From positions 61,259-125,258 of the forward strand of contig CACYHE010000002.1 in the NCBI GenBank assembly GCA_902774185.1: a stretch of DNA of 64,000 nt, written 5' to 3'. The DNA comes from an uncultured Bacteroidales bacterium. GTDB lineage: Bacteria; Bacteroidota; Bacteroidia; Bacteroidales; Paludibacteraceae. Under the pieces are notes generated by a model. It was not told the origin of the DNA and searched no databases. It worked only from the letters and a program-made list of their open reading frames with translations. Shown here one piece after another: positions 1-64,000 of this stretch. Position 1 is the stretch's first letter. Each line of letters opens with the position of its first letter. Made by a program: the position numbers and the translations under genes.

Positions 1-1
1 T

Positions 2-1060
2 GAAGGTAAGGATCCGTTCGATCTGATGGACGAGGTGGAACACGAATTGCAAATTCATGTCACGCCGGTTACGTGGGCGAACGGGCAAGGCTTAAAATTC
101 GAATCCGTCTTCGCTCTAAACAACCGTCCAAAAGATATCAGCGGCAAGTTAGCCGAAGACCTCGAGATGGTAGATGGCGTCTATCCGGAATTTGACAAAG
201 AAGCATACTTACGCGGGGAGTTGGCACCCGTCTTTTTCGGGTCTGCTTATAAGACCGTCGGTGTACAGGAGTTGTTGGACTTCCTTGTAGCCAATGCCCC
301 TTCCCCACTTCCGGTGACAGCTGAAGAGCGAACGGTGGAACCCATGGAAGATAAGTTCACAGCGTTCTGCTTTAAGATCCATGCTAACATGGATCCGAAC
401 CATCGGTCGTGCATCGCGTTCTTTAAGATTTGCAGCGGTAAATTCCTGCGCAACACCTATTATTACCACGTGCGTAAGGACCAACAGATGCGTTTTGCAG
501 CTCCGACCTGCTTCATGGCGCAGAAAAAAGAGACCGTCGATGAAGCCTTTGCCGGCGATGTGGTAGGTCTGCCCGATACGGGTAACTTCAAGATCGGCGA
601 TACGCTGACCGCAGGCGAACATCTGCATTTCAAAGGACTACCTTCCTTCTCCCCGGAGATGTTCAAGTATATCGATAACGCTGACCCCATGAAACAAAAG
701 CAACTGGATAAGGGTGTCAACCAACTGATGGACGAAGGTGTGGCACAACTCTTTATCAGTCAACTCAACGGCCGTAAGATTATCGGTACGGTAGGACAAC
801 TGCAGTTCGAAGTAATCCAATACCGTTTGGAACATGAGTACCAGGCCAAATGCAAATGGCAACCCTTACAGATGTACAAAGCCTGCTGGATTGAGAGTGA
901 CGATGCTGCCGAACTTGATATGTTCAAGAAACGCAAAGCGCAGTACATGGCTTTTGATAAAGAAGGACGAGATGTCTTTATGGCAGACAGTGCCTATGTA
1001 CTCAACATGGCGCAGCAAGATTACAAACATATCCAATTCCATTTTACAAGTGAGTTTTAA
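2..1060 (+). CDS. prfC: Peptide chain release factor 3 (C-terminal part, truncated by window start)
   Basis: RF3 is a translational GTPase that recycles RF1/RF2 from the ribosome after termination. The gene enters from the left edge, so the GTP-binding P-loop lies outside the window; 352 codons remain. The visible part starts at the end of the G domain with the stretch HELQIHVTPVTW, typical of RF3 and not of EF-G. It continues through the beta-barrel domain (GDVVGLPDTGNFKIGDTL) and the RF3-specific C-terminal domain (GQLQFEVIQYRLEHEY). A nucleoside permease follows after 16 bp, so co-transcription is possible but functionally unexplained. Recognition of the family is confident; the start cannot be seen. 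Confidence 0.95.
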   Translation, partial: EGKDPFDLMDEVEHELQIHVTPVTWANGQGLKFESVFALNNRPKDISGKLAEDLEMVDGVYPEFDKEAYLRGELAPVFFGSAYKTVGVQELLDFLVANAPSPLPVTAEERTVEPMEDKFTAFCFKIHANMDPNHRSCIAFFKICSGKFLRNTYYYHVRKDQQMRFAAPTCFMAQKKETVDEAFAGDVVGLPDTGNFKIGDTLTAGEHLHFKGLPSFSPEMFKYIDNADPMKQKQLDKGVNQLMDEGVAQLFISQLNGRKIIGTVGQLQFEVIQYRLEHEYQAKCKWQPLQMYKACWIESDDAAELDMFKKRKAQYMAFDKEGRDVFMADSAYVLNMAQQDYKHIQFHFTSEF

Positions 1061-1076
1061 TTAAAAATCCAATGAT

Positions 1077-2465
1077 ATGAAAAACAGATCTTTACAGATT
1101 CGCCTCATTGTGATGAACTTCTTAGAGTTCGCAGTTTGGGGTGCGTACTTAACATCTATGGGGCGCTATTTAGGAGCTCACGGTATGGGAGGTAACATTG
1201 GCTGGTTCTATTCTATTCAAGGTATTGTCAGCCTGTTCATGCCAGCTTTGATGGGTATTGTTGCGGACCGATGGATGCAAGCGCAAAAAGTGTTGAGTTT
1301 ATGTCATGGCTTGGCTGGACTTTTTATGTGCGCTGCCGGCATGTATGCTTTCACATCCGGAGCTGATGTGGCATTTGCTCCTTTATTTACACTCTACACA
1401 CTATCGGTAGCGTTCTTCATGCCAACGATTGCGTTGACCAACTCGGTCGCTTTCAATGCGTTAGTAAAAGCAGGTATGGACACCGTGAAGGATTTTCCGC
1501 CCATTCGTGTTTTTGGTACTGTTGGATTCATTGCCACCATGTGGTTGGTTGATATAGTGGGCGCTATGGATACGCCTGCACAATTTGTCATCAGTGGAGG
1601 TTTGAGCATAGTTTTAGCTGTTTATTCATTGACTCTGCCTGCTTGCGAAATCAATAAATCCGAAGGCAAAGTGGACATGGTCGAAGCGCTCGGACTCAAA
1701 GCTTTTGCGCTCTTCAAACAAAAGAAGATGGCATTGTTCTTCATCTTTTCTATGCTTTTAGGTATGTGCTTGCAAGTCACAAACGGATATGCAAACCCTT
1801 TCTTAGGAAGCTTTGAATACTTCCAGGAATGGTCTAACACGTTTGGGGTTCAGCACTCAGGCATTTTGATTTCTATTTCGCAGATTTGCGAGGCGCTTTG
1901 TATTCTTGCTATTCCGTTCTTCCTCAAACGGTTTGGAATCAAGAATGTGATGTTCATGGCAATGCTGGCGTGGGTATTCCGGTTCGGATTCTTTGGAGCC
2001 GGCAATCCGGGTTTCCCTGGAGTTCTGTTGTTTGTGCTTAGTTGCATCGTTTATGGTTTTGCATTTGATTTCTTTAATATCTCCGGAGCTCTTTACGTGG
2101 ATCAAGAGACCGCTCCGGCACAGCGTTCTTCGGCGCAAGGACTCTTTATGATGATGACCAACGGTTTAGGTGCTACCATCGGTACGCTTGCCGCTCAAGC
2201 AATCGTTAATAAGACCGTGCCTATGATTGATAAAGCGACAGAACTGGACACATTAGGTATTGTTCGTAATGCTGACGGAGCTATTGATTGGCAGAACATT
2301 ATAGCGGACAAACTACCGCAGATTCATGAAGCCGCCTCCAATATGTGGGCAGGATGGCAAGAAGCGTGGTATATCTTTGCGGGTTTTGCATTAGTGGTGG
2401 CTATCGCCTTCTGGTTCTTGTTCCCAAAGACACCGGTGAACAAAAATCTGGAAGTGAAACACTAA
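1077..2465 (+). CDS. Nucleoside permease, MFS (NupG/XapB-like)
   Basis: A 462-residue inner-membrane protein with about twelve hydrophobic segments. The N-terminus (LIVMNFLEFAVWGAYLTSMG) is characteristic of the nucleoside:H+ symporter family that includes E. coli NupG and XapB, common in Bacteroidales. Expected role: proton-driven nucleoside uptake. The long hydrophilic stretch near residues 385-425 before the last membrane segment is usual for this family. The ATG lies 16 bp after the prfC stop and no strong Shine-Dalgarno is visible. Substrate (nucleoside versus xanthosine) cannot be told from sequence. Confidence 0.85.
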   Translation: MKNRSLQIRLIVMNFLEFAVWGAYLTSMGRYLGAHGMGGNIGWFYSIQGIVSLFMPALMGIVADRWMQAQKVLSLCHGLAGLFMCAAGMYAFTSGADVAFAPLFTLYTLSVAFFMPTIALTNSVAFNALVKAGMDTVKDFPPIRVFGTVGFIATMWLVDIVGAMDTPAQFVISGGLSIVLAVYSLTLPACEINKSEGKVDMVEALGLKAFALFKQKKMALFFIFSMLLGMCLQVTNGYANPFLGSFEYFQEWSNTFGVQHSGILISISQICEALCILAIPFFLKRFGIKNVMFMAMLAWVFRFGFFGAGNPGFPGVLLFVLSCIVYGFAFDFFNISGALYVDQETAPAQRSSAQGLFMMMTNGLGATIGTLAAQAIVNKTVPMIDKATELDTLGIVRNADGAIDWQNIIADKLPQIHEAASNMWAGWQEAWYIFAGFALVVAIAFWFLFPKTPVNKNLEVKH

Positions 2466-2490
2466 ATCATAAATTATAAATTATAAATCA
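2466..2490. repeat. Heptad tandem tract (ATAAATT units)
   Basis: Three consecutive 7-bp units (ATAAATT, ATAAATT, ATAAATC) fill the spacer between the nucleoside permease stop and the gldF-like start codon. Confidence 0.7.
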
Positions 2491-2493
2491 CAT

Positions 2494-3159
2494 ATGTTCC
2501 GTAAGGAACTCACATATTATTTTTCTACGCCTATAGCGTACATCGTCATTGGCTTGTATCTATTGGCAATCAGCCTCTTCCTTTGGGTGATTCCCGGTCA
2601 ATGGAATATCATTGACTCGGGATACGCCCAAGTAGACGGGCTCTTCCAACTCAGTCCTTGGCTCTTCATGCTACTCTGCCCTGCCCTTACGATGCGACTT
2701 TTCTCCGAAGAACGGCAAAGCGGTATATGGGACCTGATCCGAACCAAACCGATTTCACTCAGTCGCATTGTGATCAGCAAATACTTCGCGGCATGGACAC
2801 TGGTTCTCATTGGCCTGCTGCCTTGCTTCGTGCATTATTTTGTGGTATCCTACATGGCAGAACCCATGGGAAACCTCGATAGCGGAGCATTCCTTGGCTC
2901 ATTCATCGGACTTATCTTATTGTCCGGAACCTTCATGGCAATCGGTATCCTCTGTGCTACGTTCAGTAAGAGTCAAATCGTCTGCTTCATCGGCGGCGCA
3001 CTGAGTTGCTTTATACTCTACTGGGTTATCTTACAAGACCATTACACCTCTATTTCTCGTGGTGTTTTGGACTTGCGCGACCTTGTTTTCTTCATTACCG
3101 TCATCATCGTTGCGCTCTTGGCGGCAATAATCACCATTGATAAATTCACCCGCAAATGA
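2494..3159 (+). CDS. gldF: GldF-like ABC-2 type transporter permease
   Basis: A 221-residue permease with about six membrane segments. The N-terminus (MFRKELTYYFSTPIAYIVIG) and the segment RLFSEERQSGIWDLIRTKPIS match the GldF family, the membrane subunit of the GldA-GldF-GldG ABC transporter tied to gliding motility and widespread in Bacteroidota. The usual partner gldG is not downstream; instead a phosphoesterase overlaps the stop by 4 bp (ATGA). It is somewhat short for the family. It may be the GldF of this organism with GldG elsewhere, or a stand-alone ABC-2 permease. Confidence 0.8.
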   Translation: MFRKELTYYFSTPIAYIVIGLYLLAISLFLWVIPGQWNIIDSGYAQVDGLFQLSPWLFMLLCPALTMRLFSEERQSGIWDLIRTKPISLSRIVISKYFAAWTLVLIGLLPCFVHYFVVSYMAEPMGNLDSGAFLGSFIGLILLSGTFMAIGILCATFSKSQIVCFIGGALSCFILYWVILQDHYTSISRGVLDLRDLVFFITVIIVALLAAIITIDKFTRK

Positions 3160-3692
3160 CACGCATAGGGGTTTTGAGCGACACGCACGGCTTGCTGGAC
3201 AAGCGTATCTTTGAGCATTTCAAAGATGTAGATGAGATCTGGCACGCCGGAGATATCGGTAGTGCGGAAGTACTGCAAGCACTGCGTGAATTTAAACCGA
3301 CACGTGCCGTTTTCGGCAACATGGACGGCGGAGAAGTGAGATACAGTCTCTCTGAGTTTTACCGGTTCAAAGTGGAAGAGATCAATGTCCTTATGACCCA
3401 TATAGGCGGTTATCCGGGGCATTATAACCCTTGGCTCATTCCGTGGTTTAGGAAAAGTATGGAAGCCAAAATGACCAATGACCAATCACAAATGGCAAAT
3501 GTCATTGATCTCTTTGTCTGCGGACATAGTCATATCTTAAAAGTGCAGTACGATAGCCAGTTTCAGATGATGACAATGAACCCCGGAGCGGCAGGCAAAC
3601 AGGGATGGCAACCTTGCCAAACTTTATTGCGGTTTACCATCGACAAAAAGGAGATCAAAGATCTGGAGGTAATTGAACTAAAATGGCAATAA
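3156..3692 (+). CDS. Metallophosphoesterase, YfcE/MJ0936 family
   Basis: A 178-residue calcineurin-like phosphoesterase. The metal ligands are visible in order: the N-terminal D-x-H (SDTHG), HAGDIG, GNMD, MTHIGG and CGHSH. This set is typical of the small YfcE-type phosphodiesterases; the natural substrate is not predictable. The start overlaps the gldF-like stop (ATGA), implying translational coupling. Codons near residues 106-116 (encoding MTNDQSQMANV) are a 7-bp tandem tract lying between two metal-ligand motifs, probably in a surface loop. Confidence 0.85.
   Translation: MTRIGVLSDTHGLLDKRIFEHFKDVDEIWHAGDIGSAEVLQALREFKPTRAVFGNMDGGEVRYSLSEFYRFKVEEINVLMTHIGGYPGHYNPWLIPWFRKSMEAKMTNDQSQMANVIDLFVCGHSHILKVQYDSQFQMMTMNPGAAGKQGWQPCQTLLRFTIDKKEIKDLEVIELKWQ
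3471..3502. repeat. Heptad tract inside phosphoesterase gene
   Basis: Units ATGACCA, ATGACCA, ATCACAA, ATGGCAA repeat with a 7-bp period, in frame, within the phosphoesterase reading frame. Confidence 0.75.
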
Positions 3693-3766
3693 AAAGGCGA
3701 TTTTTGCAAAAATAATCATTTTGTAAAGTCTATTTTGCAAAAAAAGCAAAAAAAATTGCAAAAATA

Positions 3767-3798
3767 TTTGCATATATCAAAAAATTGTTGTACCTTTG
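3767..3798 (+). promoter_or_regulatory. Bacteroidota-type promoter for intergenic RNA
   Basis: -33 TTTG at 3767-3770, 20-bp spacer beginning CATATATC, and -7 element TACCTTTG at 3791-3798. No reading frame follows before the terminator at 3940-3972, so this promoter appears to drive a non-coding transcript. Confidence 0.75.
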
Positions 3799-3803
3799 CA
3801 ACG

Positions 3804-3980
3804 AATTTAAGAAATAAACAAGACCAATCTTTTTTGTACCTTAAATAAACAGACTAATACCTTAGAAAAACAGGCGTCGCGAGGACGACTGTTTTCGCTT
3901 TTAAAAAGCGAGGTAAACCGACCCTGACTACAAAACATAAAATCCCGCCTACTCTTTCGAGGGGCGGGATTTATTTCTTT
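3804..3980 (+). ncRNA. Candidate small RNA, about 175 nt, unidentified
   Basis: The 307-bp gap between the phosphoesterase and the M3 peptidase holds a complete transcription unit without a credible coding sequence: promoter at 3767-3798, predicted start near 3804, and a strong terminator at 3940-3972. Inside are two further hairpins: AAAACAG..TCG against CGACTGTTTT (about 3867-3894) and CGCTTTT against AAAAGCG (about 3896-3910). The 5' half is AT-rich and less structured. It could be a stand-alone regulatory RNA or a 6S-like RNA (Bacteroidales have divergent 6S forms), but the 5' and 3' ends do not obviously pair. Identity is unknown. Confidence 0.55.
3940..3980 (+). terminator. Intrinsic terminator, probably bidirectional
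   Basis: Stem AAATCCCGCC (3940-3949) pairs with GGCGGGATTT (3963-3972), followed by TATTTCTTT. On the minus strand the same hairpin lies about 30 bp past the M3 peptidase stop, so it can end both transcripts. Confidence 0.85.
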
Positions 3981-3999
3981 CAGCGCAGCGGTCTTTCGC

Positions 4000-6147
4000 C
4001 TATTTTATCTCTTGCACTTTGATACCATCTCTTTCGAGCAGGGCGTTGATAGTCGGTTCACCTCCACGGAAACGAACGTACAGATCCATCGCACGCTCCG
4101 TACCACCCTTCTCCAGAATATTCTGACGGAAACGTTTGGCGGCTTTCTTATCGAAGATAGATCCGTTCTTTGCCTGTGCCTCTTTGAATACAGAGAAAGC
4201 GTCTGCGTCTAATAGTTCAGACCATTTATAGCTGTAGTAACCTGCTGCGTAACCGCCGGAAAAGATATGCGTGAAGGCTGTACACATCTGCGTACCGGGT
4301 ACGGTAGGCATCACTTGTACCTGTTCCATCGCTTGATCACTGAAACGGGTGACAGATTCGATGGTACCGATGGTCTCGTTCACTTCAAACGGTTTGTCCA
4401 ACGTGTGCCAAGCCATATCGAGGTAACCGAAACTGAGTTGGCGGACACAAGCATAGGCAGCATGATAGGTCTGAGAAGCATGCATCTTGTCCAACAAGTC
4501 TTGAGGAAGACTTTCTCCGGTCTCATAATGTTTAGCAAACGTATCAAGGAACTCTTTCTCGTCGATAAAGTTCTCATTGAATTGTGAGGGCAACTCCACA
4601 AAATCACGCGGTACATTGGTTCCGCTCTGTGCGCTGTACTGGCAACGCGTCAACATACCGTGCAAACCATGACCGAACTCATGCAGGAATGTGCGCACCT
4701 CATCATAGGTGAAGAGAGCCGGTTTGTCTGCAGTCGGGCGGGTGAAGTTCATCACGTTCACGATATGCGGACGATGATCTTTCTTGCCCACCATGTATTG
4801 AGGTTGAAAATCATTCATCCAAGCTCCGCCACGTTTACCATCCCGCGGATGGAAGTCCGCATAATAAACAGCCAGGAATTTACCTTTCTCGTCGAATACC
4901 TCGTAAGCCGTTACTTCGGGATTATATACTTGGATATCCTTGTTCTCTTTAAAAGTAATACCATACAGACGTTCTGCCAAACCGAAGACACCTTTTTTCA
5001 CGTTCTCCAATTCGAAATACGGACGGAGGTCATCATCGGAGATGGCATATTTCTCTTGTTTGAGTTTCTTGGAATAATAACTGAAATCCCAGGGTTGCAA
5101 CTGTGCAGCATAAAATCCATGTGCCTTGGCGTACTCTTCCAGTTCGCGTACCTCTTCCTGTGCTGCAGGCATATAAGCCTCACGCAATTGGTCTAACAAT
5201 CGATAGACGTTCTCCGGCGTTTCTGCCATCGTCTTATACAGCGATTTCTCAGCATAAGTAGTCTTGCCGAACAGGTTTGCTAATGCCAAACGGGTGTTAA
5301 CGATCTCAACAATAATTGCCGTGTTATCATACTCACCGCCAATACATTTGGACGCATTCGCCATGTATAACTCCCGACGGATGTCACGGTTGTCAAGGTC
5401 CTGCATCACAGGAATCGTAGTGGTCGGTTTGAGGTTCAGTAACCAACCCTCCATGCCTTTCTGCTCCGCATTGGAACGGAGCATCGCTTTCGTATCATCA
5501 TTCAAACCGGCCAACAAGGCCTCGTCCGTAATCAACAAACTCCAGGCATTCGTTGCTTTGAGTACGTTCTGACCATAGGTCAGCGTCAGTTTACTCAACT
5601 TAGCGGACAACTCACGATAGATCTGCTTGTCTTCGGAGCTCAAGTTCGCTCCGTTATTGGCAAAAGACTCGTAGATATCTTCGAGTAACTTCATCTGCGC
5701 CTTGTTCAGTTTCAAGGTATAACGATGGTCATACACCGCCTTGATACGTTGGAAGAGACCTTCGTTGAGACGAATCGTAGCGGAGTACTCCGATAACTTC
5801 GGACTCAGTTCCATCTCAATCTGTTGCAGCGTGTCGTTCGTCTCTGCGCTTGTCAGATTATAGAAACAACCGGCAACGATACTCAGCATCTCTCCTGCTG
5901 ACTCGTACGCCTCGATAGTATTTTTGAACGTAGGCGCAGCAGGGTTATTAACGATTTCGTCTATCTCCTGCAGACCTTGTCTCATAGCTTCCTCAAAAGC
6001 CGGCATGTAATGTTCCGCATAGATCTCATTAAACGGATACGTGCCATGCGGCGTCTTCCAGTTCTTGTAATCAAAGAACGGGTTCGTAGCAGCCGTTGCT
6101 GCCAATACAGTAGTGGCTAATGCCATAGTTAATATACTTTTCATCAT
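4000..6147 (-). CDS. dcp: M3 family metallopeptidase, peptidyl-dipeptidase Dcp-like, secreted
   Basis: A 715-residue zinc peptidase of the thimet oligopeptidase/Dcp family that removes dipeptides from peptide C-termini. The N-terminus (MKSILTMALATTVLAATA) is a clear signal peptide, so it should act in the periplasm. The zinc motif HEFGH is at about residues 489-493, followed by the conserved GLHGML. The C-terminal HIFSGGYAAGYYSYKWSE is the family's substrate-binding segment. Length matches the family. It is the last gene of a long minus-strand run and is 19 bp downstream of the type IX cargo gene. Just past the stop lies the motif CAGCGCAGCGGTCT, which recurs near other repeat tracts in the window. 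Confidence 0.92.
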   Translation of the reverse strand: MMKSILTMALATTVLAATAATNPFFDYKNWKTPHGTYPFNEIYAEHYMPAFEEAMRQGLQEIDEIVNNPAAPTFKNTIEAYESAGEMLSIVAGCFYNLTSAETNDTLQQIEMELSPKLSEYSATIRLNEGLFQRIKAVYDHRYTLKLNKAQMKLLEDIYESFANNGANLSSEDKQIYRELSAKLSKLTLTYGQNVLKATNAWSLLITDEALLAGLNDDTKAMLRSNAEQKGMEGWLLNLKPTTTIPVMQDLDNRDIRRELYMANASKCIGGEYDNTAIIVEIVNTRLALANLFGKTTYAEKSLYKTMAETPENVYRLLDQLREAYMPAAQEEVRELEEYAKAHGFYAAQLQPWDFSYYSKKLKQEKYAISDDDLRPYFELENVKKGVFGLAERLYGITFKENKDIQVYNPEVTAYEVFDEKGKFLAVYYADFHPRDGKRGGAWMNDFQPQYMVGKKDHRPHIVNVMNFTRPTADKPALFTYDEVRTFLHEFGHGLHGMLTRCQYSAQSGTNVPRDFVELPSQFNENFIDEKEFLDTFAKHYETGESLPQDLLDKMHASQTYHAAYACVRQLSFGYLDMAWHTLDKPFEVNETIGTIESVTRFSDQAMEQVQVMPTVPGTQMCTAFTHIFSGGYAAGYYSYKWSELLDADAFSVFKEAQAKNGSIFDKKAAKRFRQNILEKGGTERAMDLYVRFRGGEPTINALLERDGIKVQEIK

Positions 6148-6166
6148 TCGTTAATATTTTGGGCTT

Positions 6167-7477
6167 TTATTGTTTTCCTCGTAACAGGTTAATATCTCCG
6201 GATAATTGATAGACACCGATCATCGCTTCATCGGCCTTCAGTTTCTTTTTGTTATAAACCGCCTTCATCGTATAACGAGCGTTCTTGTCAGCGTCCGTAC
6301 CCAATGCCCGAATGACGTAGTAATACGCACCTTCAGCTGCAGGTTTTCCGTAGATGGTTCCATCCCACCCCTTGGCAGGATCTGTCCACTCATACACTAA
6401 TTTTCCCCAGCGGTTATAGACCCAGCAGTGGAACTCTCTGAGCGAACGGTAAGCAACCCGGAACTCGTCATTCGTACCATCTCCGTTAGGCGTGAACACA
6501 TTCGGTACACGCAAATACGATTCGGAGATATTGATGATCATCTCCGCCGAATCAGACAGACAGGTACGATTCGATACTTTGCATACCACGCGATAGGAAC
6601 CCGGTTCCGAGAAGGTATAACGGATATCTTTGTCATTACGGGTCGCAATGCGTTCGGTAGATTGGTAAATATCCCATCCGTAGAACTGTACAGCGGGTGT
6701 CGGATTGGAATAAAAAGCCACTTCGAGAGCACCGCTATAACTCATAGCAGCATCAAGAATCTGTTCGATAGGACGCTCCAACTCATTGTTACCTGCCGGA
6801 TCGTTCTCACGTGCCGTTCCCAAAGTAACCAATTCCATCTTCACCGCTTTGACGGCTTCTTCCGTCACATCGTAAGTCAGACAAACAGGGTCTAAACCCA
6901 AGGTATCACGCAGCTCCGCATCGTAGCATAACTTGATCGGTGTCTTGCCGTACAACGCGTCCATAGGGATGATCGAAGCAAGATTCATCGTTATTTGCGC
7001 TGCGGAATCCTCCCATTGGTCATTATTCCATACCAAGGCATTATAATCTATGGAACACGTGCGCGCGTATGTAGCACGCGAACCGTTTCTACGAGTATAA
7101 CTATAGGGAGTGACATCTCCCGTCAGACGAAGCATCGTTGCATCGCAATCCAGATCTACCGTCATAGCAAGCTCGGACGTCTTGCACGTGAACACATAGA
7201 ACGGGTTATACTCCACTCCGCCTTTGACCAGATAGTAACCGCCGTCGTCCAAGTCATAGACATATTCCATGTCGGTACGAACCGCCATACCTGTTTCCGT
7301 CGAGTACCAATCCGCATTACCGATCTTGGAGCGCAGTTCGATATTGTCCTTAAAAATAAACAGCGTATCGGTTCCATTGATACGTTGCGTCGCCTTACTC
7401 ACGCACTCGACATGCATCTGTGCGTGAGTAAGAGCGGCAACAAGCGTCAATAGAACTATGTAAACACCTCTTCTCAT
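6167..7477 (-). CDS. Secreted protein with type IX sorting domain (type B, CHU_C-like)
   Basis: A 436-residue protein with a signal peptide (VYIVLLTLVAALTHAQ). The middle holds a PKD/Ig-like segment around residues 250-320. The C-terminal about 100 residues carry the gliding-motility-associated domain: VPNVFTPNGDGTNDEF, then VYNRWGKLVYE and GWDG, the pattern of type B sorting signals for the type IX secretion system. It should therefore be exported across the outer membrane and anchored or released there. The remainder (about residues 20-240) is not recognised. Its ATG overlaps the serA stop by 4 bp, an odd coupling between a surface protein and a serine biosynthesis gene. Confidence 0.85.
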   Translation of the reverse strand: MRRGVYIVLLTLVAALTHAQMHVECVSKATQRINGTDTLFIFKDNIELRSKIGNADWYSTETGMAVRTDMEYVYDLDDGGYYLVKGGVEYNPFYVFTCKTSELAMTVDLDCDATMLRLTGDVTPYSYTRRNGSRATYARTCSIDYNALVWNNDQWEDSAAQITMNLASIIPMDALYGKTPIKLCYDAELRDTLGLDPVCLTYDVTEEAVKAVKMELVTLGTARENDPAGNNELERPIEQILDAAMSYSGALEVAFYSNPTPAVQFYGWDIYQSTERIATRNDKDIRYTFSEPGSYRVVCKVSNRTCLSDSAEMIINISESYLRVPNVFTPNGDGTNDEFRVAYRSLREFHCWVYNRWGKLVYEWTDPAKGWDGTIYGKPAAEGAYYYVIRALGTDADKNARYTMKAVYNKKKLKADEAMIGVYQLSGDINLLRGKQ

Positions 7478-8394
7478 TTATTCACTTGGAAGCGGGTGTT
7501 ACCGTTTTGGAAGAAGTCCACAATCTGCTTAGCGGCTGCGATACCGGCATTGATATTGGCCTCGGCTGTCTGTGCACCCATCTTCTTTGGAGTTGCGAAG
7601 TAACGTCCCTCAAATAACGTACGGAACTTTGCGTCAGCAACCGGCATAATATCCGTCATGTACTTCAGGTCAGCACGTTCCTGCATTAACGCGATCAGAC
7701 CTTCTTCATCGATCACCTCTTTGCGCGCCGTGTTAACAAGCACACCGCCTTTCGGCATAAGGTTAACGAGATCATGGTTGATACTGTTCTTCGTCTCTGC
7801 AGTTGCCGGGATATGAAGACTCACGATGTCGCAGGTCTTGTATAACTCTTCGGCACTATGCACCGGTGTTACGTTTGCGGCAACCATCGCCTCGTCCGGA
7901 CAGTACGCATCGTACGCATAAACTTCCATTCCGAAGCCTTGTGCGATACGAGCTACGTTACGACCTACATTACCGAAGGCATGGATACCCAGTTTCTTTC
8001 CCTTCAGCTCTGTACCGCTGGTACCGTTATACAGATTACGAACGGCATAGACCATCAAGCCCAGTGCCAATTCGGCTACCGCGTTACTGTTCTGACCCGG
8101 CGTGTTCATGGCTACCACCTGATGAGCGGTAGCTGCCTCCAGATCAATGTTATCGTAACCGGCTCCGGCACGAACGACGATCTTCAGTTGCTTAGCGGCG
8201 TCCAGGACAGCCACATCCACAATATCCGAACGGATAATCAAGGCATCTGCGTCTGCGACAGCTTCTAACAACTGCGCCTTATCGGTATATTTCTCAAGCA
8301 GCGCCAGTTCATAACCTGCGCCTTCTACCACTTCGCGGATACCGTCAACGGCTACTTTTGCAAAGGGTTTTTCTGTTGCTACTAATACTTTCAT
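7474..8394 (-). CDS. serA: D-3-phosphoglycerate dehydrogenase (2-hydroxyacid dehydrogenase family)
   Basis: First step of serine synthesis: NAD-dependent oxidation of 3-phosphoglycerate. I chose the ATG giving MKVLVATEKPFAKVAVDGI; a longer frame to 8469 adds 25 residues with no family character. Visible motifs: RAGAGYDNID (substrate-binding Arg), the Rossmann turn FGNVGRN, and VNTARKEVIDEEGL (Arg and catalytic Glu). Where classical SerA has TPHxGG with the catalytic His, this protein reads TPKKMGAQT. No C-terminal ACT domain: about 306 residues, the short form. It follows serC by 78 bp, so both serine genes are together in one run; serB is not in the window. Confidence 0.9.
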   Translation of the reverse strand: MKVLVATEKPFAKVAVDGIREVVEGAGYELALLEKYTDKAQLLEAVADADALIIRSDIVDVAVLDAAKQLKIVVRAGAGYDNIDLEAATAHQVVAMNTPGQNSNAVAELALGLMVYAVRNLYNGTSGTELKGKKLGIHAFGNVGRNVARIAQGFGMEVYAYDAYCPDEAMVAANVTPVHSAEELYKTCDIVSLHIPATAETKNSINHDLVNLMPKGGVLVNTARKEVIDEEGLIALMQERADLKYMTDIMPVADAKFRTLFEGRYFATPKKMGAQTAEANINAGIAAAKQIVDFFQNGNTRFQVNK

Positions 8395-8470
8395 TGTTTC
8401 AAATAAAGAGGTTAATTCCAATGTTTTACCTTTGATATGCTTAACAGGCATGATATAGGAGTAGCCCATC

Positions 8471-8495
8471 TTTCAACTTTCAACTTTCAACTTTT
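8471..8495. repeat. Heptad tract supplying the serC C-terminus
   Basis: TTTCAAC units (7-bp period) between serA and serC. Read on the minus strand, the tract encodes the last residues of SerC (KLKVES) and its TGA stop. Confidence 0.8.
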
Positions 8496-9561
8496 CATAC
8501 TCCTTGATGCAGTCAACAAGTGCCTGAACACCCTCAAGATCCATCGCGTTATAGCAGCTTGCACGGAAACCGCCAACCAGACGGTGACCCTTGATACCTA
8601 CCATGCCACGCTCCGTTGCGAACTTGAAGAAGTCATCCTGCAGATCCTCATAACCCGGTTTGAACACGAAGCAGATATTCATACAACTGCGGTCCTCTTT
8701 CTTCGAGATTGTCGGCATAAACAACTTCGACTCGTCCAGACACTTGTACAGCAAGTCCGCTTTCGCTTGGTTGCGTGCTTGAATCCATTTAACACCACCG
8801 TTTGCTTTGAGCCAACGAAGGGTGAGCACAGCCGTATAAACAGGCAGTACAGGAGGAGTATTGAACATCGAACCTCCGTCAATATGCGTCTGGTAATTGA
8901 GCATCGTCGGGATGTAACGGCTCACTTTACCCAAACAACTCTCTTTGATGATCACGAACGTCACACCCGCCGGCGCCAGGTTCTTCTGCGCACCGCCGTA
9001 GATGATATCGTACTGACTGACATCGATCGGACGGCTTAAGATATCCGAACTCATATCGGCTACCAAACCTACTTTGCCTTTCTTGCGATAGATCTCAGAC
9101 AACTTCTCGTCGTTGATTTCCGTACCGAAGATGGTGTTGTTGGTTGTGATATGGAAATAATCAGCATCCTGCGGAATCTCATAATCCGTCGGGATGTCCG
9201 TCGTGCTGGCTGCAACCTCAACCGCCTCACCGAAGCCCTTTGCCTCTTTCAAGGCTTTCTTACTCCAAACACCCGTATTCAGATAAGCCGCTTTTTTCTC
9301 CAGCAGGTTAAACGGTACCATACAGAACTGCAGACTTGCACCACCTCCCAGGAACAATACGCGATAACCTTCCGGAATGTTCAGCAACTCCTTCATCAAG
9401 GCTTCCGCTTCGTCCATAACGGGTTGGAAATATTTGGCACGGTGAGAAATCTCCAAAACGGAAAGGCCTTCTCCCTGAAAATCGAGTACGGCGTCTGCCG
9501 TTTGTTTGATTACTTCTTGCGGCAGGATACTCGGTCCTGCATTGAAATTATACTTTTTCAT
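8473..9561 (-). CDS. serC: Phosphoserine aminotransferase
   Basis: PLP enzyme converting 3-phosphohydroxypyruvate plus glutamate to phosphoserine, second step of serine synthesis. The 362-residue length is normal. The N-terminus [16 protein letters not shown] is diagnostic. The PLP lysine lies in [12 protein letters not shown], and [12 protein letters not shown] near the C-terminus is the family's substrate-phosphate segment (RAS.YN). The final six residues and stop codon are encoded by a 7-bp tandem tract, so the original C-terminus may have been replaced or extended. Upstream 62 bp separate it from the carboxyltransferase gene. Confidence 0.95.
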
Positions 9562-9595
9562 AGTATAAAACTTTTAACTATAAACTTAAAAACTT

Positions 9596-9625
9596 CTTTC
9601 AACTTTCAACTATCAACTTTCAACT
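9596..9625. repeat. Heptad tract between carboxyltransferase and serC
   Basis: TTTCAAC/TATCAAC units with a 7-bp period. The carboxyltransferase stop codon (TAG, 9624-9626) abuts and overlaps the tract. Confidence 0.75.
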
Positions 9626-11288
9626 ATTTTAGCACGTAGTGCTTGTGATTCCAAGCTGTCGGGTGAATCTCCGGCAAAGTGATAATACCCTCTTTCGGTT
9701 TCATACCTGCCAGATGCAACGCCATCACTACTGCTGCCATGTCGTCGGCGGAAGCTCCCTTCCCTTCAGGGGAGGGCTGGGGAGAGGCTATATATTTCTG
9801 CAACTCTTCAGGCACTTGCTTACCTGCTTTCTGCATTCGCTCTGCCAGATCCTTATTGAACTGCTCTTTCGCCAGACCACTCTTGAACTCACGGTACTGC
9901 TTCTCATGCATTGCGAACTCGAACAACTCCTCGTCGTCTTGACCGCGGTCCCAACCCAGTTCTTTCATCTCTTTGATGAAACGCGGTAACTCGTTCGGGT
10001 ACAACTTCTGCGGGTCATCAGTATAGAACTCAAAGCCCTTCTCCTTCGCCAACTCGATGATCTCCGGAGCCAACTCACCGGGCAACTTACCGGACTTACC
10101 AAGGATCATACCCCACATAGCGGGATCCATACGGGTAAAGTCTTTCTCACCCATCGAACGGCTGAACAGGTTCATCAACGCCGCATTCTTCACGTACTGA
10201 CTGAACGGCGTCACCAGACAAGGTGTACCGAGCATAGGCCAGATACGTTGTACTTCGTCGAACAACTGAACCAGCAACTCATCCTCGCTCAACTCTTTCT
10301 CACCTTTCTTCTTAAGGTTAGCGTTGATAGCAGCGTGCATGCCCTTCAAGTCCGCCATGAGCGAACCCATCATACCTCCCGGCAGACCGCATCCGACAAG
10401 CAGCGAAGTCATCAGACTGTTCTTAGGATCGATCCAGTAACCCAAGAAATCATCGATAAACGACTGTGTCAGGCTGCGTGCCTCCATGTATGCCTTCATA
10501 TTGATGTCTTTCACCAGGAATCCGGCATCCTTCAGCATCGCCTGAATGGTGATCACATCGGGATGAACCTTACCCCAACTGAGCGGTTCCATCGCTACGT
10601 CCAGCACGTCACCACCGGCCTTGGCAACCTCTAACATCGAAGCCACACTAAAGCCCGGACCACAGTGACCGTGGTACTGGATGATGATATCAGGATGTTT
10701 CTCTTTGATAGCAGCCACGATCACACCCAACATATGCGGACGACCGATACCGGCCATGTCTTTCAGACAGATCTCTTGCGCACCGCCTTCAATCAGTTGT
10801 TCTGCGAGGTTGATATAGTACTCGGCATTATGCACTTTCGAATAGGTGATACACATCGTCGCCTGTGCGGTCATACCTGCATCTTTCGCCCATTTGATAG
10901 ACGGAATAATGTTACGCGGATCATTCAGACCACAGAAGATACGGGTGATATCCGTACCCTGCGCATGTTTCACTTTGTACATCAACTGACGCACATCTGC
11001 CGGAACAGGGTTCATACGCAGCGCGTTCAAACCACGATCCAACATATGGGTCTTGATACCCGCCTCGTTGAACGGCTTGCAGAACGTACGAACGGCTAAG
11101 TTCGGGTTCTCACCATACAGCAGGTTCACCTGCTCACTCGCACCGCCGTTGGTCTCAACACGGTCAAAACAACCCATGTCGATGATCACCGGCGCAATCT
11201 TCGCCAATTGATCTTTGCGCGGCACATATCTACCGCTACTCTGCCACATGTCACGATAGACAAGGGAGAATTGAATTTCTTTTTTCAT
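9624..11288 (-). CDS. Biotin-dependent carboxyltransferase, pyruvate carboxylase B/OadA-like
   Basis: A 554-residue TIM-barrel carboxyltransferase. Characteristic segments are FSLVYRDMWQSSGRY at the N-terminus, the catalytic lysine in EICLKDMAGIG, the metal-ligand histidines in YHGHCGPG, and QIWPMLGTP-like and FSQYVKNAA segments. It would transfer carboxyl from biotin to pyruvate or the reverse (oxaloacetate decarboxylation). No biotinyl domain (no MKM motif) is present and no biotin carrier gene is adjacent, so partners must be elsewhere. Between the barrel and the last 40 residues sits SPQPSPEGKGAS, encoded by a GC-rich palindromic repeat, in frame. Confidence 0.85.
   Translation of the reverse strand: MKKEIQFSLVYRDMWQSSGRYVPRKDQLAKIAPVIIDMGCFDRVETNGGASEQVNLLYGENPNLAVRTFCKPFNEAGIKTHMLDRGLNALRMNPVPADVRQLMYKVKHAQGTDITRIFCGLNDPRNIIPSIKWAKDAGMTAQATMCITYSKVHNAEYYINLAEQLIEGGAQEICLKDMAGIGRPHMLGVIVAAIKEKHPDIIIQYHGHCGPGFSVASMLEVAKAGGDVLDVAMEPLSWGKVHPDVITIQAMLKDAGFLVKDINMKAYMEARSLTQSFIDDFLGYWIDPKNSLMTSLLVGCGLPGGMMGSLMADLKGMHAAINANLKKKGEKELSEDELLVQLFDEVQRIWPMLGTPCLVTPFSQYVKNAALMNLFSRSMGEKDFTRMDPAMWGMILGKSGKLPGELAPEIIELAKEKGFEFYTDDPQKLYPNELPRFIKEMKELGWDRGQDDEELFEFAMHEKQYREFKSGLAKEQFNKDLAERMQKAGKQVPEELQKYIASPQPSPEGKGASADDMAAVVMALHLAGMKPKEGIITLPEIHPTAWNHKHYVLK
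9755..9786. repeat. GC-rich imperfect palindrome inside carboxyltransferase gene
   Basis: The core CCCTTCAGGGGAGGG is flanked by CTCCCTTC and CTGGGGAGAG, forming an imperfect hairpin. It encodes SPQPSPEGKG in frame on the minus strand. From general knowledge, peptides of this kind recur in many unrelated Bacteroidota proteins, which suggests a dispersed mobile repeat. Confidence 0.7.
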
Positions 11289-11295
11289 TATATTA

Positions 11296-11332
11296 GAATT
11301 CTTAATTTTTAATTCTTAATTTTTAATTAAAA
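11296..11332. repeat. Heptad tract at the end of the Wzi-like gene
   Basis: AATTCTT/AATTTTT units alternate with a 7-bp period. The stop codon of the upstream barrel gene lies inside the tract edge (11327-11329). Confidence 0.75.
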
Positions 11333-13033
11333 TCCGAACGACAATCCGCAACCAAACGTCAGTTTCTTGCCATGCAGATAGACCGGACTGTAAGTATCCA
11401 GGTCTGCCTGATTATTTGCCCGAGCATAACTGTAAGCGCAATCAACATGCGCGTAGCAGTTATTAAACACCTCATATACTGCACGGAACTTAATCTCATC
11501 ATTCTTCCAGATGGCGTTCTTGAAAGGCGTCTCGGCAATGATCTTACTGATATCGCCTCGTATATAATCGTACGCCGTATATTTGGTATCGGAGGTATAG
11601 TCCAAGGTCAGACGCAGACTACGGGTCGGACGGTAACTCAACTGCAACCAAATACTCTGCGAGTTGGCTCCCATGTAATGACCCATCTGATAACTATTGG
11701 ACGTATAATCGAGCACTTTGATCGAGTGGACATAGGTCGCTATGTAACTACGCATGAACTCGCCACGCAAAGCCAGCCCCTTCACCGGCCAACCGCTCCA
11801 GTTGAAACCCACCAGATAGGACACAGGGTTCTTCTGCGGGTTCGATTTCTTCAGACGTGCCAACTTGAACTCATCCAGAAAGAACGAACCATACAAACGC
11901 AGATGGTCTGTCGGACGTACAGAGATAGACGCAAAAGCCTGACTGTTCTGGTTCTCGGTATGCAATCCTTTCGTCAGCAGGTGATCCAGCGACTTGTAGA
12001 ATGCGATAGGAATGAAATAGGCAGCCTGCACATTGCGCTCCGCATAAACGATCGAGTTACCGAAACTGAACTGCACATATTTGCAGGGCATGAACGTGAA
12101 CATGTTCGCGGCCATGAACTTATTCGCCGGTCGATACTCACGCTGCGTCGTCGTGGCGGTCTGTTGCTCCATGTACCAATAGGTCGAGTCGATCACATTC
12201 GACGGTAACCACGCATGGAAATAATCGAACTGGAACCACTTGCAAGGCGTCAACTGCAGCGTCACCATCGGTACTGCCGGATTATGCGCCGACAGGATGT
12301 TCGAGCAATGCTGCGCGTCTCCCCATTGGATACGTTCGCGTTGCACGCCGATACTACCCCACCATGTATATAACGAGATACCGCCTCTCGAATCAGAGAA
12401 ATCACCGCCATAGTTCGCCTCTTTGTACTGCACTCCGGCAAGATTATTGAGGTAAAGCGGCTTGGTCACACGCGAACCTTCAATACCTTGTCCGCTCCAA
12501 CTGTTATCACGAATCGAACCCCAAATACTGAGGTGCTTGGCGATGTCCATCTGAAGCTCGGCGCCATAGACACGGTGCATCAGAAGCCCGTTCTTGTTAT
12601 AACTGAGGTCCATGCCCAAAATCGGACGCACACGCATCTTGAAGATCTTGTCTTTGGTCAAGATATGCAAACTCGGATCTGCCAGATTAAGGTTCGACAC
12701 CTTTGTTTTCCATTGGGTCACATGACGATGACCGTAACTATAATACGTCGGCAGCGTGTCGCACTCCAACGCATAGTCCTGCAAGTAGAATTGCAAATCC
12801 GCTTTCTGCCGTCTGTTCAGCAACGAATCCCTACTCTGCGCTTCCATCAACCGCGCAGCGATATAGTCCCGCGTATACGGTTTGATCGCCGCATTAGTTC
12901 GGATAACACCGTCCGTCGTCAACTCTTCCAGAAAATCATACACCTCCGTGTACTCGATCATCTCCGGAATCCGCTGCGCCAGACAAGTTGAAAATTGAAA
13001 ATTGAAAATTGAAAGGAAGAAAAGAATGATCAT
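11327..13033 (-). CDS. Outer-membrane beta-barrel protein, capsule-assembly Wzi-like
   Basis: A protein of about 568 residues with a signal peptide (MIILFFLSIFNFQFSTCLAQ) and a helical N-terminal domain (EYTEVYDFLEELTTDGVI). Many amphipathic aromatic strands follow, and the end (GCGLSFGF) is typical of barrels. The N-terminal pattern and segment RERIQWGDAQHCSNILSA suggest the Wzi capsule-assembly family of Bacteroidota; this is a moderate-confidence call. The start at 13033 was chosen because the longer frame adds KGERTYKVKGERLKVKG, pure translation of a 7-bp repeat tract. Even within the signal peptide, FNFQFST is encoded by a second tract. Confidence 0.7.
   Translation of the reverse strand: MIILFFLSIFNFQFSTCLAQRIPEMIEYTEVYDFLEELTTDGVIRTNAAIKPYTRDYIAARLMEAQSRDSLLNRRQKADLQFYLQDYALECDTLPTYYSYGHRHVTQWKTKVSNLNLADPSLHILTKDKIFKMRVRPILGMDLSYNKNGLLMHRVYGAELQMDIAKHLSIWGSIRDNSWSGQGIEGSRVTKPLYLNNLAGVQYKEANYGGDFSDSRGGISLYTWWGSIGVQRERIQWGDAQHCSNILSAHNPAVPMVTLQLTPCKWFQFDYFHAWLPSNVIDSTYWYMEQQTATTTQREYRPANKFMAANMFTFMPCKYVQFSFGNSIVYAERNVQAAYFIPIAFYKSLDHLLTKGLHTENQNSQAFASISVRPTDHLRLYGSFFLDEFKLARLKKSNPQKNPVSYLVGFNWSGWPVKGLALRGEFMRSYIATYVHSIKVLDYTSNSYQMGHYMGANSQSIWLQLSYRPTRSLRLTLDYTSDTKYTAYDYIRGDISKIIAETPFKNAIWKNDEIKFRAVYEVFNNCYAHVDCAYSYARANNQADLDTYSPVYLHGKKLTFGCGLSFGF
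12986..13014. repeat. Heptad tract encoding part of a signal peptide
   Basis: ATTGAAA units, 7-bp period. On the minus strand they encode the hydrophobic FNFQFS within the Wzi-like protein's signal peptide. Confidence 0.8.
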
Positions 13034-13035
13034 TC

Positions 13036-13100
13036 CTTTCACCTTTAACCTTTCACCTTTCACCTTATATGTCCTTTCACCTTTCACCTTTCACCTTTCA
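13036..13100. repeat. Long heptad tract between ompH and the Wzi-like gene
   Basis: About eight CTTTCAC-type units, interrupted once by CTTATATGT. The ompH stop codon is the first unit's edge (13098-13100); the tract fills the entire spacer. Confidence 0.85.
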
Positions 13101-13745
13101 TTTCTTATAACGTGCATTTAGCGCTTCAACGACTTCTTCTGTGATATCGTAACCGGCTACTTTGTTCAGCACAACGGCATCGTTGATGATCAGATGAAGA
13201 TGTCCGTCCGCATTGTACTCACGCAGATAAGCCTCCACGGAGTCCTGCAACTGTTGAACGAGCGCAGCCTGATTAGCCATGAACTCATTACTCAACTGCT
13301 GACGCAGGTTCTCTAAGTCCTGCTCTTTAGCCATCAGTTGTTGTTGTTTCTTCTCCAACTTGGCAGCCTCACTCTCTGCACGCTCACGACTCAAGAACGC
13401 GCCAACCTCCACTTTCTTTTGGAAATTAAGATAATCCTGCTTGAAGGTCTCTGCCTCTTTCTGCAAAGCTTTTGCCTTGCTGTCCAACTTCAAAATAGCC
13501 TCCTCGTACTGCGATGCCAATTTTTCTTTTCCTTCTACCGCAAACGTGTACTGCATACTGATCGAATCGGTGTTGACCACTGCAATCGGCAGTAACGCAC
13601 CCTCCACCTGCACCTCTTGCGCAGCAACAACTTGCTTCTTGCCGCCCCTTGAAGGCAATGCAAAATACACCAAGAAGGCAACCAAACACGACAGCACACA
13701 AATAAAAGCTGTTTTAATCATTTCTCTAACTTTTCCGTTTTCCAT
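13098..13745 (-). CDS. ompH: OmpH/Skp family periplasmic chaperone-like protein
   Basis: A 215-residue protein with an N-terminal membrane anchor or signal (AFICVLSCLVAFLVYFAL), then a region starting PIAVVNTDSISMQYTFA. A long charged coiled coil follows (about residues 75-165, rich in E, K, Q). This is the layout of OmpH/Skp, which holds unfolded outer-membrane proteins in the periplasm. It lies directly upstream of a beta-barrel gene, consistent with that role. The uncleaved-looking anchor and the extension before the Skp-like core are common in Bacteroidales. An alternative start at the internal ATG eight codons later is possible. Confidence 0.8.
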   Translation of the reverse strand: MENGKVREMIKTAFICVLSCLVAFLVYFALPSRGGKKQVVAAQEVQVEGALLPIAVVNTDSISMQYTFAVEGKEKLASQYEEAILKLDSKAKALQKEAETFKQDYLNFQKKVEVGAFLSRERAESEAAKLEKKQQQLMAKEQDLENLRQQLSNEFMANQAALVQQLQDSVEAYLREYNADGHLHLIINDAVVLNKVAGYDITEEVVEALNARYKK

Positions 13746-13747
13746 AA

Positions 13748-13954
13748 TTATAATTGTTTAATATCTATTTTCTTTGTTTGTTTACGACGCTCTTCGAGAT
13801 CCTGCGCCTTGGCACAATGAATCTTATCTTTCTTCATCCGTTCGTTCTCATGCACATGCTGGGAACGGAACGTGTGGTCATGCCGAAAAATCACCCCTAC
13901 ACACAGGGCAATTATCGCACATCCCACCATTGCTATCACAATAATTAACTTCAT
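13748..13954 (-). CDS. Small membrane protein, conserved in Bacteroidales, function unknown
   Basis: A 68-residue protein with one N-terminal membrane segment (LIIVIAMVGCAIIALCVGVIF) and a basic tail containing FRSQHVHENERMKKDKIHC. I recall similar small proteins with an FRSQHV-like segment from Bacteroides genomes but know no function. It is the first gene after the promoter at 13993-14024 and ends 2 bp before ompH, so it heads the 10-kb minus-strand run. Real-gene status is supported by its spacing, signal-anchor layout and promoter. Confidence 0.7.
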   Translation of the reverse strand: MKLIIVIAMVGCAIIALCVGVIFRHDHTFRSQHVHENERMKKDKIHCAKAQDLEERRKQTKKIDIKQL

Positions 13955-13992
13955 TTCCTCAAATCTGCTTCACGCTTTTCACAAATCGGCTG

Positions 13993-14024
13993 CAAATTTA
14001 CTACTTTTTTTTGACATATGCAAG
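13993..14024 (-). promoter_or_regulatory. Promoter of the 13.9-4.0 kb minus-strand operon
   Basis: Minus strand: CTTG (14021-14024), 20 bp, TAAATTTG (13993-14000). A CGCGCGCG run directly precedes the -33 element. Confidence 0.8.
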
Positions 14025-14059
14025 CGCGCGCGTACTTTTTTTATTTTTCTTCCAAAAAA

Positions 14060-14091
14060 TTTGCATATTCCAAAAAATTGTTGTAATTTTG
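14060..14091 (+). promoter_or_regulatory. Promoter of the DUF4160/DUF2442 pair
   Basis: -33 TTTG (14060-14063) followed by CATATTCC, 20 bp, -7 TAATTTTG (14084-14091). The first ATG (14106) is only about 8-10 nt past the predicted start. Confidence 0.8.
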
Positions 14092-14105
14092 CAGGCAAAA
14101 TTGAA

Positions 14106-14420
14106 ATGAATATTACGATGCCTAAGATTTTTGAGTATTTTGGTTTTGTCTTTTTCTTCTATTCGAATGAGCACGAGCCTATCCACGTACATGTTACGCA
14201 TAAAGGGTGCCAGAGTATATTCGAGCTTATTATGGATAATGGAATTTTGACGGAGATTCGTGTCCGTGAAAAGGCAGGAGAGGAACCTTTGTCATCCAAA
14301 GACCAAAAGACAGCTGAAGAGTTTATCCGAAAGTACAGCAAAAACATCATTACCAAATGGATTAAGTTCTTTGTTTTGAGACAGGCAGTTAAAAGTACAA
14401 ACATTAAAACCAAATTGTAA
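14106..14420 (+). CDS. DUF4160 family protein, putative toxin-antitoxin component
   Basis: About 104 residues; the core MPKIFEYFGFVFFFYSNEHE and the following HVHV match DUF4160. Members are normally encoded beside DUF2442 genes and are often listed as putative type II toxin-antitoxin pairs, though activity is poorly characterised. Two in-frame ATGs (14106 and 14118) are possible; the second gives the family-typical MPKI start. The C-terminal KSTNIKTKL is basic. The DUF2442 gene starts 2 bp after the stop. Confidence 0.8.
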   Translation: MNITMPKIFEYFGFVFFFYSNEHEPIHVHVTHKGCQSIFELIMDNGILTEIRVREKAGEEPLSSKDQKTAEEFIRKYSKNIITKWIKFFVLRQAVKSTNIKTKL

Positions 14421-14422
14421 CT

Positions 14423-14677
14423 ATGAGTAGATTGTATATTACACAAGCAAAGGATGCCGGCAATTTATCGGTGGACTTGTTGTTCAGCGATAATACTTCG
14501 CGTAGAGTAAATGTCGGCGATTTCATTCGTCGTCACCCGCATCCTCAGTACAATAAATATCTTGACCCGCGTAAATTCCGCCAATTTGCAATAGAAGATG
14601 GCAATGTTGTGTGGGGAAAGAGTTGGGATCTCATTTTCCCGATCGAGCAATTACACGCAGGCGTTATTGCCGATTAA
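14423..14677 (+). CDS. DUF2442 family protein, partner of DUF4160
   Basis: 84 residues. The pattern VDLLFSDNTSRRVNVGDFI, then LDPRKFRQFAIEDGNVVWG, then WDLIFPIEQLHAG, is the compact DUF2442 fold. It begins 2 bp after the DUF4160 stop, so the two are translationally linked. Family knowledge suggests the antitoxin or partner role; I infer this from the pairing only. The pair marks the left edge of the AT-rich accessory island. Confidence 0.85.
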   Translation: MSRLYITQAKDAGNLSVDLLFSDNTSRRVNVGDFIRRHPHPQYNKYLDPRKFRQFAIEDGNVVWGKSWDLIFPIEQLHAGVIAD

Positions 14678-14768
14678 CCATCGTCGCTTCCCGACGTTAA
14701 ACAGAAGGACATATTAAAGGCGTTTATTGAAAACGTTGTTTGCGACTCCCAAAAACTTCGCAACTTTT

Positions 14769-14943
14769 TGTACCAAGTCGCTTCAACCACAATGAATGTC
14801 CATGTGGGTATGTTTATATCCACGCCTCGCTATAGGGTGAGGCGGGTTTAGCATATCGGGCGTGGATTTCGGTTGTTTTTCTACTTGGTACAGGCATGCG
14901 AAGGCCTATGGGAGCGTGAAGAGCAAACGGACTTCACGCTTTT
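14769..14943 (+). ncRNA. Structured RNA candidate upstream of a nuclease-family gene
   Basis: The 301-bp gap between DUF2442 and the next gene is dominated by paired segments. A 10-bp closing stem TGTACCAAGT (14769-14778) pairs with ACTTGGTACA (14883-14892). Inside are hairpin CCACA/TGTGG (14787-14791, 14803-14807) and stem ATCCACGCC (14818-14826) with GGCGTGGAT (14859-14867). The latter encloses a competing GCCTC/GAGGC hairpin. A 9-bp hairpin AGCGTGAAG/CTTCACGCT (14913-14940) with a short T tail follows. No convincing reading frame crosses it. It could be an independent RNA, a 5' leader controlling the nuclease gene, or a structured DNA element. I do not recognise the family. Confidence 0.55.
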
Positions 14944-14978
14944 GTTGTGTATACGTATTTGAACAAAATTTATTTAGT

Positions 14979-16262
14979 ATGAATAATGTAGAAATTAAAG
15001 GTGCAATAGAATTATCTGAGAAAATCAACTCTTTGTTAAATGACGCAAAAAAAGTTGTGCCATATAATATTAATGTAATAGATGAATTACACGCGAACGA
15101 AAATGCTCATAGCCGGATTCTTTGCAAACTACTACAATATCAAGACGTTAATGGGAATTATCGCATCTTAAATAGTTTTATTCATTATATTGCCCAGTTC
15201 AAACCATCCTTTGCAAATATAGTTATTAAGCATCCTATTATTACACAGGAGAAGAAGCGTATTGACTTATGGATTCGCGACTATAAATATGCAATAATTT
15301 TGGAAAACAAAGTATGTGGTGCTAATGATCAACATAATCAATTAGAAAGATATATTAATACAACAAAGAGTAGTAATCATAGGTATAAGGATGAACAAAT
15401 ATACATCATATATTTGCCAGCAGATGAGCATGATCCATCTGAACAATCATGGGGCGCTTATAAAAGCAATTGTACAATAAAAGAAGAGAACTATGCTAAT
15501 GTTTCATTTAAATACACTATACTACCATGGTTGAAGACAGATGTTTTACCATTTTGTACACTACGTGAAAACATATTATCTTCAGCCATTAAACAATATA
15601 TTGATTATTTAGAAGGCATGTACGGCCAAAGAATATCACAACAAAACTTATATAGTATGAAACCAGAATGGTTAAAAGAATTAGGGTTGGAAGGTGACTT
15701 CCCTTCACAGTTGCCAAAAATTAATAAATGGGTTAATAATCTCAATGAGGCCAAGACTCTTTTAGTAAATTATAGGGATAAGAAAATCAATAAATTCGTT
15801 GAAATATTTATTGAACTATCGTTAAAAATCCTACATGAATATTATAGTTCAACATGGGGGAAAAGAGGTAACATCTATCAAGGTTGGTATTTCTTCTATA
15901 GTGAAGAATGGTTTACTGGAAGTTCTGTTCATATTGAGTGGTCGGAATTGGATGTAAACGATATATTCATCGGAAAAAGTACTGAATATGTTATTAAACT
16001 TCATGTCGAGGGAGGATGGATATTGGATAAGGAATACGTTGAACTTCTTAAGCAAAATTTGGGAAGTTTATACCGTAAAGAAGGGAAAACTACTTATTGG
16101 AGTGAAGTGTATTATGCAGATAAACCAATGGGGATAATGAACCCAGAAGAATTAGGGAACTTCCTAAAGAATATTTATATAAATAGTGAACTGAAAACGG
16201 TGATAGATGCCATATCAAAATCTTCTGATGAATATAAAATTTTAAAATCAGTAAATAATTAA
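14979..16262 (+). CDS. PD-(D/E)XK nuclease superfamily protein (PDDEXK_4-like)
   Basis: A 427-residue, AT-rich gene. The N-terminal half shows the nuclease core: an early Glu in ELHANENAHSRIL, Asp96 in RIDLWIRD, Glu109-x-Lys111 in ILENKVCG, and a downstream QLERY helix. The set matches the PD-(D/E)XK family often called PDDEXK_4. Members are common in accessory and defence-type loci, but individual functions are mostly unknown. The C-terminal half (about 250-427) is unrecognised. I start at 14979 because the longer frame to 14862 would translate the structured RNA. The BspA-like gene starts 5 bp after the stop, so both may share a transcript. Confidence 0.75.
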   Translation: MNNVEIKGAIELSEKINSLLNDAKKVVPYNINVIDELHANENAHSRILCKLLQYQDVNGNYRILNSFIHYIAQFKPSFANIVIKHPIITQEKKRIDLWIRDYKYAIILENKVCGANDQHNQLERYINTTKSSNHRYKDEQIYIIYLPADEHDPSEQSWGAYKSNCTIKEENYANVSFKYTILPWLKTDVLPFCTLRENILSSAIKQYIDYLEGMYGQRISQQNLYSMKPEWLKELGLEGDFPSQLPKINKWVNNLNEAKTLLVNYRDKKINKFVEIFIELSLKILHEYYSSTWGKRGNIYQGWYFFYSEEWFTGSSVHIEWSELDVNDIFIGKSTEYVIKLHVEGGWILDKEYVELLKQNLGSLYRKEGKTTYWSEVYYADKPMGIMNPEELGNFLKNIYINSELKTVIDAISKSSDEYKILKSVNN

Positions 16263-16267
16263 TACTT

Positions 16268-19200
16268 ATGAAAACAAAACTCTTTTCTTTGTTCTTGATG
16301 CTTACAATTAGCGCTGGAACTATCTTTGCTTCCAACACACAAGTGGGTGGTATTTGGTATAATTTTGATGCCTCTTTATTAACTGCTGAGGTTACTTATA
16401 AGGGCGCATCATCTTATGCATACGAAGAATATTCCGGTGCAGTAGCTATCCCATCATCTGTCACTTACAATAACAAGACCTATAGTGTCACTAGCATTGG
16501 AGCGCAGGCTTTTGAATATTGCAGCAGTTTGACCTCTGTAACTATTCCAAATAGTGTGACTAGCATTGGAGATAATGCTTTCTTTGGTTGCTCCGGTTTA
16601 ACTTCTATAATTATTCCTAATAGTATTACAAGTATAGGAAAGAATGCTTTTATCGGTTGTACAAGCTTGACCTCGGTAACTATCCCCAATAGCATCACAA
16701 GCATTGGTGATGGAACTTTCGATGGACACACTTTGATAGATCCAGTTTATAATGACCATATTTTTGCTTGTTTGCCTACGTCTTATTCTGGCGCTTATAC
16801 AATTCCCGAAGGTATAGAATCCATTGCAGGTTGTGCTTTTTCTGGCTGCACCAATTTAACCTCTGTAACTATTCCTAATAGCGTCACAATCATTGGATCT
16901 TCTGCTTTTTCAGGATGTACCGGTTTAACTTCTGTTACTATTCCAAATAGCATCACAAGTATTGAAAGTTGGGCTTTCTATGGATGCACCGGTTTGACTT
17001 CGGTGACGATTCCAAATAGTGTCACAAGCACTGGACATTCTGCTTTCTATGGTTGCACAGGCTTGACCTCTGTAACAATTCCAAATAGTGTGACTAGCAT
17101 CGAAGATCGTGCTTTCTCTGGCTGCACAAATTTAACCTCAGTTACACTAAATTCTAATGCAATTGTTAGCAAAAAATATACTTCTTCGTCAGGTTTTAAA
17201 AACATATTTGGCGATCAAGTAACAGAGTATATAATTGGTGAGGATGTCACAAGTATTGGAGAGCTGGTTTTCTATGGTTGCACCGGTTTGACCACTGTAA
17301 CTATTCCTAATAGTGTCATAAGCATTGGAGCGCAGGCTTTCTATGGATGCTCCGGCTTAACTTCTGTAAATATTGGTAATAGCGTTACAAGCATTGGAAA
17401 TAATGCTTTCTATAATTGCACCGGATTGACCTCTGTAACTATTCCTAATAGCGTCACAAGCATTGGAGCGCATGCTTTCTCTTATTGCAAAAGTTTAACC
17501 TCTGTAACAATTCCAAATAGTGTTACAAGCATTGGAGATTATACTTTCTATGGATGCACTGGTTTAACCTCTGTGACTATTCCTAATAGTGTCATAAGCA
17601 TTGGAGCGCAGGCTTTCTATGGATGCTCCGGCTTAACTTCTGTAAATATTGGTAATAGTGTCACAAGTATTGGAGAGAAGGCTTTCTATGGATGCTCCGG
17701 TTTAACTTCTATAATTATTCCTAATAGTGTCATAAGCATTGGAGCGCAGGCTTTATATGGATGCACAGCTTTAACCTCTGTAACAATTCCAAATAGTGTT
17801 ACAAGCATTGGATCTTCTGCTTTCTCAGGATGTACTGCTTTAATCTCTGTACATATTACTGATATCGCTGCGTGGTGTAAAATTGATTTTGCTTACGAAC
17901 ATGCTAATCCGCTATATTTTGCTCACAATTTATATTTGAATGGAGAACTGGTTAAAAATTTGGTTATTCCAAATAGTGTTAAAACTATTAGTAGGTACGC
18001 CTTCTCCGGCTGTACGAGTTTAACTTCAGTCACAATTCCAAATAGTGTTACAGACATTGGAGAATGGGCTTTTTATAATTGCAGCGGTTTACCCTCTGTA
18101 ACTGTACCTAATAGTGTTACAAGCATTGGAAATAATGCTTTCTGTAATTGTACCGGCTTAACCTCTGTAACTATTCCTAATAGCGTTATAAGCATTGGAG
18201 AAAGTGCTTTCTCTGGTTGCACTGGTTTGACCTCTGTAACTATTCCTAATAGCGTCACAAGCATTGGTCGTTTTGCTTTCTCAGGATGCACCGGTTTGAC
18301 TTCGGTGACGATTCCTAATAGTGTTACAAGCATTGGAAATAATGCTTTCTCTCATTGCACCGGCTTAACCTCTGTAACTATTCCTAATAGCGTCACAAGT
18401 ATTGGTGATAGAACTTTCCAGAATTGTACAAGTTTGACATCTATAGTACTAGAATCAGAAACTCCACCAGATTGCGGGACGGGCGTGTTTGGCGGTTGTT
18501 CTAAATTGAAATCGATAATTGTACCATGTGGCTCGTTAGAGCGATATCGATCAAAATCAGGTTGGTCTGATTATGCGTCAAGAATCAACTATGTATATTT
18601 GGCTTCAATTACTAGTATGACCGAAAACGGTAGTGTATCTACAGATAAGGATGTTGTAACGGTTTGTGATGATCCTTTTGTAACACTTACGGCTATTCCT
18701 GATTATGGTTATCATTTCATTCAATGGAACGATGGGAATACCGAAAACCCACGTACAATAGAGGTATATCAAGATACTACATTTATTGCAGAATTTGCAA
18801 TTGCTAAATATGGAACTTGTGGTCTCAATAATGCCCTCAAATGGTCATTCGAAGACAAATCAAAGTCATTAACCATTAGCGGAAAAGGAGAATTAACAGA
18901 AAACTATACCTTTGGTCTTGAGGCACCGACGCAAATGCAAAATCTTATTATCGGTAACGAAGTGACGGCTATCGGTGAGAGAGCTTTTTATGCAACAAAT
19001 ACACTTAACCACCTAACAATAGGTGGCAATGTGGCTTCTATTGGCGACTATGCCTTTGCGGAGTGCAAGAATTTTGATGATATTACTTGCTATGCGACAA
19101 ACGTCCCAATAATTACAGAAAAGACATTTGAGAATGTAGGAAACAAGCAGTATATCTATCTATATGTGCCGGAAGATCGCGAACGTGCATATAAACGCGA

Positions 19201-19726
19201 TGTTAATTGGGGACAATTTGATATCCAAATAAAAGGCGCAGAAACGACTAATACTGACGGTAAAGTGACTATTGTCCCTACAGATAACACCGTTGAGATA
19301 ACTTGGCCTTCTGTTGCAAATGCAGATACCTATGAAATTGTCATTACCAAAGATGGTGAGGTTGTTTGTACGCTTATCTTTAACGCTGATGGACAATTAG
19401 CCGGAATAGCTTTTGCTCCAAGCCGCAATAATACCCAGCAGGCACAAACCACTGGTTTTAGGTTTACTGTTACCGGATTAACGAATGGTACCAATTATGG
19501 CTACAAGATTGCATCGAAGAATGCAAGCGGTGTAACTATTAACGAGAAGTCCGGCTCATTTACCACCACCGGCGGAGCACAAGGCATAGACCAAATCACC
19601 AATGACCCATACGGCGTAAGCAGATTGGAAGAATTACAAATCACCAATAAAATCCTCCGTGATGGCCAAATCCTCATCCTCCGTGGTGATCATACCTACA
19701 CCCTCACCGGCCAGGAGGTAAAGTAA
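16268..19726 (+). CDS. BspA-type leucine-rich repeat surface protein
   Basis: A 1152-residue secreted protein. Signal peptide: LFSLFLMLTISAGTIFAS. Residues about 60-750 are 23-residue repeats of the form LTSVTIPNSVTSIG..AF.GC, the LRR_5 type of BspA proteins that mediate adhesion in oral and gut bacteria. An InlB-like beta-repeat (PDYGYHFIQWNDG) follows, then more LRR units and a fibronectin-III-like domain (about 1010-1110). The C-terminus ILRDGQILILRGDHTYTLTG resembles the tail of the subtilase at 23.4 kb and may be a sorting tag. Codon use is much more AT-rich than the flanking housekeeping genes. Confidence 0.92.
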   Translation: MKTKLFSLFLMLTISAGTIFASNTQVGGIWYNFDASLLTAEVTYKGASSYAYEEYSGAVAIPSSVTYNNKTYSVTSIGAQAFEYCSSLTSVTIPNSVTSIGDNAFFGCSGLTSIIIPNSITSIGKNAFIGCTSLTSVTIPNSITSIGDGTFDGHTLIDPVYNDHIFACLPTSYSGAYTIPEGIESIAGCAFSGCTNLTSVTIPNSVTIIGSSAFSGCTGLTSVTIPNSITSIESWAFYGCTGLTSVTIPNSVTSTGHSAFYGCTGLTSVTIPNSVTSIEDRAFSGCTNLTSVTLNSNAIVSKKYTSSSGFKNIFGDQVTEYIIGEDVTSIGELVFYGCTGLTTVTIPNSVISIGAQAFYGCSGLTSVNIGNSVTSIGNNAFYNCTGLTSVTIPNSVTSIGAHAFSYCKSLTSVTIPNSVTSIGDYTFYGCTGLTSVTIPNSVISIGAQAFYGCSGLTSVNIGNSVTSIGEKAFYGCSGLTSIIIPNSVISIGAQALYGCTALTSVTIPNSVTSIGSSAFSGCTALISVHITDIAAWCKIDFAYEHANPLYFAHNLYLNGELVKNLVIPNSVKTISRYAFSGCTSLTSVTIPNSVTDIGEWAFYNCSGLPSVTVPNSVTSIGNNAFCNCTGLTSVTIPNSVISIGESAFSGCTGLTSVTIPNSVTSIGRFAFSGCTGLTSVTIPNSVTSIGNNAFSHCTGLTSVTIPNSVTSIGDRTFQNCTSLTSIVLESETPPDCGTGVFGGCSKLKSIIVPCGSLERYRSKSGWSDYASRINYVYLASITSMTENGSVSTDKDVVTVCDDPFVTLTAIPDYGYHFIQWNDGNTENPRTIEVYQDTTFIAEFAIAKYGTCGLNNALKWSFEDKSKSLTISGKGELTENYTFGLEAPTQMQNLIIGNEVTAIGERAFYATNTLNHLTIGGNVASIGDYAFAECKNFDDITCYATNVPIITEKTFENVGNKQYIYLYVPEDRERAYKRDVNWGQFDIQIKGAETTNTDGKVTIVPTDNTVEITWPSVANADTYEIVITKDGEVVCTLIFNADGQLAGIAFAPSRNNTQQAQTTGFRFTVTGLTNGTNYGYKIASKNASGVTINEKSGSFTTTGGAQGIDQITNDPYGVSRLEELQITNKILRDGQILILRGDHTYTLTGQEVK
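16485..18430 (+). repeat. Tandem 69-bp LRR coding repeats
   Basis: About two dozen 69-bp units (23 codons) in the BspA-like gene, with two non-repeat interruptions near 17150-17240 and 17860-17960. The segments starting at 17300 and 17576 are identical for about 82 bp at an offset of exactly 276 bp, or four units. Confidence 0.9.
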
Positions 19727-19779
19727 TTTGCTCCGTCTGTTCTCGCCGCATTGTATGCGGCCATCCCATTAGTTAAGTG

Positions 19780-19806
19780 CGCGCGCCGAAAGACGCGCGT
19801 ATTTTG
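19780..19806 (+). terminator. Possible terminator after the BspA-like gene
   Basis: CGCGCG (19780-19785), loop CCGAAAGA, CGCGCG (19794-19799), then TATTTTG. The T tract is weak, so this is tentative. Confidence 0.4.
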
Positions 19807-19843
19807 TATATTTTCATTTTTCTTCCATTTTTGCGCTCTAAAA

Positions 19844-19875
19844 TTTGCATATTCCAAAAAATTGTTGTACCTTTG
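19844..19875 (+). promoter_or_regulatory. Promoter upstream of the 142-residue hypothetical
   Basis: -33 TTTG (19844-19847) followed by CATATTCC, 20 bp, -7 TACCTTTG (19868-19875). The spacer is nearly identical to those at 3767 and 14060. Confidence 0.8.
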
Positions 19876-19884
19876 CACCCGATT

Positions 19885-19977
19885 ATGGAACTCAACCATC
19901 GATACCTATGCAATCCCTGTAAAACAAAGGGTTGCCACGGATGCGTATTGGGTGATTATAGGGCGATTATTGCGTGA
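19885..19977 (+). CDS. Possible 30-residue protein with two CxxC pairs
   Basis: A short frame beginning about 10 nt past the -7 element encodes MELNHRYLCNPCKTKG and continues CHGCVLGDYRAIIA. Two CxxC pairs six residues apart (CNPC, CHGC) resemble a tiny zinc knuckle. The predicted transcript start leaves almost no leader. It could instead be the untranslated leader of the gene at 20045. No known family is recognised. Confidence 0.3.
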   Translation: MELNHRYLCNPCKTKGCHGCVLGDYRAIIA

Positions 19978-20044
19978 TTATTGCGTGATTCGATACCATA
20001 TCAATAGATCAGAGAACAATTAAAAACCACAAAATCATTACCTT

Positions 20045-20473
20045 ATGGCAAGAGAAAGACTAACCCCCGGTATAGAGGAAGTGAACGGCGCTACATCCCC
20101 GGGACATATTCATCGCGTCAAGCGCTTTCGCAATGCTCGGGGACGAATCATCGGAATCGGCGTACAAGAGACCTATGACGTCCTTCACCCGCGTGATTGG
20201 AAGAAAAATCCGGCAAGAGGCGAAGAGAAAAACAACCAACAATTCTTCAAAAAAGCTTCAGAAATCATGGATAAAGCCTTGAATGACCCCAAACTATATG
20301 ACTTCTGGCAACGTCGTTTTGAGGCGCAACTTACCGTCACGCGAGGCTCTAAACCCGACCCGTTTGCCGCAACCCTTCCAAACGGCTCCAAGAAACGATA
20401 CAAGCGTTTCGATGCCTTTGTGCGAACGATCATTATGCAAGAACTCAAATTCAAACAAAAAAATCAGCAATAA
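20045..20473 (+). CDS. Conserved hypothetical protein, 142 residues
   Basis: A basic soluble protein with no signal peptide. It begins ARERLTPGIEEVNGATSP and has a helical middle (NNQQFFKKASEIMDKALND) and an aromatic/basic C-terminal part (FWQRRFEAQL, KKRYKRFDAFVRTIIMQEL). The order (short N-terminal segment, helix with A..I...AL.DP, then W/F..RF..Q) resembles small Bacteroidales proteins of unknown function, but I cannot name a domain. GC content returns to the housekeeping level here, marking the right side of the AT-rich island. Confidence 0.65.
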   Translation: MARERLTPGIEEVNGATSPGHIHRVKRFRNARGRIIGIGVQETYDVLHPRDWKKNPARGEEKNNQQFFKKASEIMDKALNDPKLYDFWQRRFEAQLTVTRGSKPDPFAATLPNGSKKRYKRFDAFVRTIIMQELKFKQKNQQ

Positions 20474-20497
20474 ATCACTAAAAAAATGGCATGCACC

Positions 20498-20529
20498 CTT
20501 GTGTATGTCATTTTTTTTCTGTACCTTTG
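20498..20529 (+). promoter_or_regulatory. rlmD promoter
   Basis: -33 CTTG (20498-20501) followed by TGTATGTC, 20 bp, -7 TACCTTTG (20522-20529). The rlmD ATG is at 20551. Confidence 0.75.
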
Positions 20530-20550
20530 CACCCGCAAAGGTTTTTACAT

Positions 20551-22041
20551 ATGGGCAAGAAGAAAAATTTACCGATTTTAGAGCATATCGAGATCACCGG
20601 TGTCGCTGCCGAAGGTAAGGCGTTGGCAAGAATACAGACCGCTGACGCTGACGGAACTCAGAGCACAGACAAAATGGTTTGTTTTGTGCCGAATTGCGTG
20701 CCGGGAGATATCGTCGATCTGCAGGTGACGAAGAAGAAACACTCCTTCATGGAGGCGAAAGTGCTGCGTATCGTGCAGCCGAGTAAGGTGCGTTGCGAAG
20801 CAAGGTGCAAGCATTTCGGTGTGTGTGGGGGGTGCAAATGGCAGATACTACCCTACACGGAGCAACTCAGATACAAACAGCAACAGATTGTGGATAACCT
20901 GACCCGTATCGGTAAGATCGAATTGCCGGAGATAAGTCCCATTCTGGGCAGCAAGCATATCTACGAGTACCGTAATAAGTTAGAGTTTACCTGTGCCGAC
21001 AGACGTTGGTATCCCTGGGAAGTGATCGAAGCCGCCGGAGGTTTGGATAAAATCGACAGTTCGTACGGACTTGGTTTTCACATCCCCAATTGTTTCGACA
21101 AAGTGCTGGATATCGAAGAGTGCCACTTGATGCCGGACATCAACAACCGTATTCGTAATAGCGTACGTGCCTATGCACGTGAGCACGGCTTGACGTTCTA
21201 TAACGAACACACGCACGAGGGACTCTTGCGTACCCTCATCCTGCGTAACAACCACAAAGGGGAGTTGATGCTCATCGTCTGTTTCGGAGCCGAAATTAAG
21301 AATGAAGAATTAAGAATTAAGAATTTCCTTGAATATCTGCATAACGAGTTTCCGGAGATCATATCGTTGCTTTACGTGGAGAACACCAAGTTCAACGATA
21401 CCATCGGGGATCTGGAGGTGAAGACCTATTTCGGACAAGACCACATCATCGAAGAGATGGAAGGGCTGCAATTCAAAGTGGGTCCCAAATCTTTCTATCA
21501 AACCAATACCGAACAGGCGTACGAACTATACAAAGTAGCACGGGAGTTTGCATTTGACCAATTACCAATGACAAATGACAAATCACAAATGCCTTTGGTT
21601 TATGACCTTTATACCGGTACCGGCACGATTGCTAATTTCGTGGCACGTCAGGCAAGGCAAGTCATCGGTATCGAGTACGTACCTGAAGCCATCGAGGACG
21701 CCAAAATCAACTCCGCCATCAACGGCATCCAAAACACCCTATTCTTCGCCGGTGACATGAAGGATATCCTCAATGATGACTTTGTAGCTAAATACGGCCG
21801 TCCCGATGTCATCATCACCGACCCGCCCCGTGCCGGTATGCACGAAGATGTGGTGAACGTCATCCTTAACGCCGAACCCAAACGGATCGTCTATGTCAGC
21901 TGTAACCCTGCCACGCAGGCACGGGACTTGGCGCTGCTTGATGCCAAGTACAAAGTGACCAAAGTGCAACCCGTCGATATGTTCCCGCACACGCAGCATG
22001 TCGAAAATGTAGTACAATTGGAATTGAAAATTGAAAATTGA
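20551..22041 (+). CDS. rlmD: 23S rRNA (uracil-5-)-methyltransferase, RlmD/RumA family
   Basis: SAM-dependent m5U methyltransferase of 23S rRNA, 496 residues. Seen: an N-terminal TRAM-like barrel, the iron-sulfur cysteines CKHFGVCGGCKW, the SAM motif YDLYTGTGTIANF, the DPPRAGMH segment and the catalytic cysteine in YVSCNPATQARDL. The ATG at 20551 was chosen because the promoter -7 element lies at 20522-20529; the frame upstream crosses it. Three repeat tracts lie in this gene: two in frame (encoding KNEELRIKNF and PMTNDKSQMP), and the last codons plus stop (LKIEN-stop) are repeat-derived. Confidence 0.92.
   Translation: MGKKKNLPILEHIEITGVAAEGKALARIQTADADGTQSTDKMVCFVPNCVPGDIVDLQVTKKKHSFMEAKVLRIVQPSKVRCEARCKHFGVCGGCKWQILPYTEQLRYKQQQIVDNLTRIGKIELPEISPILGSKHIYEYRNKLEFTCADRRWYPWEVIEAAGGLDKIDSSYGLGFHIPNCFDKVLDIEECHLMPDINNRIRNSVRAYAREHGLTFYNEHTHEGLLRTLILRNNHKGELMLIVCFGAEIKNEELRIKNFLEYLHNEFPEIISLLYVENTKFNDTIGDLEVKTYFGQDHIIEEMEGLQFKVGPKSFYQTNTEQAYELYKVAREFAFDQLPMTNDKSQMPLVYDLYTGTGTIANFVARQARQVIGIEYVPEAIEDAKINSAINGIQNTLFFAGDMKDILNDDFVAKYGRPDVIITDPPRAGMHEDVVNVILNAEPKRIVYVSCNPATQARDLALLDAKYKVTKVQPVDMFPHTQHVENVVQLELKIEN
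21294..21327. repeat. Heptad tract inside rlmD (first)
   Basis: AATTAAG, AATGAAG, AATTAAG, AATTAAG: 7-bp period, in frame, encoding IKNEELRIKN. Confidence 0.85.
21557..21592. repeat. Heptad tract inside rlmD (second)
   Basis: ACCAATG, ACAAATG, ACAAATC, ACAAATG: 7-bp period, in frame, encoding PMTNDKSQM just before the SAM-binding motif. Confidence 0.85.
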
Positions 22042-22053
22042 TAATTGATAATT
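22018..22053. repeat. Heptad tract at the rlmD-subtilase junction
   Basis: ATTGAAA and ATTGATA units. The tract encodes the last residues (LKIEN) and TGA of rlmD and runs up to the subtilase ATG at 22054. Confidence 0.85.
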
Positions 22054-23466
22054 ATGTTCTTGCTTATACTCTATGTCTATTTTGTGTCTTTCTTGGACAA
22101 ACCCGAGAAGACCGCTCCGCAGTTATCGCCACGTGCCGTAGAGCAACGTGCCAAATGGCATATCGAAACCGACGGAATGGACTATCCGGTCAGCGCGATG
22201 TACACGGACAGCCTGCGTCGAATGGGAGTGAAGATATACCATCAGAGTCGATGGTTTAACGGCGTGACCTGTGAGATGGACGAAAAAACCGCAAGCAAAG
22301 TAGCCGAACTGAAGTTCGTTACCGATGTGGAGATGACACGCGATGACAGTGACCCGATCTACGGACCGCGTAAGCGAAGAACACAGAGCACAGAACACAG
22401 AACACAGATAACGTATTGGACGGATGAACAACTATCGCTCTACAACCTCCAACCCCTGCACAAAGCCGGCTTTGAGGGACAAGGCATTCTGATGACCATC
22501 TGTGACGGAGCTTTTTGTAATGCCCAGAAGATGAGTTGTTTTCGCAAAGAACTGCACTTGGGTTCTTTTGACCTCACCGACGATACGGATCCATTCTACG
22601 GAACCACCGGTGCCCATGGTACGCAATGTTTGAGTGCCATCTCCGGTCTAACAGACGATTTCTACGGAGCTGCTACCAAGGCGCAGTACTACCTCATGCG
22701 CAGCGAAGAGAATAAGACGGAGTCACCCAAAGAGATGGATAACTTAGTGGTTGCCCTGGAAAAAGCGGACTCCCTCGGTGTCAATATTTTCTCCGTCTCC
22801 TTAGGCTATGCCTATTTTGATAACGACGATTGGACCCTGTCCAAGACGGCATTGAACGGCAGAACCACCCGAGCCAGCCAGGCGGCTACTATCGCTGCCC
22901 GCAAAGGTATGCTGGTATGTGTAGCGGCAGGTAACGAAGGAAACAAAGATTGGCACACGATCTGTTCCCCGGCTGACGCGGACAGTATCCTGACGGTAGG
23001 CGCTGTCGATGTGGACGGACAGATCGCAGCCTTCTCCAGTTTCGGTCCTTCGGCAGACGGACGTATCAAACCCGAAGTGTGCGCCGTTGGCGCGCAAACA
23101 ACGCTTATCAGCCCTTCCGAAGAAGTAATCACCAGTAACGGAACCAGTTTTGCGACTCCGCTCATAGCCGGTTTGGCAGCTTCTTTATGGTCTGCCCTGC
23201 CCGACGAGAACGCCATGCAGATACGTGAACGTATCATCCGTTCTGCCGACCGTTATACCCAACCCGACATGCAACAGTACGGTTACGGCATCCCCAACGC
23301 TTGGGTTGCTTACACCATGGACACGCCGTCGGGGATAGAGAGCACAGAACACAGAACACAGAGCACAGGCTGTAAGAAGATACTGCGTAACGGACAAATC
23401 TTTTTGATGTACCAAGGACAGATGTACGATGTACAAGGGAGAAGGATTAAAAGTATAAGTGAATAA
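22054..23466 (+). CDS. Subtilisin-like serine protease (S8), secreted
   Basis: A 470-residue subtilase with all catalytic residues visible: Asp151 (MTICDGAFC), His188 (TGAHGTQC), the oxyanion Asn in AAGNEGN, and Ser365 (NGTSFATP). The N-terminus FLLILYVYFVSFLDKPEK is a short hydrophobic leader, so export is likely. I start at ATG 22054; upstream codons are repeat. Two ACAGAAC-type tracts lie in frame: one before the catalytic Asp (QSTEHRTQ), one just before the C-terminal tail (STEHRTQST). The tail ILRNGQIFLMYQGQMYDVQG resembles the BspA protein's C-terminus. The stop overlaps the T-run of the opposing SRP RNA terminator. Confidence 0.9.
   Translation: MFLLILYVYFVSFLDKPEKTAPQLSPRAVEQRAKWHIETDGMDYPVSAMYTDSLRRMGVKIYHQSRWFNGVTCEMDEKTASKVAELKFVTDVEMTRDDSDPIYGPRKRRTQSTEHRTQITYWTDEQLSLYNLQPLHKAGFEGQGILMTICDGAFCNAQKMSCFRKELHLGSFDLTDDTDPFYGTTGAHGTQCLSAISGLTDDFYGAATKAQYYLMRSEENKTESPKEMDNLVVALEKADSLGVNIFSVSLGYAYFDNDDWTLSKTALNGRTTRASQAATIAARKGMLVCVAAGNEGNKDWHTICSPADADSILTVGAVDVDGQIAAFSSFGPSADGRIKPEVCAVGAQTTLISPSEEVITSNGTSFATPLIAGLAASLWSALPDENAMQIRERIIRSADRYTQPDMQQYGYGIPNAWVAYTMDTPSGIESTEHRTQSTGCKKILRNGQIFLMYQGQMYDVQGRRIKSISE
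22380..22409. repeat. Heptad tract inside the subtilase gene (first)
   Basis: AACACAG, AGCACAG, AACACAG, AACACAG: 7-bp period, in frame, encoding TQSTEHRTQ. Confidence 0.9.
23338..23370. repeat. Heptad tract inside the subtilase gene (second)
   Basis: AGAGCAC, AGAACAC, AGAACAC, AGAGCAC: same family as the first tract, in frame, encoding ESTEHRTQST, between the protease domain and the C-terminal tail. Confidence 0.9.
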
Positions 23467-23471
23467 AAAAA

Positions 23472-23568
23472 GAGCAAGCTGACTACATCGCACCGCTACA
23501 ACCTCTTACCCTTGCTCCGGTCAAGGCCTGGGGGAGTTCAGAGGGAGCTGGTCGTATAGGACTTGCTC
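23472..23568 (-). ncRNA. ffs: Signal recognition particle RNA (4.5S-type)
   Basis: On the minus strand the outer stem GAGCAAGT pairs with AGCTTGCTC, and the conserved internal segments ACTCCCCCAGG and AGCAAGGGTAAG frame the apical hairpin, followed by GGTTGTAGCGGTGCG. This is the small bacterial SRP RNA that binds Ffh. The apical loop region reads CCUUGACCGG between CAGG and AGCA. At the tetraloop position that gives UGAC, a URRC-type loop rather than GGAA, closed by a U-C mismatch. Promoter at 23590-23621; a T-run (complement of 23464-23471) ends it inside the subtilase stop codon region. Confidence 0.88.
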
Positions 23569-23589
23569 TATAATTCTCAAAATCGGCTG

Positions 23590-23621
23590 CAAAAGTACTG
23601 CTTTTTTTTGACATACGCAAG
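23590..23621 (-). promoter_or_regulatory. SRP RNA promoter
   Basis: Minus strand: CTTG (23618-23621), 20 bp, TACTTTTG (23590-23597). The predicted start is near 23583, just upstream of the SRP RNA 5' stem. Confidence 0.8.
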
Positions 23622-23636
23622 TTTTTTTGAAAAAAA

Positions 23637-25037
23637 GTGCTGGAAAATTTCATTATTGATAGAATTAAGGCGGAATTACCGTTCGAACCGAACGAAGAGA
23701 AGGAAGGATTATTCCATTCCATCGCTTCGTTTCTATTAAGTCGTGAACCGCGCAAAGCCTTCATCCTGCGTGGTTACGCCGGAACGGGTAAGACAAGTGT
23801 CGTCAGCGCCTTGGTTCGTGCCATGCAGTCCCTCAAACAGCCTTGTGTCCTTCTCGCCCCTACCGGCAGAGCCGCCAAAGTGCTGAGTCGCTACGCCGGT
23901 TTTCCTGCCTTCACCATCCATAAGAAAATCTACCGCCAGCAACAGTTAGGCATAGAGGCGTTCTCGTTATGCGACAACCTGCATCGCAACACCCTCTTCA
24001 TCATTGACGAGGCATCCATGCTGAGCGGCAATCAGGACAACCCTACCTTTGGTAGCGGATGTCTGTTGGACGACTTGGTACGCTACGTCTATAACGGACC
24101 CGGTTGCTCCCTACTCCTTCTTGGCGATGACGCCCAATTACCCCCTGTAGGCAGTATCAAAAGTCCTGCCCTCGATGCCGATTTCATGGCGCAGAATTAT
24201 CAATTGTCAATTATCAATTATCAATTGTCCCAGGTTGCCCGGCAGGCCCTGGATAGCGGGATCCTGAGCGAAGCGACGAGGCTGAGGAAAGGGTTAGAGG
24301 ATGAGAGAATGAGAGGATTAGAGGTGCAGCCGAACGGCAAGGATATCATCAAGGTACCTGGCGAAGAGGTCATTGAGACCTTGGAGCAGAGTTGGCGGGA
24401 AGTAGGCGCTGAAGATACCTTAATTATCGCGCGCAGTAATAAGATGACGAATCTCTACAACGGAGGGGTGCGCGCACGAGTCCTATGGAAAGAGGACGAA
24501 CTATCCAACGGCGACCGGTTAATGGTCACTAAAAATAACTATTTCTGGACGGAGGCCTACGAGGACCTGGAGTTCTTAGCCAACGGCGACATGCTGGAAG
24601 TCGTTCGGTTAACCAACAGCCATGAGCTCTACGGTTTTCATTTCGCCAAAGCAACCCTTCGCTCTGTCGATTATAACTGGGAGATAGAAGCCTTGCTTTG
24701 GACCGATACGCTTACTACCGATAGTCCCGAAGCCAATTATACGCTGCAACGCGAACTCTTCTCCCGTATTGCTGAAGACTATCCGGAGATTCGCAATAAG
24801 AAAGAACTGATCAAAAAGATCTACGAGTCTCCCTATTACAATGCACTGCAAGTCCGTTACGCTTACTGCGTGACCTGCCACAAGGCCCAAGGTGGACAAT
24901 GGAAGCATGTTTATATCGATTCCGGATTTACGGAGGAATGGATTAGCGGATTAGACGATACCGAGAAACGGGAATACCTCCGATGGCTCTATACTGCCCT
25001 CACCCGTTCCTCCGAAAAAGTGTACCTTTTACGATAA
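23637..25037 (+). CDS. RecD/Pif1-like ATP-dependent DNA helicase
   Basis: A 466-residue superfamily 1 helicase. Walker A GYAGTGKT is at residues 46-53, Walker B FIIDEAS around residue 124, and GDDAQLPPVG is motif III. The C-terminal UvrD_C_2-like part carries YCVTCHKAQGGQW and LYTALTRS. Such stand-alone helicases are widespread in Bacteroidales and often annotated as exodeoxyribonuclease V. The start is GTG at 23637; no ATG is available near the family-typical N-terminus. Two repeat tracts lie in frame between motif III and the C-terminal domain (YQLSIINYQLSQ and GLEDERMRGLE), where the family normally has a variable segment. Confidence 0.87.
   Translation: MLENFIIDRIKAELPFEPNEEKEGLFHSIASFLLSREPRKAFILRGYAGTGKTSVVSALVRAMQSLKQPCVLLAPTGRAAKVLSRYAGFPAFTIHKKIYRQQQLGIEAFSLCDNLHRNTLFIIDEASMLSGNQDNPTFGSGCLLDDLVRYVYNGPGCSLLLLGDDAQLPPVGSIKSPALDADFMAQNYQLSIINYQLSQVARQALDSGILSEATRLRKGLEDERMRGLEVQPNGKDIIKVPGEEVIETLEQSWREVGAEDTLIIARSNKMTNLYNGGVRARVLWKEDELSNGDRLMVTKNNYFWTEAYEDLEFLANGDMLEVVRLTNSHELYGFHFAKATLRSVDYNWEIEALLWTDTLTTDSPEANYTLQRELFSRIAEDYPEIRNKKELIKKIYESPYYNALQVRYAYCVTCHKAQGGQWKHVYIDSGFTEEWISGLDDTEKREYLRWLYTALTRSSEKVYLLR
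24194..24230. repeat. Heptad tract inside the helicase gene
   Basis: AATTATC, AATTGTC, AATTATC, AATTATC, AATTGTC: five exact 7-bp steps, in frame, encoding NYQLSIINYQLS. Confidence 0.9.
24292..24324. repeat. Octad tract inside the helicase gene
   Basis: GGTTAGA/GGATGAGA/GAATGAGA/GGATTAGA: about 8-bp period, in frame, encoding GLEDERMRGLE. The reverse complement of the same family occurs in the DPP-IV gene at 56446. Confidence 0.8.
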
Positions 25038-25070
25038 AATATTCTTTTTGCTAAAATTATTGTCCATATA

Positions 25071-25102
25071 TTTGCATATATGGATTTTTTTTTGTAATTT
25101 TG
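25071..25102 (+). promoter_or_regulatory. Promoter of the lipoprotein-barrel pair
   Basis: -33 TTTG (25071-25074) followed by CATATATG, 20 bp, -7 TAATTTTG (25095-25102). The lipoprotein ATG is at 25147. Confidence 0.8.
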
Positions 25103-25146
25103 CGGCCGAATTATGGACTATTATAAACGTATTAAAGGATAACAAT

Positions 25147-26964
25147 ATGTATTTCAAACATCTACATGCAATTATTGCTCTCACTGCGGGTGTGTTATTG
25201 GCCGGATGTCGTTCAGACATCGACCTGAAGAACATGGACCCGAAAGCAGAGGTAGAAATGGGAATGGCTTTGCCGGTAGGTAGTCTTCATCTGACGATGG
25301 GCGATTTCCTGGGTAACGACAAAGTAGCAGGTATTTCGGTGGATCAAGACGGTATCTTCCACTACATCAAAGATCTTGAGATCCCTACCAAAGACTACCA
25401 CACCATCAACGTAGCCAACTACATCATCAAGGATGTGAATACCTTGGAGTTTCCGGTTGGTAGTAAGTTAGCCGGTTACGGTAATCCTCTTCCTGCTTCT
25501 CCGGCTCCCGTCATGCTGGAATTCGATCTGGACTTAGGCATGGAGGGTATCAACAATGATCAGACGCAAGAGCGTATCGATAGTATCTGGGTTACCGAAG
25601 CCCGGTTCTTCTCGAAGATCAACGTCACGTCGGATTTTGATCTGAAATGGGAGGATATCGTCAAAGTGGAATTGGAGTTGAGCGACCAGTTCCGCCGTCC
25701 GGAGGGTAAACTCATTGATATCCCTATTGCTGAATACGGTTACGATCAGGATATCCCTATCGACGTGAATAACTTCACGCTCAATTTCCTGAAGAACAGC
25801 AGTGACCCGTCACAGGGTACGGTGGATAAGATTCATTTCAAGATTCGTTTCTATGTCCAGCCTACATCGCCTGTTGCTTACACCGATGCCAGCCAATTCC
25901 GCTACAACCTGCAGGTACAAATGATCAACTATGATGCTATCTGGGGTTTCTTTGAGGCCGGTAACCAGATGCGTAACACCGATACCATCGCTTTGGCGGA
26001 GGAATGGCCGGAATGGAAGAACGTCAAAAAACTGAAAGTCCGTTTTGCGGAACCGCGTGTGGACTTCAATATCTCCCACCGTGTGGCAGCTCCTTTGATT
26101 CTGACCATCGATTATATCACCGCCATCGATTCTTTGGGAACCCCCGAACAAGCTACATGGGACGGCAAGACCTACAAACCCTTCTATCTGGCAGCTGAAG
26201 ACAATGAGTACATCTCGCCTTTGGTAGAAACGATCAACGACAGTATCTTGCATCATAAATACTTCAACCATGAGGAAGGTCGAGGTCGTATCGATAAGTT
26301 GTTTGACGTTCGCCCGGATAGCTTCATCTATAGTTTCCACTTGGATGTAGATAAGACCGAGATGGGGAAAAGTCCATGGAATCAATGGAAGCAACTACGA
26401 CTCTTGCATGACGTCAAGGTACGCGGAAATGCCACCTTGGATGTACCGTTCAAATTCAACGAGGGTACGGAGTTGGCGTACAAGTCCGTTATTACCGATG
26501 TGAATATCAGCCGTGTCTCGCTGGATTCGCTCTTGGCGGACGCCAAAGTGCTGGACACCGTGAAGACGAGCGACTTGAAGCTGTTCATCGTGGTGAAAAA
26601 CCGTATTCCGTTTGATCTCGAAGGAAAATTCATTTTCTTGGATAAAGACAGCACGGACATGAAAATGCAGTTGGTGGAGAACGAGAGCGAGACCCACCTC
26701 CATTTCCCGGCTCCTAAGATGGAGCGTCCTGCCGGACAGAAATACGGTTACGTGAGTGAAGCTTCCGAGACAACATTCATCGTAAGCGTGGAGAAGAATG
26801 ACTTCGATCGTTTTGCAGAGGTCAAGCAGATATTGTTCGATGCCTCCATCCTCGGTAACCCGCAGCCTTGTGTCATGGATACGGCTACGGATTTGACCGT
26901 TAAGATCGGCATCGCTGCCAAAGTAGATGCAGTATTGAATTTTACCAAAAACAATCAACAATAA
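25147..26964 (+). CDS. Large lipoprotein, function unknown
   Basis: A 605-residue protein with a type II signal peptide: IIALTAGVLLAGC places the lipidated Cys at about residue 20. The rest is beta-rich with no domain I recognise; KVRGNATLDVPFKFNEG and similar stretches suggest repeated beta-sandwich modules. The ATG at 25147 is chosen by the lipobox and the promoter at 25071-25102. The next gene, a barrel/OmpA fusion, starts 13 bp after the stop with a strong Shine-Dalgarno, so the two are probably one unit and may work together at the outer membrane. Confidence 0.75.
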   Translation: MYFKHLHAIIALTAGVLLAGCRSDIDLKNMDPKAEVEMGMALPVGSLHLTMGDFLGNDKVAGISVDQDGIFHYIKDLEIPTKDYHTINVANYIIKDVNTLEFPVGSKLAGYGNPLPASPAPVMLEFDLDLGMEGINNDQTQERIDSIWVTEARFFSKINVTSDFDLKWEDIVKVELELSDQFRRPEGKLIDIPIAEYGYDQDIPIDVNNFTLNFLKNSSDPSQGTVDKIHFKIRFYVQPTSPVAYTDASQFRYNLQVQMINYDAIWGFFEAGNQMRNTDTIALAEEWPEWKNVKKLKVRFAEPRVDFNISHRVAAPLILTIDYITAIDSLGTPEQATWDGKTYKPFYLAAEDNEYISPLVETINDSILHHKYFNHEEGRGRIDKLFDVRPDSFIYSFHLDVDKTEMGKSPWNQWKQLRLLHDVKVRGNATLDVPFKFNEGTELAYKSVITDVNISRVSLDSLLADAKVLDTVKTSDLKLFIVVKNRIPFDLEGKFIFLDKDSTDMKMQLVENESETHLHFPAPKMERPAGQKYGYVSEASETTFIVSVEKNDFDRFAEVKQILFDASILGNPQPCVMDTATDLTVKIGIAAKVDAVLNFTKNNQQ

Positions 26965-26977
26965 GGAGGGCTGAATT

Positions 26978-29587
26978 ATGAAAAAACGTATTATTCTTGC
27001 AGCCCTTGTGGCATTGATGACGCTTAGCGCCAACGCACAACAGGTGACGACACTCTATTTCTTGGAGAACGCCCCGATGCGTCATACCATTAACCCCGCT
27101 TTCCAACCGGTCAGCAACGGATACGTCAATTTTACACCGCTGGGTTGGATGTCCTACAGCATCGGTAACAACTCGCTTACCATGAGCGATGTCTTCTTTG
27201 TGGATAAGAATAAATCCAGTATGGCCTACGGTAAGACGATCACACCGCTCCACCCCGATGCAGACAAACAGGCGTTTCTGCGTCGTCTTCGCAGCATGAC
27301 CTATCTCAACGGAGAAACAACCATCGGCTTTGTCAACTTCGGTTTTCGTGTGAACGATGTGGGTTACGTCACGATAGGTATCAACGAGCGTATCGAAGTA
27401 GGAGAGACCACGCCGAAGTCCCTCTTCCTCTTTTCCTTAGACGGAGGAATGAAAGATCTGAACGGCGGTATCAACACCCTTAGTTTCAGTGGAATGAGTA
27501 CGGGTCTCACCGCCTATACGGAGGTTTCCGGTGGATATAGTCATAAGATTAACGACCAATGGACCGTCGGTGGTAAACTCAAATTCCTGTTAGGTCAAGC
27601 CTATGCCGGTGTCAGCACGAAGAATCTGGCTTTGGACGCCAATACCGAAGAATGGCGTTTGTATGGAGACTTGGCAATGAATATCGCTGCCCCTATCGAC
27701 GTGGATTATTTGGCAAAGAACGTCAACGGCAAACAGATCAAGCAGGTTATCGACAACTTCGGCAAACCGGGCGGTATTGATCGCAATCAGTTGATAGACA
27801 TGAGCGACATCCTCTCATTAGTTACCCCAGCGGGTTACGGAGCCGCTATTGACTTAGGTTTTACGTACAAGCCCATCGAGCAGGTACAGATCTCTGCCGC
27901 TTTGAATGACCTGGGTCTGATCTACTGGACACGCAGTACTTCGTTCAAAGCATCGGTGGATACCACCTTTACGGGTGTTGGCGTGATCGACTACGGCGAT
28001 CCTAAATACCAGGATGAGAACGGTAAATTCTCCGGCGGTAAGGTATTGGATGAAGCGGTAAGTAACCTCAAAGGTCTGATGGACGGCGTACGTATGGGGG
28101 AAGGTAAGAGCGGAGCCTTGAAGATGATCTCCACCCGTCTGAACATCGGCGTGGACGCTAATTTCTGGGATAACCGTGTCGGTGTGGGTGTCGTATCGGC
28201 TACCCGCCTGTATAACGCACGTCTCTATGAAGAGATCACCATCGGTGCAGCTTTCCGTCCCGTTAACTGGTTTAATATTGCCCTATCCTACTCGCTCATG
28301 AATAACGGTAGGTACAGCAATTTCGGTGCCGGTTTGAGTTTTATGCCTTACGACGGTATCAACCTGACGCTGGCGATGGATTATATCCCTACCAGTTATG
28401 CCGGCATAGAGATGAACGGAAAGAAGATGTACGTCATCCCCGACAAAGAGAAGATGTTTAATCTCGCCATGGGCTTCTCCATCTGTTGGGGCAGCAACCG
28501 TAGGGACAAAGACAAAGACGGTGTATGGGATAAGTTAGACCAATGTCCGGATACGCCGCGTGGCGTAGCAGTGGACGAACAGGGTTGTCCGTTGGATGAA
28601 GATCATGACGGTGTTCCCGATTACCTCGACCAGTGTTTAGGTACGCCGCAAGCAGCTATCGGATTTGTGGATAGCGTAGGTTGCGTACTGGATACGGACG
28701 GAGACGGTGTACCCGATTACCTTGACCAATGTCCGAATACACCAAGCGCAGCATGGGGTCTGGTGGACGAACAGGGTTGTCCGAAGGATACGGATGGAGA
28801 CGGTGTAGCCGATTACATAGACGCATGTCCGGATACGCCGAAAGAAGCCTTTGACCTGTTGGATGAATTCGGTTGTCCGTTGGATACAGACGGTGACGGT
28901 GTACCTGATTACCTTGACGAATGTCCTTATACGCCGCAAGCCGCTTGGGGCATGGTGGACGAGAAAGGTTGTCCGGAAGACAGTGACGGAGATAACGTAC
29001 CCGACTACTTGGATGAATGTCCGGATTCACCGCTCTTGGCTATCGGATTCGTGGACAGCAAGGGTTGCGAACTGGATACGGACGGTGACGGTGTACCAGA
29101 CTACAAGGATCTCTGTCCGCAGATTCCGGGTTTGACAGTCAACAAAGGTTGCCCGGAGATCAAACGTGAGGTACGTCAGTTGCTCCAGAAAGCAATGCAA
29201 GGTATCGAATTCGAGACAGGAAAAGCTACTATCAAACCGAAGTCCTATCCGCTCTTGGATCAGATTGCGCAGACCTTTATAGAGAATGAGAACTATATCA
29301 TTGAAGTACAAGGTCACACGGATAACACCGGTAAGGCAGATAGGAACAAAGAGCTGTCACAGCAACGCGCTGACGCCGTCATGAACTACCTGACCAAGAA
29401 AGGTGTGCCGGCAGAGCGCATGAGCGCTGTGGGATACGGCCAAGAGCAACCTATCGAGTCCAATGACACCAAACAGGGACGCCAGAAGAACCGTCGTGTA
29501 CAATTCGAGATCACGTTCGAAGAAGTACATATTGAGACCATTCTGGAGCATGCAGACCCGGTTGTAGAAGCTCCGGTAACAGATTAA
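26978..29587 (+). CDS. DUF5723 barrel with thrombospondin type 3 repeats and OmpA domain
   Basis: An 869-residue outer-membrane protein. Signal peptide IILAALVALMTLSANAQ. Residues about 25-505 are a DUF5723/PorV-like barrel beginning FLENAPMRHTINPAFQP. Residues about 510-727 hold seven calcium-binding type 3 repeats (D-x-D-x-D-G-V-x-D..D.CP). Residues about 735-855 are an OmpA peptidoglycan-binding domain (IEVQGHTDNTGKADRNKELS, RRVQFEI). It should span the outer membrane and reach the cell wall. The start has AAGGAGGG (26963-26970) overlapping the previous stop, one of few strong ribosome-binding sites in the window. Confidence 0.9.
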   Translation: MKKRIILAALVALMTLSANAQQVTTLYFLENAPMRHTINPAFQPVSNGYVNFTPLGWMSYSIGNNSLTMSDVFFVDKNKSSMAYGKTITPLHPDADKQAFLRRLRSMTYLNGETTIGFVNFGFRVNDVGYVTIGINERIEVGETTPKSLFLFSLDGGMKDLNGGINTLSFSGMSTGLTAYTEVSGGYSHKINDQWTVGGKLKFLLGQAYAGVSTKNLALDANTEEWRLYGDLAMNIAAPIDVDYLAKNVNGKQIKQVIDNFGKPGGIDRNQLIDMSDILSLVTPAGYGAAIDLGFTYKPIEQVQISAALNDLGLIYWTRSTSFKASVDTTFTGVGVIDYGDPKYQDENGKFSGGKVLDEAVSNLKGLMDGVRMGEGKSGALKMISTRLNIGVDANFWDNRVGVGVVSATRLYNARLYEEITIGAAFRPVNWFNIALSYSLMNNGRYSNFGAGLSFMPYDGINLTLAMDYIPTSYAGIEMNGKKMYVIPDKEKMFNLAMGFSICWGSNRRDKDKDGVWDKLDQCPDTPRGVAVDEQGCPLDEDHDGVPDYLDQCLGTPQAAIGFVDSVGCVLDTDGDGVPDYLDQCPNTPSAAWGLVDEQGCPKDTDGDGVADYIDACPDTPKEAFDLLDEFGCPLDTDGDGVPDYLDECPYTPQAAWGMVDEKGCPEDSDGDNVPDYLDECPDSPLLAIGFVDSKGCELDTDGDGVPDYKDLCPQIPGLTVNKGCPEIKREVRQLLQKAMQGIEFETGKATIKPKSYPLLDQIAQTFIENENYIIEVQGHTDNTGKADRNKELSQQRADAVMNYLTKKGVPAERMSAVGYGQEQPIESNDTKQGRQKNRRVQFEITFEEVHIETILEHADPVVEAPVTD

Positions 29588-29627
29588 ATTTGAAACTTGA
29601 AATTATAAATCAAAAATATTTTGTATT

Positions 29628-30347
29628 ATGGGAAGAGCGTTTGAATATCGCAAAGCAACAAAACTGAAACGTTGGGGTCATATGTCCCGCACGTTCACTA
29701 AATTAGGTAAAGAAATCACTATCGCAGCTCGTGAGGGCGGACCGGATCCCGACTCGAACCCTCGTCTGCGTGCACTCATTCAGCAGTGTAAACGGGAAAA
29801 CATGCCGAAAGATAACATCGATCGCGCCATCAAGAAAGCGACCGATAAGTCTTCGGAGGGCTACAAAGAGATCAACTACGAGGGATACGGTCCGCATGGC
29901 ATCGCTATCTTCGTAGAGACCGCTACCGACAACCACATGCGTACAGTAGCCAACATCCGTTCGTATTTCACCAAATTCGGCGGAACCCTCGGTACACAAG
30001 GTTCTCTCCAATTCCTCTTTGACCGCAAAGCATGCTTCACCGTGACGATGAAAGACGGCATTGATCTGGACGAACTCGAACTCGAACTCATTGACTTCGG
30101 TGTAGAAGAACTCGGTGTGGATGAAGAAGAGAACACAATCGTTATCTATTCCGACTTCAACGAAGCTGTCAACATGCAGAAGTACCTCGAGGATAACGGC
30201 TTTGAGATCCAGTCTATGGAGTTTGTTCGTATCCCGAATGACACAAAAGAACTGACTGACGAGCAACGTGAGTCTGTACAGAAACTCATTGATAAGATCG
30301 AAGAGGACGAAGACGTACAGAACGTATTCACCAACATGGCGGAATAA
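29628..30347 (+). CDS. yebC: YebC/PmpR family DNA-binding regulator (TACO1-like)
   Basis: A 239-residue protein of the YebC family: transcriptional regulators or, for some members, translation factors that help ribosomes through difficult stretches. The N-terminus (GRAFEYRKATKLKRWGHMSR) is a typical Bacteroidota variant of GHSKWANI. The middle YEGYGPHGIAIFVETATDN and C-terminal acidic segment are conserved. It sits between an OmpA-like gene and rsmG. Which YebC subfamily role applies cannot be decided. Confidence 0.92.
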   Translation: MGRAFEYRKATKLKRWGHMSRTFTKLGKEITIAAREGGPDPDSNPRLRALIQQCKRENMPKDNIDRAIKKATDKSSEGYKEINYEGYGPHGIAIFVETATDNHMRTVANIRSYFTKFGGTLGTQGSLQFLFDRKACFTVTMKDGIDLDELELELIDFGVEELGVDEEENTIVIYSDFNEAVNMQKYLEDNGFEIQSMEFVRIPNDTKELTDEQRESVQKLIDKIEEDEDVQNVFTNMAE

Positions 30348-30348
30348 A

Positions 30349-30377
30349 GTTGAAAGTTTAATGTTGAAGGTTTAATG
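30349..30377. repeat. Heptad tract between yebC and rsmG
   Basis: GTTGAAA, GTTTAAT, GTTGAAG, GTTTAAT: 7-bp period. The rsmG start codon (30375) lies in the last unit. Confidence 0.8.
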
Positions 30378-30989
30378 ATTATTTCTGAATACTTTAAACT
30401 AACCGAGCGTCAGGCTGAGCAGTTTGCTCAGCTTGATGCGCTTTATCGAGATTGGAACAGTAAGATCAACGTCATCTCACGTAAGGATATTGATAACCTG
30501 TATGAGCATCATATACTCCATTCCTTGGCAATCGCCAAATGGATACCGTTCCAAGCAGGCACGACTATCTTGGATGTAGGTACAGGCGGCGGTTTCCCCG
30601 GTATTCCATTAGCTATCCTGTTTCCTGAATGTCAGTTTACATTGGTTGATTCCATCGGAAAGAAGATCAAGGTGGCAAGTGAGGTAGCTAAGTCCCTTGG
30701 ACTGACCAATGTAGTCTGCAAGCAGGAACGTGTGGAAGAAGAGAAGCAGAAATTCGACTTCGTCGTAAGCCGTGCCGTCATGCCCCTACCCGACCTTGTT
30801 AAGTTAGTGAGGAAGAACATCTCTAATAATCACCGCAACGCAATGCCGAACGGTATCGTGGTTCTAAAAGGAGGTGACCTCAAAACTGAACTGGCTCCAT
30901 ATATAAAAACTGCAGAGGTTACCCCCTGCAGCGATTATTTCCGTGGTGATTGGTTTGAAACCAAACAAGTGATTTACTTACCTTTGTAA
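30375..30989 (+). CDS. rsmG: 16S rRNA (guanine527-N7)-methyltransferase
   Basis: A 204-residue SAM-dependent enzyme that makes m7G527 in 16S rRNA. Diagnostic segments: HILHSLAIAKW near the N-terminus, the SAM motif ILDVGTGGGFPGIPLAI, FTLVDSIGKK, and VVSRAVMPL. Length is standard. The ATG is inside a 7-bp tandem tract. Its TAA (30987-30989) directly abuts the opposing korB stop with zero spacing, so the two convergent genes share no obvious terminator. Confidence 0.95.
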   Translation: MIISEYFKLTERQAEQFAQLDALYRDWNSKINVISRKDIDNLYEHHILHSLAIAKWIPFQAGTTILDVGTGGGFPGIPLAILFPECQFTLVDSIGKKIKVASEVAKSLGLTNVVCKQERVEEEKQKFDFVVSRAVMPLPDLVKLVRKNISNNHRNAMPNGIVVLKGGDLKTELAPYIKTAEVTPCSDYFRGDWFETKQVIYLPL

Positions 30990-32024
30990 TCACCCCACCT
31001 GCCAACTCTCAAGCGTAGCCGTCAATTCATCAAACGACTGCGCTTTTGCTTTGCTTCGTACCTCCGCTATCTGCGCATTGACAGCCGCATCATAAGTTTC
31101 TGCCTCCACATTACGGATTACGCCCAAAGCGATCGGTAACTCATTATCCGTTTCTGCTGCCACATTAACAACACGATCTTGTCCCATCAGACCTAAAAGT
31201 CGATGCAATGTCGGATCAGGCTGCGTAGCATCATGCGTCAGTACACGGGGATCATCTGCCGGCACAACAATAATCTTCGGAACAAAAGTCACCGGATCTA
31301 TTTCTACTGCCAGACCCTTATCGTTCTCCTTACCGAAAATCATCTTTTGTCCGTGTTTCAAGATAATACTATGCTCTGCACGTTGCTCTCTGTCTGCGAT
31401 CCAAGCATGGGTTCCGTTATTGAAGATCACGCAGTTAACGAGACACTCTACGATAGAGCAACCCTTATGTTGCTGCGCAGCTACCATACAATCGACAGTA
31501 GTAGGCATATCGACATCCAGTGTACGGGCAAAGAACGTACCGCCTGCCCCTAACACCAGTTGTGCCGGTACGAAAGGACGCTCCACCGTTCCGAAAGGAG
31601 AAGACTTGGATACAAAACCTTTGGGACTTGTAGGACTGTATTGCCCCTTCGTCAGACCGTAGATACGGTTATTGAACAGACATACATTCAAATCCACATT
31701 ACGGCGTATCTCATGAATAAAATGATTACCACCAATCGCCAGGCAGTCACCGTCTCCGCTCATCTGCCAAACAGTCAATTCCGGATGGCTGGTCTTAACA
31801 CCGGTAGCAATCGCACCGCCTCGACCATGGATCGTATTGAAACCGTAGGTATTCAGATAATGCGGCATTCGGCTGGAACAACCGATACCGGAGATGACAG
31901 CCACCTCATGCGTCGGGATACCAATCTGGGCCATCGCTTTCTGCAAAGCCATGCATATAGCGTGGTCTCCGCATCCCGGACAAAAACGTACGTATTGATC
32001 TGATTTAAAATCACTTGCTTGCAT
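30990..32024 (-). CDS. korB: 2-oxoacid:ferredoxin oxidoreductase, beta subunit (KorB-like)
   Basis: The 344-residue thiamine-diphosphate subunit. Visible: CPGCGDHAICMAL at the N-terminus, GIGCSSRMPHYL, the TPP-Mg motif beginning SGDGDCLAIGGNH, and FNNRIYGLTKGQ. With KorA it oxidises 2-oxoglutarate (or another 2-oxoacid) to the acyl-CoA using ferredoxin, in the reductive or incomplete TCA cycle of anaerobes. It overlaps the korA stop by 14 bp. No 4Fe-4S ferredoxin-like subunit gene follows; in the two-subunit type the clusters are carried by KorB and external ferredoxin. Confidence 0.9.
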   Translation of the reverse strand: MQASDFKSDQYVRFCPGCGDHAICMALQKAMAQIGIPTHEVAVISGIGCSSRMPHYLNTYGFNTIHGRGGAIATGVKTSHPELTVWQMSGDGDCLAIGGNHFIHEIRRNVDLNVCLFNNRIYGLTKGQYSPTSPKGFVSKSSPFGTVERPFVPAQLVLGAGGTFFARTLDVDMPTTVDCMVAAQQHKGCSIVECLVNCVIFNNGTHAWIADREQRAEHSIILKHGQKMIFGKENDKGLAVEIDPVTFVPKIIVVPADDPRVLTHDATQPDPTLHRLLGLMGQDRVVNVAAETDNELPIALGVIRNVEAETYDAAVNAQIAEVRSKAKAQSFDELTATLESWQVG

Positions 32025-33816
32025 ACTCTACTATCCTTTCTACAGCAAAGGGCTGTCCCATTATTTCATTATACTGTTCAATATTCAGGTCGGGGAATTG
32101 CGCGCGAAGATAAGCCGCAAATTGACCCGTGTTTAATTCGCACACGATAATGCGCTTGAATTGACGAAGCACTTCGTGCGTATTCTTGGGTAGCGGGCAA
32201 ATATAATTAAACTGAACGAGCGCACAATTCAGCGTATCCGCAGCTGCATGCAGATGCCCTTCCGTACTACCCCATCCTACGAGTACCGTGTCTGACGCCG
32301 CATTGGCCTGCACTTGTACATCGGGTATCTGATTAGCGATCTGCGCGATCTTATGCTTACGTGCCAAAACCATCTTCTCGTGGTTAGCAGGGTTCGTAGA
32401 GATCGTACCTTTGTCGGCATCACGCTCCAAACCAATATTACGATGCTCGTATCCTTCCATTCCTGGATACGCCCAATACCGTACCCCACGTTCATCGCGC
32501 AAAGCAGGATTGAAATGACCTTTCAGTTCTTTCGGCACGCTCTGCGGCTTGATAGCCGGCAGTTCTGCCAATTTCGGTATTCGCCACAACGCCGTTCCGT
32601 TCGCCAGATAGGTATCGGTCAACAGAATCACCGGCGTCATATTCTCTAATGCGATCTTACATGCCTCATAGGCAAAGTCAAAACAGTTAGCACTGCTGGA
32701 AGCAGCCAATACTACCGCCGGACACTCGCCATTACGGCCATAGAGTGCTTGCAGCAGGTCTGTTTGCTCCGTCTTGGTAGGAAGACCCGTACTCGGTCCT
32801 CCGCGTTGTACATCGACCACCACCAAAGGAAGCTCTGCCATCACTGCAAGACCGATCGCTTCGCTCTTCAGGCTAAGGCCCGGACCGGAAGTAGTAGTAC
32901 AAGCCAAGTCACCGGCGAATGCGGCACCGATAGCGGTACATACGCCGGCTATCTCATCTTCCGCCTGAATCGCCATCACATTCATGTCCTTGCGTCCCGC
33001 CAACTCATGTAAGATATCGGTGGCAGGGGTGATAGGATACGATCCTAAGAACAGATGTTTACCGGCTTTCTCCGCAGCTGCGATAAGTCCCCAAGCTGTT
33101 GATTTATTGCCTGCAATAGAGGTATAACGACCGCTCTCTTTCGGTTGTTGATTTGCCTCCAAGTGGATCTGACGAATACTCAACGCCAAGTTCTGACCGT
33201 AGTTATATCCGTCCACCATCACTTTGGTATTCGGTGCAATGAGAGCCGGTTTCTTCTTGAACTTATCCTCAAGCAGATGAATCGCTTCGTCCATCGGTTG
33301 GTCAAACAACCAGCATATAAGACCCAACGCAAACATATTTCGGCTCTTGAGGATCGATTTATTATCGAGACCGGATTCCTTCAATGACTCTTTGGTAAGC
33401 GTCGTCAATGCTACCGGAACGATCTGCACACTCTCCGGAATAGCCAACTCCGTAAAGGGGTTATCCGTTGTGTACTGCGCCTTCTCCAGATCCTTTTCAG
33501 TCATCGCATCGGTATCTACGATAACGATAGCATGATCATGGTAATGCTTGTTAATCGTACAAACCTTCAAAGCGGCTGCGTTCATCGCTACGATGACATC
33601 TGCCTTGTCTCCCGGCGTATAGACACCGGCACCTAACTGTACCTGAAAACCGCTGACACCACCTAATGTGCCTTGCGGAGCACGAATCTCTGCCGGAAAA
33701 TCCGGCAAGGTGGAGATCTCATTGCCCAAGATAGCACTCAAAGAAGAAAACAGATTACCTGTTAACTGCATGCCATCTCCCGAGTCTCCACAAAATCGAA
33801 CAACAATGTTTTTCAC
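32011..33816 (-). CDS. korA: 2-oxoacid:ferredoxin oxidoreductase, gamma-alpha fusion (KorA-like)
   Basis: A 601-residue subunit in which the gamma domain (residues about 1-185: FCGDSGDGMQLTGNLF, DFPAEIRAPQGT) is fused to the alpha domain (from about 225: GNKSTAWGLIAAAEKAG, SYPITPATDILHELA, TSGPGLSLKSEAIGLA). This fused form is usual in Bacteroidota. The start is GTG, overlapping the RND transporter stop (GTGA), so translation is coupled. The substrate is most likely 2-oxoglutarate, but pyruvate or branched 2-oxoacids cannot be excluded. Confidence 0.92.
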   Translation of the reverse strand: MKNIVVRFCGDSGDGMQLTGNLFSSLSAILGNEISTLPDFPAEIRAPQGTLGGVSGFQVQLGAGVYTPGDKADVIVAMNAAALKVCTINKHYHDHAIVIVDTDAMTEKDLEKAQYTTDNPFTELAIPESVQIVPVALTTLTKESLKESGLDNKSILKSRNMFALGLICWLFDQPMDEAIHLLEDKFKKKPALIAPNTKVMVDGYNYGQNLALSIRQIHLEANQQPKESGRYTSIAGNKSTAWGLIAAAEKAGKHLFLGSYPITPATDILHELAGRKDMNVMAIQAEDEIAGVCTAIGAAFAGDLACTTTSGPGLSLKSEAIGLAVMAELPLVVVDVQRGGPSTGLPTKTEQTDLLQALYGRNGECPAVVLAASSSANCFDFAYEACKIALENMTPVILLTDTYLANGTALWRIPKLAELPAIKPQSVPKELKGHFNPALRDERGVRYWAYPGMEGYEHRNIGLERDADKGTISTNPANHEKMVLARKHKIAQIANQIPDVQVQANAASDTVLVGWGSTEGHLHAAADTLNCALVQFNYICPLPKNTHEVLRQFKRIIVCELNTGQFAAYLRAQFPDLNIEQYNEIMGQPFAVERIVEYASK

Positions 33817-36800
33817 TGTAAACTATTTTTTGAATTTATTTTTCCTGTAAACCTATTCTTCTTGCCATAAACGACCCATCTGTCCAGTGCTACCAATACC
33901 GCAGGTACCACCGTAAGGGTCAGAACCACCGCCATGAAGGCACCTACAGCAAGACAACCGACAATATTACTGATCATCAAGTCATCAATGACCAATGCCA
34001 TCGCACCAGGCCCCACAACCGTAATCAAACCAGACGTAAGAATCGTTCGTATCGACCCTCTATAAGCCGCACATACCGCATCTACCGGCAACATGGTCTT
34101 TCTGCTCTCCCGATAATAGTTCGCAAATAAGATTCCATAATCGATGGTAGCTCCCATCAAAATGGCTTGTACAATCAGATAGGCAAGGTATAACATCTGC
34201 CCCGATACGAACCCGGCTACTACCACATTCACATAGACAGCCGTCATTACTGTCACCACTAAGATGGTAGGCACGATAACCGAACGGAACGTAAGCGCCA
34301 CAATCAGGAAAATAGCAATGATGGTTAATAACGACACTACGTTCATCTCATGATTAAAACCACCCCGCATTTCTGCGTACATCACTGACTCGCCTACATA
34401 ATAATGCGCATGTGTCATTCGCGCGTCAGCAAGAGCAGTTAAGGTATCTACGAAATCATACGTAGCTTGTGATTCTTTAGGCAAAGAAGAGAGTACAACC
34501 AATAAGGAGTGCTTCTCTTTGCGAAGTTGTCCGAGACCTCCTTGCATCTGTTCATGCGCAGACGAAGCCTGTGCACGCACCGTATCCGGTATCATATCTG
34601 CCAAACGGGCATCGTACAACAAAGTGTCGCACACGAACGCAAGCAGCGGTTCTAACCCCAGACGCATGGTATCCGTATTCGAATGGACAGCACCGTAGTA
34701 GTCATACAGCAGGGACATCTGCGCCGATGTTACCGGATCGGACTTGACATCCGACAGTTTCATCAACCGTGCCAACTTCGTTGCCATCTGCTCTGCCGTA
34801 TAGGTATGTCCACCAAATACCAATTCGGTGAACAACGCGGCCTGCATGTCTGCTTTGGACGGACGATGCCGCTTGGGTACCACCGGTTCTTCTTGAACCA
34901 CTACCATCTGCGCACGTGCCGTATCCGTACTATGCAAGGTGCGTTGCATGTCTGCTATCGACTGTACAATAACCTCCACGTCCATCTCGGAAGGAGGAGT
35001 CGTCACCGTCTTGACAGGTACCGGAGGAGTAGCCATCGCTATCACCTCTTCCTCTGTCATCGGTTCCACTCCGAACGCTTGAAGCAGAATCGACATTTCC
35101 GACGGAGTAAGCGATGCATTAGCGTCCGCCAAATCCATCAGATAGGCACGTTGGGAGAGTAAGGTGCGCTGCTCGATGGAGATCATTCCTGCCAAGCCTT
35201 TCCGTTTGAATAAATCGTCCACCAACAGATGAACGTACTGGAGTGGCGTCATCTTCTTCGTTGCACCCGGAGCGTAGCCGTAAACCAGTTTCGTCTGGAT
35301 AGGCGTAGATCCCATAAAGACAGACATCTCGCTTACCGACATCGGCAAACGAATCGCAGCTGTGTCAGTCAGTTTACGCATCTCTACGGTAATAGCCGAG
35401 GTCTGTAACGCATTGATACGCTCCATGAACGGCACTACCGCTATCTTATTAACTTCCACCGAAGGCATTGCCAACGTATCAACTGCTATCACTGGAGCCA
35501 ATTCATTCGCCAACGGAGCTATCGTCTCACGTAGCAACGGAGTGATGGTATCTTCCGGTTCCTCTTTTTTCTCTTCTATGATTACGATAGGCTCGGGTTC
35601 TGGCTCCAGTGCCGGAACATCCAACATCGATTGCAGCGACTCTATCTGTGCCTTCATATCTTCATCCAGATAAGAGGCAAACATCGGATTCGTTGCTACA
35701 TGCGAATGCAGGAAACGTGCGAAGTCCGGGAAAGAGAGACAGGACTCCGTTGAATCTTTCGCCTGCATATAATAAAGCAGACTTACCATCTCCGGGTTAA
35801 TGACATCCAGCGCCTCCTGAGGTACCGTTGTTCCTTCCGGCATTAAGTCTTTGAAATCCGTCAACAGAGACCGTACGTGGTTCGCCATCTCCGTAGGCGT
35901 TAACGGCTGGGTCATCAATGTCGGATAGGCAATGACAGATTGAATACCGGGCTGCTCCAACAAATTATCCACCAAGCCATATATTGAATCCTCATCTTGC
36001 GTGTCATAAACTAACACAAAAGGATTCGGAGACGGGAAAATCTGCTCTATCTGTGACTCTGATTCAGCGGAGAAAAAGATCGTCGTATGACGGGACAGAT
36101 ACCAGGATGAGAAGAAAAGCACTACCGCACCGATAGCCATCGGCATCTTATGACGTGCCACAAAACGTGCAAATCGATCCGTAGCCGGTACATACGCTAC
36201 TTTGGCAGTCTTGTTAATCGCTCTGCGGAAAAGCATCATCAACGACGGCATCACGGTGAAGGTACAGATAAGGGAACATAGCACACCTTTGGCCAATACA
36301 ATACCCATATCGGTACCAATCTTTAGACGCATGAAACACAGCATCAATAAGCCTACAACCGTCGTGAAAGCAGAAGAAAGAATGGATGGAGCGGCTCTCT
36401 TAATCGCCTTGTTGGCCGCCAAGATGGCCGTCTCCCTATCGGTATTCTCCTGTTGTTCCTGTTTATAACGATTCAGCAGTACGATACAATAATCCAACGA
36501 GAGAACGGCTTGCAGGATAGGACCGATAAAATTCGTGGTGATAGACACCTCGCCTAACAGCATATTTGTTCCTACATTCAGCACGATGGCAAAACCGGCT
36601 GTCAGTAGAATAACGACGGGCTCAAACCATGACTGCGCCATCACAAACAGCACTACCATGATCAAAACAGCCGCAAAAATCATCACCGATATCGGTGGTG
36701 TGGCACCGTCTTGACTAGTCTCTACCACGCAATTTCCGCCAAACCGATTACTAATCTGCTTACCTAAAGCCTTCTGATTCACCGTCTTAGGCACATCCAG

Positions 36801-37121
36801 ATCAAACAGTGTATAGGTGCTGTCTGCACTGTACCGATAAGTGACACCGTTCACATCCGGATAACCGGAAAGCAAAGTACGAATACCGGGAATTTCATTC
36901 GGACGCATACCTTCGAACATCACATGCACATCCGCACCGGACATCTGAGAAGTTGCCCCGAACTCTTCATTGATTACCTCCAGACCACGCTTCATCTGCG
37001 AGTCATCAGGAAGGTATTTGCTCATATCGTTATTGACGTTGACATAAAAAATCATGACGCCGCTAACAATAGTGAGCACCAAAGTAATAAGAAATAATAT
37101 GTAGTGTCTGGATCGTTTCAA
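33813..37121 (-). CDS. MMPL/RND-superfamily transporter
   Basis: A 1102-residue inner-membrane protein with the RND layout: one N-terminal helix, a periplasmic domain, five helices (including MLLGEVSITTNFIGPILQAV and LDYCIVLLNRYKQE), then a second very long periplasmic segment and five more helices (IDYGILFANYYRES, TSGLITVVGPGAMALVIDDL). These match MMPL-type lipid or sterol exporters. The second periplasmic segment (about residues 370-930) is unusually long and holds an acidic/proline stretch EPEPEPIVIIEEKKEEPED. The start codon is TTG; no ATG precedes the first helix. It overlaps korA by 4 bp. Substrate unknown. Confidence 0.85.
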   Translation of the reverse strand: MKRSRHYILFLITLVLTIVSGVMIFYVNVNNDMSKYLPDDSQMKRGLEVINEEFGATSQMSGADVHVMFEGMRPNEIPGIRTLLSGYPDVNGVTYRYSADSTYTLFDLDVPKTVNQKALGKQISNRFGGNCVVETSQDGATPPISVMIFAAVLIMVVLFVMAQSWFEPVVILLTAGFAIVLNVGTNMLLGEVSITTNFIGPILQAVLSLDYCIVLLNRYKQEQQENTDRETAILAANKAIKRAAPSILSSAFTTVVGLLMLCFMRLKIGTDMGIVLAKGVLCSLICTFTVMPSLMMLFRRAINKTAKVAYVPATDRFARFVARHKMPMAIGAVVLFFSSWYLSRHTTIFFSAESESQIEQIFPSPNPFVLVYDTQDEDSIYGLVDNLLEQPGIQSVIAYPTLMTQPLTPTEMANHVRSLLTDFKDLMPEGTTVPQEALDVINPEMVSLLYYMQAKDSTESCLSFPDFARFLHSHVATNPMFASYLDEDMKAQIESLQSMLDVPALEPEPEPIVIIEEKKEEPEDTITPLLRETIAPLANELAPVIAVDTLAMPSVEVNKIAVVPFMERINALQTSAITVEMRKLTDTAAIRLPMSVSEMSVFMGSTPIQTKLVYGYAPGATKKMTPLQYVHLLVDDLFKRKGLAGMISIEQRTLLSQRAYLMDLADANASLTPSEMSILLQAFGVEPMTEEEVIAMATPPVPVKTVTTPPSEMDVEVIVQSIADMQRTLHSTDTARAQMVVVQEEPVVPKRHRPSKADMQAALFTELVFGGHTYTAEQMATKLARLMKLSDVKSDPVTSAQMSLLYDYYGAVHSNTDTMRLGLEPLLAFVCDTLLYDARLADMIPDTVRAQASSAHEQMQGGLGQLRKEKHSLLVVLSSLPKESQATYDFVDTLTALADARMTHAHYYVGESVMYAEMRGGFNHEMNVVSLLTIIAIFLIVALTFRSVIVPTILVVTVMTAVYVNVVVAGFVSGQMLYLAYLIVQAILMGATIDYGILFANYYRESRKTMLPVDAVCAAYRGSIRTILTSGLITVVGPGAMALVIDDLMISNIVGCLAVGAFMAVVLTLTVVPAVLVALDRWVVYGKKNRFTGKINSKNSLQ

Positions 37122-37145
37122 CGCCCTACTCCACTATCGCTATCC

Positions 37146-38168
37146 TTAATTAAAATTTCCCATCTGCAGGAACGCAACCTCTTTGGGAGTGAGGAAACGC
37201 CATTTGCCACGACCTACATTCTTCTTCGTCAGTCCTGCAAAAGATACACGGTCAAGGTTCACCACCTTATACCCTACTTTCTCAAACATACGGCGAACAA
37301 CACGGTTCTGACCGGAATGAATCTCTAATCCGATATGACGACGGTCTGCTTTCGGGAACTCGAGCGCGTCCGGGACAATACGCTCATCGTCCAGTACGAC
37401 ACCGGAGCGAACGATTGCCTCATCTACTTCGTCCAACTCACGATCCAGCGTAACGGCGTAGATCTTCTTCTTATGAAATTTTGGATGAGTTAATTTGGCT
37501 GCCAAGTCACCGTCATTAGTAAGCAGCAAGACACCGGTAGTATTACGATCCAGACGACCTACCGGATAGATACGCTCTGCACAAGCATTACGAACAATAT
37601 CAATCACCGTATGACGTTCTTGCGGATCATCAGTAGTAGTCACTGTATTCTTCGGCTTGTTAAGCAGGATATAGACCTTACGCTCCCGACGTACCGGTTG
37701 ATCATGGAAACGGATATCATCCGTCGGCAACACCTTTATACCCAGATTATCCACGGTTACTCCATTAACGGTAATTACACCTGCTTGGATGAAGTCATCC
37801 GCTTCACGACGAGAGCAAATACCGGCATTTGCCAAGTACTTATTCAAACGTACCGGCTTTGTCGGATCCTCTTGTTGCTCACGATATACCTGCTGTTTAT
37901 GGGCAGAATACAAACCATTGTTACGTTTCGGTTTGGCTCCAAATGGTCTGTTAGGACGATCTGCATTAAATGAACGCTGAGGACGCTCAGCATTAAACGA
38001 ACGTTGTGGACGTTCCGAACGCTCTCCCGCGCCGAACCCTCCGGTATGATTCTCTGCATCACGGTGGAATCTTGGACGAGCCGAAACAGGCTCCCCTTCT
38101 CTACGAAAACGCGGACGAGGCCGACGTTCTCCTTCATTGTTGGAATTAAACATGTTTTTTTTGAACAT
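37146..38168 (-). CDS. rluB: RsuA/RluB-family rRNA pseudouridine synthase
   Basis: A 340-residue protein. The C-terminal about 235 residues are a standard synthase: an S4 domain (RLNKYLANAGICSRREADDFI), the catalytic Asp in GRLDRNTTGVLLLTNDG, and RRMFEKVGYKVVNLDR. About 100 N-terminal residues are a low-complexity Arg/Gly/Pro/Asn tail with repeated RPQRSFNAE and RPNRPFG. Such basic tails occur in Bacteroidota RluB proteins and may bind rRNA. It probably modifies 23S rRNA; RsuA-like 16S activity cannot be ruled out. The RND gene starts 24 bp downstream. Confidence 0.9.
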   Translation of the reverse strand: MFKKNMFNSNNEGERRPRPRFRREGEPVSARPRFHRDAENHTGGFGAGERSERPQRSFNAERPQRSFNADRPNRPFGAKPKRNNGLYSAHKQQVYREQQEDPTKPVRLNKYLANAGICSRREADDFIQAGVITVNGVTVDNLGIKVLPTDDIRFHDQPVRRERKVYILLNKPKNTVTTTDDPQERHTVIDIVRNACAERIYPVGRLDRNTTGVLLLTNDGDLAAKLTHPKFHKKKIYAVTLDRELDEVDEAIVRSGVVLDDERIVPDALEFPKADRRHIGLEIHSGQNRVVRRMFEKVGYKVVNLDRVSFAGLTKKNVGRGKWRFLTPKEVAFLQMGNFN

Positions 38169-38307
38169 TAAACTTTAAACTTTTTCTCTTTTCCAAAGTA
38201 ACTCTCCCGAGCTACGCACATGCTCGCGCACGCATAATAAAATAAGGTGAAAAGGCAAAAGGGGTATAAACCTCCTTTCACCTTTAACCTTTTGCCATTA
38301 GCCTTTA

Positions 38308-38490
38308 TTAAGCTTCAGCTTGCTCGATAGCCAATTTACCACGATAGTAACCGCAAGACGGACATACAGTGTGGTAGATGTGTAATGCACCACAGTTCGG
38401 GCATGTTGCCAATGTAGGCGCCTTTACTACGTCATGCGTACGACGTTTCGCTTGTCTGGTGTGGCTTTGTCTTCTTTTAGGATGTGCCAT
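38308..38490 (-). CDS. rpmF: 50S ribosomal protein L32
   Basis: A 60-residue ribosomal protein. The N-terminus AHPKRRQSHTRQAKRRTHD is diagnostic, and a zinc ribbon is present (CPNC and CPSC). This is the Cys-containing, zinc-dependent form; no Cys-free paralogue is in the window. It directly follows the DUF177 (YceD) gene, the order found across most bacteria. Confidence 0.97.
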   Translation of the reverse strand: MAHPKRRQSHTRQAKRRTHDVVKAPTLATCPNCGALHIYHTVCPSCGYYRGKLAIEQAEA

Positions 38491-38508
38491 AATTATTCAA
38501 TAATTTTC

Positions 38509-38534
38509 AATTTTCAACTTTCAATTTTCAATTA
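38509..38534. repeat. Heptad tract between yceD and rpmF
   Basis: AATTTTC, AATTTTC, AACTTTC, AATTTTC, AATTATC. On the minus strand it encodes the last residues (IIEN) and stop of the DUF177 protein, the same ending (IEN-stop) as rlmD. Confidence 0.85.
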
Positions 38535-38982
38535 TCTCATCGGGTTCCGGTTCGTCACATAGGTGATCATGGAGGAGAAGTTCCATCTGCTTATTGCACT
38601 CACCCGCTTGGTGACTGTGAACGATCGGAATATTGATACTTACTATTTCATAGGCGAGCCAAGAGAGATCTAATTGGTAATTGGTCATTGGCGATTGGTC
38701 ATTTTCCTCCTCATCAGACCAAATCTCCTGCTCGTCTTCTATTTCAAGGGGCATCGGGTCGAGGCACCTATCACACACAACAAATACAGTTCCATGAACC
38801 GCAATCTTGAGCTGATAGTCCTCCTCCCGGAGATTAAGCGTTGCTTTGCAAGCCACATTACCGCTTAGAATTTCAGACTTCTCTAATGCCTTAAAGAACT
38901 CGTCATCTAACTGAATATCAAACTGATGCGTACCAACCGGCAAACGCTTCAAGTCGATTATATAGTGGCTTTGCTCGCTCAT
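38521..38982 (-). CDS. DUF177 (YceD) family protein
   Basis: A protein of about 153 residues of the YceD family, encoded upstream of rpmF in most bacteria and linked to 23S rRNA or precursor metabolism. Conserved features: VFVVCDRCLDPM (C-x2-C), WLAYEIVSI and HQAGECNKQ. I start at the ATG giving MSEQSHYIIDLKRLPVG; the longer frame runs through the promoter at 39000-39031. A 7-bp tract encodes NDQSPMTNYQLD in the acidic loop just before WLAYE, and another forms the C-terminus. Confidence 0.85.
   Translation of the reverse strand: MSEQSHYIIDLKRLPVGTHQFDIQLDDEFFKALEKSEILSGNVACKATLNLREEDYQLKIAVHGTVFVVCDRCLDPMPLEIEDEQEIWSDEEENDQSPMTNYQLDLSWLAYEIVSINIPIVHSHQAGECNKQMELLLHDHLCDEPEPDEIIEN
38671..38704. 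repeat. Heptad tract inside the DUF177 gene
   Basis: TAATTGG, TAATTGG, TCATTGG, CGATTGG, TCATT: 7-bp period, in frame on the minus strand. Confidence 0.9.
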
Positions 38983-38999
38983 TAACGCAAAATCGGGTG

Positions 39000-39031
39000 C
39001 AAAGGTACTGCTTTTTTTTGAATTATGCAAG
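39000..39031 (-). promoter_or_regulatory. yceD-rpmF promoter
   Basis: Minus strand: CTTG (39028-39031) followed by CATAATTC, 20 bp, TACCTTTG (39000-39007). Confidence 0.8.
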
Positions 39032-39051
39032 TTTTTTTGCAAAAAAATTGC

Positions 39052-39080
39052 TTTCTACTTTTGACTTTTGACTTTCGACT
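39052..39080. repeat. Heptad tract downstream of pheS
   Basis: TTTCTAC, TTTTGAC, TTTTGAC, TTTCGAC: 7-bp period, ending just past the pheS stop. Confidence 0.8.
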
Positions 39081-39083
39081 ATT

Positions 39084-40124
39084 TTAACAACTCTCAAATT
39101 GTTTGAGGAAACGCACATCATTCTCCGAGAACAGACGTAGGTCTTTCACCCTATATTTAAGGTTCGTGATTCGCTCAACACCCATTCCGAAAGCATAGCC
39201 GCTATATTCCTTACTGTCGATACCGCAAGCCTCCAGCACATTAGGATCCACCATACCACATCCAAGAATCTCTACCCATCCGGTACCTTTACAGAACGAG
39301 CAGCCGGTACCGCCGCAGATGTTACAACTGATATCCATCTCGGCACTGGGTTCGGTAAAGGGGAAATACGACGGACGCAAACGAATCTTCGTCTCTGGTC
39401 CGAACATCTCCTTGCTGAAATACAGCAATGCCTCGCGCAAATCTGCAAAGCTGACGTTCTTATCAATATACAAACCCTCTACCTGATGGAAGAAACAGTG
39501 CGCACGTGCCGAGATGGCTTCGTTGCGATAGACACGACCGGGGCAGAGGACACGGATCGGCGGTTTCTGACTCGTCATCACACGTGTCTGTACGGACGAG
39601 GTATGTGAACGAAGCAGTACATCGGTCGGCTTTTGAACACCTATTTCTTTCTCAACAAAGAAAGTATCCTGCATGTCGCGTGCCGGGTGCTCCGGAGCAA
39701 AATTCAACATACCATAGACATGCTTGTCATCCTCTACCTCCGGACCTTGTGCAATGGTGAAACCGATACGGGAGAAGATCTCCTCTATCTCTTCACGCAC
39801 TAACGAAAGCGGATGACGGGTACCTAACGCAATCGGATCCGGCGTGCGGGTGAGGTCCAGTTTATCTTCCTCCGCCTTCTTCGCCTCGAACTGCTCTTTC
39901 AACTCATTAATACGTCCTTCCGCCTCTTGACGCAACTTATTGAGCAACTGACCCAATTCACGTTTCTGATCATTAGGTACGTTACGGAACTCATTGAACA
40001 AAGCCGTAATCTCGCCTTTCTTACTCAGGTACTTGATACGTAGCGCTTCCAACTCCTCTGCGTTGTTTGCCTTCAATTCTCCGACCTGCGCCATCAAGGC
40101 CTCTATATTCTCTTTTAATGCCAT
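39084..40124 (-). CDS. pheS: Phenylalanine-tRNA ligase alpha subunit
   Basis: The 346-residue catalytic subunit of the PheST tetramer. Visible: an N-terminal coiled coil (about residues 1-90), class II motif 2 (RPSYFPFTEPSAEMDI), LGCGMVDPNVLEACG and motif 3 (YAFGMGVERI). The start at 40124 (MALKENIEALMAQ) gives the family length; the longer frame reads through the promoter. A Cys pattern CNICGGTGCSFCKGTGW in place of a shorter loop is seen in some bacterial PheS proteins and could bind zinc. Its promoter overlaps that of the divergent SDR gene. pheT is not in the window. Confidence 0.95.
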   Translation of the reverse strand: MALKENIEALMAQVGELKANNAEELEALRIKYLSKKGEITALFNEFRNVPNDQKRELGQLLNKLRQEAEGRINELKEQFEAKKAEEDKLDLTRTPDPIALGTRHPLSLVREEIEEIFSRIGFTIAQGPEVEDDKHVYGMLNFAPEHPARDMQDTFFVEKEIGVQKPTDVLLRSHTSSVQTRVMTSQKPPIRVLCPGRVYRNEAISARAHCFFHQVEGLYIDKNVSFADLREALLYFSKEMFGPETKIRLRPSYFPFTEPSAEMDISCNICGGTGCSFCKGTGWVEILGCGMVDPNVLEACGIDSKEYSGYAFGMGVERITNLKYRVKDLRLFSENDVRFLKQFESC

Positions 40125-40150
40125 AATCGGTATTTTTTCAAAAAATCGTG

Positions 40151-40182
40151 CAAAATTACAAAAATTCTTGCATATATGCAAA
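40151..40182 (-). promoter_or_regulatory. pheS promoter, overlapping a divergent promoter
   Basis: Minus strand: TTTG (40179-40182) followed by CATATATG, 20 bp, TAATTTTG (40151-40158). It shares the palindrome TTGCATATATGCAA with the plus-strand promoter. Confidence 0.8.
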
Positions 40183-40198
40183 TTTTTCACTAATTTTG
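40167..40198 (+). promoter_or_regulatory. SDR gene promoter, overlapping the pheS promoter
   Basis: -33 CTTG (40167-40170) followed by CATATATG, 20 bp, -7 TAATTTTG (40191-40198). The two -33 elements face each other across one palindrome, so one polymerase should block the other. Confidence 0.8.
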
Positions 40199-40218
40199 CA
40201 GCAAAAATCGAAATATAA

Positions 40219-41001
40219 ATGAAGAAAACGCATTTTGCTTTGGTCACCGGTGCCTCTTCGGGCATGGGAGTGGAGTTCGCTCGTCAATTGGCGAAGAAGG
40301 GCTATAACCTGCTCATCGTCAGCAATGAAGAGTCCATCCATGAACGTGCCAAAGAATTACAAGCTACCTATCCGAACCTTGAGGTGATCGGATTAGTGCA
40401 AGATCTGGGGCAACAGACTTCAGCGAGTGAACTTTACGCCTATACTACCCGGCAGAACATAGAAATAGAGGTACTGGTGAATAACGCCGGCGTCTATCAT
40501 GACAGAGACATCTTGGATGACAGTGAGGGGTTCACGAGTCTGATCATGAACCTGCATATGTACACGCCTGCCATGCTGTGTTACTTATACGGACAAGAGA
40601 TGAAGAAGCGTCATAAAGGCTATATCCTCAATGTCTGCTCTGTAACCGGTAAGATGGCCGCTCAACGTCTGGGTACCTATGGTGGCACGAAAGCCTTCCT
40701 AAGTCATTTCACGCGTGCGTTGCATATCGAATTACGCAAATACGGTGTGCATGTGACAGATGTTAGTCCTGGTGCTGTCGATACCGGACTTTACTCCATC
40801 AAACCTGTCTTTACGAAAATCGGCAAATGTCTCGGTATCATCGTCAGTCCGCAAACCCTTGTCCGCAGAGGACTAAGAGCGATGTTCTGGGGCTGGGCAA
40901 AAACAACAGTGCCTACCATTTTCTGGCGGATGCTGTGTTTTATCATTCTGCTAATCCCCACATGGTTGTTAAGGCTCATAAGAAAACTCGGATGGTTCTA
41001 A
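40219..41001 (+). CDS. Short-chain dehydrogenase/reductase
   Basis: A 260-residue NAD(P)-dependent SDR. Visible: the cofactor motif TGASSGMG near the N-terminus, LVNNAGVY, and the catalytic Tyr-x3-Lys (YGGTK) preceded by the Ser in VCSVTGK. The last about 40 residues are hydrophobic and basic (MLCFIILLIPTWLLRLIRK), suggesting a membrane-associated tail as in DltE/HSD-like SDRs acting on lipids. Substrate unknown. The stop codon lies in the loop of a terminator hairpin. Confidence 0.87.
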   Translation: MKKTHFALVTGASSGMGVEFARQLAKKGYNLLIVSNEESIHERAKELQATYPNLEVIGLVQDLGQQTSASELYAYTTRQNIEIEVLVNNAGVYHDRDILDDSEGFTSLIMNLHMYTPAMLCYLYGQEMKKRHKGYILNVCSVTGKMAAQRLGTYGGTKAFLSHFTRALHIELRKYGVHVTDVSPGAVDTGLYSIKPVFTKIGKCLGIIVSPQTLVRRGLRAMFWGWAKTTVPTIFWRMLCFIILLIPTWLLRLIRKLGWF

Positions 41002-41017
41002 AACCTCCGAGTTTTCT
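40983..41017 (+). terminator. Terminator with the SDR stop codon in its loop
   Basis: AAAACTCGGA (40983-40992) pairs with TCCGAGTTTT (41006-41015), then CTC. The stop TAA (40999-41001) is in the 13-nt loop. In the minus direction the same hairpin lies about 25 bp past the Na/Pi symporter stop. Confidence 0.8.
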
Positions 41018-41040
41018 CTTTCACCTTTCGCCTTTCGTCA
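41017..41040. repeat. Short heptad tract after the terminator
   Basis: CTTTCAC, CTTTCGC, CTTTCGT: 7-bp period, running up to the Na/Pi symporter stop. Confidence 0.65.
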
Positions 41041-42753
41041 TTATTTGTCGTGTTTATGCTCGTATAGCGCTTCCTCTACATTGATGATATAATCGCCCAT
41101 CTTTTCCAATTCGAGGATGATATCCATGTAGTTGACACCGGTTGAGTAGTCGTACTCTTTTTCCGTAATATGCTGCATGTTCTGCATCTTCAGTTCGTCA
41201 CGGAAATTATTGATTTCATTCTCCAAATTGGTCATATCTAAGAATTCGTCTTCAGTGATACTCTGACGCTCTAAAGCCTCCACCATCTTCACTTCTGCAC
41301 TGGTAAGCAGGTAAATCATCATCTCCACATTCTTATCCTGATATTCCGTATATTTGACGTTGTTCTCATGCTTATGGCGGATATATCGGGACAGGTTATA
41401 ATTCGCATCGCCAACTGACTCCAACTCACTTACGATACGAAGCATCTTATGCACCTCGTGTTTAGACTGCTCGGACAAACGACCATCTGCCACTTGGTTC
41501 AGGTATTGCGCAATTTCATACTCCATTCGGTCACAGATACCCTCATATTTCTCAATGCGGCTGAAGATCTTGGTAAACTGCGTCTCATCTTTTTCGCCAT
41601 ACAAATCATGGATCATACCTACCATGCGCTGTGTACGGACACCAAAGACATGTATCTCTTTCCATGCTTGGAGAATCGACAACTCGGAAGTGGACATCAG
41701 GCCACCGGAAATGAAACGTAACTGACTGTCTGTATCCCGTTGTTCCGGTTTGGAAGGAATGATCCAAATTACAAGTTTCTCCAGATATTTGATAAATCCT
41801 ATCAAGATACAGGTATTTACCACGTTGAACGTAGTGTGGAAGGTTGCCAGAATGGCACTCAGTTTCTCCGGAGACATGCCTGCTTCAGGACGCTCTCCTG
41901 GTTCAAACGGTACGCCCCACAAGTCACAAACAAATCGCACAAAGGGACGGAAGACACATAATACCCAGACGACACCAAATAGGTTGAATACCAAGTGCGC
42001 CATCGCTGCACGTCTTGCTTGCACTGAAGCCGACAATGCCACTATATTCGATGTGATAGTTGTACCGATATTCTCACCCAACACCAACGATATACCCATA
42101 TCTATAGGCAGTACTCCCACTGAACAAAGGGTCATCGTTATCGCCATGATAGCCGCCGAACTCTGCACGGCGAAAGTCAATATACCACCTACCAGTAAGT
42201 ATAGGAAGTAACTTCCATACCCCCAACTGGACGTAGCATCAAAGAAATTCTGTACAGCCGGTATCTTGTCAAGGTGCATTCCTGTAGCGTTGATTTTCAA
42301 CGTAGTTAGACCTAACAACAAGAGCGCCAGACCTATCAGGAAATCACCCATCGTGGCATTTTTCTTCGTATAAATGAGCGCGACCGCCAATACGATCATC
42401 GTATAGATGACATATTCCATAGGGAAGGAACCGCCACCCAACACCATGATCCATGCCGTGAAGGTGGTACCGATATTGGCACCCATGATCACCGATATCG
42501 CTTGTACAAGCGATAGAATGCCGGCAGAAACGAAGCTGACCGTCATAACGGTAGTAGCCGTAGATGACTGAACCGCTGCAGTGATGAACGCACCGGTTAA
42601 TACACCGGAGAACCTATTGGTCGTCATCGTGCCGAGTACATTACTCAACTTGCTACCGGCCATCTTCTGCAGGCCTTCTGACATCACTTTCAGACCGTAC
42701 ATCAGCATCGCTACGGAACCGATAAGTGTGATAATTGATAGAACCAAATTCAT
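41041..42753 (-). CDS. Na+/phosphate cotransporter family protein with PhoU-like domain
   Basis: A 570-residue protein. The N-terminal about 320 residues hold two inverted Na/Pi repeats with the QSS signatures (ITAAVQSSTATTVM and FAVQSSAAIMAI). The C-terminal about 200 residues are a cytoplasmic PhoU-like helical domain. This is the NptA/YjbB type, moving phosphate with sodium; direction (uptake or efflux) is uncertain. It follows the receiver/ATP-grasp gene by 21 bp in the gdhA run. Confidence 0.9.
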   Translation of the reverse strand: MNLVLSIITLIGSVAMLMYGLKVMSEGLQKMAGSKLSNVLGTMTTNRFSGVLTGAFITAAVQSSTATTVMTVSFVSAGILSLVQAISVIMGANIGTTFTAWIMVLGGGSFPMEYVIYTMIVLAVALIYTKKNATMGDFLIGLALLLLGLTTLKINATGMHLDKIPAVQNFFDATSSWGYGSYFLYLLVGGILTFAVQSSAAIMAITMTLCSVGVLPIDMGISLVLGENIGTTITSNIVALSASVQARRAAMAHLVFNLFGVVWVLCVFRPFVRFVCDLWGVPFEPGERPEAGMSPEKLSAILATFHTTFNVVNTCILIGFIKYLEKLVIWIIPSKPEQRDTDSQLRFISGGLMSTSELSILQAWKEIHVFGVRTQRMVGMIHDLYGEKDETQFTKIFSRIEKYEGICDRMEYEIAQYLNQVADGRLSEQSKHEVHKMLRIVSELESVGDANYNLSRYIRHKHENNVKYTEYQDKNVEMMIYLLTSAEVKMVEALERQSITEDEFLDMTNLENEINNFRDELKMQNMQHITEKEYDYSTGVNYMDIILELEKMGDYIINVEEALYEHKHDK

Positions 42754-42774
42754 ATAAAATACAAATATCTAATT

Positions 42775-45702
42775 TCAAATCTTAACCATCGCCCGACTGT
42801 TAAACCCGTCAATATACATCTCCAGCGGTTTGTCCAGTCGTACATGACGAACAAGATCGGTCTCTTCCACCGCAGGGATTGCGTCCAGTACATCGGTATC
42901 TAACAGATCTTCCGGTCTTGCCCATGGGTCTATATTCATATAACCGACGTTAAACGACGTGAGGTTTTGGAAGAAATGGCTGCCTTGTGAGGGTTCAATA
43001 CGGAAATTCTCCAAACTGCATTCCGCAATGGCTTTCGCTTCGCTGATATCTCCCCATACAACCGGTACACCCAGTGTAGGTATCTGAGATCCCCATCTTC
43101 CGTATCCGATAAGCAAATACTGCTTGCCTTCTTGTTGCATGCGTCTATTCCACTCTCGAATCGTTTGCGCCATCTCACGCGTACGCAATATATCAAAGGC
43201 ATCCCGACGCACATAGATGATATCGCGTACGTCATCTATCTGACCGATACCGAGCGCATTGGTGGAACGAAGGAAAGCATCCGATTCGTCTATATTGTCC
43301 CAGTTTACATTGGCAGTCAGACTATCTGCCGAAATAGGCCGTATCTGTAGCACATGGAAGATCTGCGGGTCATGCTCCAAATTGATAGCAAACTCTATCT
43401 CAACCGGAGTCTTAATCTCTTGCTGCGCAATATCAAGTAATTGTTGTACGATAGCGGTAAGAGGGAAAGTGTTGAATTTCAATTGCTGCGCAAATGTCAC
43501 AATCCTCGGTCCGTCCGGATAACAGGAATCCACAATGCGCATATTCTCCCGGTCATAGGTGGACGCTATAAGTTTCAAACTCTCAAACTGTCCGCATTCG
43601 TGAATCGGGATACGCTCCAAATTCACCGCATCATCGACGGATGTCTTAAAGCGTTCCGGACTAAGCGACAGCGCTAACATCGATTGTTGCGTCTCACGCA
43701 TCGCCAGATCCACGGTAGATGTCTGCAATACATTTTTCGGATATTTGGGACTGAACCGTAACACCTGTTCTCCATCTACAACCGCCTTGCCCAAACCATA
43801 GGCAATCTTCACGATGCCATCCTCCGGTTTCTCTTTGCCTACCGGATAGAAATTGATACTACGCGCCACGCCGGAGATGACGGGGAAATAATAATTTTCT
43901 TCCTGCTCACCGCAAACCTCTTGTAGCACAATCGCCATCTTCTCCTCACTCGGCACATTTCCCGTAGAAACGATATACCCACGAGATGCAGCAAAATAGA
44001 CGGACGCATAAACGGATTTCACAGCTTTACTCAGCATTCTCAACTGCTGGTCCTCATTCTCCGTATTAGGAATCATATAGGTGCTATAGACTCCCGCAAA
44101 AGGCTGATAATAGGAATCCTCTAACTTTGAAGACGAACGAACCGCAAGCGGTCTTTGGGTCACACGAATGAAATGACGTAAGGCTTCACGCAACTCCAGC
44201 GGTAACATCGCTGCCACAAACTCCGACAAGATCTCTTCGTCCGTCAGGTCAGCATTGATTACATATTGAAGTCCGTTGTCATGAATGAAACGGTCGAAAT
44301 ACTCCGTCGTGATGACCATCGTACGCGGCACAAAAACACGTACGTCCTGCCATTTGTCGTACAGATCGTATTTCTGTAACATATGGTTGAGGAAGGCGAG
44401 TCCTCTACCCTTTCCTCCCATCGCGCCATCACCACAACGAGCGAACCAAATAGTGTCGTTATAGGTGTCCGGCGCATATTTGGCTACAACACCGAGTGCT
44501 TGGTTGATGCGGTAATCGTGGATCAAACGAATATTCGTTTGTCGAATATGTTCAATGTCCGTCTCATCTTGAATCTTCAAAGCGCTGACAGGACGACCTA
44601 CCGAGAACAAACCCCGTGCAAAAAGCCATTTGGACAAGTAGTTATTGTCGCTCAGACGCCGGAACGCAGCAGGAGAGATCGTCGATATGATGCGCTCAAA
44701 ACCCTCCAAGTCTGACGCACGCGCAATCTCTTTGCCGGTACGTGGATCACGCGCAATGAAATCTCCAAAACCGAACTCCCGTTCGATATATTCGCTCACC
44801 TCCTGCAACAGGGTCTTGGATTTCTTGACCACAAAACCCACCTTGAGTTGACGAGCAATAGAGCGCATCGACTCTTGAGAACTCTGCATCAAGAACGGCA
44901 TTGTCGGATTCTCTTCGCGAATAAGACGACATAAATCGACACCTGCATCGAGTTTTTCGCTGGACGCAGGATCGCCTTTATGAATGACAAAACCGATATC
45001 GGATATCACACCGATGATATTTTTGCTATACCTATGGTACAACTCCACTGCTTCGTCATAGCAGGTCGCCATCAACATCTTAGGTCGCGCACGTTTACGA
45101 AGTAACTGTTGCTTCTCATTTAGTGCATCGCGTATAGCAATCGTATTTTGCTGCAACACAAGTTTGTATAGCAAAGGCAGGTAGGTGGAGTAATAGCGAA
45201 CACTGTCTTCTACCAGCAATATCGCCCGCACACCTTCATCCAAGATATCATGCTCGGCGTTCAAACGGTCCTCAATCAACTTGATGATTGCGATGATAAG
45301 GTCCGTGGAGTTATTCCAGTTGAAGAGGTAATCAATATACGAAGTATCCTGCTGTTCAATGCGGCGATGAACCTCTTTACTGAAAGAAGACAACAGCACA
45401 ATCGGACATTCCGGTAAAAGAGTCTTTGCTTCTTTGGCAAAATCCCACACCTCATTGCCTCCTGCACTATAAACGACCAGTATCAAGTCAAAAGAGTCCT
45501 GACTTTCGACATTCGACTTTTGACTTTCGACTATATCTAGCGCTTCACGCGGTGTCTCTGCCCGCACGATGGAAGGCGGATTACTCAGATTGAGTTCCGC
45601 ATATTCCTGCGCGATTTGCACGTCAATACGTCCATCCTCCTCGAGTGCAAAACTATCGTAGTTATTGCACACGAGCAGAATACGTCGCACGCGCTTCGAC
45701 AT
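42775..45702 (-). CDS. Receiver domains fused to PEP-synthase-type ATP-grasp domain
   Basis: About 975 residues, often annotated as phosphoenolpyruvate synthase. Residues about 1-130 resemble a response-regulator receiver lacking the phospho-Asp (ILVVYSAGG). Residues about 140-330 are a second receiver with acidic LLVEDS, phospho-acceptor Asp in VISDIGF and Lys in VVKKSK. From about 415 comes the PPDK N-terminal ATP-grasp region (GGKGRGLAFL, AVRSSSKLEDS, VLQIRPIS). The phosphohistidine swivel domain and PEP-binding barrel are missing, so true PEP synthesis is doubtful. Start: ATG 45702 (a GTG at 45726 is possible). It lies 25 bp after gdhA. Confidence 0.8.
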   Translation of the reverse strand: MSKRVRRILLVCNNYDSFALEEDGRIDVQIAQEYAELNLSNPPSIVRAETPREALDIVESQKSNVESQDSFDLILVVYSAGGNEVWDFAKEAKTLLPECPIVLLSSFSKEVHRRIEQQDTSYIDYLFNWNNSTDLIIAIIKLIEDRLNAEHDILDEGVRAILLVEDSVRYYSTYLPLLYKLVLQQNTIAIRDALNEKQQLLRKRARPKMLMATCYDEAVELYHRYSKNIIGVISDIGFVIHKGDPASSEKLDAGVDLCRLIREENPTMPFLMQSSQESMRSIARQLKVGFVVKKSKTLLQEVSEYIEREFGFGDFIARDPRTGKEIARASDLEGFERIISTISPAAFRRLSDNNYLSKWLFARGLFSVGRPVSALKIQDETDIEHIRQTNIRLIHDYRINQALGVVAKYAPDTYNDTIWFARCGDGAMGGKGRGLAFLNHMLQKYDLYDKWQDVRVFVPRTMVITTEYFDRFIHDNGLQYVINADLTDEEILSEFVAAMLPLELREALRHFIRVTQRPLAVRSSSKLEDSYYQPFAGVYSTYMIPNTENEDQQLRMLSKAVKSVYASVYFAASRGYIVSTGNVPSEEKMAIVLQEVCGEQEENYYFPVISGVARSINFYPVGKEKPEDGIVKIAYGLGKAVVDGEQVLRFSPKYPKNVLQTSTVDLAMRETQQSMLALSLSPERFKTSVDDAVNLERIPIHECGQFESLKLIASTYDRENMRIVDSCYPDGPRIVTFAQQLKFNTFPLTAIVQQLLDIAQQEIKTPVEIEFAINLEHDPQIFHVLQIRPISADSLTANVNWDNIDESDAFLRSTNALGIGQIDDVRDIIYVRRDAFDILRTREMAQTIREWNRRMQQEGKQYLLIGYGRWGSQIPTLGVPVVWGDISEAKAIAECSLENFRIEPSQGSHFFQNLTSFNVGYMNIDPWARPEDLLDTDVLDAIPAVEETDLVRHVRLDKPLEMYIDGFNSRAMVKI
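45499..45534. repeat. Heptad tract inside the receiver/ATP-grasp gene
   Basis: GACTTTC, GACATTC, GACTTTT, GACTTTC: 7-bp period, in frame on the minus strand, encoding VESQKSNVESQ in the first receiver domain. Confidence 0.9.
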
Positions 45703-45727
45703 CAATGATGTGTAGTTACTTTCCACT

Positions 45728-47083
45728 TTATACCAAACCTTGTTCTACCATGGAGTTCGCCACTTTCATGAAACCGGCGATATTGGCACCCTTGACGTAA
45801 TTGATATATCCGTCTTCTTCGGTACCGTATTTGAGACATGCGGCATGGATGTCTGCCATGATCGTACGCAAACGTTGATCCACCTCTTCGGCGGTCCATT
45901 TCAGACGCATGCTGTTTTGAGTCATCTCGAGACCGGAAGTAGCTACACCACCGGCATTACTTGCTTTTCCAGGGCTATAGAGGATCTTAGCGCCTTGGAA
46001 GAGGGCGATCGCTTCCGGTGTACTCGGCATGTTCGCACCTTCCGTCACGCAGAAACAACCGTTCTTAAGTAAGTTCTCTGCATCGACTTTCTCAATCTCG
46101 TTTTGCGTAGCACACGGCATAGCGATGTCACACGCTATCTTCCACGGACGTTCTCCCGGGAAATACTGAGCTTGCGGATACTTGCTCACATACTCTTTGA
46201 TACGTCCACGACGAACGTTCTTCAACTCCATCACGTACGCCATCTTCTCTTCATTCAGTCCTTCCGGATCATAGATAAAGCCGTCGGAATCACTCAGCGT
46301 CAAAACTTTCGCACCCAGACGCATCGCTTTCTGTGCAGCGTACTGCGCTACGTTTCCGGCACCCGAGATGCACACTTTTTTGCCTTCAAAACGCTCGTCA
46401 CGAGTAGCTAACATCGCTTGTGCAAAATAGCAAGCACCGTATCCCGTGGCCTCGGGACGCATCAACGAACCGCCCCAGTTCTGACCTTTACCGGTCAGCG
46501 TACCTGTGAACTCATCCCTTAGACGTTTGTATTGACCGAACATAAATCCAATCTCACGGCCACCTACACCGATATCTCCGGCTGGGACATCCGTGTCTGC
46601 ACCTATATGGCGCTGCAACTCCGTCATGAAACTCTGGCAAAAACGCATCACCTCGGCATCGCTCTTTCCTCTAGGCGAGAAATCAGAACCACCCTTGGCT
46701 CCACCCATTGGCAAGGTCGTCAAGGCGTTCTTAAAAGTCTGCTCGAAAGCGAGGAACTTCATGATACTCAGGTTCACACTCGCATGGAAACGGATACCGC
46801 CTTTATACGGACCGATAGCGCTGTTCATCTGAACGCGGAAACCGCGGTTGATCTGCACCTCACCCTGATCGTCCATCCAAGGCACACGGAACATAATCAC
46901 GCGTTCCGGCTCCACGATACGCTCCATCACTTTCTGCTCACGCAGATAAGGATAGGCCATGATCATCGGAGCTACGCTCTCTACTACTTCTCTTACAGCT
47001 TGGTGAAACTCACTCTCACCGGGATTCTTTTTAATGAGTTCGGCCATAAAACCGTCCACCCATGCTTGTGTTTGCTTATCCAT
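45728..47083 (-). CDS. gdhA: NADP-specific glutamate dehydrogenase
   Basis: A 451-residue hexameric GDH assimilating ammonium onto 2-oxoglutarate. Visible: NSAIGPYKGGIRFH, the catalytic-lysine motif GGAKGG (residues 127-132), DVPAGDIGVGGREIGFM, and the coenzyme-binding ISGAGNVAQYAA. Length and KGRIKEYV-type segments fit the NADP-dependent bacterial class. Its own promoter is at 47110-47141, and the gene heads a run with the receiver/ATP-grasp and Na/Pi genes. Confidence 0.96.
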   Translation of the reverse strand: MDKQTQAWVDGFMAELIKKNPGESEFHQAVREVVESVAPMIMAYPYLREQKVMERIVEPERVIMFRVPWMDDQGEVQINRGFRVQMNSAIGPYKGGIRFHASVNLSIMKFLAFEQTFKNALTTLPMGGAKGGSDFSPRGKSDAEVMRFCQSFMTELQRHIGADTDVPAGDIGVGGREIGFMFGQYKRLRDEFTGTLTGKGQNWGGSLMRPEATGYGACYFAQAMLATRDERFEGKKVCISGAGNVAQYAAQKAMRLGAKVLTLSDSDGFIYDPEGLNEEKMAYVMELKNVRRGRIKEYVSKYPQAQYFPGERPWKIACDIAMPCATQNEIEKVDAENLLKNGCFCVTEGANMPSTPEAIALFQGAKILYSPGKASNAGGVATSGLEMTQNSMRLKWTAEEVDQRLRTIMADIHAACLKYGTEEDGYINYVKGANIAGFMKVANSMVEQGLV

Positions 47084-47109
47084 AATATAAATAAATCAAA
47101 ATTACGGCG

Positions 47110-47141
47110 CAAAATTACAAAAAAAAAATTACATATGCAAG
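47110..47141 (-). promoter_or_regulatory. gdhA promoter
   Basis: Minus strand: CTTG (47138-47141) followed by CATATGTA, 20 bp, TAATTTTG (47110-47117). TCGCGCGTG precedes the -33 element. Confidence 0.8.
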
Positions 47142-47177
47142 CACGCGCGATATTTTGTTATTTTTTTCTGTTAAAAA

Positions 47178-47209
47178 TTTGCATATATCAAAAAAATTTC
47201 GTAATTTTG
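47178..47209 (+). promoter_or_regulatory. hpf promoter
   Basis: -33 TTTG (47178-47181) followed by CATATATC, 20 bp, -7 TAATTTTG (47202-47209). Confidence 0.8.
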
Positions 47210-47245
47210 CAGCATGATTTGTTAAACTTTTAAAATTATAGTACT

Positions 47246-47521
47246 ATGAACATGACCATTAATGCCGTAAATTTCGAGATGGCAGAGAAACTCGAGCAGT
47301 TTATTGAGAAGAAGATGAATCGTTTTGAGCGTCATTTGAACGGTAATGACAAAGTAGAGATTCGTATGTCGGTTATTAAGCCGCAGACCAATGCGAACAA
47401 AGAGGTGAAGGTTCGTATAGCCGGTCTATTCGCGGAGAAAACGGCCGATAGTTTTGAGGAAGCTTTGGACGCTTGTCTCAATGCCTTAGAGGGACAGTTA
47501 GAGCGCCGAAAAAACGCCTGA
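47246..47521 (+). CDS. hpf: Ribosome hibernation-promoting factor, short form
   Basis: A 91-residue protein of the HPF/RaiA family that binds the 30S decoding region and silences ribosomes in stationary phase. Features: the N-terminal beta-strand plus helix (FEMAEKLEQFIEKKMNRFER) and the second helix (SFEEALDACLNALEGQLERR). It is the short form without the dimerising C-terminal domain. It has its own promoter and a bidirectional terminator. Confidence 0.9.
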   Translation: MNMTINAVNFEMAEKLEQFIEKKMNRFERHLNGNDKVEIRMSVIKPQTNANKEVKVRIAGLFAEKTADSFEEALDACLNALEGQLERRKNA

Positions 47522-47536
47522 TATACAATTGGATAT

Positions 47537-47566
47537 AAAAAAAAGCGTCGTTTGACGCTTTTTTTA
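47537..47566 (+). terminator. Bidirectional terminator between hpf and the AraC gene
   Basis: AAAAAAGCGTC, loop GTTT, GACGCTTTTTTT: a perfect stem with A and T tails on both sides, serving both convergent genes. Confidence 0.9.
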
Positions 47567-48424
47567 TGCTTTCTTCTCTTTCCGGAAATGATTCGGAGTG
47601 AGACCCGTATGTTTCTTCGTATATTGACAGAAGAAACTGGCATTGGGGAACTCCATCTTCGCAGCGATCTCGTGGATAGGTAATGTCGTATTCCGCAAAT
47701 AATGTTTCAACTCCGCTACCGTCATGTCCGCAATCCATGTACTGGCTGACTTTCCGCTACGCTCCTTGCATATCTCCGACAGATATTTAGGAGTAATATG
47801 CAATTTCTCTGCGAACCATTGTACCTCACGTTGATGCGGGTACTGCTGTAACAAACGTGTGAACTCATGGAACGTGTAATCACTTTGATTGACCGACATG
47901 CGCTCCAAATCCTGTGCGTCAAGTACCGCTAATTTATCCATGTAATTCAGCATCTCCATTGTAGCTCCCTTAGCAACCGCCATCATAATCTGATTGCGAT
48001 AAGCAGAAGGTTTATCCTTCAGTTGCAATTCGAACAAATGGAAATAGGTATGGAAGAAGTCTATGCTTGCTTCACTCAAATGGAACACCGGGTGATTCTT
48101 GATATACTCCGATTTAGCATACCAGTTTGGTTCTACACGCATGTGTTCATACATGATCTTCTCAAAGATTTTTGCATCAAAAGTGATTTGCATGAACTCA
48201 TAATCATCGGAATACTCATACGGACCAAGTTCAATATCAAACGATGGAATACGCACAAACAAATCATCTTTGGCAATGCGCACCATCTCTCCTTTGTAAT
48301 ATACATCGATATGACCGGCTTTACACAGTATCACCGTCATACCCGTTTCTGAACGTGTTTCTCTACATACGCGGAAACCATCCACATCCGTGGTTAAAAA
48401 GATAGAATCAGTAAATAAAGTCAT
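47564..48424 (-). CDS. AraC-family transcriptional regulator
   Basis: A 286-residue regulator with an N-terminal sensing/cupin-like part (about 1-165) and a C-terminal double helix-turn-helix: QREVQWFAEKLHITPKYLSE, then HEIAAKMEFPNASFFCQYTK and the closing HTGLTPNHFRK. The start at 48424 is chosen because the longer frame crosses its promoter at 48457-48488. The ligand and target genes are not evident; it is isolated between two convergent/divergent neighbours. Confidence 0.9.
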   Translation of the reverse strand: MTLFTDSIFLTTDVDGFRVCRETRSETGMTVILCKAGHIDVYYKGEMVRIAKDDLFVRIPSFDIELGPYEYSDDYEFMQITFDAKIFEKIMYEHMRVEPNWYAKSEYIKNHPVFHLSEASIDFFHTYFHLFELQLKDKPSAYRNQIMMAVAKGATMEMLNYMDKLAVLDAQDLERMSVNQSDYTFHEFTRLLQQYPHQREVQWFAEKLHITPKYLSEICKERSGKSASTWIADMTVAELKHYLRNTTLPIHEIAAKMEFPNASFFCQYTKKHTGLTPNHFRKEKKA

Positions 48425-48456
48425 ACAAATACAACATTTCAGGTTAAATTCGGATG

Positions 48457-48488
48457 CAAAATTACAATTTTTTTTGGAAACATACAAA
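48457..48488 (-). promoter_or_regulatory. AraC-family gene promoter
   Basis: Minus strand: TTTG (48485-48488), 20 bp, TAATTTTG (48457-48464). Confidence 0.75.
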
Positions 48489-48503
48489 TTTTTGAGCCAT
48501 TTT

Positions 48504-48535
48504 TTTGTTTATTTCGTGTTTTTTTTGTAATTTTG
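48504..48535 (+). promoter_or_regulatory. DUF4837 gene promoter
   Basis: -33 TTTG (48504-48507), 20 bp, -7 TAATTTTG (48528-48535). The ATG at 48556 is about 20 bp downstream. Confidence 0.75.
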
Positions 48536-48555
48536 CACCAAAAATTGAAAGTATC

Positions 48556-49623
48556 ATGAGAAAATATGTCTTTTTTGCGTTAATTGCGCTAATTTTGACT
48601 GCGTGTGGTAACAGTAATGAACGTCTCTTAACTTCCGCTACCGGTAGTATCTACGATTGTCTGGTGGTCTGTGATGCTTCGCTCAAGGATCCTATCCGTG
48701 CTACGATGGGCGCGGAGATGTATGGATTGCCGCAGGAGGAATCAACGTTCACCGTGTCGTATGTGCCTACGGAGCAATTCGATAATCTGGTGAAGGGTTC
48801 CCGTAATATTCTGCAGGTGGATATCAACCCGAATCGATACACGCAGGTCAAAACCGGTATGAGTCGTGATGTATGGTCCAAACCGCAAGCGATGGTACAT
48901 ATCCAAGCGCCTAACAAAGAAGCGTTTTTGGAGTATTGGGCTACAAATGGAGAAAATATACGGGATTGGTTCATTCGGGAGGAGTTGGCACGCCAAATCC
49001 GTTTCTATCGCGCCAATACCAATAAGGACGCGCGCGCAATACTCAATAAACAGGGCTACGACATGCTCATTCCGGAGGACTTCATGCTAATTAAAAATGA
49101 GAAAGTAGCCATCACAAATCACCATACGGCGCAAGCAGATCGGAAGAAATCACAAATCACCAATGACAGCGTAGCTGTCCTTTGGTGCTGCAATAACAAA
49201 GGTCCGATGCGCAAAGATATCCTGGTTTATTGGTATCCTTATACGGCACAAGAGCAGTTCGACAATGCCTCTATCACGCGCATGCGGGACGCTGTGGAAG
49301 GGCCGCTGATTACAGCACAAGTGCCCGGCAGTCATATGGGAACGGAGTATAAGTATTTCCCGCCTGTCAGTAGGAACGTAGCTGCCTTACGGGACACCAC
49401 TGGCGGTTTCTTTGCGGTAGAGACACGTGGTCTTTGGCGTATCTTAGACGGCGAAGCGATGGGCGGCCCGTTCGTCAGCCTTACCCGTCTGGATCAAGTG
49501 AACGGCTACGTCGTAACGGCAGAAGTATTCCTGTACGCTGCAGGACAAAAGAAACGCAATGCAACACGGCAGTTGGAAGCAATACTCTATACCTTAGAGA
49601 TGCCGAATGAACGCCAGCGATGA
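48556..49623 (+). CDS. DUF4837 family lipoprotein
   Basis: A 355-residue protein of the DUF4837 family, restricted largely to Bacteroidota. The signal FFALIALILTACGN places a lipidated Cys at about residue 17. Two homologous halves are typical. A 7-bp tract encodes ITNHHTAQADRKKSQITND around residues 186-204, followed directly by SVAVLWCC, so the insert lies before a predicted strand. The 3' end overlaps the opposing pnuC gene by 37 bp. Function unknown. Confidence 0.8.
   Translation: MRKYVFFALIALILTACGNSNERLLTSATGSIYDCLVVCDASLKDPIRATMGAEMYGLPQEESTFTVSYVPTEQFDNLVKGSRNILQVDINPNRYTQVKTGMSRDVWSKPQAMVHIQAPNKEAFLEYWATNGENIRDWFIREELARQIRFYRANTNKDARAILNKQGYDMLIPEDFMLIKNEKVAITNHHTAQADRKKSQITNDSVAVLWCCNNKGPMRKDILVYWYPYTAQEQFDNASITRMRDAVEGPLITAQVPGSHMGTEYKYFPPVSRNVAALRDTTGGFFAVETRGLWRILDGEAMGGPFVSLTRLDQVNGYVVTAEVFLYAAGQKKRNATRQLEAILYTLEMPNERQR
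49108..49168. repeat. Heptad tract pair inside the DUF4837 gene
   Basis: Two copies of ATCACAAATCACC separated by about 26 bp, in frame. Confidence 0.75.
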
Positions 49624-50237
49624 AGACCATATAGGCAGTTAGCACACCAGAATGTGTACTGCGCTGCCATGCAGTAGTCTCCGGCACGAAGCCATAGGAT
49701 TACACTAAGGATATCGACCGCCAACCAGATGAACCAGTGCTCTCGATAAACCAAAATCATCAGTACCTGCGCCACTAGTGCAGGTATTGTTGTAAAAGCA
49801 TCTAAATACGGCTGCGTATCATCGGTCCACGCCTTTAATCCCCACCCTGCCAACACAGACACTAGCAACGTAGCGGATAGAAGGAGCACAAAAATACGCC
49901 CTGATAAGGAACGGGTACGCACCGTTTGCGTGTCCTCCTGAAGACGTCGTTTCCATGCAAAAACACCATATGCCATCGTTGCAAAATAGTATGCATTAAT
50001 GGCGACTTGACCGTACAACTGTTGCTTCAAACTGATGTATAAATAAATCGCCACTTGCGAGAACCCGAAGAGGTACATCCAAATCTTCCCTTGTGCGGTC
50101 AGACAAACCGAACAGACTCCCAGACAGCCGCACAACAAGGACACCCATGGCATTCCGGGCATCAAGCAATACGTTACGATCTGAAGTAATAGACCGAACG
50201 CCAAAAAACTATAATCAAACCACTTACGGGAAATCAT
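49587..50237 (-). CDS. pnuC: Nicotinamide mononucleotide/nicotinamide riboside transporter PnuC
   Basis: A 216-residue membrane protein with about seven helices. The PnuC signatures are present: GQVAINAYYFATMAYGVFAW and, near the end, WFIWLAVDILSVILWL. It imports a vitamin B3 nucleoside for NAD synthesis. A nucleoside or thiamine kinase gene often follows pnuC; here the upstream gene is a lipoprotein whose stop overlaps the pnuC start by 4 bp. No riboswitch is evident. Confidence 0.92.
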   Translation of the reverse strand: MISRKWFDYSFLAFGLLLQIVTYCLMPGMPWVSLLCGCLGVCSVCLTAQGKIWMYLFGFSQVAIYLYISLKQQLYGQVAINAYYFATMAYGVFAWKRRLQEDTQTVRTRSLSGRIFVLLLSATLLVSVLAGWGLKAWTDDTQPYLDAFTTIPALVAQVLMILVYREHWFIWLAVDILSVILWLRAGDYCMAAQYTFWCANCLYGLHRWRSFGISKV

Positions 50238-52039
50238 TTCTTTTTCTTGTCGGCAGACGCCTTACGCAGTTCTGCCGGTTTAGCTTTCGTTTGCGGGATA
50301 AGCGTATAATCCCACTCTTCCTCAAAATCCCAATTGGACTTTGTCTGCACTTTCTGCGGGAAGTAATATACCGGTTCCGGTTGCCGCTTCTCTGCCCAAG
50401 AACCCGTCGTCCACTTGCCGTCTCCGTTCAGATCCAGATACATGCGGATATAATAGGTGTCCGGCTTGAGATACTCAAACAACGCGCCATCTACCGCTGC
50501 AGGCAATTCACGAACCACTTCATCGCTCTTATTCATCAACTGAATACGTGCTTGAGGCGGACATTCCGGTGTCAGTTTCACACGTAATGTCGAATAGTCA
50601 GCAGGTGTCTTCAATTGTAATGCGTACGTACCGGCTATATGACTAATACCGTATATATCATGCAAAGCCGCACTATCCAGACGCAACTCATATTTCTTTC
50701 CAGCCTCTAAAACGGCTGCTATCTGCAGGTTCATCGGGAACGTGTCGTAAGGAAGCAAGGTAAAAGGAATCTGCTTATAGATTGAATCAATCTTTTCAAA
50801 AAGATGCATCGAGTCACGTTCTATGGTAGCCAAAGGCGTCGAACAAGTGATACGTAACGTATCGTATATATCAAAGTTATTCCTTGCGTTTGTCTTAAGA
50901 TCCAAACGCCGGTTCCGATTCTGTCTATCCAACGCTTCACGTGCTTTAGCAGACAAACGAGGTGCTCTCCAAATGGCACGCAGCGTATCCGAATACCACT
51001 CTAAACGATATAGACTATCCGTTCGACGGTAACGAGCCTCGATAAAGAGTGAATCAATACCGATAGATGCGCTATCCAGCAACCACCACGTGATCGTGTC
51101 ATTATGCATCGAATAGCGAGTGACATAATGCAGACTGTCTGTCAGCGGACGAAGGTCCGGTAGGCTGTCCGGAGCAGAGGAGAAGATAAATTGTATCTGA
51201 TGTTGCTTCTCACGGAGCGTGCGTTGCAGATATAGTTTTTGCTGCTCTTCATAAAAAAGGAATAGATTTGTTTGCGGATAAACGGGTTCGGGTTGCACGC
51301 TGTCCACAGCAATCGAGTCCGCAGGGATAGAGTCTAATTCATTCATCCCTTCATCCGTTAATCCACTAACCATTATAACCTCATCCGCAAAAGCCAAACC
51401 TTCACCTGCACTAAACCGGTAGTCTTTACTCATCTCCTCCAATGCATACAAGCGGTACGTACCGGGATGGATATTGCCTACCCGGAAACGGCCCGCCGTA
51501 TCCGTTCGGGCAATACGTGCAAAGGGTTCGGTCGTAAATGCCGAGTCCTCCAGATTACTGTGAATACCTACAATGATACCATCCAAAGGATTCAAGTTCG
51601 AGGCATCATAGACTCTTCCTCTCGTCTCCAGAGTATCAATCTCAGGACCCGTAGAGAAATAGAACGAATAGCCATGCAGAGGTATTTTTTCTCGATAATC
51701 ACATACGGCATCGCCAAAATCGATGGTATAGGTGGTACTGTCTTTGAGCGTGTCTTGCAGCAAAACGATTAATTTCTTACCACGTGCTTTGACATCGGGC
51801 GGGTTCTGTTGCGGAGGGGACATCAGTAAGTTCTGCGCTACATTATCCAACTGGATATATTCATTGAAAACCACTTCTATCTTCTTTCCCTTGAACTCCA
51901 AAGCTCCCATTACCGGTGTACACTCCAAGGGTACCGGAGGAATCGAATCCTTCGGTCCGCCTTGCGGGCCCACACCGCGATTGGCACAACTCGCCAAAAG
52001 AAGAACGATAACCAGTAAGTTATAAAGTCTTAATCTCAT
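50234..52039 (-). CDS. Lipoprotein with N-terminal SbsA/Ig-like domain
   Basis: About 601 residues. The signal LLVIVLLLASC gives the lipobox Cys at about residue 18. Next comes the segment GGPKDSIPPVPLECTPVMGA and an Ig-like domain (FNEYIQLDNVAQNLLMSPP), then a carboxypeptidase-regulatory-like module (GRVYDASNLNPLDGIIVGIH). This order is frequent in Bacteroidales 'Ig-like domain-containing' lipoproteins of unknown role. The C-terminus is Lys-rich. The ATG at 52039 was preferred to a TTG at 52051. It overlaps both neighbours. Confidence 0.8.
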   Translation of the reverse strand: MRLRLYNLLVIVLLLASCANRGVGPQGGPKDSIPPVPLECTPVMGALEFKGKKIEVVFNEYIQLDNVAQNLLMSPPQQNPPDVKARGKKLIVLLQDTLKDSTTYTIDFGDAVCDYREKIPLHGYSFYFSTGPEIDTLETRGRVYDASNLNPLDGIIVGIHSNLEDSAFTTEPFARIARTDTAGRFRVGNIHPGTYRLYALEEMSKDYRFSAGEGLAFADEVIMVSGLTDEGMNELDSIPADSIAVDSVQPEPVYPQTNLFLFYEEQQKLYLQRTLREKQHQIQFIFSSAPDSLPDLRPLTDSLHYVTRYSMHNDTITWWLLDSASIGIDSLFIEARYRRTDSLYRLEWYSDTLRAIWRAPRLSAKAREALDRQNRNRRLDLKTNARNNFDIYDTLRITCSTPLATIERDSMHLFEKIDSIYKQIPFTLLPYDTFPMNLQIAAVLEAGKKYELRLDSAALHDIYGISHIAGTYALQLKTPADYSTLRVKLTPECPPQARIQLMNKSDEVVRELPAAVDGALFEYLKPDTYYIRMYLDLNGDGKWTTGSWAEKRQPEPVYYFPQKVQTKSNWDFEEEWDYTLIPQTKAKPAELRKASADKKKK

Positions 52040-52649
52040 AGTTCTCTGCAAGGAGGAACGATATCACCTGCGGTAAGACCGCCAGCATACGTTCATTGGA
52101 TTTAAGGGAGTCATGGAAGTTGATGATACTTCCCGGTCGTACATTCCGTCGGATCTGTTTCAACATCTGTTCCGGCGTACGCGTTGCCTCATAATCCCTT
52201 GTCAATATATCCCAATAAATCAACCGATACCCTTTCTTATGCAACGCTATTCTCTGTCGCAGCGTCGCTTTCCCGTACGGCGGTCTAAACAGGTCTGTGT
52301 GCTGTGTTCTGTCATCTGTCAGCGAAGCGGTCTGTATTCTTTCTGCGCAGCGGTCTGCATTCTCCATGTACACATCGAATGGCGTCTTCCATCCTTTAAG
52401 ATGATTATACGTGTGATTACCTATCGCATGACCGCCTTTGACCACCTGCTCAAACACCTCCGGGTGCTTGTCGATGTTCTCGCCTACCATAAAGAACGTT
52501 GCCTTCACGCCATAACGCTCCAGAATCTCCAATACCTTTGGCGTTACTTCGGGAATAGGACCGTCATCAAAGGTCAAATACACTGCCCTACCCGTACGGA
52601 AAATACCATACGGGTAGAGCCAATGCCATATATCTCGGAATTTTACCAA
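52020..52649 (-). CDS. Polysaccharide deacetylase (NodB-like)
   Basis: A 209-residue carbohydrate esterase 4 family protein. Motif 1 is TFDDGP, motif 2 HTYNH, motif 3 RPPYGK; the C-terminal INFHDS supplies the catalytic His. It would remove acetyl groups from GlcNAc polymers such as peptidoglycan or capsule. The start appears to be TTG at 52649 (or GTG at 52646), overlapping the ROK kinase stop by 7 bp. A repeat-rich segment (RCAERIQTASLTDDRTQHTD) is inserted between motifs 2 and 3. Confidence 0.88.
   Translation of the reverse strand: MVKFRDIWHWLYPYGIFRTGRAVYLTFDDGPIPEVTPKVLEILERYGVKATFFMVGENIDKHPEVFEQVVKGGHAIGNHTYNHLKGWKTPFDVYMENADRCAERIQTASLTDDRTQHTDLFRPPYGKATLRQRIALHKKGYRLIYWDILTRDYEATRTPEQMLKQIRRNVRPGSIINFHDSLKSNERMLAVLPQVISFLLAENYEIKTL
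52291..52365. repeat. Heptad tract plus AGCGGTCTG motifs inside the deacetylase gene
   Basis: GTGTTCT-like 7-bp units followed by two copies of the GCGNAGCGGTCTGNATTC motif, in frame on the minus strand. Confidence 0.8.
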
Positions 52650-53599
52650 GCTAACGAAGAAGCTCCTAAGATAGCCGCGTCGCTGTCTTTGAGGTTCGAG
52701 ATGGATACAGGAATCTTACCTTTCCAGATCGGCATCAAGTTCTCTTCCATCGCTTCACGAATCGGATCCATGATCCAGTGACCCGACTTGGTCAAACCGC
52801 CAAACAGGATGATTGCCTCCGGGCTGGAGAAATGCACATAGTCTGCCAACTTCTGACCCAGCAGATGACCCGTATAATCGAAGATCTGCTTTGCTACCAA
52901 GTCACCCTTCTCTGCAGCATCGAATACATCTTTGGAAGTGATATGATCAATGTCTGCCACTTGACGAAGCAAGGTCGGTTGAGTGGTACTCGTCACGATC
53001 TCTTTCGCTGTGCGCGCTACACCCGTCGCCGAAGCATACGCCTCGATACAACCGCGTTGACCACATCCGCAGAGACGACCGTTTCCGGAATGGTCAATCT
53101 TACAGTGACCCAACTCACCGGCAAAACCGTCATGTCCGTACAGCACCTTTCCGTCGATCACGATACCCGAACCAACACCAGTACCCAACGTGATGACGAT
53201 GAAGTTCTTCATACCACGTGCCGAACCGTAGATCATCTCTCCTTGTGCAGCAGCGTTGGCGTCGTTGGTGATGGTGCATTTGACACCCATGCGCTCACTG
53301 ATCAGTTTGGCAAAAGGCACAACACCTTTCCACGGCAGGTTCGGAGCCTGCTCGATGCAACCCGAATAGAAATTACCATTCGGAGCTCCGCAGCCGATAC
53401 CTACAATATCCGGCATACTCAGACCTTCATCGGCTACCAAACGACGCATGCCTTCACACAGCACGTCGCAGTACTCGTCAATATCCGGATACTGTTGCGT
53501 AGGAATAGAATTACTGCGAAGAACCTGACCGTCTTCGTTTACCAAACCGAACTTGGTGCCTGTACCACCTAAGTCAATACCTAATGCGTACTTTTTCAT
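52643..53599 (-). CDS. ROK-family sugar kinase (glucokinase-like)
   Basis: A 318-residue kinase. The ATP-binding GIDLGGTGTKFG, the catalytic Asp in TNDANAAAQGE, the GTGVGSGIVI loop and the ROK zinc cluster CGCGQRGCIEAYAS are all present. It probably phosphorylates glucose or a related hexose entering through the permease encoded 32 bp upstream. It overlaps the deacetylase start by 7 bp. Confidence 0.93.
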   Translation of the reverse strand: MKKYALGIDLGGTGTKFGLVNEDGQVLRSNSIPTQQYPDIDEYCDVLCEGMRRLVADEGLSMPDIVGIGCGAPNGNFYSGCIEQAPNLPWKGVVPFAKLISERMGVKCTITNDANAAAQGEMIYGSARGMKNFIVITLGTGVGSGIVIDGKVLYGHDGFAGELGHCKIDHSGNGRLCGCGQRGCIEAYASATGVARTAKEIVTSTTQPTLLRQVADIDHITSKDVFDAAEKGDLVAKQIFDYTGHLLGQKLADYVHFSSPEAIILFGGLTKSGHWIMDPIREAMEENLMPIWKGKIPVSISNLKDSDAAILGASSLAW

Positions 53600-53610
53600 A
53601 AATATTATCT

Positions 53611-53637
53611 TTAAACATTAAACGTTCAACATTAATC
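53611..53637. repeat. Heptad tract between permease and ROK kinase
   Basis: TTAAACA, TTAAACG, TTCAACA, TTAATC: 7-bp period, abutting the permease stop. Confidence 0.75.
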
Positions 53638-55089
53638 TACTTTGATATCTTTGTTAACATTCTTACTACCTATCAGCGCATAGTAGAGGATGTAAGCCAA
53701 AGCGGCTATTAAAACGATATAACTTAAGGTAAATCCAATATGATCGGCCACCAAACCCTGGATGAACGGAACGACACCTCCACCACAAACCAATACCATG
53801 AAGATACCGGAAGCGGCAGGTGTGTACTTACCCAAACCTTCTGTGGACATATTGAAGATTGAACCCCACATCACGGATGTACACAAGCCACAAAGGAACA
53901 TGATCACCATACTAACCGGCACCATTGTTCCCTTAATCATAATGCCTATAGAAGAAGGAATAAACATTACGCAAAGCAACATGATAATCGCCAGGGATGA
54001 CACTACTGTCAACATCTGCTTACTGGAAACCTTACCGCCAATTGTTCCACCGATCAGACGACCGAATAACATCATTAACCAATAGAAACCAATCAACAAA
54101 CCGGCTATACTTGCCTGAAGGCCCAAACCGGCGACTGCTTTGCCTTCACGTACATTAACGGCGGCATTGTAGTTATCCTTACTAACCACTTTCTCTTCGT
54201 AGTCTTCTACTTTCATTTCTTTTGCTGCATCATCAGCGGCTTTACATTCTGCCAGATAATCCGCATCATTTTGCTGTTTCTGATACTCATCAATAGTCAA
54301 TTGGGCTTGATCATGATTGTATGTGGTCATATAGAGATTCGCAATATTCGGAATTCCTACTTCTACACCTACATAGAAGAAGATTGCAATTGCACCAAGA
54401 ACAAAATGGCGGAACGACATCGGTCCGTGAGGATCTTTCACTTTGTTTCCACTCAGACGAGCTTGTTTTTCTTCTGCCGTCTCCATATGCGGCTCAGGAA
54501 TATTCGTGAAGAAGATCACTACCGCAGCTAATGCAAATACCACCATCGCAATGATCATCACCGGAGCTGCATCACTTACCTTTGCGTATTTAATAGCACC
54601 ACCTACTAAATAACCGACCAAAATCGGAGCAAGCGTACCACCAATCGAGTTACACGAACCTCCGAATTGGCAAAGTTGATTACCTTTCTTGCCACCACCG
54701 CCAAGCGTGTTCAACATCGGATTAACCACCACGTTCAACATACACATTGAGAAACCGGCTACGAAAGCTCCGGCTACATAAACCGCAAACGATTCAGCAG
54801 GTCCCGAAATCCATTGAATAGCCACACCGATAAGACCTACAATCACCGCAGCCAAAGCCGTGAACTTATACCCTTTACGTTTGAGAATGATTCCTGCCGG
54901 AATTCCCATGCACGCATAGGCGATGAAATTCGCCAAAGTTCCTAACTGAGACAGTGCATTGCTTACACCGAATTGATTTTTCACAATTACACCCATCGAA
55001 CCGGCTAAGTTCGTTACAAAGGCAATCATGAAGAATAGCAAGAACATCACCGCAATCGGGAGAATGTTCGATTTGTTTTGTTTTGCCAT
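53632..55089 (-). CDS. Sugar MFS permease (FucP/GluP-like) with an extra soluble insert
   Basis: A 485-residue, twelve-helix transporter of the fucose/glucose-galactose permease family (N-terminal LFFMIAFVTNLAGSMGVIVK; GGSCNSIGGTLAPILVGY). Between the seventh and eighth helices lies a hydrophilic, acidic insert (about residues 250-312, including DEYQKQQNDADYLAECKAAD) absent from textbook members. With the downstream ROK kinase it forms a sugar uptake and phosphorylation pair; glucose is a reasonable guess. Confidence 0.88.
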   Translation of the reverse strand: MAKQNKSNILPIAVMFLLFFMIAFVTNLAGSMGVIVKNQFGVSNALSQLGTLANFIAYACMGIPAGIILKRKGYKFTALAAVIVGLIGVAIQWISGPAESFAVYVAGAFVAGFSMCMLNVVVNPMLNTLGGGGKKGNQLCQFGGSCNSIGGTLAPILVGYLVGGAIKYAKVSDAAPVMIIAMVVFALAAVVIFFTNIPEPHMETAEEKQARLSGNKVKDPHGPMSFRHFVLGAIAIFFYVGVEVGIPNIANLYMTTYNHDQAQLTIDEYQKQQNDADYLAECKAADDAAKEMKVEDYEEKVVSKDNYNAAVNVREGKAVAGLGLQASIAGLLIGFYWLMMLFGRLIGGTIGGKVSSKQMLTVVSSLAIIMLLCVMFIPSSIGIMIKGTMVPVSMVIMFLCGLCTSVMWGSIFNMSTEGLGKYTPAASGIFMVLVCGGGVVPFIQGLVADHIGFTLSYIVLIAALAYILYYALIGSKNVNKDIKVD

Positions 55090-55092
55090 AGA

Positions 55093-57159
55093 TTAAAGAT
55101 TTTTTTGTAAAAAGATGATTATTTTTTGATGTAAATGAGCGGAGTTATTTCCTTTTCTCAGATGATGGTTGTCATCAGGATATAGTTGCATCTCAAACTG
55201 CTTGTTTTCTTTCACCAATGCATCGATATACTGCATAGTGTGCTGCACATGCACATTGTCATCTCCCGTACCGTGGATAATCAACACATTGCCCGTCAAG
55301 TCGGCTGCTTTGTTGAGCAACGATGCCGCTTCATATCCGCTGTCATTAACCTGCGGACGACGCATGTAACGCTCCGTATAACCCGTGTCATATAAGCGCC
55401 AATCGGTCACCGGAGCTATTGCCACGCCCGCCTTGAACGGATGGTTCTTCATACTCATCGTATAAAGCGTCTCGTAACCGCCGTAACTCCAACCGAGTAT
55501 CGCCATGCGGTCACCGTCTATATCCGGACGCTTGGCCATATACTCAGCGGCCGAAATCAAGTCCTCCGCCTCTTTCTTTCCCATACGCATATAGGTCTCA
55601 TTGCGCCATGCACGACCCCGGTTATCCGATCCTCTCGTATCCACAATCAGCACCGCATAGCCCTGCTCTACCAACGCATATTCAAAATTCTTCCGCCATC
55701 GGTTCAGCACACGCTGACTAGCCGGACCTGAATAATGCATCACGACCAAAGGCATCTGTGCTCTGTCAGCGGAGCGGTCTGTGTTCTGTGATCTAAGAAG
55801 CATCGCTTCGAGGCCGTTGATCCGCATCAACTCAGGTTCGGGAAGCTTATTGGCTTTCCATGCCTCACGCACTTTCGCGTTATCTTCCAATACCCTTTCC
55901 TCTTTGAGTGAAACGGTCTTTCCACTTTCGACTTTATACAACACATATCGATTCGGAGTGTCGAACGACTGATAGCAGAATACGGCTTTCTTCCCGTCCT
56001 TGCTGAATCGTGCGCTGTGCATTCCTTCTTCAGCGGTCAGTTGGGTAATCGTACCTTTCTTGATATTGAGCGCATAAATCTGCCTGGTACTCGGTGTCGG
56101 AGCTGCCTGATAATAAAGCGTCTGGGCCTTCTCGTCCACCGCATAGACTGCCGTCACATCGATACCGTCAGGCGTCAGACGTTTTTGCTCAAAGCCTTGG
56201 TTATTATACAGATATACACTTCTCCAACCGTCTTTCTCACTCAGCACAATGAACCGTCCGTCGCTTAACCATTGCCACTCGTCGAACAGGCTGTAGTCCA
56301 TGAAACAATCCTTACTCTCCTCCGTATAGATAACCTGCGAAAGGGTCGATTTGGCATTGCATTGCAGTACCTCCATCTTCGTCTGGTCTCTATTGACGCG
56401 CAACACCATCAGATTTCCGTTCTCCCATTTCAGACGAGGGATATAGCATCCTCTAACCCTCTCATCCTCTAATCCCTTCATCTTCTGCAACGCCTTCGTG
56501 GACAGGTCATACACCCATACACTCGCTTTCGCATTCTCACAACCCGCCTTCGGATAACGAAGACTCTTCTCTATAGGATATTGTAAATAAGTCTGTGCGC
56601 TGTGTTCTGTGTTCTGTGTTCCTAAAAACTCCTGCCATGCAAATGTAGGTACCTCCCGTTCGTCCAACCGAACGAACGCCAACTGTTTCGAGTCTTCCGA
56701 CCATGCATACAAAGCCGTTGTTCCGAATTCCTCTTCGTATAACCAGTCGGCCACACCGTTGATGATATCGGGATTCTCATCTTTGGTTACCGCTATTTCC
56801 GTACCGAAATCCGCCTTATGGATATACAGGTTATTGTCTTTTGCAAACGCCACATACCTTCCGTTCGGACTCATCTCGACATCCCGTACCTGCTCAAAAC
56901 CCATACCGGCTCCGAGTTGTTTACGCGTACGACGCATCGTGTCCAGCACGTACCAGTCTGCCACTTCCGAATGACGGAAGATCTTCTGCTCGTTCTCTTT
57001 CTCCAACCGATAACGAGTGCACACCATTCCATCATTGAGCGAAGCGCTCACTCTATCATTCAGAATACTGTCCTGCTCCGCTACACTCAGCGTCTTTGCT
57101 TTGTATTCACCGGACAAGATACCGGTCAACACACCTACTATAATTACTAATCCTTTCAT
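55093..57159 (-). CDS. Dipeptidyl peptidase IV-type serine peptidase (S9)
   Basis: A 688-residue exported peptidase: an N-terminal DPPIV beta-propeller (ISPNGRYVAFAKDNN-like segment, DWLYEEEFG) and a C-terminal alpha/beta hydrolase. The nucleophile is in GWSYGG, the Asp in HGTGDDNV, and the His in DDNHHLRKG near the end. It removes Xaa-Pro dipeptides. The N-terminus (MKGLVIIVGVLTGILSG) is a short signal. Three repeat tracts lie in frame: QNTEHSAQ, KGLEDERVRG and RSQNTDRSADRAQ. Its start codon abuts a further tract. It follows the unknown secreted gene by 9 bp. Confidence 0.9.
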   Translation of the reverse strand: MKGLVIIVGVLTGILSGEYKAKTLSVAEQDSILNDRVSASLNDGMVCTRYRLEKENEQKIFRHSEVADWYVLDTMRRTRKQLGAGMGFEQVRDVEMSPNGRYVAFAKDNNLYIHKADFGTEIAVTKDENPDIINGVADWLYEEEFGTTALYAWSEDSKQLAFVRLDEREVPTFAWQEFLGTQNTEHSAQTYLQYPIEKSLRYPKAGCENAKASVWVYDLSTKALQKMKGLEDERVRGCYIPRLKWENGNLMVLRVNRDQTKMEVLQCNAKSTLSQVIYTEESKDCFMDYSLFDEWQWLSDGRFIVLSEKDGWRSVYLYNNQGFEQKRLTPDGIDVTAVYAVDEKAQTLYYQAAPTPSTRQIYALNIKKGTITQLTAEEGMHSARFSKDGKKAVFCYQSFDTPNRYVLYKVESGKTVSLKEERVLEDNAKVREAWKANKLPEPELMRINGLEAMLLRSQNTDRSADRAQMPLVVMHYSGPASQRVLNRWRKNFEYALVEQGYAVLIVDTRGSDNRGRAWRNETYMRMGKKEAEDLISAAEYMAKRPDIDGDRMAILGWSYGGYETLYTMSMKNHPFKAGVAIAPVTDWRLYDTGYTERYMRRPQVNDSGYEAASLLNKAADLTGNVLIIHGTGDDNVHVQHTMQYIDALVKENKQFEMQLYPDDNHHLRKGNNSAHLHQKIIIFLQKNL
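55754..55792. repeat. Heptad tract inside the DPP-IV gene (near catalytic domain)
   Basis: GTGCTCT, GTCAGCG, then GAGCGGTCT and GTGTTCT, GTGATCT: in frame on the minus strand. Shares the AGCGGTCTG motif with 52291-52365. Confidence 0.8.
56446..56482. repeat. Octad tract inside the DPP-IV gene
   Basis: CCTCTAAC, CCTCTCAT, CCTCTAAT, CCCTTCAT: 8-bp period, in frame, encoding KGLEDERVRG. Inverse orientation of the helicase tract at 24292. Confidence 0.85.
56592..56631. repeat. Heptad tract inside the DPP-IV gene (propeller)
   Basis: GTGTTCT, GTGTTCT, GTGTTCC: 7-bp period, in frame, encoding GTQNTEHSAQT. Inverse orientation of the subtilase tracts. Confidence 0.88.
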
Positions 57160-57190
57160 CTCTAATCCCTAATCTCTAATCCCTAATCTC
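57157..57190. repeat. Heptad tract at the junction of DPP-IV and the secreted gene
   Basis: CTCTAAT, CCCTAAT, CTCTAAT, CCCTAAT: 7-bp period. It encodes the upstream gene's last residues (RLGIRD) and stop, and ends at the DPP-IV ATG. Confidence 0.88.
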
Positions 57191-58437
57191 TTCACTCCGT
57201 TTTCTATAATCAAGTCATACGGTCCGAACGGGAACCGATAGATGCCTTGTATGGCTTTCTTTGGTCCGACTTCTTTCGATTGTTCCAACCCTAATCCATA
57301 CGCAGGATAACAGGTATAGACCGGTTCCTCCGGCATGTTCGACAGGTCATACAAGACCGTCGGACTAACCGTCAGATCATTGGTCAGCACTAATTTTGTC
57401 TTCGGTTCATCATCTAATGATGCCGCAAAACTCTGCCACAACACGTACGTACTCCCATTCTGCACGATGTACAATGCCGTCCGCGTTCCGTCATGATACA
57501 CACACCATTCCGATGCCGCATCATAGACAAGCTGCGTACCCGTATAACCGATATAGGTCTCACTCAACAAATGCATCAGTGTTGCTTTCGTACCCGTCCC
57601 ATCGAACGCTAGATAGTAATACTGATTCTCATCGTTCAAGTTCACCTTCGTCGGATACATGTTTCCGTCTTCCACCATTCCGCTCAGCGCCGTACCGTCC
57701 GCCGTATTGGCATAGATATAAACACCTGATTGGATGTCCGTTGCCACACATTCCTCCATAGACACATGATAGCGATACACAGCCCAAAGGGTCTCGTCCT
57801 GGTGCGGATAATACGTTCCGGCAGGAATGATTTCCGGCGGGACTGTGGTCTGCTGGAAGGCAGATCCGGACCATCCCACAAACGCCCAATGTTCCTTGTC
57901 TTCCATCTCCGGCAACTCCACTCCGCTGCCGCCTACATCCTCTGTCATCGTGTCGAACACCTCGTCTCCGCTCATCAAGGTCACCATCCGTGCGGACACA
58001 TTGGCACATTGAAACACATATTTCTCGATATACAACGAATTGGTGGTTCCGATCAACTGTATCTTCACTTGATTCACTTCCTTACACGGTTTGGCGATAA
58101 TCCGTATCGGATGGAAGTTATCTTTGTCGTACGAACCAACCCACTCTTCCAGCGTACCGGACTTGGTACTCACTACATTCCCGTTCACGAAGGCTTTCAA
58201 CTCACCTCCTCCTGCCGATTTGTTCGAACGCACATATACATCCGTGGACTGGATCGTGAGACCGTCCAAACCGCTTACCACCAAGGTAGCTGTATCGTTT
58301 GCACGCACCGTTCCTTTCTGATACGTACAATGGTAGGAAGCCTCCATGCTATACGGCCAGGTACCATCTGCGGTAACGGTGTTCTTGTCCTTCACGGTGA
58401 AGGTCATTACGGATAATATGAGCATCAAAAAATGCAT
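57169..58437 (-). CDS. Secreted protein of unknown function
   Basis: About 422 residues. A signal-like N-terminus HFLMLILSVMTFTVKD is followed by a beta-sandwich-like region (VRANDTATLVVSGLDGL), an InlB-type repeat around residue 180 (HWAFVGWSGSAFQQTT) and a C-terminal ricin- or lectin-like portion (YYYLAFDGTGTKATLMHL). No catalytic motif is recognised. The ATG at 58437 was chosen over 58488 because the promoter -7 element is at 58459-58466. The last six residues and stop are repeat-derived, so a longer native C-terminus (perhaps a sorting tag starting LIIENGVKR) may have been lost. Confidence 0.65.
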   Translation of the reverse strand: MHFLMLILSVMTFTVKDKNTVTADGTWPYSMEASYHCTYQKGTVRANDTATLVVSGLDGLTIQSTDVYVRSNKSAGGGELKAFVNGNVVSTKSGTLEEWVGSYDKDNFHPIRIIAKPCKEVNQVKIQLIGTTNSLYIEKYVFQCANVSARMVTLMSGDEVFDTMTEDVGGSGVELPEMEDKEHWAFVGWSGSAFQQTTVPPEIIPAGTYYPHQDETLWAVYRYHVSMEECVATDIQSGVYIYANTADGTALSGMVEDGNMYPTKVNLNDENQYYYLAFDGTGTKATLMHLLSETYIGYTGTQLVYDAASEWCVYHDGTRTALYIVQNGSTYVLWQSFAASLDDEPKTKLVLTNDLTVSPTVLYDLSNMPEEPVYTCYPAYGLGLEQSKEVGPKKAIQGIYRFPFGPYDLIIENGVKRLGIRD

Positions 58438-58458
58438 AAGTGCACATAATTGGGCTTG

Positions 58459-58489
58459 CAAAATTACAAAAAAAATATCGAATACCAAA
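58459..58489 (-). promoter_or_regulatory. Promoter of the secreted gene/DPP-IV run
   Basis: Minus strand: TTTG (58486-58489), 19 bp, TAATTTTG (58459-58466). Confidence 0.7.
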
Positions 58490-58556
58490 AATGCAAATTA
58501 AAAAAAATCGCAAAACAACTCTTTTTCTCACTTTTTTAGAAAAAAATGCGCGCGTA

Positions 58557-58588
58557 CTTGCGTATGTAAAAAACTTTTTGTAATTTTG
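58557..58588 (+). promoter_or_regulatory. nqr operon promoter
   Basis: -33 CTTG (58557-58560) followed by CGTATGTA, 20 bp, -7 TAATTTTG (58581-58588). TGCGCGCGTA directly precedes the -33 element. Confidence 0.8.
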
Positions 58589-58642
58589 CACGCTTTTTGT
58601 GAAACGGAAGCAATCAGAAAAACTAAAATAATTTATTAACTT

Positions 58643-59995
58643 ATGCAAACAATCAAACTGAAACGTGGTTTGGACATTCCTTTTGAAGGACAAGCGGCGC
58701 AGACGCTGGGTAGCGTTCGTCGTCCGGAGGTCTTTCATATCGTGCCCGACCATTTCGCCGGCATCACCCCGAAACTGATGGTGAAGGAAGGCGACGCAGT
58801 GAAGGCGGGTTCTCCGCTCTTCCACGACAAAGCGTTTGAGGACATGCTGTTCACATCCCCTGTATCGGGTACCGTTAAGGCAATCGTCCGCGGTGACCGA
58901 CGCAAGGTGATGGCGATTGACATTGAGGCAGACGCTGCGATCCGGTATGAGAAGTTTGACACGAAGGAGGACCCGAAGGCATTGCTGCTTAAGTCCGGTC
59001 TCTGGGCGCTTATCAAACAGCGTCCGTACGACTGCATCGCGTTGCCCGACAAGACTCCTCGCGCCATTTTTATCTCGAGTTTTGACAGTGCGCCATGTGC
59101 CCCGAACTATGAGTGGGTGCTTGCAGGACAACTGCCTACCTTACAGGCTGCCGTCTCTGCACTCAGCACCATCGCTCCCGTGTTCGTAGGTATCAAAGCC
59201 GGTGCACGGGCTACCGAGTTCCGTGAACTCAAAGAATGCACGCTCTTCGAAGTGGCTGGGCCGCACCCTGCAGGTAACGTAGGTGTTCAGCTGAACAACC
59301 TCGCTCCGCTTGCCAAGGGAGAGACCGTCTTCACGATCAACATCCAGGACCTCGCCCTCATCGGCCGTCTGTTCCAGAAAGGTATCGTGGACATGCAGAA
59401 GAAAGTAGCGCTCACCGGTCCGCTTGCGTACGGACGTCAGTACTACAACGTGCTGCCCGGCATGCCGGTTTCGGCTATCTTCACTTCCAACGTACATCGT
59501 GAGTGTACCTGCCGCTTCATTGCCGGTAACGTCCTCAGCGGTCACCAAGTGAACGAAGATGAGATGATCTCCATCTATGACAACCAGTTCACCGTCCTCG
59601 ACGAAGGCGCAGAGAACCACGAGTTTATGGGTTGGCTGATGCCGCGCTTCAAGGCTTTCAACTTCGGGTTCACCGATCCTGCCAAGATGCTGGACAACGG
59701 TATCACACGTTGGCTCTTCGGTCCGAAACGTTACCAATGGGACGCTCGTCTCAAAGGGGGACGACGTGCTATCATCGTCAGCAACGAGTATGACAAAGTA
59801 TTCCCGATGGATATCTATCCGGAGTATCTGATAAAGGCGATGATCGCAGGTAATATCGACCGGATGGAAGCTCTCGGTGCTTACGAAGTGGCACCGGAAG
59901 ACTTTGCGCTCTGCGAGTATGTATGTACATCCAAAATGCCGTTGCAGGCTATCGTCCGCACCGCATTGGACAATTTAAAAAAGGAGATTGAGTAA
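58643..59995 (+). CDS. nqrA: Na+-translocating NADH:quinone reductase subunit A
   Basis: A 450-residue cytoplasmic subunit of the Na+-pumping NADH:quinone oxidoreductase. The N-terminal KLKRGLDIPFEGQAAQTLG, the lipoyl-like segment (VKEGDAVKAGSPLFHDKAFE) and the C-terminal PMDIYPEYLIKAMIAGNIDRM are characteristic. First gene of the nqr operon after a clear promoter. It overlaps nqrB by one base (TAATG). Confidence 0.96.
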   Translation: MQTIKLKRGLDIPFEGQAAQTLGSVRRPEVFHIVPDHFAGITPKLMVKEGDAVKAGSPLFHDKAFEDMLFTSPVSGTVKAIVRGDRRKVMAIDIEADAAIRYEKFDTKEDPKALLLKSGLWALIKQRPYDCIALPDKTPRAIFISSFDSAPCAPNYEWVLAGQLPTLQAAVSALSTIAPVFVGIKAGARATEFRELKECTLFEVAGPHPAGNVGVQLNNLAPLAKGETVFTINIQDLALIGRLFQKGIVDMQKKVALTGPLAYGRQYYNVLPGMPVSAIFTSNVHRECTCRFIAGNVLSGHQVNEDEMISIYDNQFTVLDEGAENHEFMGWLMPRFKAFNFGFTDPAKMLDNGITRWLFGPKRYQWDARLKGGRRAIIVSNEYDKVFPMDIYPEYLIKAMIAGNIDRMEALGAYEVAPEDFALCEYVCTSKMPLQAIVRTALDNLKKEIE

Positions 59996-61200
59996 TGGAA
60001 AAGTTCTATCAAATCTGGAAGAAGTTCGGTAAGAACTTCGAGGAGGGCGGTAAACTGGCTAAACTCAGCAGTTTCTACGACGCCTTCGATACCTTCCTGT
60101 TCACTCCGCAAACGACAGCCAAACGTAACGGTACCCACATCCATGACGGTTCGGACTCCAAACGCACGATGATCATCGTGGTGCTGGCGCTTGTTCCGGC
60201 GATGCTCTTCGGTATGTTCAACGTCGGCTACCAGCACTTGGATGTAACGGGTCAACTGCTCAACGGCATGACCTGCGCCTTGTTCTGGAAAGCACTCGGA
60301 TTCGGTATCTTGGCTGTTCTGCCTTTCATCATCGTCTCATACGCTGTCGGTCTGGGTATCGAGTTCATCGTAGCGCAGATCAAGCATGAAGAGGTTGCAG
60401 AAGGATTCCTTGTAACAGGATTTATCATCCCGCTTATCGTACCGATCAATACGCCACTCTGGCAAGTAGCTATCGCTGTTGCGTTCGCTGTCATCTTTGC
60501 CAAAGAGGTATTCGGCGGTACAGGTTATAACATCTTCAACGTAGCACTCATCACCCGTGCGTTCCTGTTCTTCGCTTATCCGAGTCATATGACCGGTAAC
60601 GAACCTTTCGTTCGCGTAGGTGGTACATGGGGATGGGACGGTGGTGTGGACGCTGTAGCAAGCGCTACCCCGCTCACCCAAATGAGTACAGGCGAAGAGT
60701 TGCATATCCGTTTCTGGGATCTGGTGAACGGTCTTATTCCGGGTTCCGTAGGTGAGACCTGTATCTGGGCAATCGCGCTCGGTGCACTCCTTCTCATCTG
60801 CACGGGTGTAGCCAGCTGGAAGACGATGTTCTCCGTCTTTGTCGGAGGTGCGTTGACTGCCTTCATCTTCAACCGGTTCGGAGCTGCGGACAATGCCGTT
60901 GCACAGTATCCTTGGTACTGGCATCTCGTATCCGGCGGTTTCGCGTTCGGTGCGGTCTTCATGGCAACCGATCCTGTCACCTCCGCTCGTACCGAGTGCG
61001 GTAAATGGATCTACGGTTTCCTCATCGGTGCTGTGGCTATCGTGGTACGCGTACTCAACCCGGGTTATCCCGAGGGCATGATGCTCGCTATCCTGCTCAT
61101 GAACGCTTTCGCTCCCCTCATCGACTGGTGTGTCGTTCAATCAAACATTTCTAAACGCGCGAAGCGCTCAAACAGCGCTAGCGTCAAACTTGAAAAATAG
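59995..61200 (+). CDS. nqrB: Na+-translocating NADH:quinone reductase subunit B
   Basis: A 401-residue multi-helix membrane subunit carrying covalently bound FMN. The flavinylation-type motif is SATPLTQ, within VASATPLTQM. Family markers: the N-terminal YDAFDTFLFTPQTTAKRNGTH-like region and DPVTSARTECGKW. Its C-terminus after DWCVVQSNISK is a basic, Ala/Ser-rich tail. The stop is part of the nqrC Shine-Dalgarno AGGAGGT (61199-61205). Confidence 0.96.
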   Translation: MEKFYQIWKKFGKNFEEGGKLAKLSSFYDAFDTFLFTPQTTAKRNGTHIHDGSDSKRTMIIVVLALVPAMLFGMFNVGYQHLDVTGQLLNGMTCALFWKALGFGILAVLPFIIVSYAVGLGIEFIVAQIKHEEVAEGFLVTGFIIPLIVPINTPLWQVAIAVAFAVIFAKEVFGGTGYNIFNVALITRAFLFFAYPSHMTGNEPFVRVGGTWGWDGGVDAVASATPLTQMSTGEELHIRFWDLVNGLIPGSVGETCIWAIALGALLLICTGVASWKTMFSVFVGGALTAFIFNRFGAADNAVAQYPWYWHLVSGGFAFGAVFMATDPVTSARTECGKWIYGFLIGAVAIVVRVLNPGYPEGMMLAILLMNAFAPLIDWCVVQSNISKRAKRSNSASVKLEK

Positions 61201-61210
61201 GAGGTCCGCT

Positions 61211-62038
61211 ATGAAACTGAATACCAATTCAAATATCTACACCTTCATCTATATGACGGTAGTAGTAGTCATCGTAGCGGTGCTGCTGGCATTCGTTAAC
61301 CAAACGCTCAAACAGCGTCAAGACGACAACAAGCAGCTCGATATGCAAAAGCAAATCCTCGGTGCACTCAAAGTGGATTATGCCGATCAGGATCCCGCTA
61401 AGGTATATGAAGGCATCATTGCCGTCGGCGACACGCTTCAGTTCGGCGAGAAACAAGTGTTTGTCGCTCATCTCAACGATACCACCGTTAAGTATGTTCT
61501 TCCGCTGGCCGGTAAAGGTCTGTGGGGCGGCATCGGCGGTTATCTCGCGCTCGATGAGGACAAGAACACCATCTACGGTGTGAACTTCAACCATGAGTCC
61601 GAGACTCCGGGTCTGGGTGCGAAGATCGTAGAATATGAGTTCCGTGAGAAATTCGAAGGCAAACAGATCCGCAAAGACAATGTCGTTGTGTCTGTGGCTG
61701 TGTTGAAGAAAGGTAAGACTTGCGATGCAGGTGAAGACTATCAGGTAGATGCCATCTCCGGCGCTACCATCACGTCCGAAGGCGTCAGCAAGATGCTCGA
61801 AGTGAACCTCAAGGAATACGCGAAATTCCTTGCCACAGGTGAAGTTGTTAAGGAAGACCAACAAGCACATAAAGTATTATATGTGGTAAATGGCAAACCT
61901 GTTAACAATATTGATTTTCTGAGCCCTGATGAAATCATAGAAACCAAAGTATTTACGAAAAAGGAAGCTTTGGATTGTTATGGTATTGAAGGTTTGGAAG
62001 AAGTGATTGTAGTAATTACTAAAGAAAAGGAGGATTAA
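61211..62038 (+). CDS. nqrC: Na+-translocating NADH:quinone reductase subunit C with extra C-terminal domain
   Basis: 275 residues. Residues 1-210 are standard NqrC: one N-terminal helix and the FMN-linked motif SGATIT (Thr at about 186). The usual end is near KEYAKFL. Here about 65 residues follow, and 222-275 (LYVVNGKPVNNIDFLSPDEI, then CYGIEGLEEVIVVITKEK) resemble the plug-type module at the start of TonB receptors and the tail of Bacteroidota M56 proteins. The extension (61850-62038) is visibly more AT-rich than the rest of the gene, suggesting recent addition. I start at 61211, behind AGGAGGT. Confidence 0.9.
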   Translation: MKLNTNSNIYTFIYMTVVVVIVAVLLAFVNQTLKQRQDDNKQLDMQKQILGALKVDYADQDPAKVYEGIIAVGDTLQFGEKQVFVAHLNDTTVKYVLPLAGKGLWGGIGGYLALDEDKNTIYGVNFNHESETPGLGAKIVEYEFREKFEGKQIRKDNVVVSVAVLKKGKTCDAGEDYQVDAISGATITSEGVSKMLEVNLKEYAKFLATGEVVKEDQQAHKVLYVVNGKPVNNIDFLSPDEIIETKVFTKKEALDCYGIEGLEEVIVVITKEKED

Positions 62039-62041
62039 TCT

Positions 62042-62668
62042 ATGTTAAGTCAAAAAACGAAAGAGACTCTTTTAGGTCCTCTTAATGCCAATAACCCTGT
62101 CGTTGTGCAGATCCTCGGTATCTGTTCGGCACTCGCCGTAACGGTCCAACTGAAGCCTGCCCTCGTCATGGGCATCGCCGTGACGATCATCGTCGCTATG
62201 GCTAACGTCATCGTGTCGCTTATCCGCAACACCATCCCGATGCGTGTACGTATCATCGTGCAACTCGTGGTCGTAGCTGCGCTGGTAACACTCGTCAGCG
62301 AGATCCTCAAAGCGTTTGCGTACGACGTAGCGATGCAGCTGTCGGTTTATCTCGGCTTGATTATTACCAACTGTATCCTGATGGGGCGCCTTGAGGCGTT
62401 CGCCATGACCAATAAGCCGTGGGATTCGTTCCTCGACGGTCTGGGTAACGGTCTGGGGTACGCCATCATCCTCGTCATCGTGGCATTTGTCCGTGAGTTA
62501 TTCGGAGCCGGTACCCTGCTTGGTTTCCGGATTATTCCGGATAGCTGGTATGCTGCCAACGGCGGTTTTTACGAGAATAACGGTATGATGCTCATGCCGG
62601 CCATGGCCCTCATCCTCGTCGGCTGTGTCATCTGGGTACATCGTTCAATTAATGATGAGAAGAAATAA
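62042..62668 (+). CDS. nqrD: Na+-translocating NADH:quinone reductase subunit D
   Basis: A 208-residue, six-helix membrane subunit that with NqrE forms the central Na+ and electron path. Markers: NNPVVVQILGICSALAVT, IITNCILMGRLEAFAM (iron-binding Cys region) and GLGNGLGYAIIL. The start is preceded by AAAGGAGG (62026-62033) inside the nqrC end. NqrE normally follows at once; here 386 bp intervene. Confidence 0.96.
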   Translation: MLSQKTKETLLGPLNANNPVVVQILGICSALAVTVQLKPALVMGIAVTIIVAMANVIVSLIRNTIPMRVRIIVQLVVVAALVTLVSEILKAFAYDVAMQLSVYLGLIITNCILMGRLEAFAMTNKPWDSFLDGLGNGLGYAIILVIVAFVRELFGAGTLLGFRIIPDSWYAANGGFYENNGMMLMPAMALILVGCVIWVHRSINDEKK

Positions 62669-62697
62669 TTAACGGCAAGAAAAAAACATTAAAAACA

Positions 62698-62823
62698 CTG
62701 ATTGATAATTTAAGTACTGCGTACCTCTGAGTCTTATTTCGCTAATGTGCTCTCACAAATAAATTTGCAGACCACATTATCCAAATAATCCTCATCTCTC
62801 ACGAGATTAAAATTATCAATCAG
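62698..62823. repeat. Segment A, 14-bp terminal inverted repeats
   Basis: Perfect 14-bp inverted repeat enclosing 98 bp. Confidence 0.75.
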
Positions 62824-62896
62824 AAATAAACACAAAATACAATATTGTTCACGCACACATGTACGATGTAATCAAAAATGTTTTTTATGTTTATGT

Positions 62897-63017
62897 CTTT
62901 TGAATGATTGAACTCGATAGAGGCGTGATTTGGTGGTAAAAAATATCTGGAAATTTATTTACAAGGATTTTTTAGCAGCAAAACACGGGGAGCGTGAAAC
63001 GCTTAATCATTCAAAAG
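62897..63017. repeat. Segment B, 13-bp terminal inverted repeats
   Basis: Perfect 13-bp inverted repeat enclosing 95 bp; different sequence but nearly the same size as segment A. Confidence 0.75.
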
Positions 63018-63054
63018 TGTCATTTAGGTTTTTTTCTAAAACAACAAAACAATT

Positions 63055-63619
63055 ATGGAACATGCAATTTCGCTTTTTGTTAGAAGCATTTTTGCGGATA
63101 ACATGATTTTCGCTTACTTCCTCGGTATGTGTTCATACCTGGCAGTATCGCGTGCTTATCGTCACCCTGCCGGTGAACTATTTGTTACAAACCAAAGTGC
63201 TGGATCCGCTGAACCTCGGTTACCTGAGTTTCATCCTCTTCATCGCTGTCATCGCTGCCATCGTGCAGTTGGTAGAGATGATCGTGGAGAAATTCAGTCC
63301 GTCGCTCTATGCCAGCCTGGGTATCTTCTTACCGCTGATTGCCGTGAACTGCGCCATCATGGGTGGTTCGCTCTTCATGCAACAGCGTATCGGCCTGCCC
63401 GACGCTGACCCCAAAGCCATCACCGGTCTCTTCGATGCATTCGTGTATGCACTCGGTTCCGGTATCGGATGGTTCATGGCCATCGTCTGCCTCGCAGGTA
63501 TTCGTGAGAAAATGGAGTATAACGACGTTCCCAAACCGCTGCAGGGACTGGGCATCACCTTCATCACCGTAGGTCTGATGGCGCTTGCTTTCATGTGCTT
63601 TAGCGGTTTGAACATCTAA
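63055..63619 (+). pseudogene. nqrE: Na+-translocating NADH:quinone reductase subunit E, frameshifted
   Basis: The first 31 codons read normal NqrE ([20 protein letters not shown], then [10 protein letters not shown]). The frame then goes wrong near 63150, and the rest of NqrE continues in another frame ([33 protein letters not shown], to GLNI at 63619). Around 16 residues expected between SYLAVS and [12 protein letters not shown] are missing, so the cause looks like a small deletion not divisible by three. As written the enzyme would lack an essential subunit. Either a real lesion or an assembly/consensus error; flanking nqr genes look intact, which favours an error. Confidence 0.8.
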
Positions 63620-63634
63620 GAAAGGAGGCACACT

Positions 63635-64000
63635 ATGACAATCATTTATGCAGTAGTAGTATTCTTAGTTGTAATACTCCTTTTAGTAGCTATCCTTTTG
63701 GTTGCTAAGCGTTACCTCGTTTCATCCGGAAACGTCAAAGTGATCATTAACGGCGACAAAGAATATGAGGTTCCTGCCGGCGGTTCCCTCCTCAACGCCA
63801 TGGGCGAAGCAGGTGTGCACCTGCCCTCTGCTTGCGGCGGTAAGGGTTCCTGCGGCCAATGTAAGTGCCAGGTACTCGAAGGCGGCGGAGAGATCCTCCC
63901 CACCGAGACCGTCCATTTCTCGCGTAAACAGCAGAAAGACCACTGGCGCCTCGGTTGCCAGGTGAAGGTCAAGAACGACCTCGTCCTCAAGATGGACGAA
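63635..64000 (+). CDS. nqrF: Na+-translocating NADH:quinone reductase subunit F (N-terminal part, cut by window end)
   Basis: The first 122 codons of the NADH-oxidising subunit. An N-terminal membrane helix (VVVFLVVILLLVAILLVA) is followed by a plant-type 2Fe-2S ferredoxin domain with ligands in SACGGKGSCGQCKC and the later Cys in RLGCQV. The FAD/NADH reductase domain lies beyond the window. A strong Shine-Dalgarno AAAGGAGG (63621-63628) precedes the ATG. Confidence 0.95.
   Translation, partial: MTIIYAVVVFLVVILLLVAILLVAKRYLVSSGNVKVIINGDKEYEVPAGGSLLNAMGEAGVHLPSACGGKGSCGQCKCQVLEGGGEILPTETVHFSRKQQKDHWRLGCQVKVKNDLVLKMDE

Follow-up and report, generated by a model that had tools for sequence, protein, structure and literature searches.

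Why would a bacterial genome carry many short tandem tracts that agree in the length of their unit but not in its sequence? The initial annotation of the window, that is the whole stretch of 64,000 nucleotides from an uncultured Bacteroidales bacterium, had described at least two dozen tracts with a period of mostly 7 and sometimes 8 bp. This count stands: TRF (score of 30 or more) returned 25 period-7 rows from 2463 to 57188 and three period-8 rows, at 24296, 51342 and 56447, besides 13 period-14 rows that are a harmonic of period 7. A stricter lag scan found 20 period-7 tracts (21 at a slightly lower score) and none in each of 20 order-2 Markov shuffles of the window; periods 5, 6, 8, 9, 10, 11, 12 and 13 gave 0, 1, 1, 1, 0, 1, 0 and 0 tracts, respectively. 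All unit types named in the annotation are present, whereas its length range of 25-65 bp needs correction to mostly 24-34 bp with a mode of 30-33 bp, the one 66-bp case being two arrays with an interruption. The arrays catalogued in the window are the following.

2463..2488, no strand assigned: TAAATTA heptamer array just past or over the end of the nucleoside symporter ORF 1077-2465
3470..3501, plus: AATGACC heptamer array within ORF 3156-3692, peptide MTNDQSQMAN
8470..8494, minus: CTTTCAA heptamer array (mRNA strand GAAAGTT) that covers the 3' end of ORF 8473-9561 and immediately precedes ORF 7474-8469
9596..9625, minus: CTTTCAA heptamer array of 30 bp, reading (AGTTGAA)4AG on the minus strand but for one variant, and lying between ORFs 8473-9561 and 9624-11288
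11297..11328, minus: alternating AATTCTT/AATTTTT array (14-bp period) of 32 bp between ORFs 9624-11288 and 11327-13087
12988..13014, minus: TTGAAAA heptamer array close to the 5' end called for ORF 11327-13087, whose start is uncertain
13035..13100, minus: two CCTTTCA arrays (13035-13066 and 13073-13100) at the junction of ORFs 11327-13087 and 13098-13745 (OmpH-like)
21294..21325, plus: AATTAAG heptamer array of 32 bp within the tRNA/rRNA uracil-5-methyltransferase-like gene 20491-22041; relatives have other units at the orthologous site
21557..21590, plus: ACCAATT/ACAAATG array of 34 bp at another hypervariable site, the second in this gene
22022..22053, plus: AATTGAA/AATTGAT array of 32 bp across the stop of 20491-22041 and into the next reading frame
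22378..22408, plus: AGAACAC heptamer array of 31 bp within the subtilase-like ORF 22045-23466, RTQSTEHRTQ
23339..23368, plus: AGAACAC/AGAGCAC heptamer array of 30 bp within the same ORF, STEHRTQST
24195..24226, plus: AATTATC heptamer array of 32 bp within the helicase-like ORF 23637-25037, NYQLSIINYQ
24296..24324, plus: octamer array AGAGGATG (period 8, TRF) within the same helicase-like ORF
38502..38533, minus: AATTTTC heptamer array of 32 bp at the 3' end of the YceD-like ORF 38521-39042
38671..38698, minus: TAATTGG heptamer array within the same ORF, QSPMTNYQL
39057..39080, minus: ACTTTTG heptamer array (minus strand GAAAGTC family) between the pheS-like and YceD-like ORFs
45501..45532, minus: GACTTTC heptamer array of 32 bp within the PPDK_N ORF 42775-45726, VESQKSNVES
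52295..52321, minus: weak CTGTGTG/CTGTCAT heptamer array (lag-scan score 11; TRF period 23)
56593..56621, minus: CTGTGTT heptamer array (AACACAG family) within the DPP IV-like ORF 55093-57159, TQNTEHSAQ
57158..57188, minus: alternating ATCTCTA/ATCCCTA array (14-bp period) at the junction of ORFs 55093-57159 and 57169-58488

The excess of period 7 also holds beyond the window, so that the refutation which the annotation tied to its absence did not come about. Twenty further stretches, together 400 kb or ~18% of the 2.19-Mb assembly, from six contigs picked by pattern search, contain 115 period-7 arrays (288 per Mb) as against 13 of period 8 and 0-14 for any of the periods 2-13 and 15 apart from 7; the harmonic periods 14 and 21 contribute 69 and 32. 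Heptamer pattern matches are present in many independent genomes, and a scan for AACACAG matched 97 stretches, a count without a baseline as no control heptamer was included. Across the genus, of which more than 150 species are represented, sampled array density ranges from 0 to 600 per Mb, some samples comprising only 20 kb.

Unit repertoire, phase and orthologous sites

The 135 arrays of the source genome fall into 48 unit types, where sampling heptamers from the same DNA would give 126 and shuffling the letters of the units 110. These canonical units are mostly AT-rich and share no single consensus. Unit sharing within a genome across different 20-kb blocks amounts to 0.0345 as compared to 0.0203 after permutation (reached in 2 of 2000), and the repertoire is genome-specific to a significant degree. 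At distances of 0.5-1.5 and 1.5-5 kb, arrays resemble each other more than under permutation (8/500 and 0/500), but not below 0.5 kb (12% vs 16%).

Moreover, arrays of the same unit tend to begin and end at the same phase despite unrelated flanks. Among the 136 arrays, out of 213 after deduplication, whose unit occurs three times or more, the modal start and end phases hold 0.57 and 0.59 (null mean 0.385; maximum 0.45 and 0.46 of 300), and in the source genome alone they hold 0.56 and 0.62 of 84 arrays (null maximum 0.47 and 0.49 of 500). Such sharing of phase is not strict, and a sequence-specific enzyme could lie behind it. A universal end phase across phyla, considered for AACACAG arrays, was dropped because the 28-mer used in that scan imposes the phase. 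AAAGTTG arrays in other Bacteroidia families and viral contigs favour the same start in 14 of 41 cases and differ in end phase, in a scan whose 21-mer can bias short arrays; the preference for an end phase is lineage-specific at best. The initial annotation was right that a constant period goes with varying sequence, but its reading that unit length alone matters is not supported: few unit types, genome-specific units and shared phases indicate a process with sequence memory.

What, then, do relatives carry at the same places? As a rule their orthologous sites are empty or hold an array of a different unit, often of equal length. At one intragenic site seven species have heptamer arrays in a 32-bp interval, all in one register but with six different units, and where our genome has 38502..38533, one relative (G048) carries a different unit, arrayed in a 31-bp interval. 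Such turnover is not universal, since a nearly identical unit (identity 0.79-0.94) is kept in 6 of 19 orthologous array rows. The persistence of the same tracts at orthologues, which the annotation had named as the sign of ordinary conservation, was found only exceptionally, namely for the 38671-38698 array, whose family and length recur in G051 and G003, and at two sites shared in family and length by G015 and G046. The second refutation named in the annotation thus did not occur either, and descent from one ancient element or ordinary conservation is rejected, as most orthologous sites are empty or differ in unit, these same-family exceptions notwithstanding. The length difference between array-bearing and array-free orthologues is divisible by 3 in 41 of 58 rows, many of them from one gene. 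No donor-recipient locus pair was found among 30 pheS and 30 rumA loci; their closest pair has ~85% nucleotide identity, and hence no fresh gain or loss was seen.

Within arrays, neighbouring units resemble each other more than they would in random order. Columns split two and two read AABB 24, ABAB 5 and ABBA 4 times in the source genome and 27, 7 and 10 times in relatives, an adjacency that 1 and 0, respectively, of 2000 shuffles of unit order attain. Array edges are sharp, and some sites represent insertions with little or no sequence loss. Decayed arrays were detected neither at the edges, where the unit match beyond array ends is 0.28 (background 0.27), nor elsewhere, as lag-7 matching outside arrays is not raised.

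The explanation that we favour, with about even confidence, is that the arrays are maintained by slippage, that their units are also copied or homogenised between loci, and that both are filtered by reading frame and mRNA context. We infer the slippage engine, the copying and the selective filter from the patterns described here. The tracts themselves are densely spaced heptanucleotide simple-sequence repeats of the bacterial tandem heptamer kind. Slippage or short conversion would gain, lose and make alike whole 7-bp units within an array, and spread or homogenisation between loci would give each genome its own repertoire. Several observations speak against it: the missing donor-recipient pair, flanks and remaining sequence free of decayed arrays, the unlike arrays within 0.5 kb, phases that are shared as a tendency, units kept at some orthologous sites, and a four-unit mode that extends to ORF edges and, weakly, to intergenic DNA.

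A simpler scheme, to which we assign a real if clearly minor chance, is purely local: the replicative polymerase would favour slips of 7 nt, and short matches spaced 7 bp apart would expand in place without any copying between loci. Loops of 7 nt escape mismatch repair. The constancy of the period across many sequences, the likeness of neighbouring units, and lengths of 7n plus 2-5 bases, which suit a microhomology seed, all agree with this scheme, as does the occurrence of MutS_V in 60 of 61 genus genomes, the source genome included (open frames of 881 and 777 aa). Loss of mismatch repair via MutS_V is rejected because the family is present in the source genome; being in 60 of 61 genomes, it could not show a link with array density. 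However, 48 unit types instead of ~126 or 110 speak against local expansion, which would need slip hot spots of specific sequence. Genome-specific repertoires and phases common to arrays in unrelated flanks argue against purely local slippage from random seeds.

Alternatively, the arrays might constitute a self-copying, genome-wide sequence system. Lineage-specific words would be written or copied into operon junctions and protein loops, some four units at a time and with favoured ends, and the words at a site would be exchanged in concert without change of length or register. The arrays would then not be independent slippage scars. We consider this rather unlikely.

Arrays within genes and at gene junctions

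The annotation had located the tracts at gene junctions and inside genes, and both locations are found. In 464 kb with 135 own arrays, surveyed with ORFs of 90 aa or more, 75 arrays lie within ORFs, 31 across an ORF end and 29 wholly between genes, although non-ORF DNA makes up only 47 kb. Heptamer arrays thus are enriched between genes, as prokaryotic heptamer repeats are.

Array lengths equal 7n plus 2-5 bases, and four whole units are the mode (57/128 own arrays, 90/249 in relatives). Four-unit arrays make up 29/58 own and 50/114 relatives' arrays within ORFs, 20/41 and 27/93 at ORF edges, and 8/27 and 13/41 in wholly intergenic positions. When four units are set against three or five, arrays within ORFs differ from intergenic ones (p 0.03) and from all others (p 0.016). 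Selection on frame as the sole cause of the mode holds only in part, since the mode is weaker outside genes yet present.

Intragenic arrays are read through with open frames. The consensus would create a stop in 18 of 61 of them, against a three-frame expectation of 18.7, a count that is partly circular as ORF limits define the classes; since intragenic arrays are open by construction, this shows only how frames stay open, not selection. Under the favoured explanation an intragenic filter would favour arrays of four units plus 2-5 bases, because the frame would be kept when a single unit with microhomology gains three more (21 bp), and variant bases would be retained where the repeat would otherwise yield a stop.

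At gene junctions, arrays occupy 51/237 co-directional, 5/38 convergent and 0/30 divergent junctions of the source genome and 93/613, 8/97 and 6/77 of those in relatives, a co-directional excess with p 0.007 and 0.017, respectively. The co-directional junction arrays are purine-rich on the mRNA strand (40/51 own, 78/94 in relatives), with a C content of 6-8% vs 16-17% upstream of starts without arrays. A stop triplet is found on this strand in 48 of 54 junction units, again partly circular as the classes follow from ORF limits, and predicted structure is slightly weaker at starts with arrays (-4.9 vs -6.3 kcal/mol, 41 and 132 junctions, p 0.04). The filter that we propose would here favour survival of copies that provide a C-poor, purine-rich mRNA spacer with stops.

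Could the arrays instead be functional cis elements, selected as binding sites or mRNA spacers, for example as translation signals at operon junctions? The co-directional preference, the strand composition and the weaker structure are as expected of such elements. Yet 75 of the 135 arrays are inside ORFs, where strand bias is little or none (32 to 17 own, 51 to 51 in relatives), unit sequence varies widely within one genome, the array is often missing at orthologous junctions, and plain tolerance can also give a junction bias. We therefore judge this explanation improbable.

Candidate enzymes

The shared phases and genome-specific words, the sharp edges, and the little or no loss at some insertion sites would also suit template-directed writing, in which an enzyme carrying a template, telomerase-like or otherwise, would extend broken or nicked DNA by some four copies of a 7-nt word specific to the genome and stop at the template border. 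However, RVT_1 was not detected at E 1e-8 in the source genome, which is 87% complete, and is present in 14 of 61 genus genomes, where pattern counts do not differ from those without it (medians 9 and 3, p 0.51); a reverse transcriptase as the writer of the arrays was rejected on these grounds. Furthermore, ~48 words in one genome would demand many templates. We consider this mode of origin very unlikely. The search for a co-occurring protein family, as advised in the annotation, covered RVT_1 and MutS_V and was unsuccessful. Finally, the source, assigned to Bacteroidales by a match to the Rfam Bacteroidales small SRP family, is a draft assembly of 35 contigs, but a metagenome assembly artefact or ordinary conserved sequence is scarcely credible given matches in many independent genomes and intragenic arrays that keep frames open and differ between orthologues; arrays of ~31 bp are, besides, shorter than usual sequencing reads.

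Known heptamer repeats and the meaning of the arrays

Tandem repeats of seven bases are familiar as the STRR sequences of cyanobacteria. DNA uptake sequences, brought in here for the analogy of their dialects, rely on one short word that an uptake receptor recognises. In a survey (PMC6344855), heptamers are the commonest intergenic tandem repeats in many prokaryotes, patchy across taxa and with no clue to function given there; they share with our arrays tandem 7-bp units and a period 7 beyond chance, whereas here more than half lie inside ORFs, with many units, genome-specific repertoires and shared phases. The purely local polymerase-slip scheme is the hypothesis of Mrazek et al. 2007 as relayed by PMC4692102 and PMC4679880. 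Geobacter metallireducens has 49 copies of a four-heptanucleotide element (consensus GGACCGG) and five-heptanucleotide sites (MTYCTGA), both filed as regulatory, the former proposed as functional cis elements (PMC2700814). Like our arrays these are four tandem heptamers in many copies within and between genes, but as far as that account goes each class has one consensus, whereas dozens of mostly AT-rich units occur here at one array size.

The annotation cited no named counterpart in Bacteroidota, which is partly wrong, as TAACTGA direct repeats are reported from five Bacteroidetes in addition to marine Beggiatoaceae and cyanobacteria (PMC4679880). They are described as strain-specific, few in copy, mostly just upstream of start codons and some over the upstream stop, with stops in three frames, and were proposed as translation signals at operon junctions. 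Our arrays match this junction location, though most are inside ORFs; moreover, the account concerns one sequence, related heptamers being rare as repeats in that genome (PMC4679880), and TAACTGA (canonical AACTGAT) is absent from the 48 own units. GGGAATC-type heptamers in Xanthomonas and GGGGA(T/C)T in Nostoc can fold as G-quadruplexes (PMC4692102). The Xanthomonas arrays mostly have four units, the mode here too, and mostly lie between the same genes in two species while varying much in length and sequence, the same in kind as our observations; the G-runs are absent here, only ACACCCT (one array) of the 48 units having a three-C/G run. The (GATAGRA)n satellites of Chloroflexus (PMC6749651) are heptamer-derived, scattered in one genome and species-specific like our arrays, but consist of a single unit; the survey that describes them dealt with satellite repeats of at least 10 nt.

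Taken together, this kind of array is already known in other bacteria, and the rules seen here are not predicted by simple copying slips. The results on phase, repertoire and same sites with different units turn the vague idea of polymerase slippage into falsifiable predictions, which set a local seed against a genome repertoire and random against shared ends, and ask which gene loss or gain tracks density. With its range of densities, a genus of more than 150 species offers a natural experiment on the cause of the seven-base period. Should the arrays be self-copying, the long-noted period-7 excess of prokaryotes would reflect a dispersal mechanism with sequence memory and not merely the footprint of a polymerase.

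Period-7 arrays within and beyond the window

The tracts of 7-bp period that the initial annotation had described throughout the window are confirmed by TRF, which returned 25 rows of period 7 and 3 of period 8, as well as by a fixed-score lag scan, which detected 20 period-7 tracts in the window versus none in 20 Markov shuffles and only 0 or 1 tract in the window for each of the periods adjacent to 7. The window belongs to a draft genome of 2.19 Mb in 35 contigs, whose order, Bacteroidales, is indicated by the small SRP RNA at 23468-23575. The expectation of a period-7 excess outside the window is likewise borne out, as 20 further stretches of this genome (400 kb) contain 115 arrays of period 7, whereas period 8 gives 13 and no other period in the range 2-13, nor period 15, gives more than 14. 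The arrays therefore extend beyond the window, and the enrichment is confined to period 7 and multiples of it.

Neighbouring features of the window and sites of a composite array (strand where noted)
12988-13100: two kinds of array forming a composite around GGAAGAAAAGAATGA...CCCTTTCACC, beside an OmpH-like gene
14862-16262: ORF of the PD-(D/E)XK nuclease superfamily (PF14281), directly upstream of ORF 16268-19726
16268-19726: large ORF with 69-bp (23-residue) repeats at 16527-18405
23468-23575: Bacteroidales small SRP RNA
26978-29587: ORF with 96/192-bp repeats at 28571-29105, whose consensus encodes aspartate-rich motifs
40120-40240, minus strand: upstream extension of the pheS frame; AT-rich, dispersed sequence, here containing TTGCATATATGCAA and TAATTTTGCA
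Further sites of the composite, outside the window: L037 15557; L216 807 and 2347; L222 12807; L231 1622

The composite recurs at two places in the sample of the own genome and in G015 and G046, two relatives. The 69-bp repeats resemble BspA-type leucine-rich surface repeats, and the aspartate-rich ones resemble thrombospondin type 3 repeats. Roughly the first 50 codons of the extended pheS frame match genomes of the genus weakly at about a hundred further places; the dispersed sequence may be the Bacteroidota promoter region.

Array length, reading frame and gene junctions

Array edges are sharp, and lengths peak at 30-33 bp, equal to four units and 2-5 extra bases. Four whole units are present in 57 of 128 own arrays and in 90 of 249 arrays of the relatives; the proportion is 29/58 and 50/114, respectively, inside ORFs, 20/41 and 27/93 at ORF edges, and 8/27 and 13/41 wholly between ORFs. 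When four units are set against three or five, arrays inside ORFs differ from intergenic ones (p 0.03) and from all others (p 0.016). The four-unit mode may have originated from a seed of one unit plus a short match, to which the gain of three units would add 21 bp and thus keep the reading frame.

Array-bearing genes of the window include uracil-5-methyltransferase-like, subtilase-like, helicase-like, YceD-like, PPDK_N and DPP IV-like genes, and the reading frames run through the arrays, encoding peptides such as NYQLSIINYQ and STEHRTQST. In 18 of 61 own in-ORF arrays (ORFs of at least 150 aa) the consensus repeat would yield an in-frame stop that a variant base abolishes, as necessarily holds for any frame that is open. 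The lone deviant unit of the AATTAAG array at 21294-21325, AATGAAG, sits where TAA would be read.

Gene calls were longest ORFs, so that starts are uncertain. With this reading, arrays occupy 51 of 237 co-directional junctions in the own-genome sample and 93 of 613 in relatives, as compared to 5/38 and 8/97 convergent and 0/30 and 6/77 divergent ones. At co-directional junctions the mRNA strand of the array is purine-rich (40/51 own, 78/94 relatives) and its C content is 6-8%, as opposed to 16-17% upstream of starts at array-free junctions. Of the units at co-directional junctions, 48 of 54 include a stop triplet, versus 19 of 61 inside ORFs, a comparison that is partly circular. The junction data are compatible with a role as unstructured spacer providing stops in every frame, or with plain tolerance.

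Orthologous sites, array ends and unit repertoires

The site at 21294-21325 was compared with 29 other genomes of the genus. In six of these the interval is, as in the window, precisely 32 bp long, with a clear array in five and a partly degenerate one in G021; their units are AGTCAAG, GATTGGA, AATTTCA (twice), AGTCAAA and ATCACAA, that of the window being AATTAAG. One further genome has 38 bp with an array and two have 35 and 29 bp with no array called, while array-free intervals are 23 bp in sixteen genomes and 14-17 bp in four. Over all orthologue comparisons, arrays are present on both sides in 51 rows and are equal in length in 20. In-register identity (0.46-0.94) beats the best other register in all 19 distinct equal-length rows printed, the offset being the best of up to seven and several rows repeating one gene or one pair; the unit is nearly unchanged (identity at least 0.79) in 6 of the 19 and different in the remainder. 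Constraint at the protein level may help to hold the register of such arrays. Length differs from that of the tract-free orthologue by a multiple of three in 41 of 58 comparisons, many of them from one gene. A few sites resemble clean insertions of 32-65 bp, a weak indication since identity is about 80%.

The ends of the arrays tend not to be arbitrary. Arrays built from one unit tend to share their first and their last unit position even where the flanks are unrelated, as in (AGTTGAA)4AG, (AATTGAA)4AATT, (AAAGGTG)4AAAGG and (AGAACAC)4AGA. After removal of arrays sharing a flank 12-mer and of regions picked for repeat content, 57% of the 136 arrays of units seen three or more times start in the modal start phase of their unit and 59% end in its modal end phase. 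A null of random-phase arrays re-detected within real flanks gives 38.5% (highest of 300: 45% and 46%); in the own genome alone the values are 56% and 62% of 84 arrays (null maximum 47% and 49% of 500). The preferred end differs in other families and in viral contigs. Local slippage from random seeds would give random phase, whereas shared block descent or a sequence-specific process would give phase sharing as observed. Adjacent units within an array resemble each other beyond chance, as local unit duplication predicts. Pure local slippage we consider a less probable account than the one preferred below.

The units are not arbitrary either. The 135 arrays of the 464-kb own sample comprise 48 canonical units, where random heptamers of the same DNA would give 126 and letter-shuffled units 110. 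Unit sharing within a genome across different 20-kb blocks is 0.0345 versus 0.0203 with permuted genome labels (2 of 2000 permutations) when regions picked for repeat content are excluded, and in a larger set, part of which was picked for repeat content, five genomes likewise exceed permutation (0 of 1000). Among the matches listed for GARRRTY x 3, the relatives G051, G061, G075 and G052 favour GAAAATT (20/28 arrays), GAAAATT (6/7), GAGAATT (20/30) and GAAGATT (6/7), respectively, and G048 (3/7) and G053 (2/6) have no marked preference. Unit likeness is above chance for arrays 0.5-5 kb apart and not above chance for pairs less than 0.5 kb apart; 16 of 18 similar pairs at most 1.5 kb apart are in direct orientation.

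Distribution and relation to known heptamer repeats

The heptamer-array habit is widespread and patchy. One degenerate three-unit pattern has 0-92 matches per genome across 61 genomes of the genus; in the order, a match is present in 76 of 295 genomes, G423 and G333 being among the relatives with high counts. Array density is 0-600 per Mb in stretches not picked for repeat content, some samples being only 20 kb. Exact GTTGAAA x 3 is found in 19 of 395 genomes drawn from the class. Across 84,980 species genomes, AACACAG x 4 is found in 97 stretches, and the 80 matches listed belong by their titles to Nitrospirota, Spirochaetota, Bacteroidota, Synergistota, Planctomycetota, Actinomycetota and others. 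In a Nitrospiraceae SURF_11 stretch (L097), 8 kb contain 14 arrays of period 7 whose units are diverse and whose lengths are mostly 30-35 bp. Five GAAAGTT arrays, some of which have similar flanks, lie on an IMG/VR contig (L278), and such arrays thus exist also on contigs classed as viral. RVT_1 had no match in the own genome at E 1e-8; MutS_V genes are present in it.

Heptamers are described in PMC6344855 as the commonest tandem repeats between genes across a wide range of prokaryotes, with no clear clue to function. PMC4692102 reports that Xanthomonas arrays mostly have four units and are mostly flanked by the same genes in two species, with lengths and sequences that differ; PMC2700814 reports 49 four-heptamer elements in and between Geobacter genes, and PMC4679880 TAACTGA arrays that adjoin starts and carry stops in three frames. 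For the phase tendency, the genome repertoires and the replacement of units at one site, the portions of the heptamer-repeat literature searched held no match, and these may still be in print. The arrays are a dense, multi-word variant of this known, unexplained class. The account we hold most probable, with about even confidence, is that slippage would maintain the arrays and units would be shared between loci, while reading frame and mRNA context would filter those that survive.
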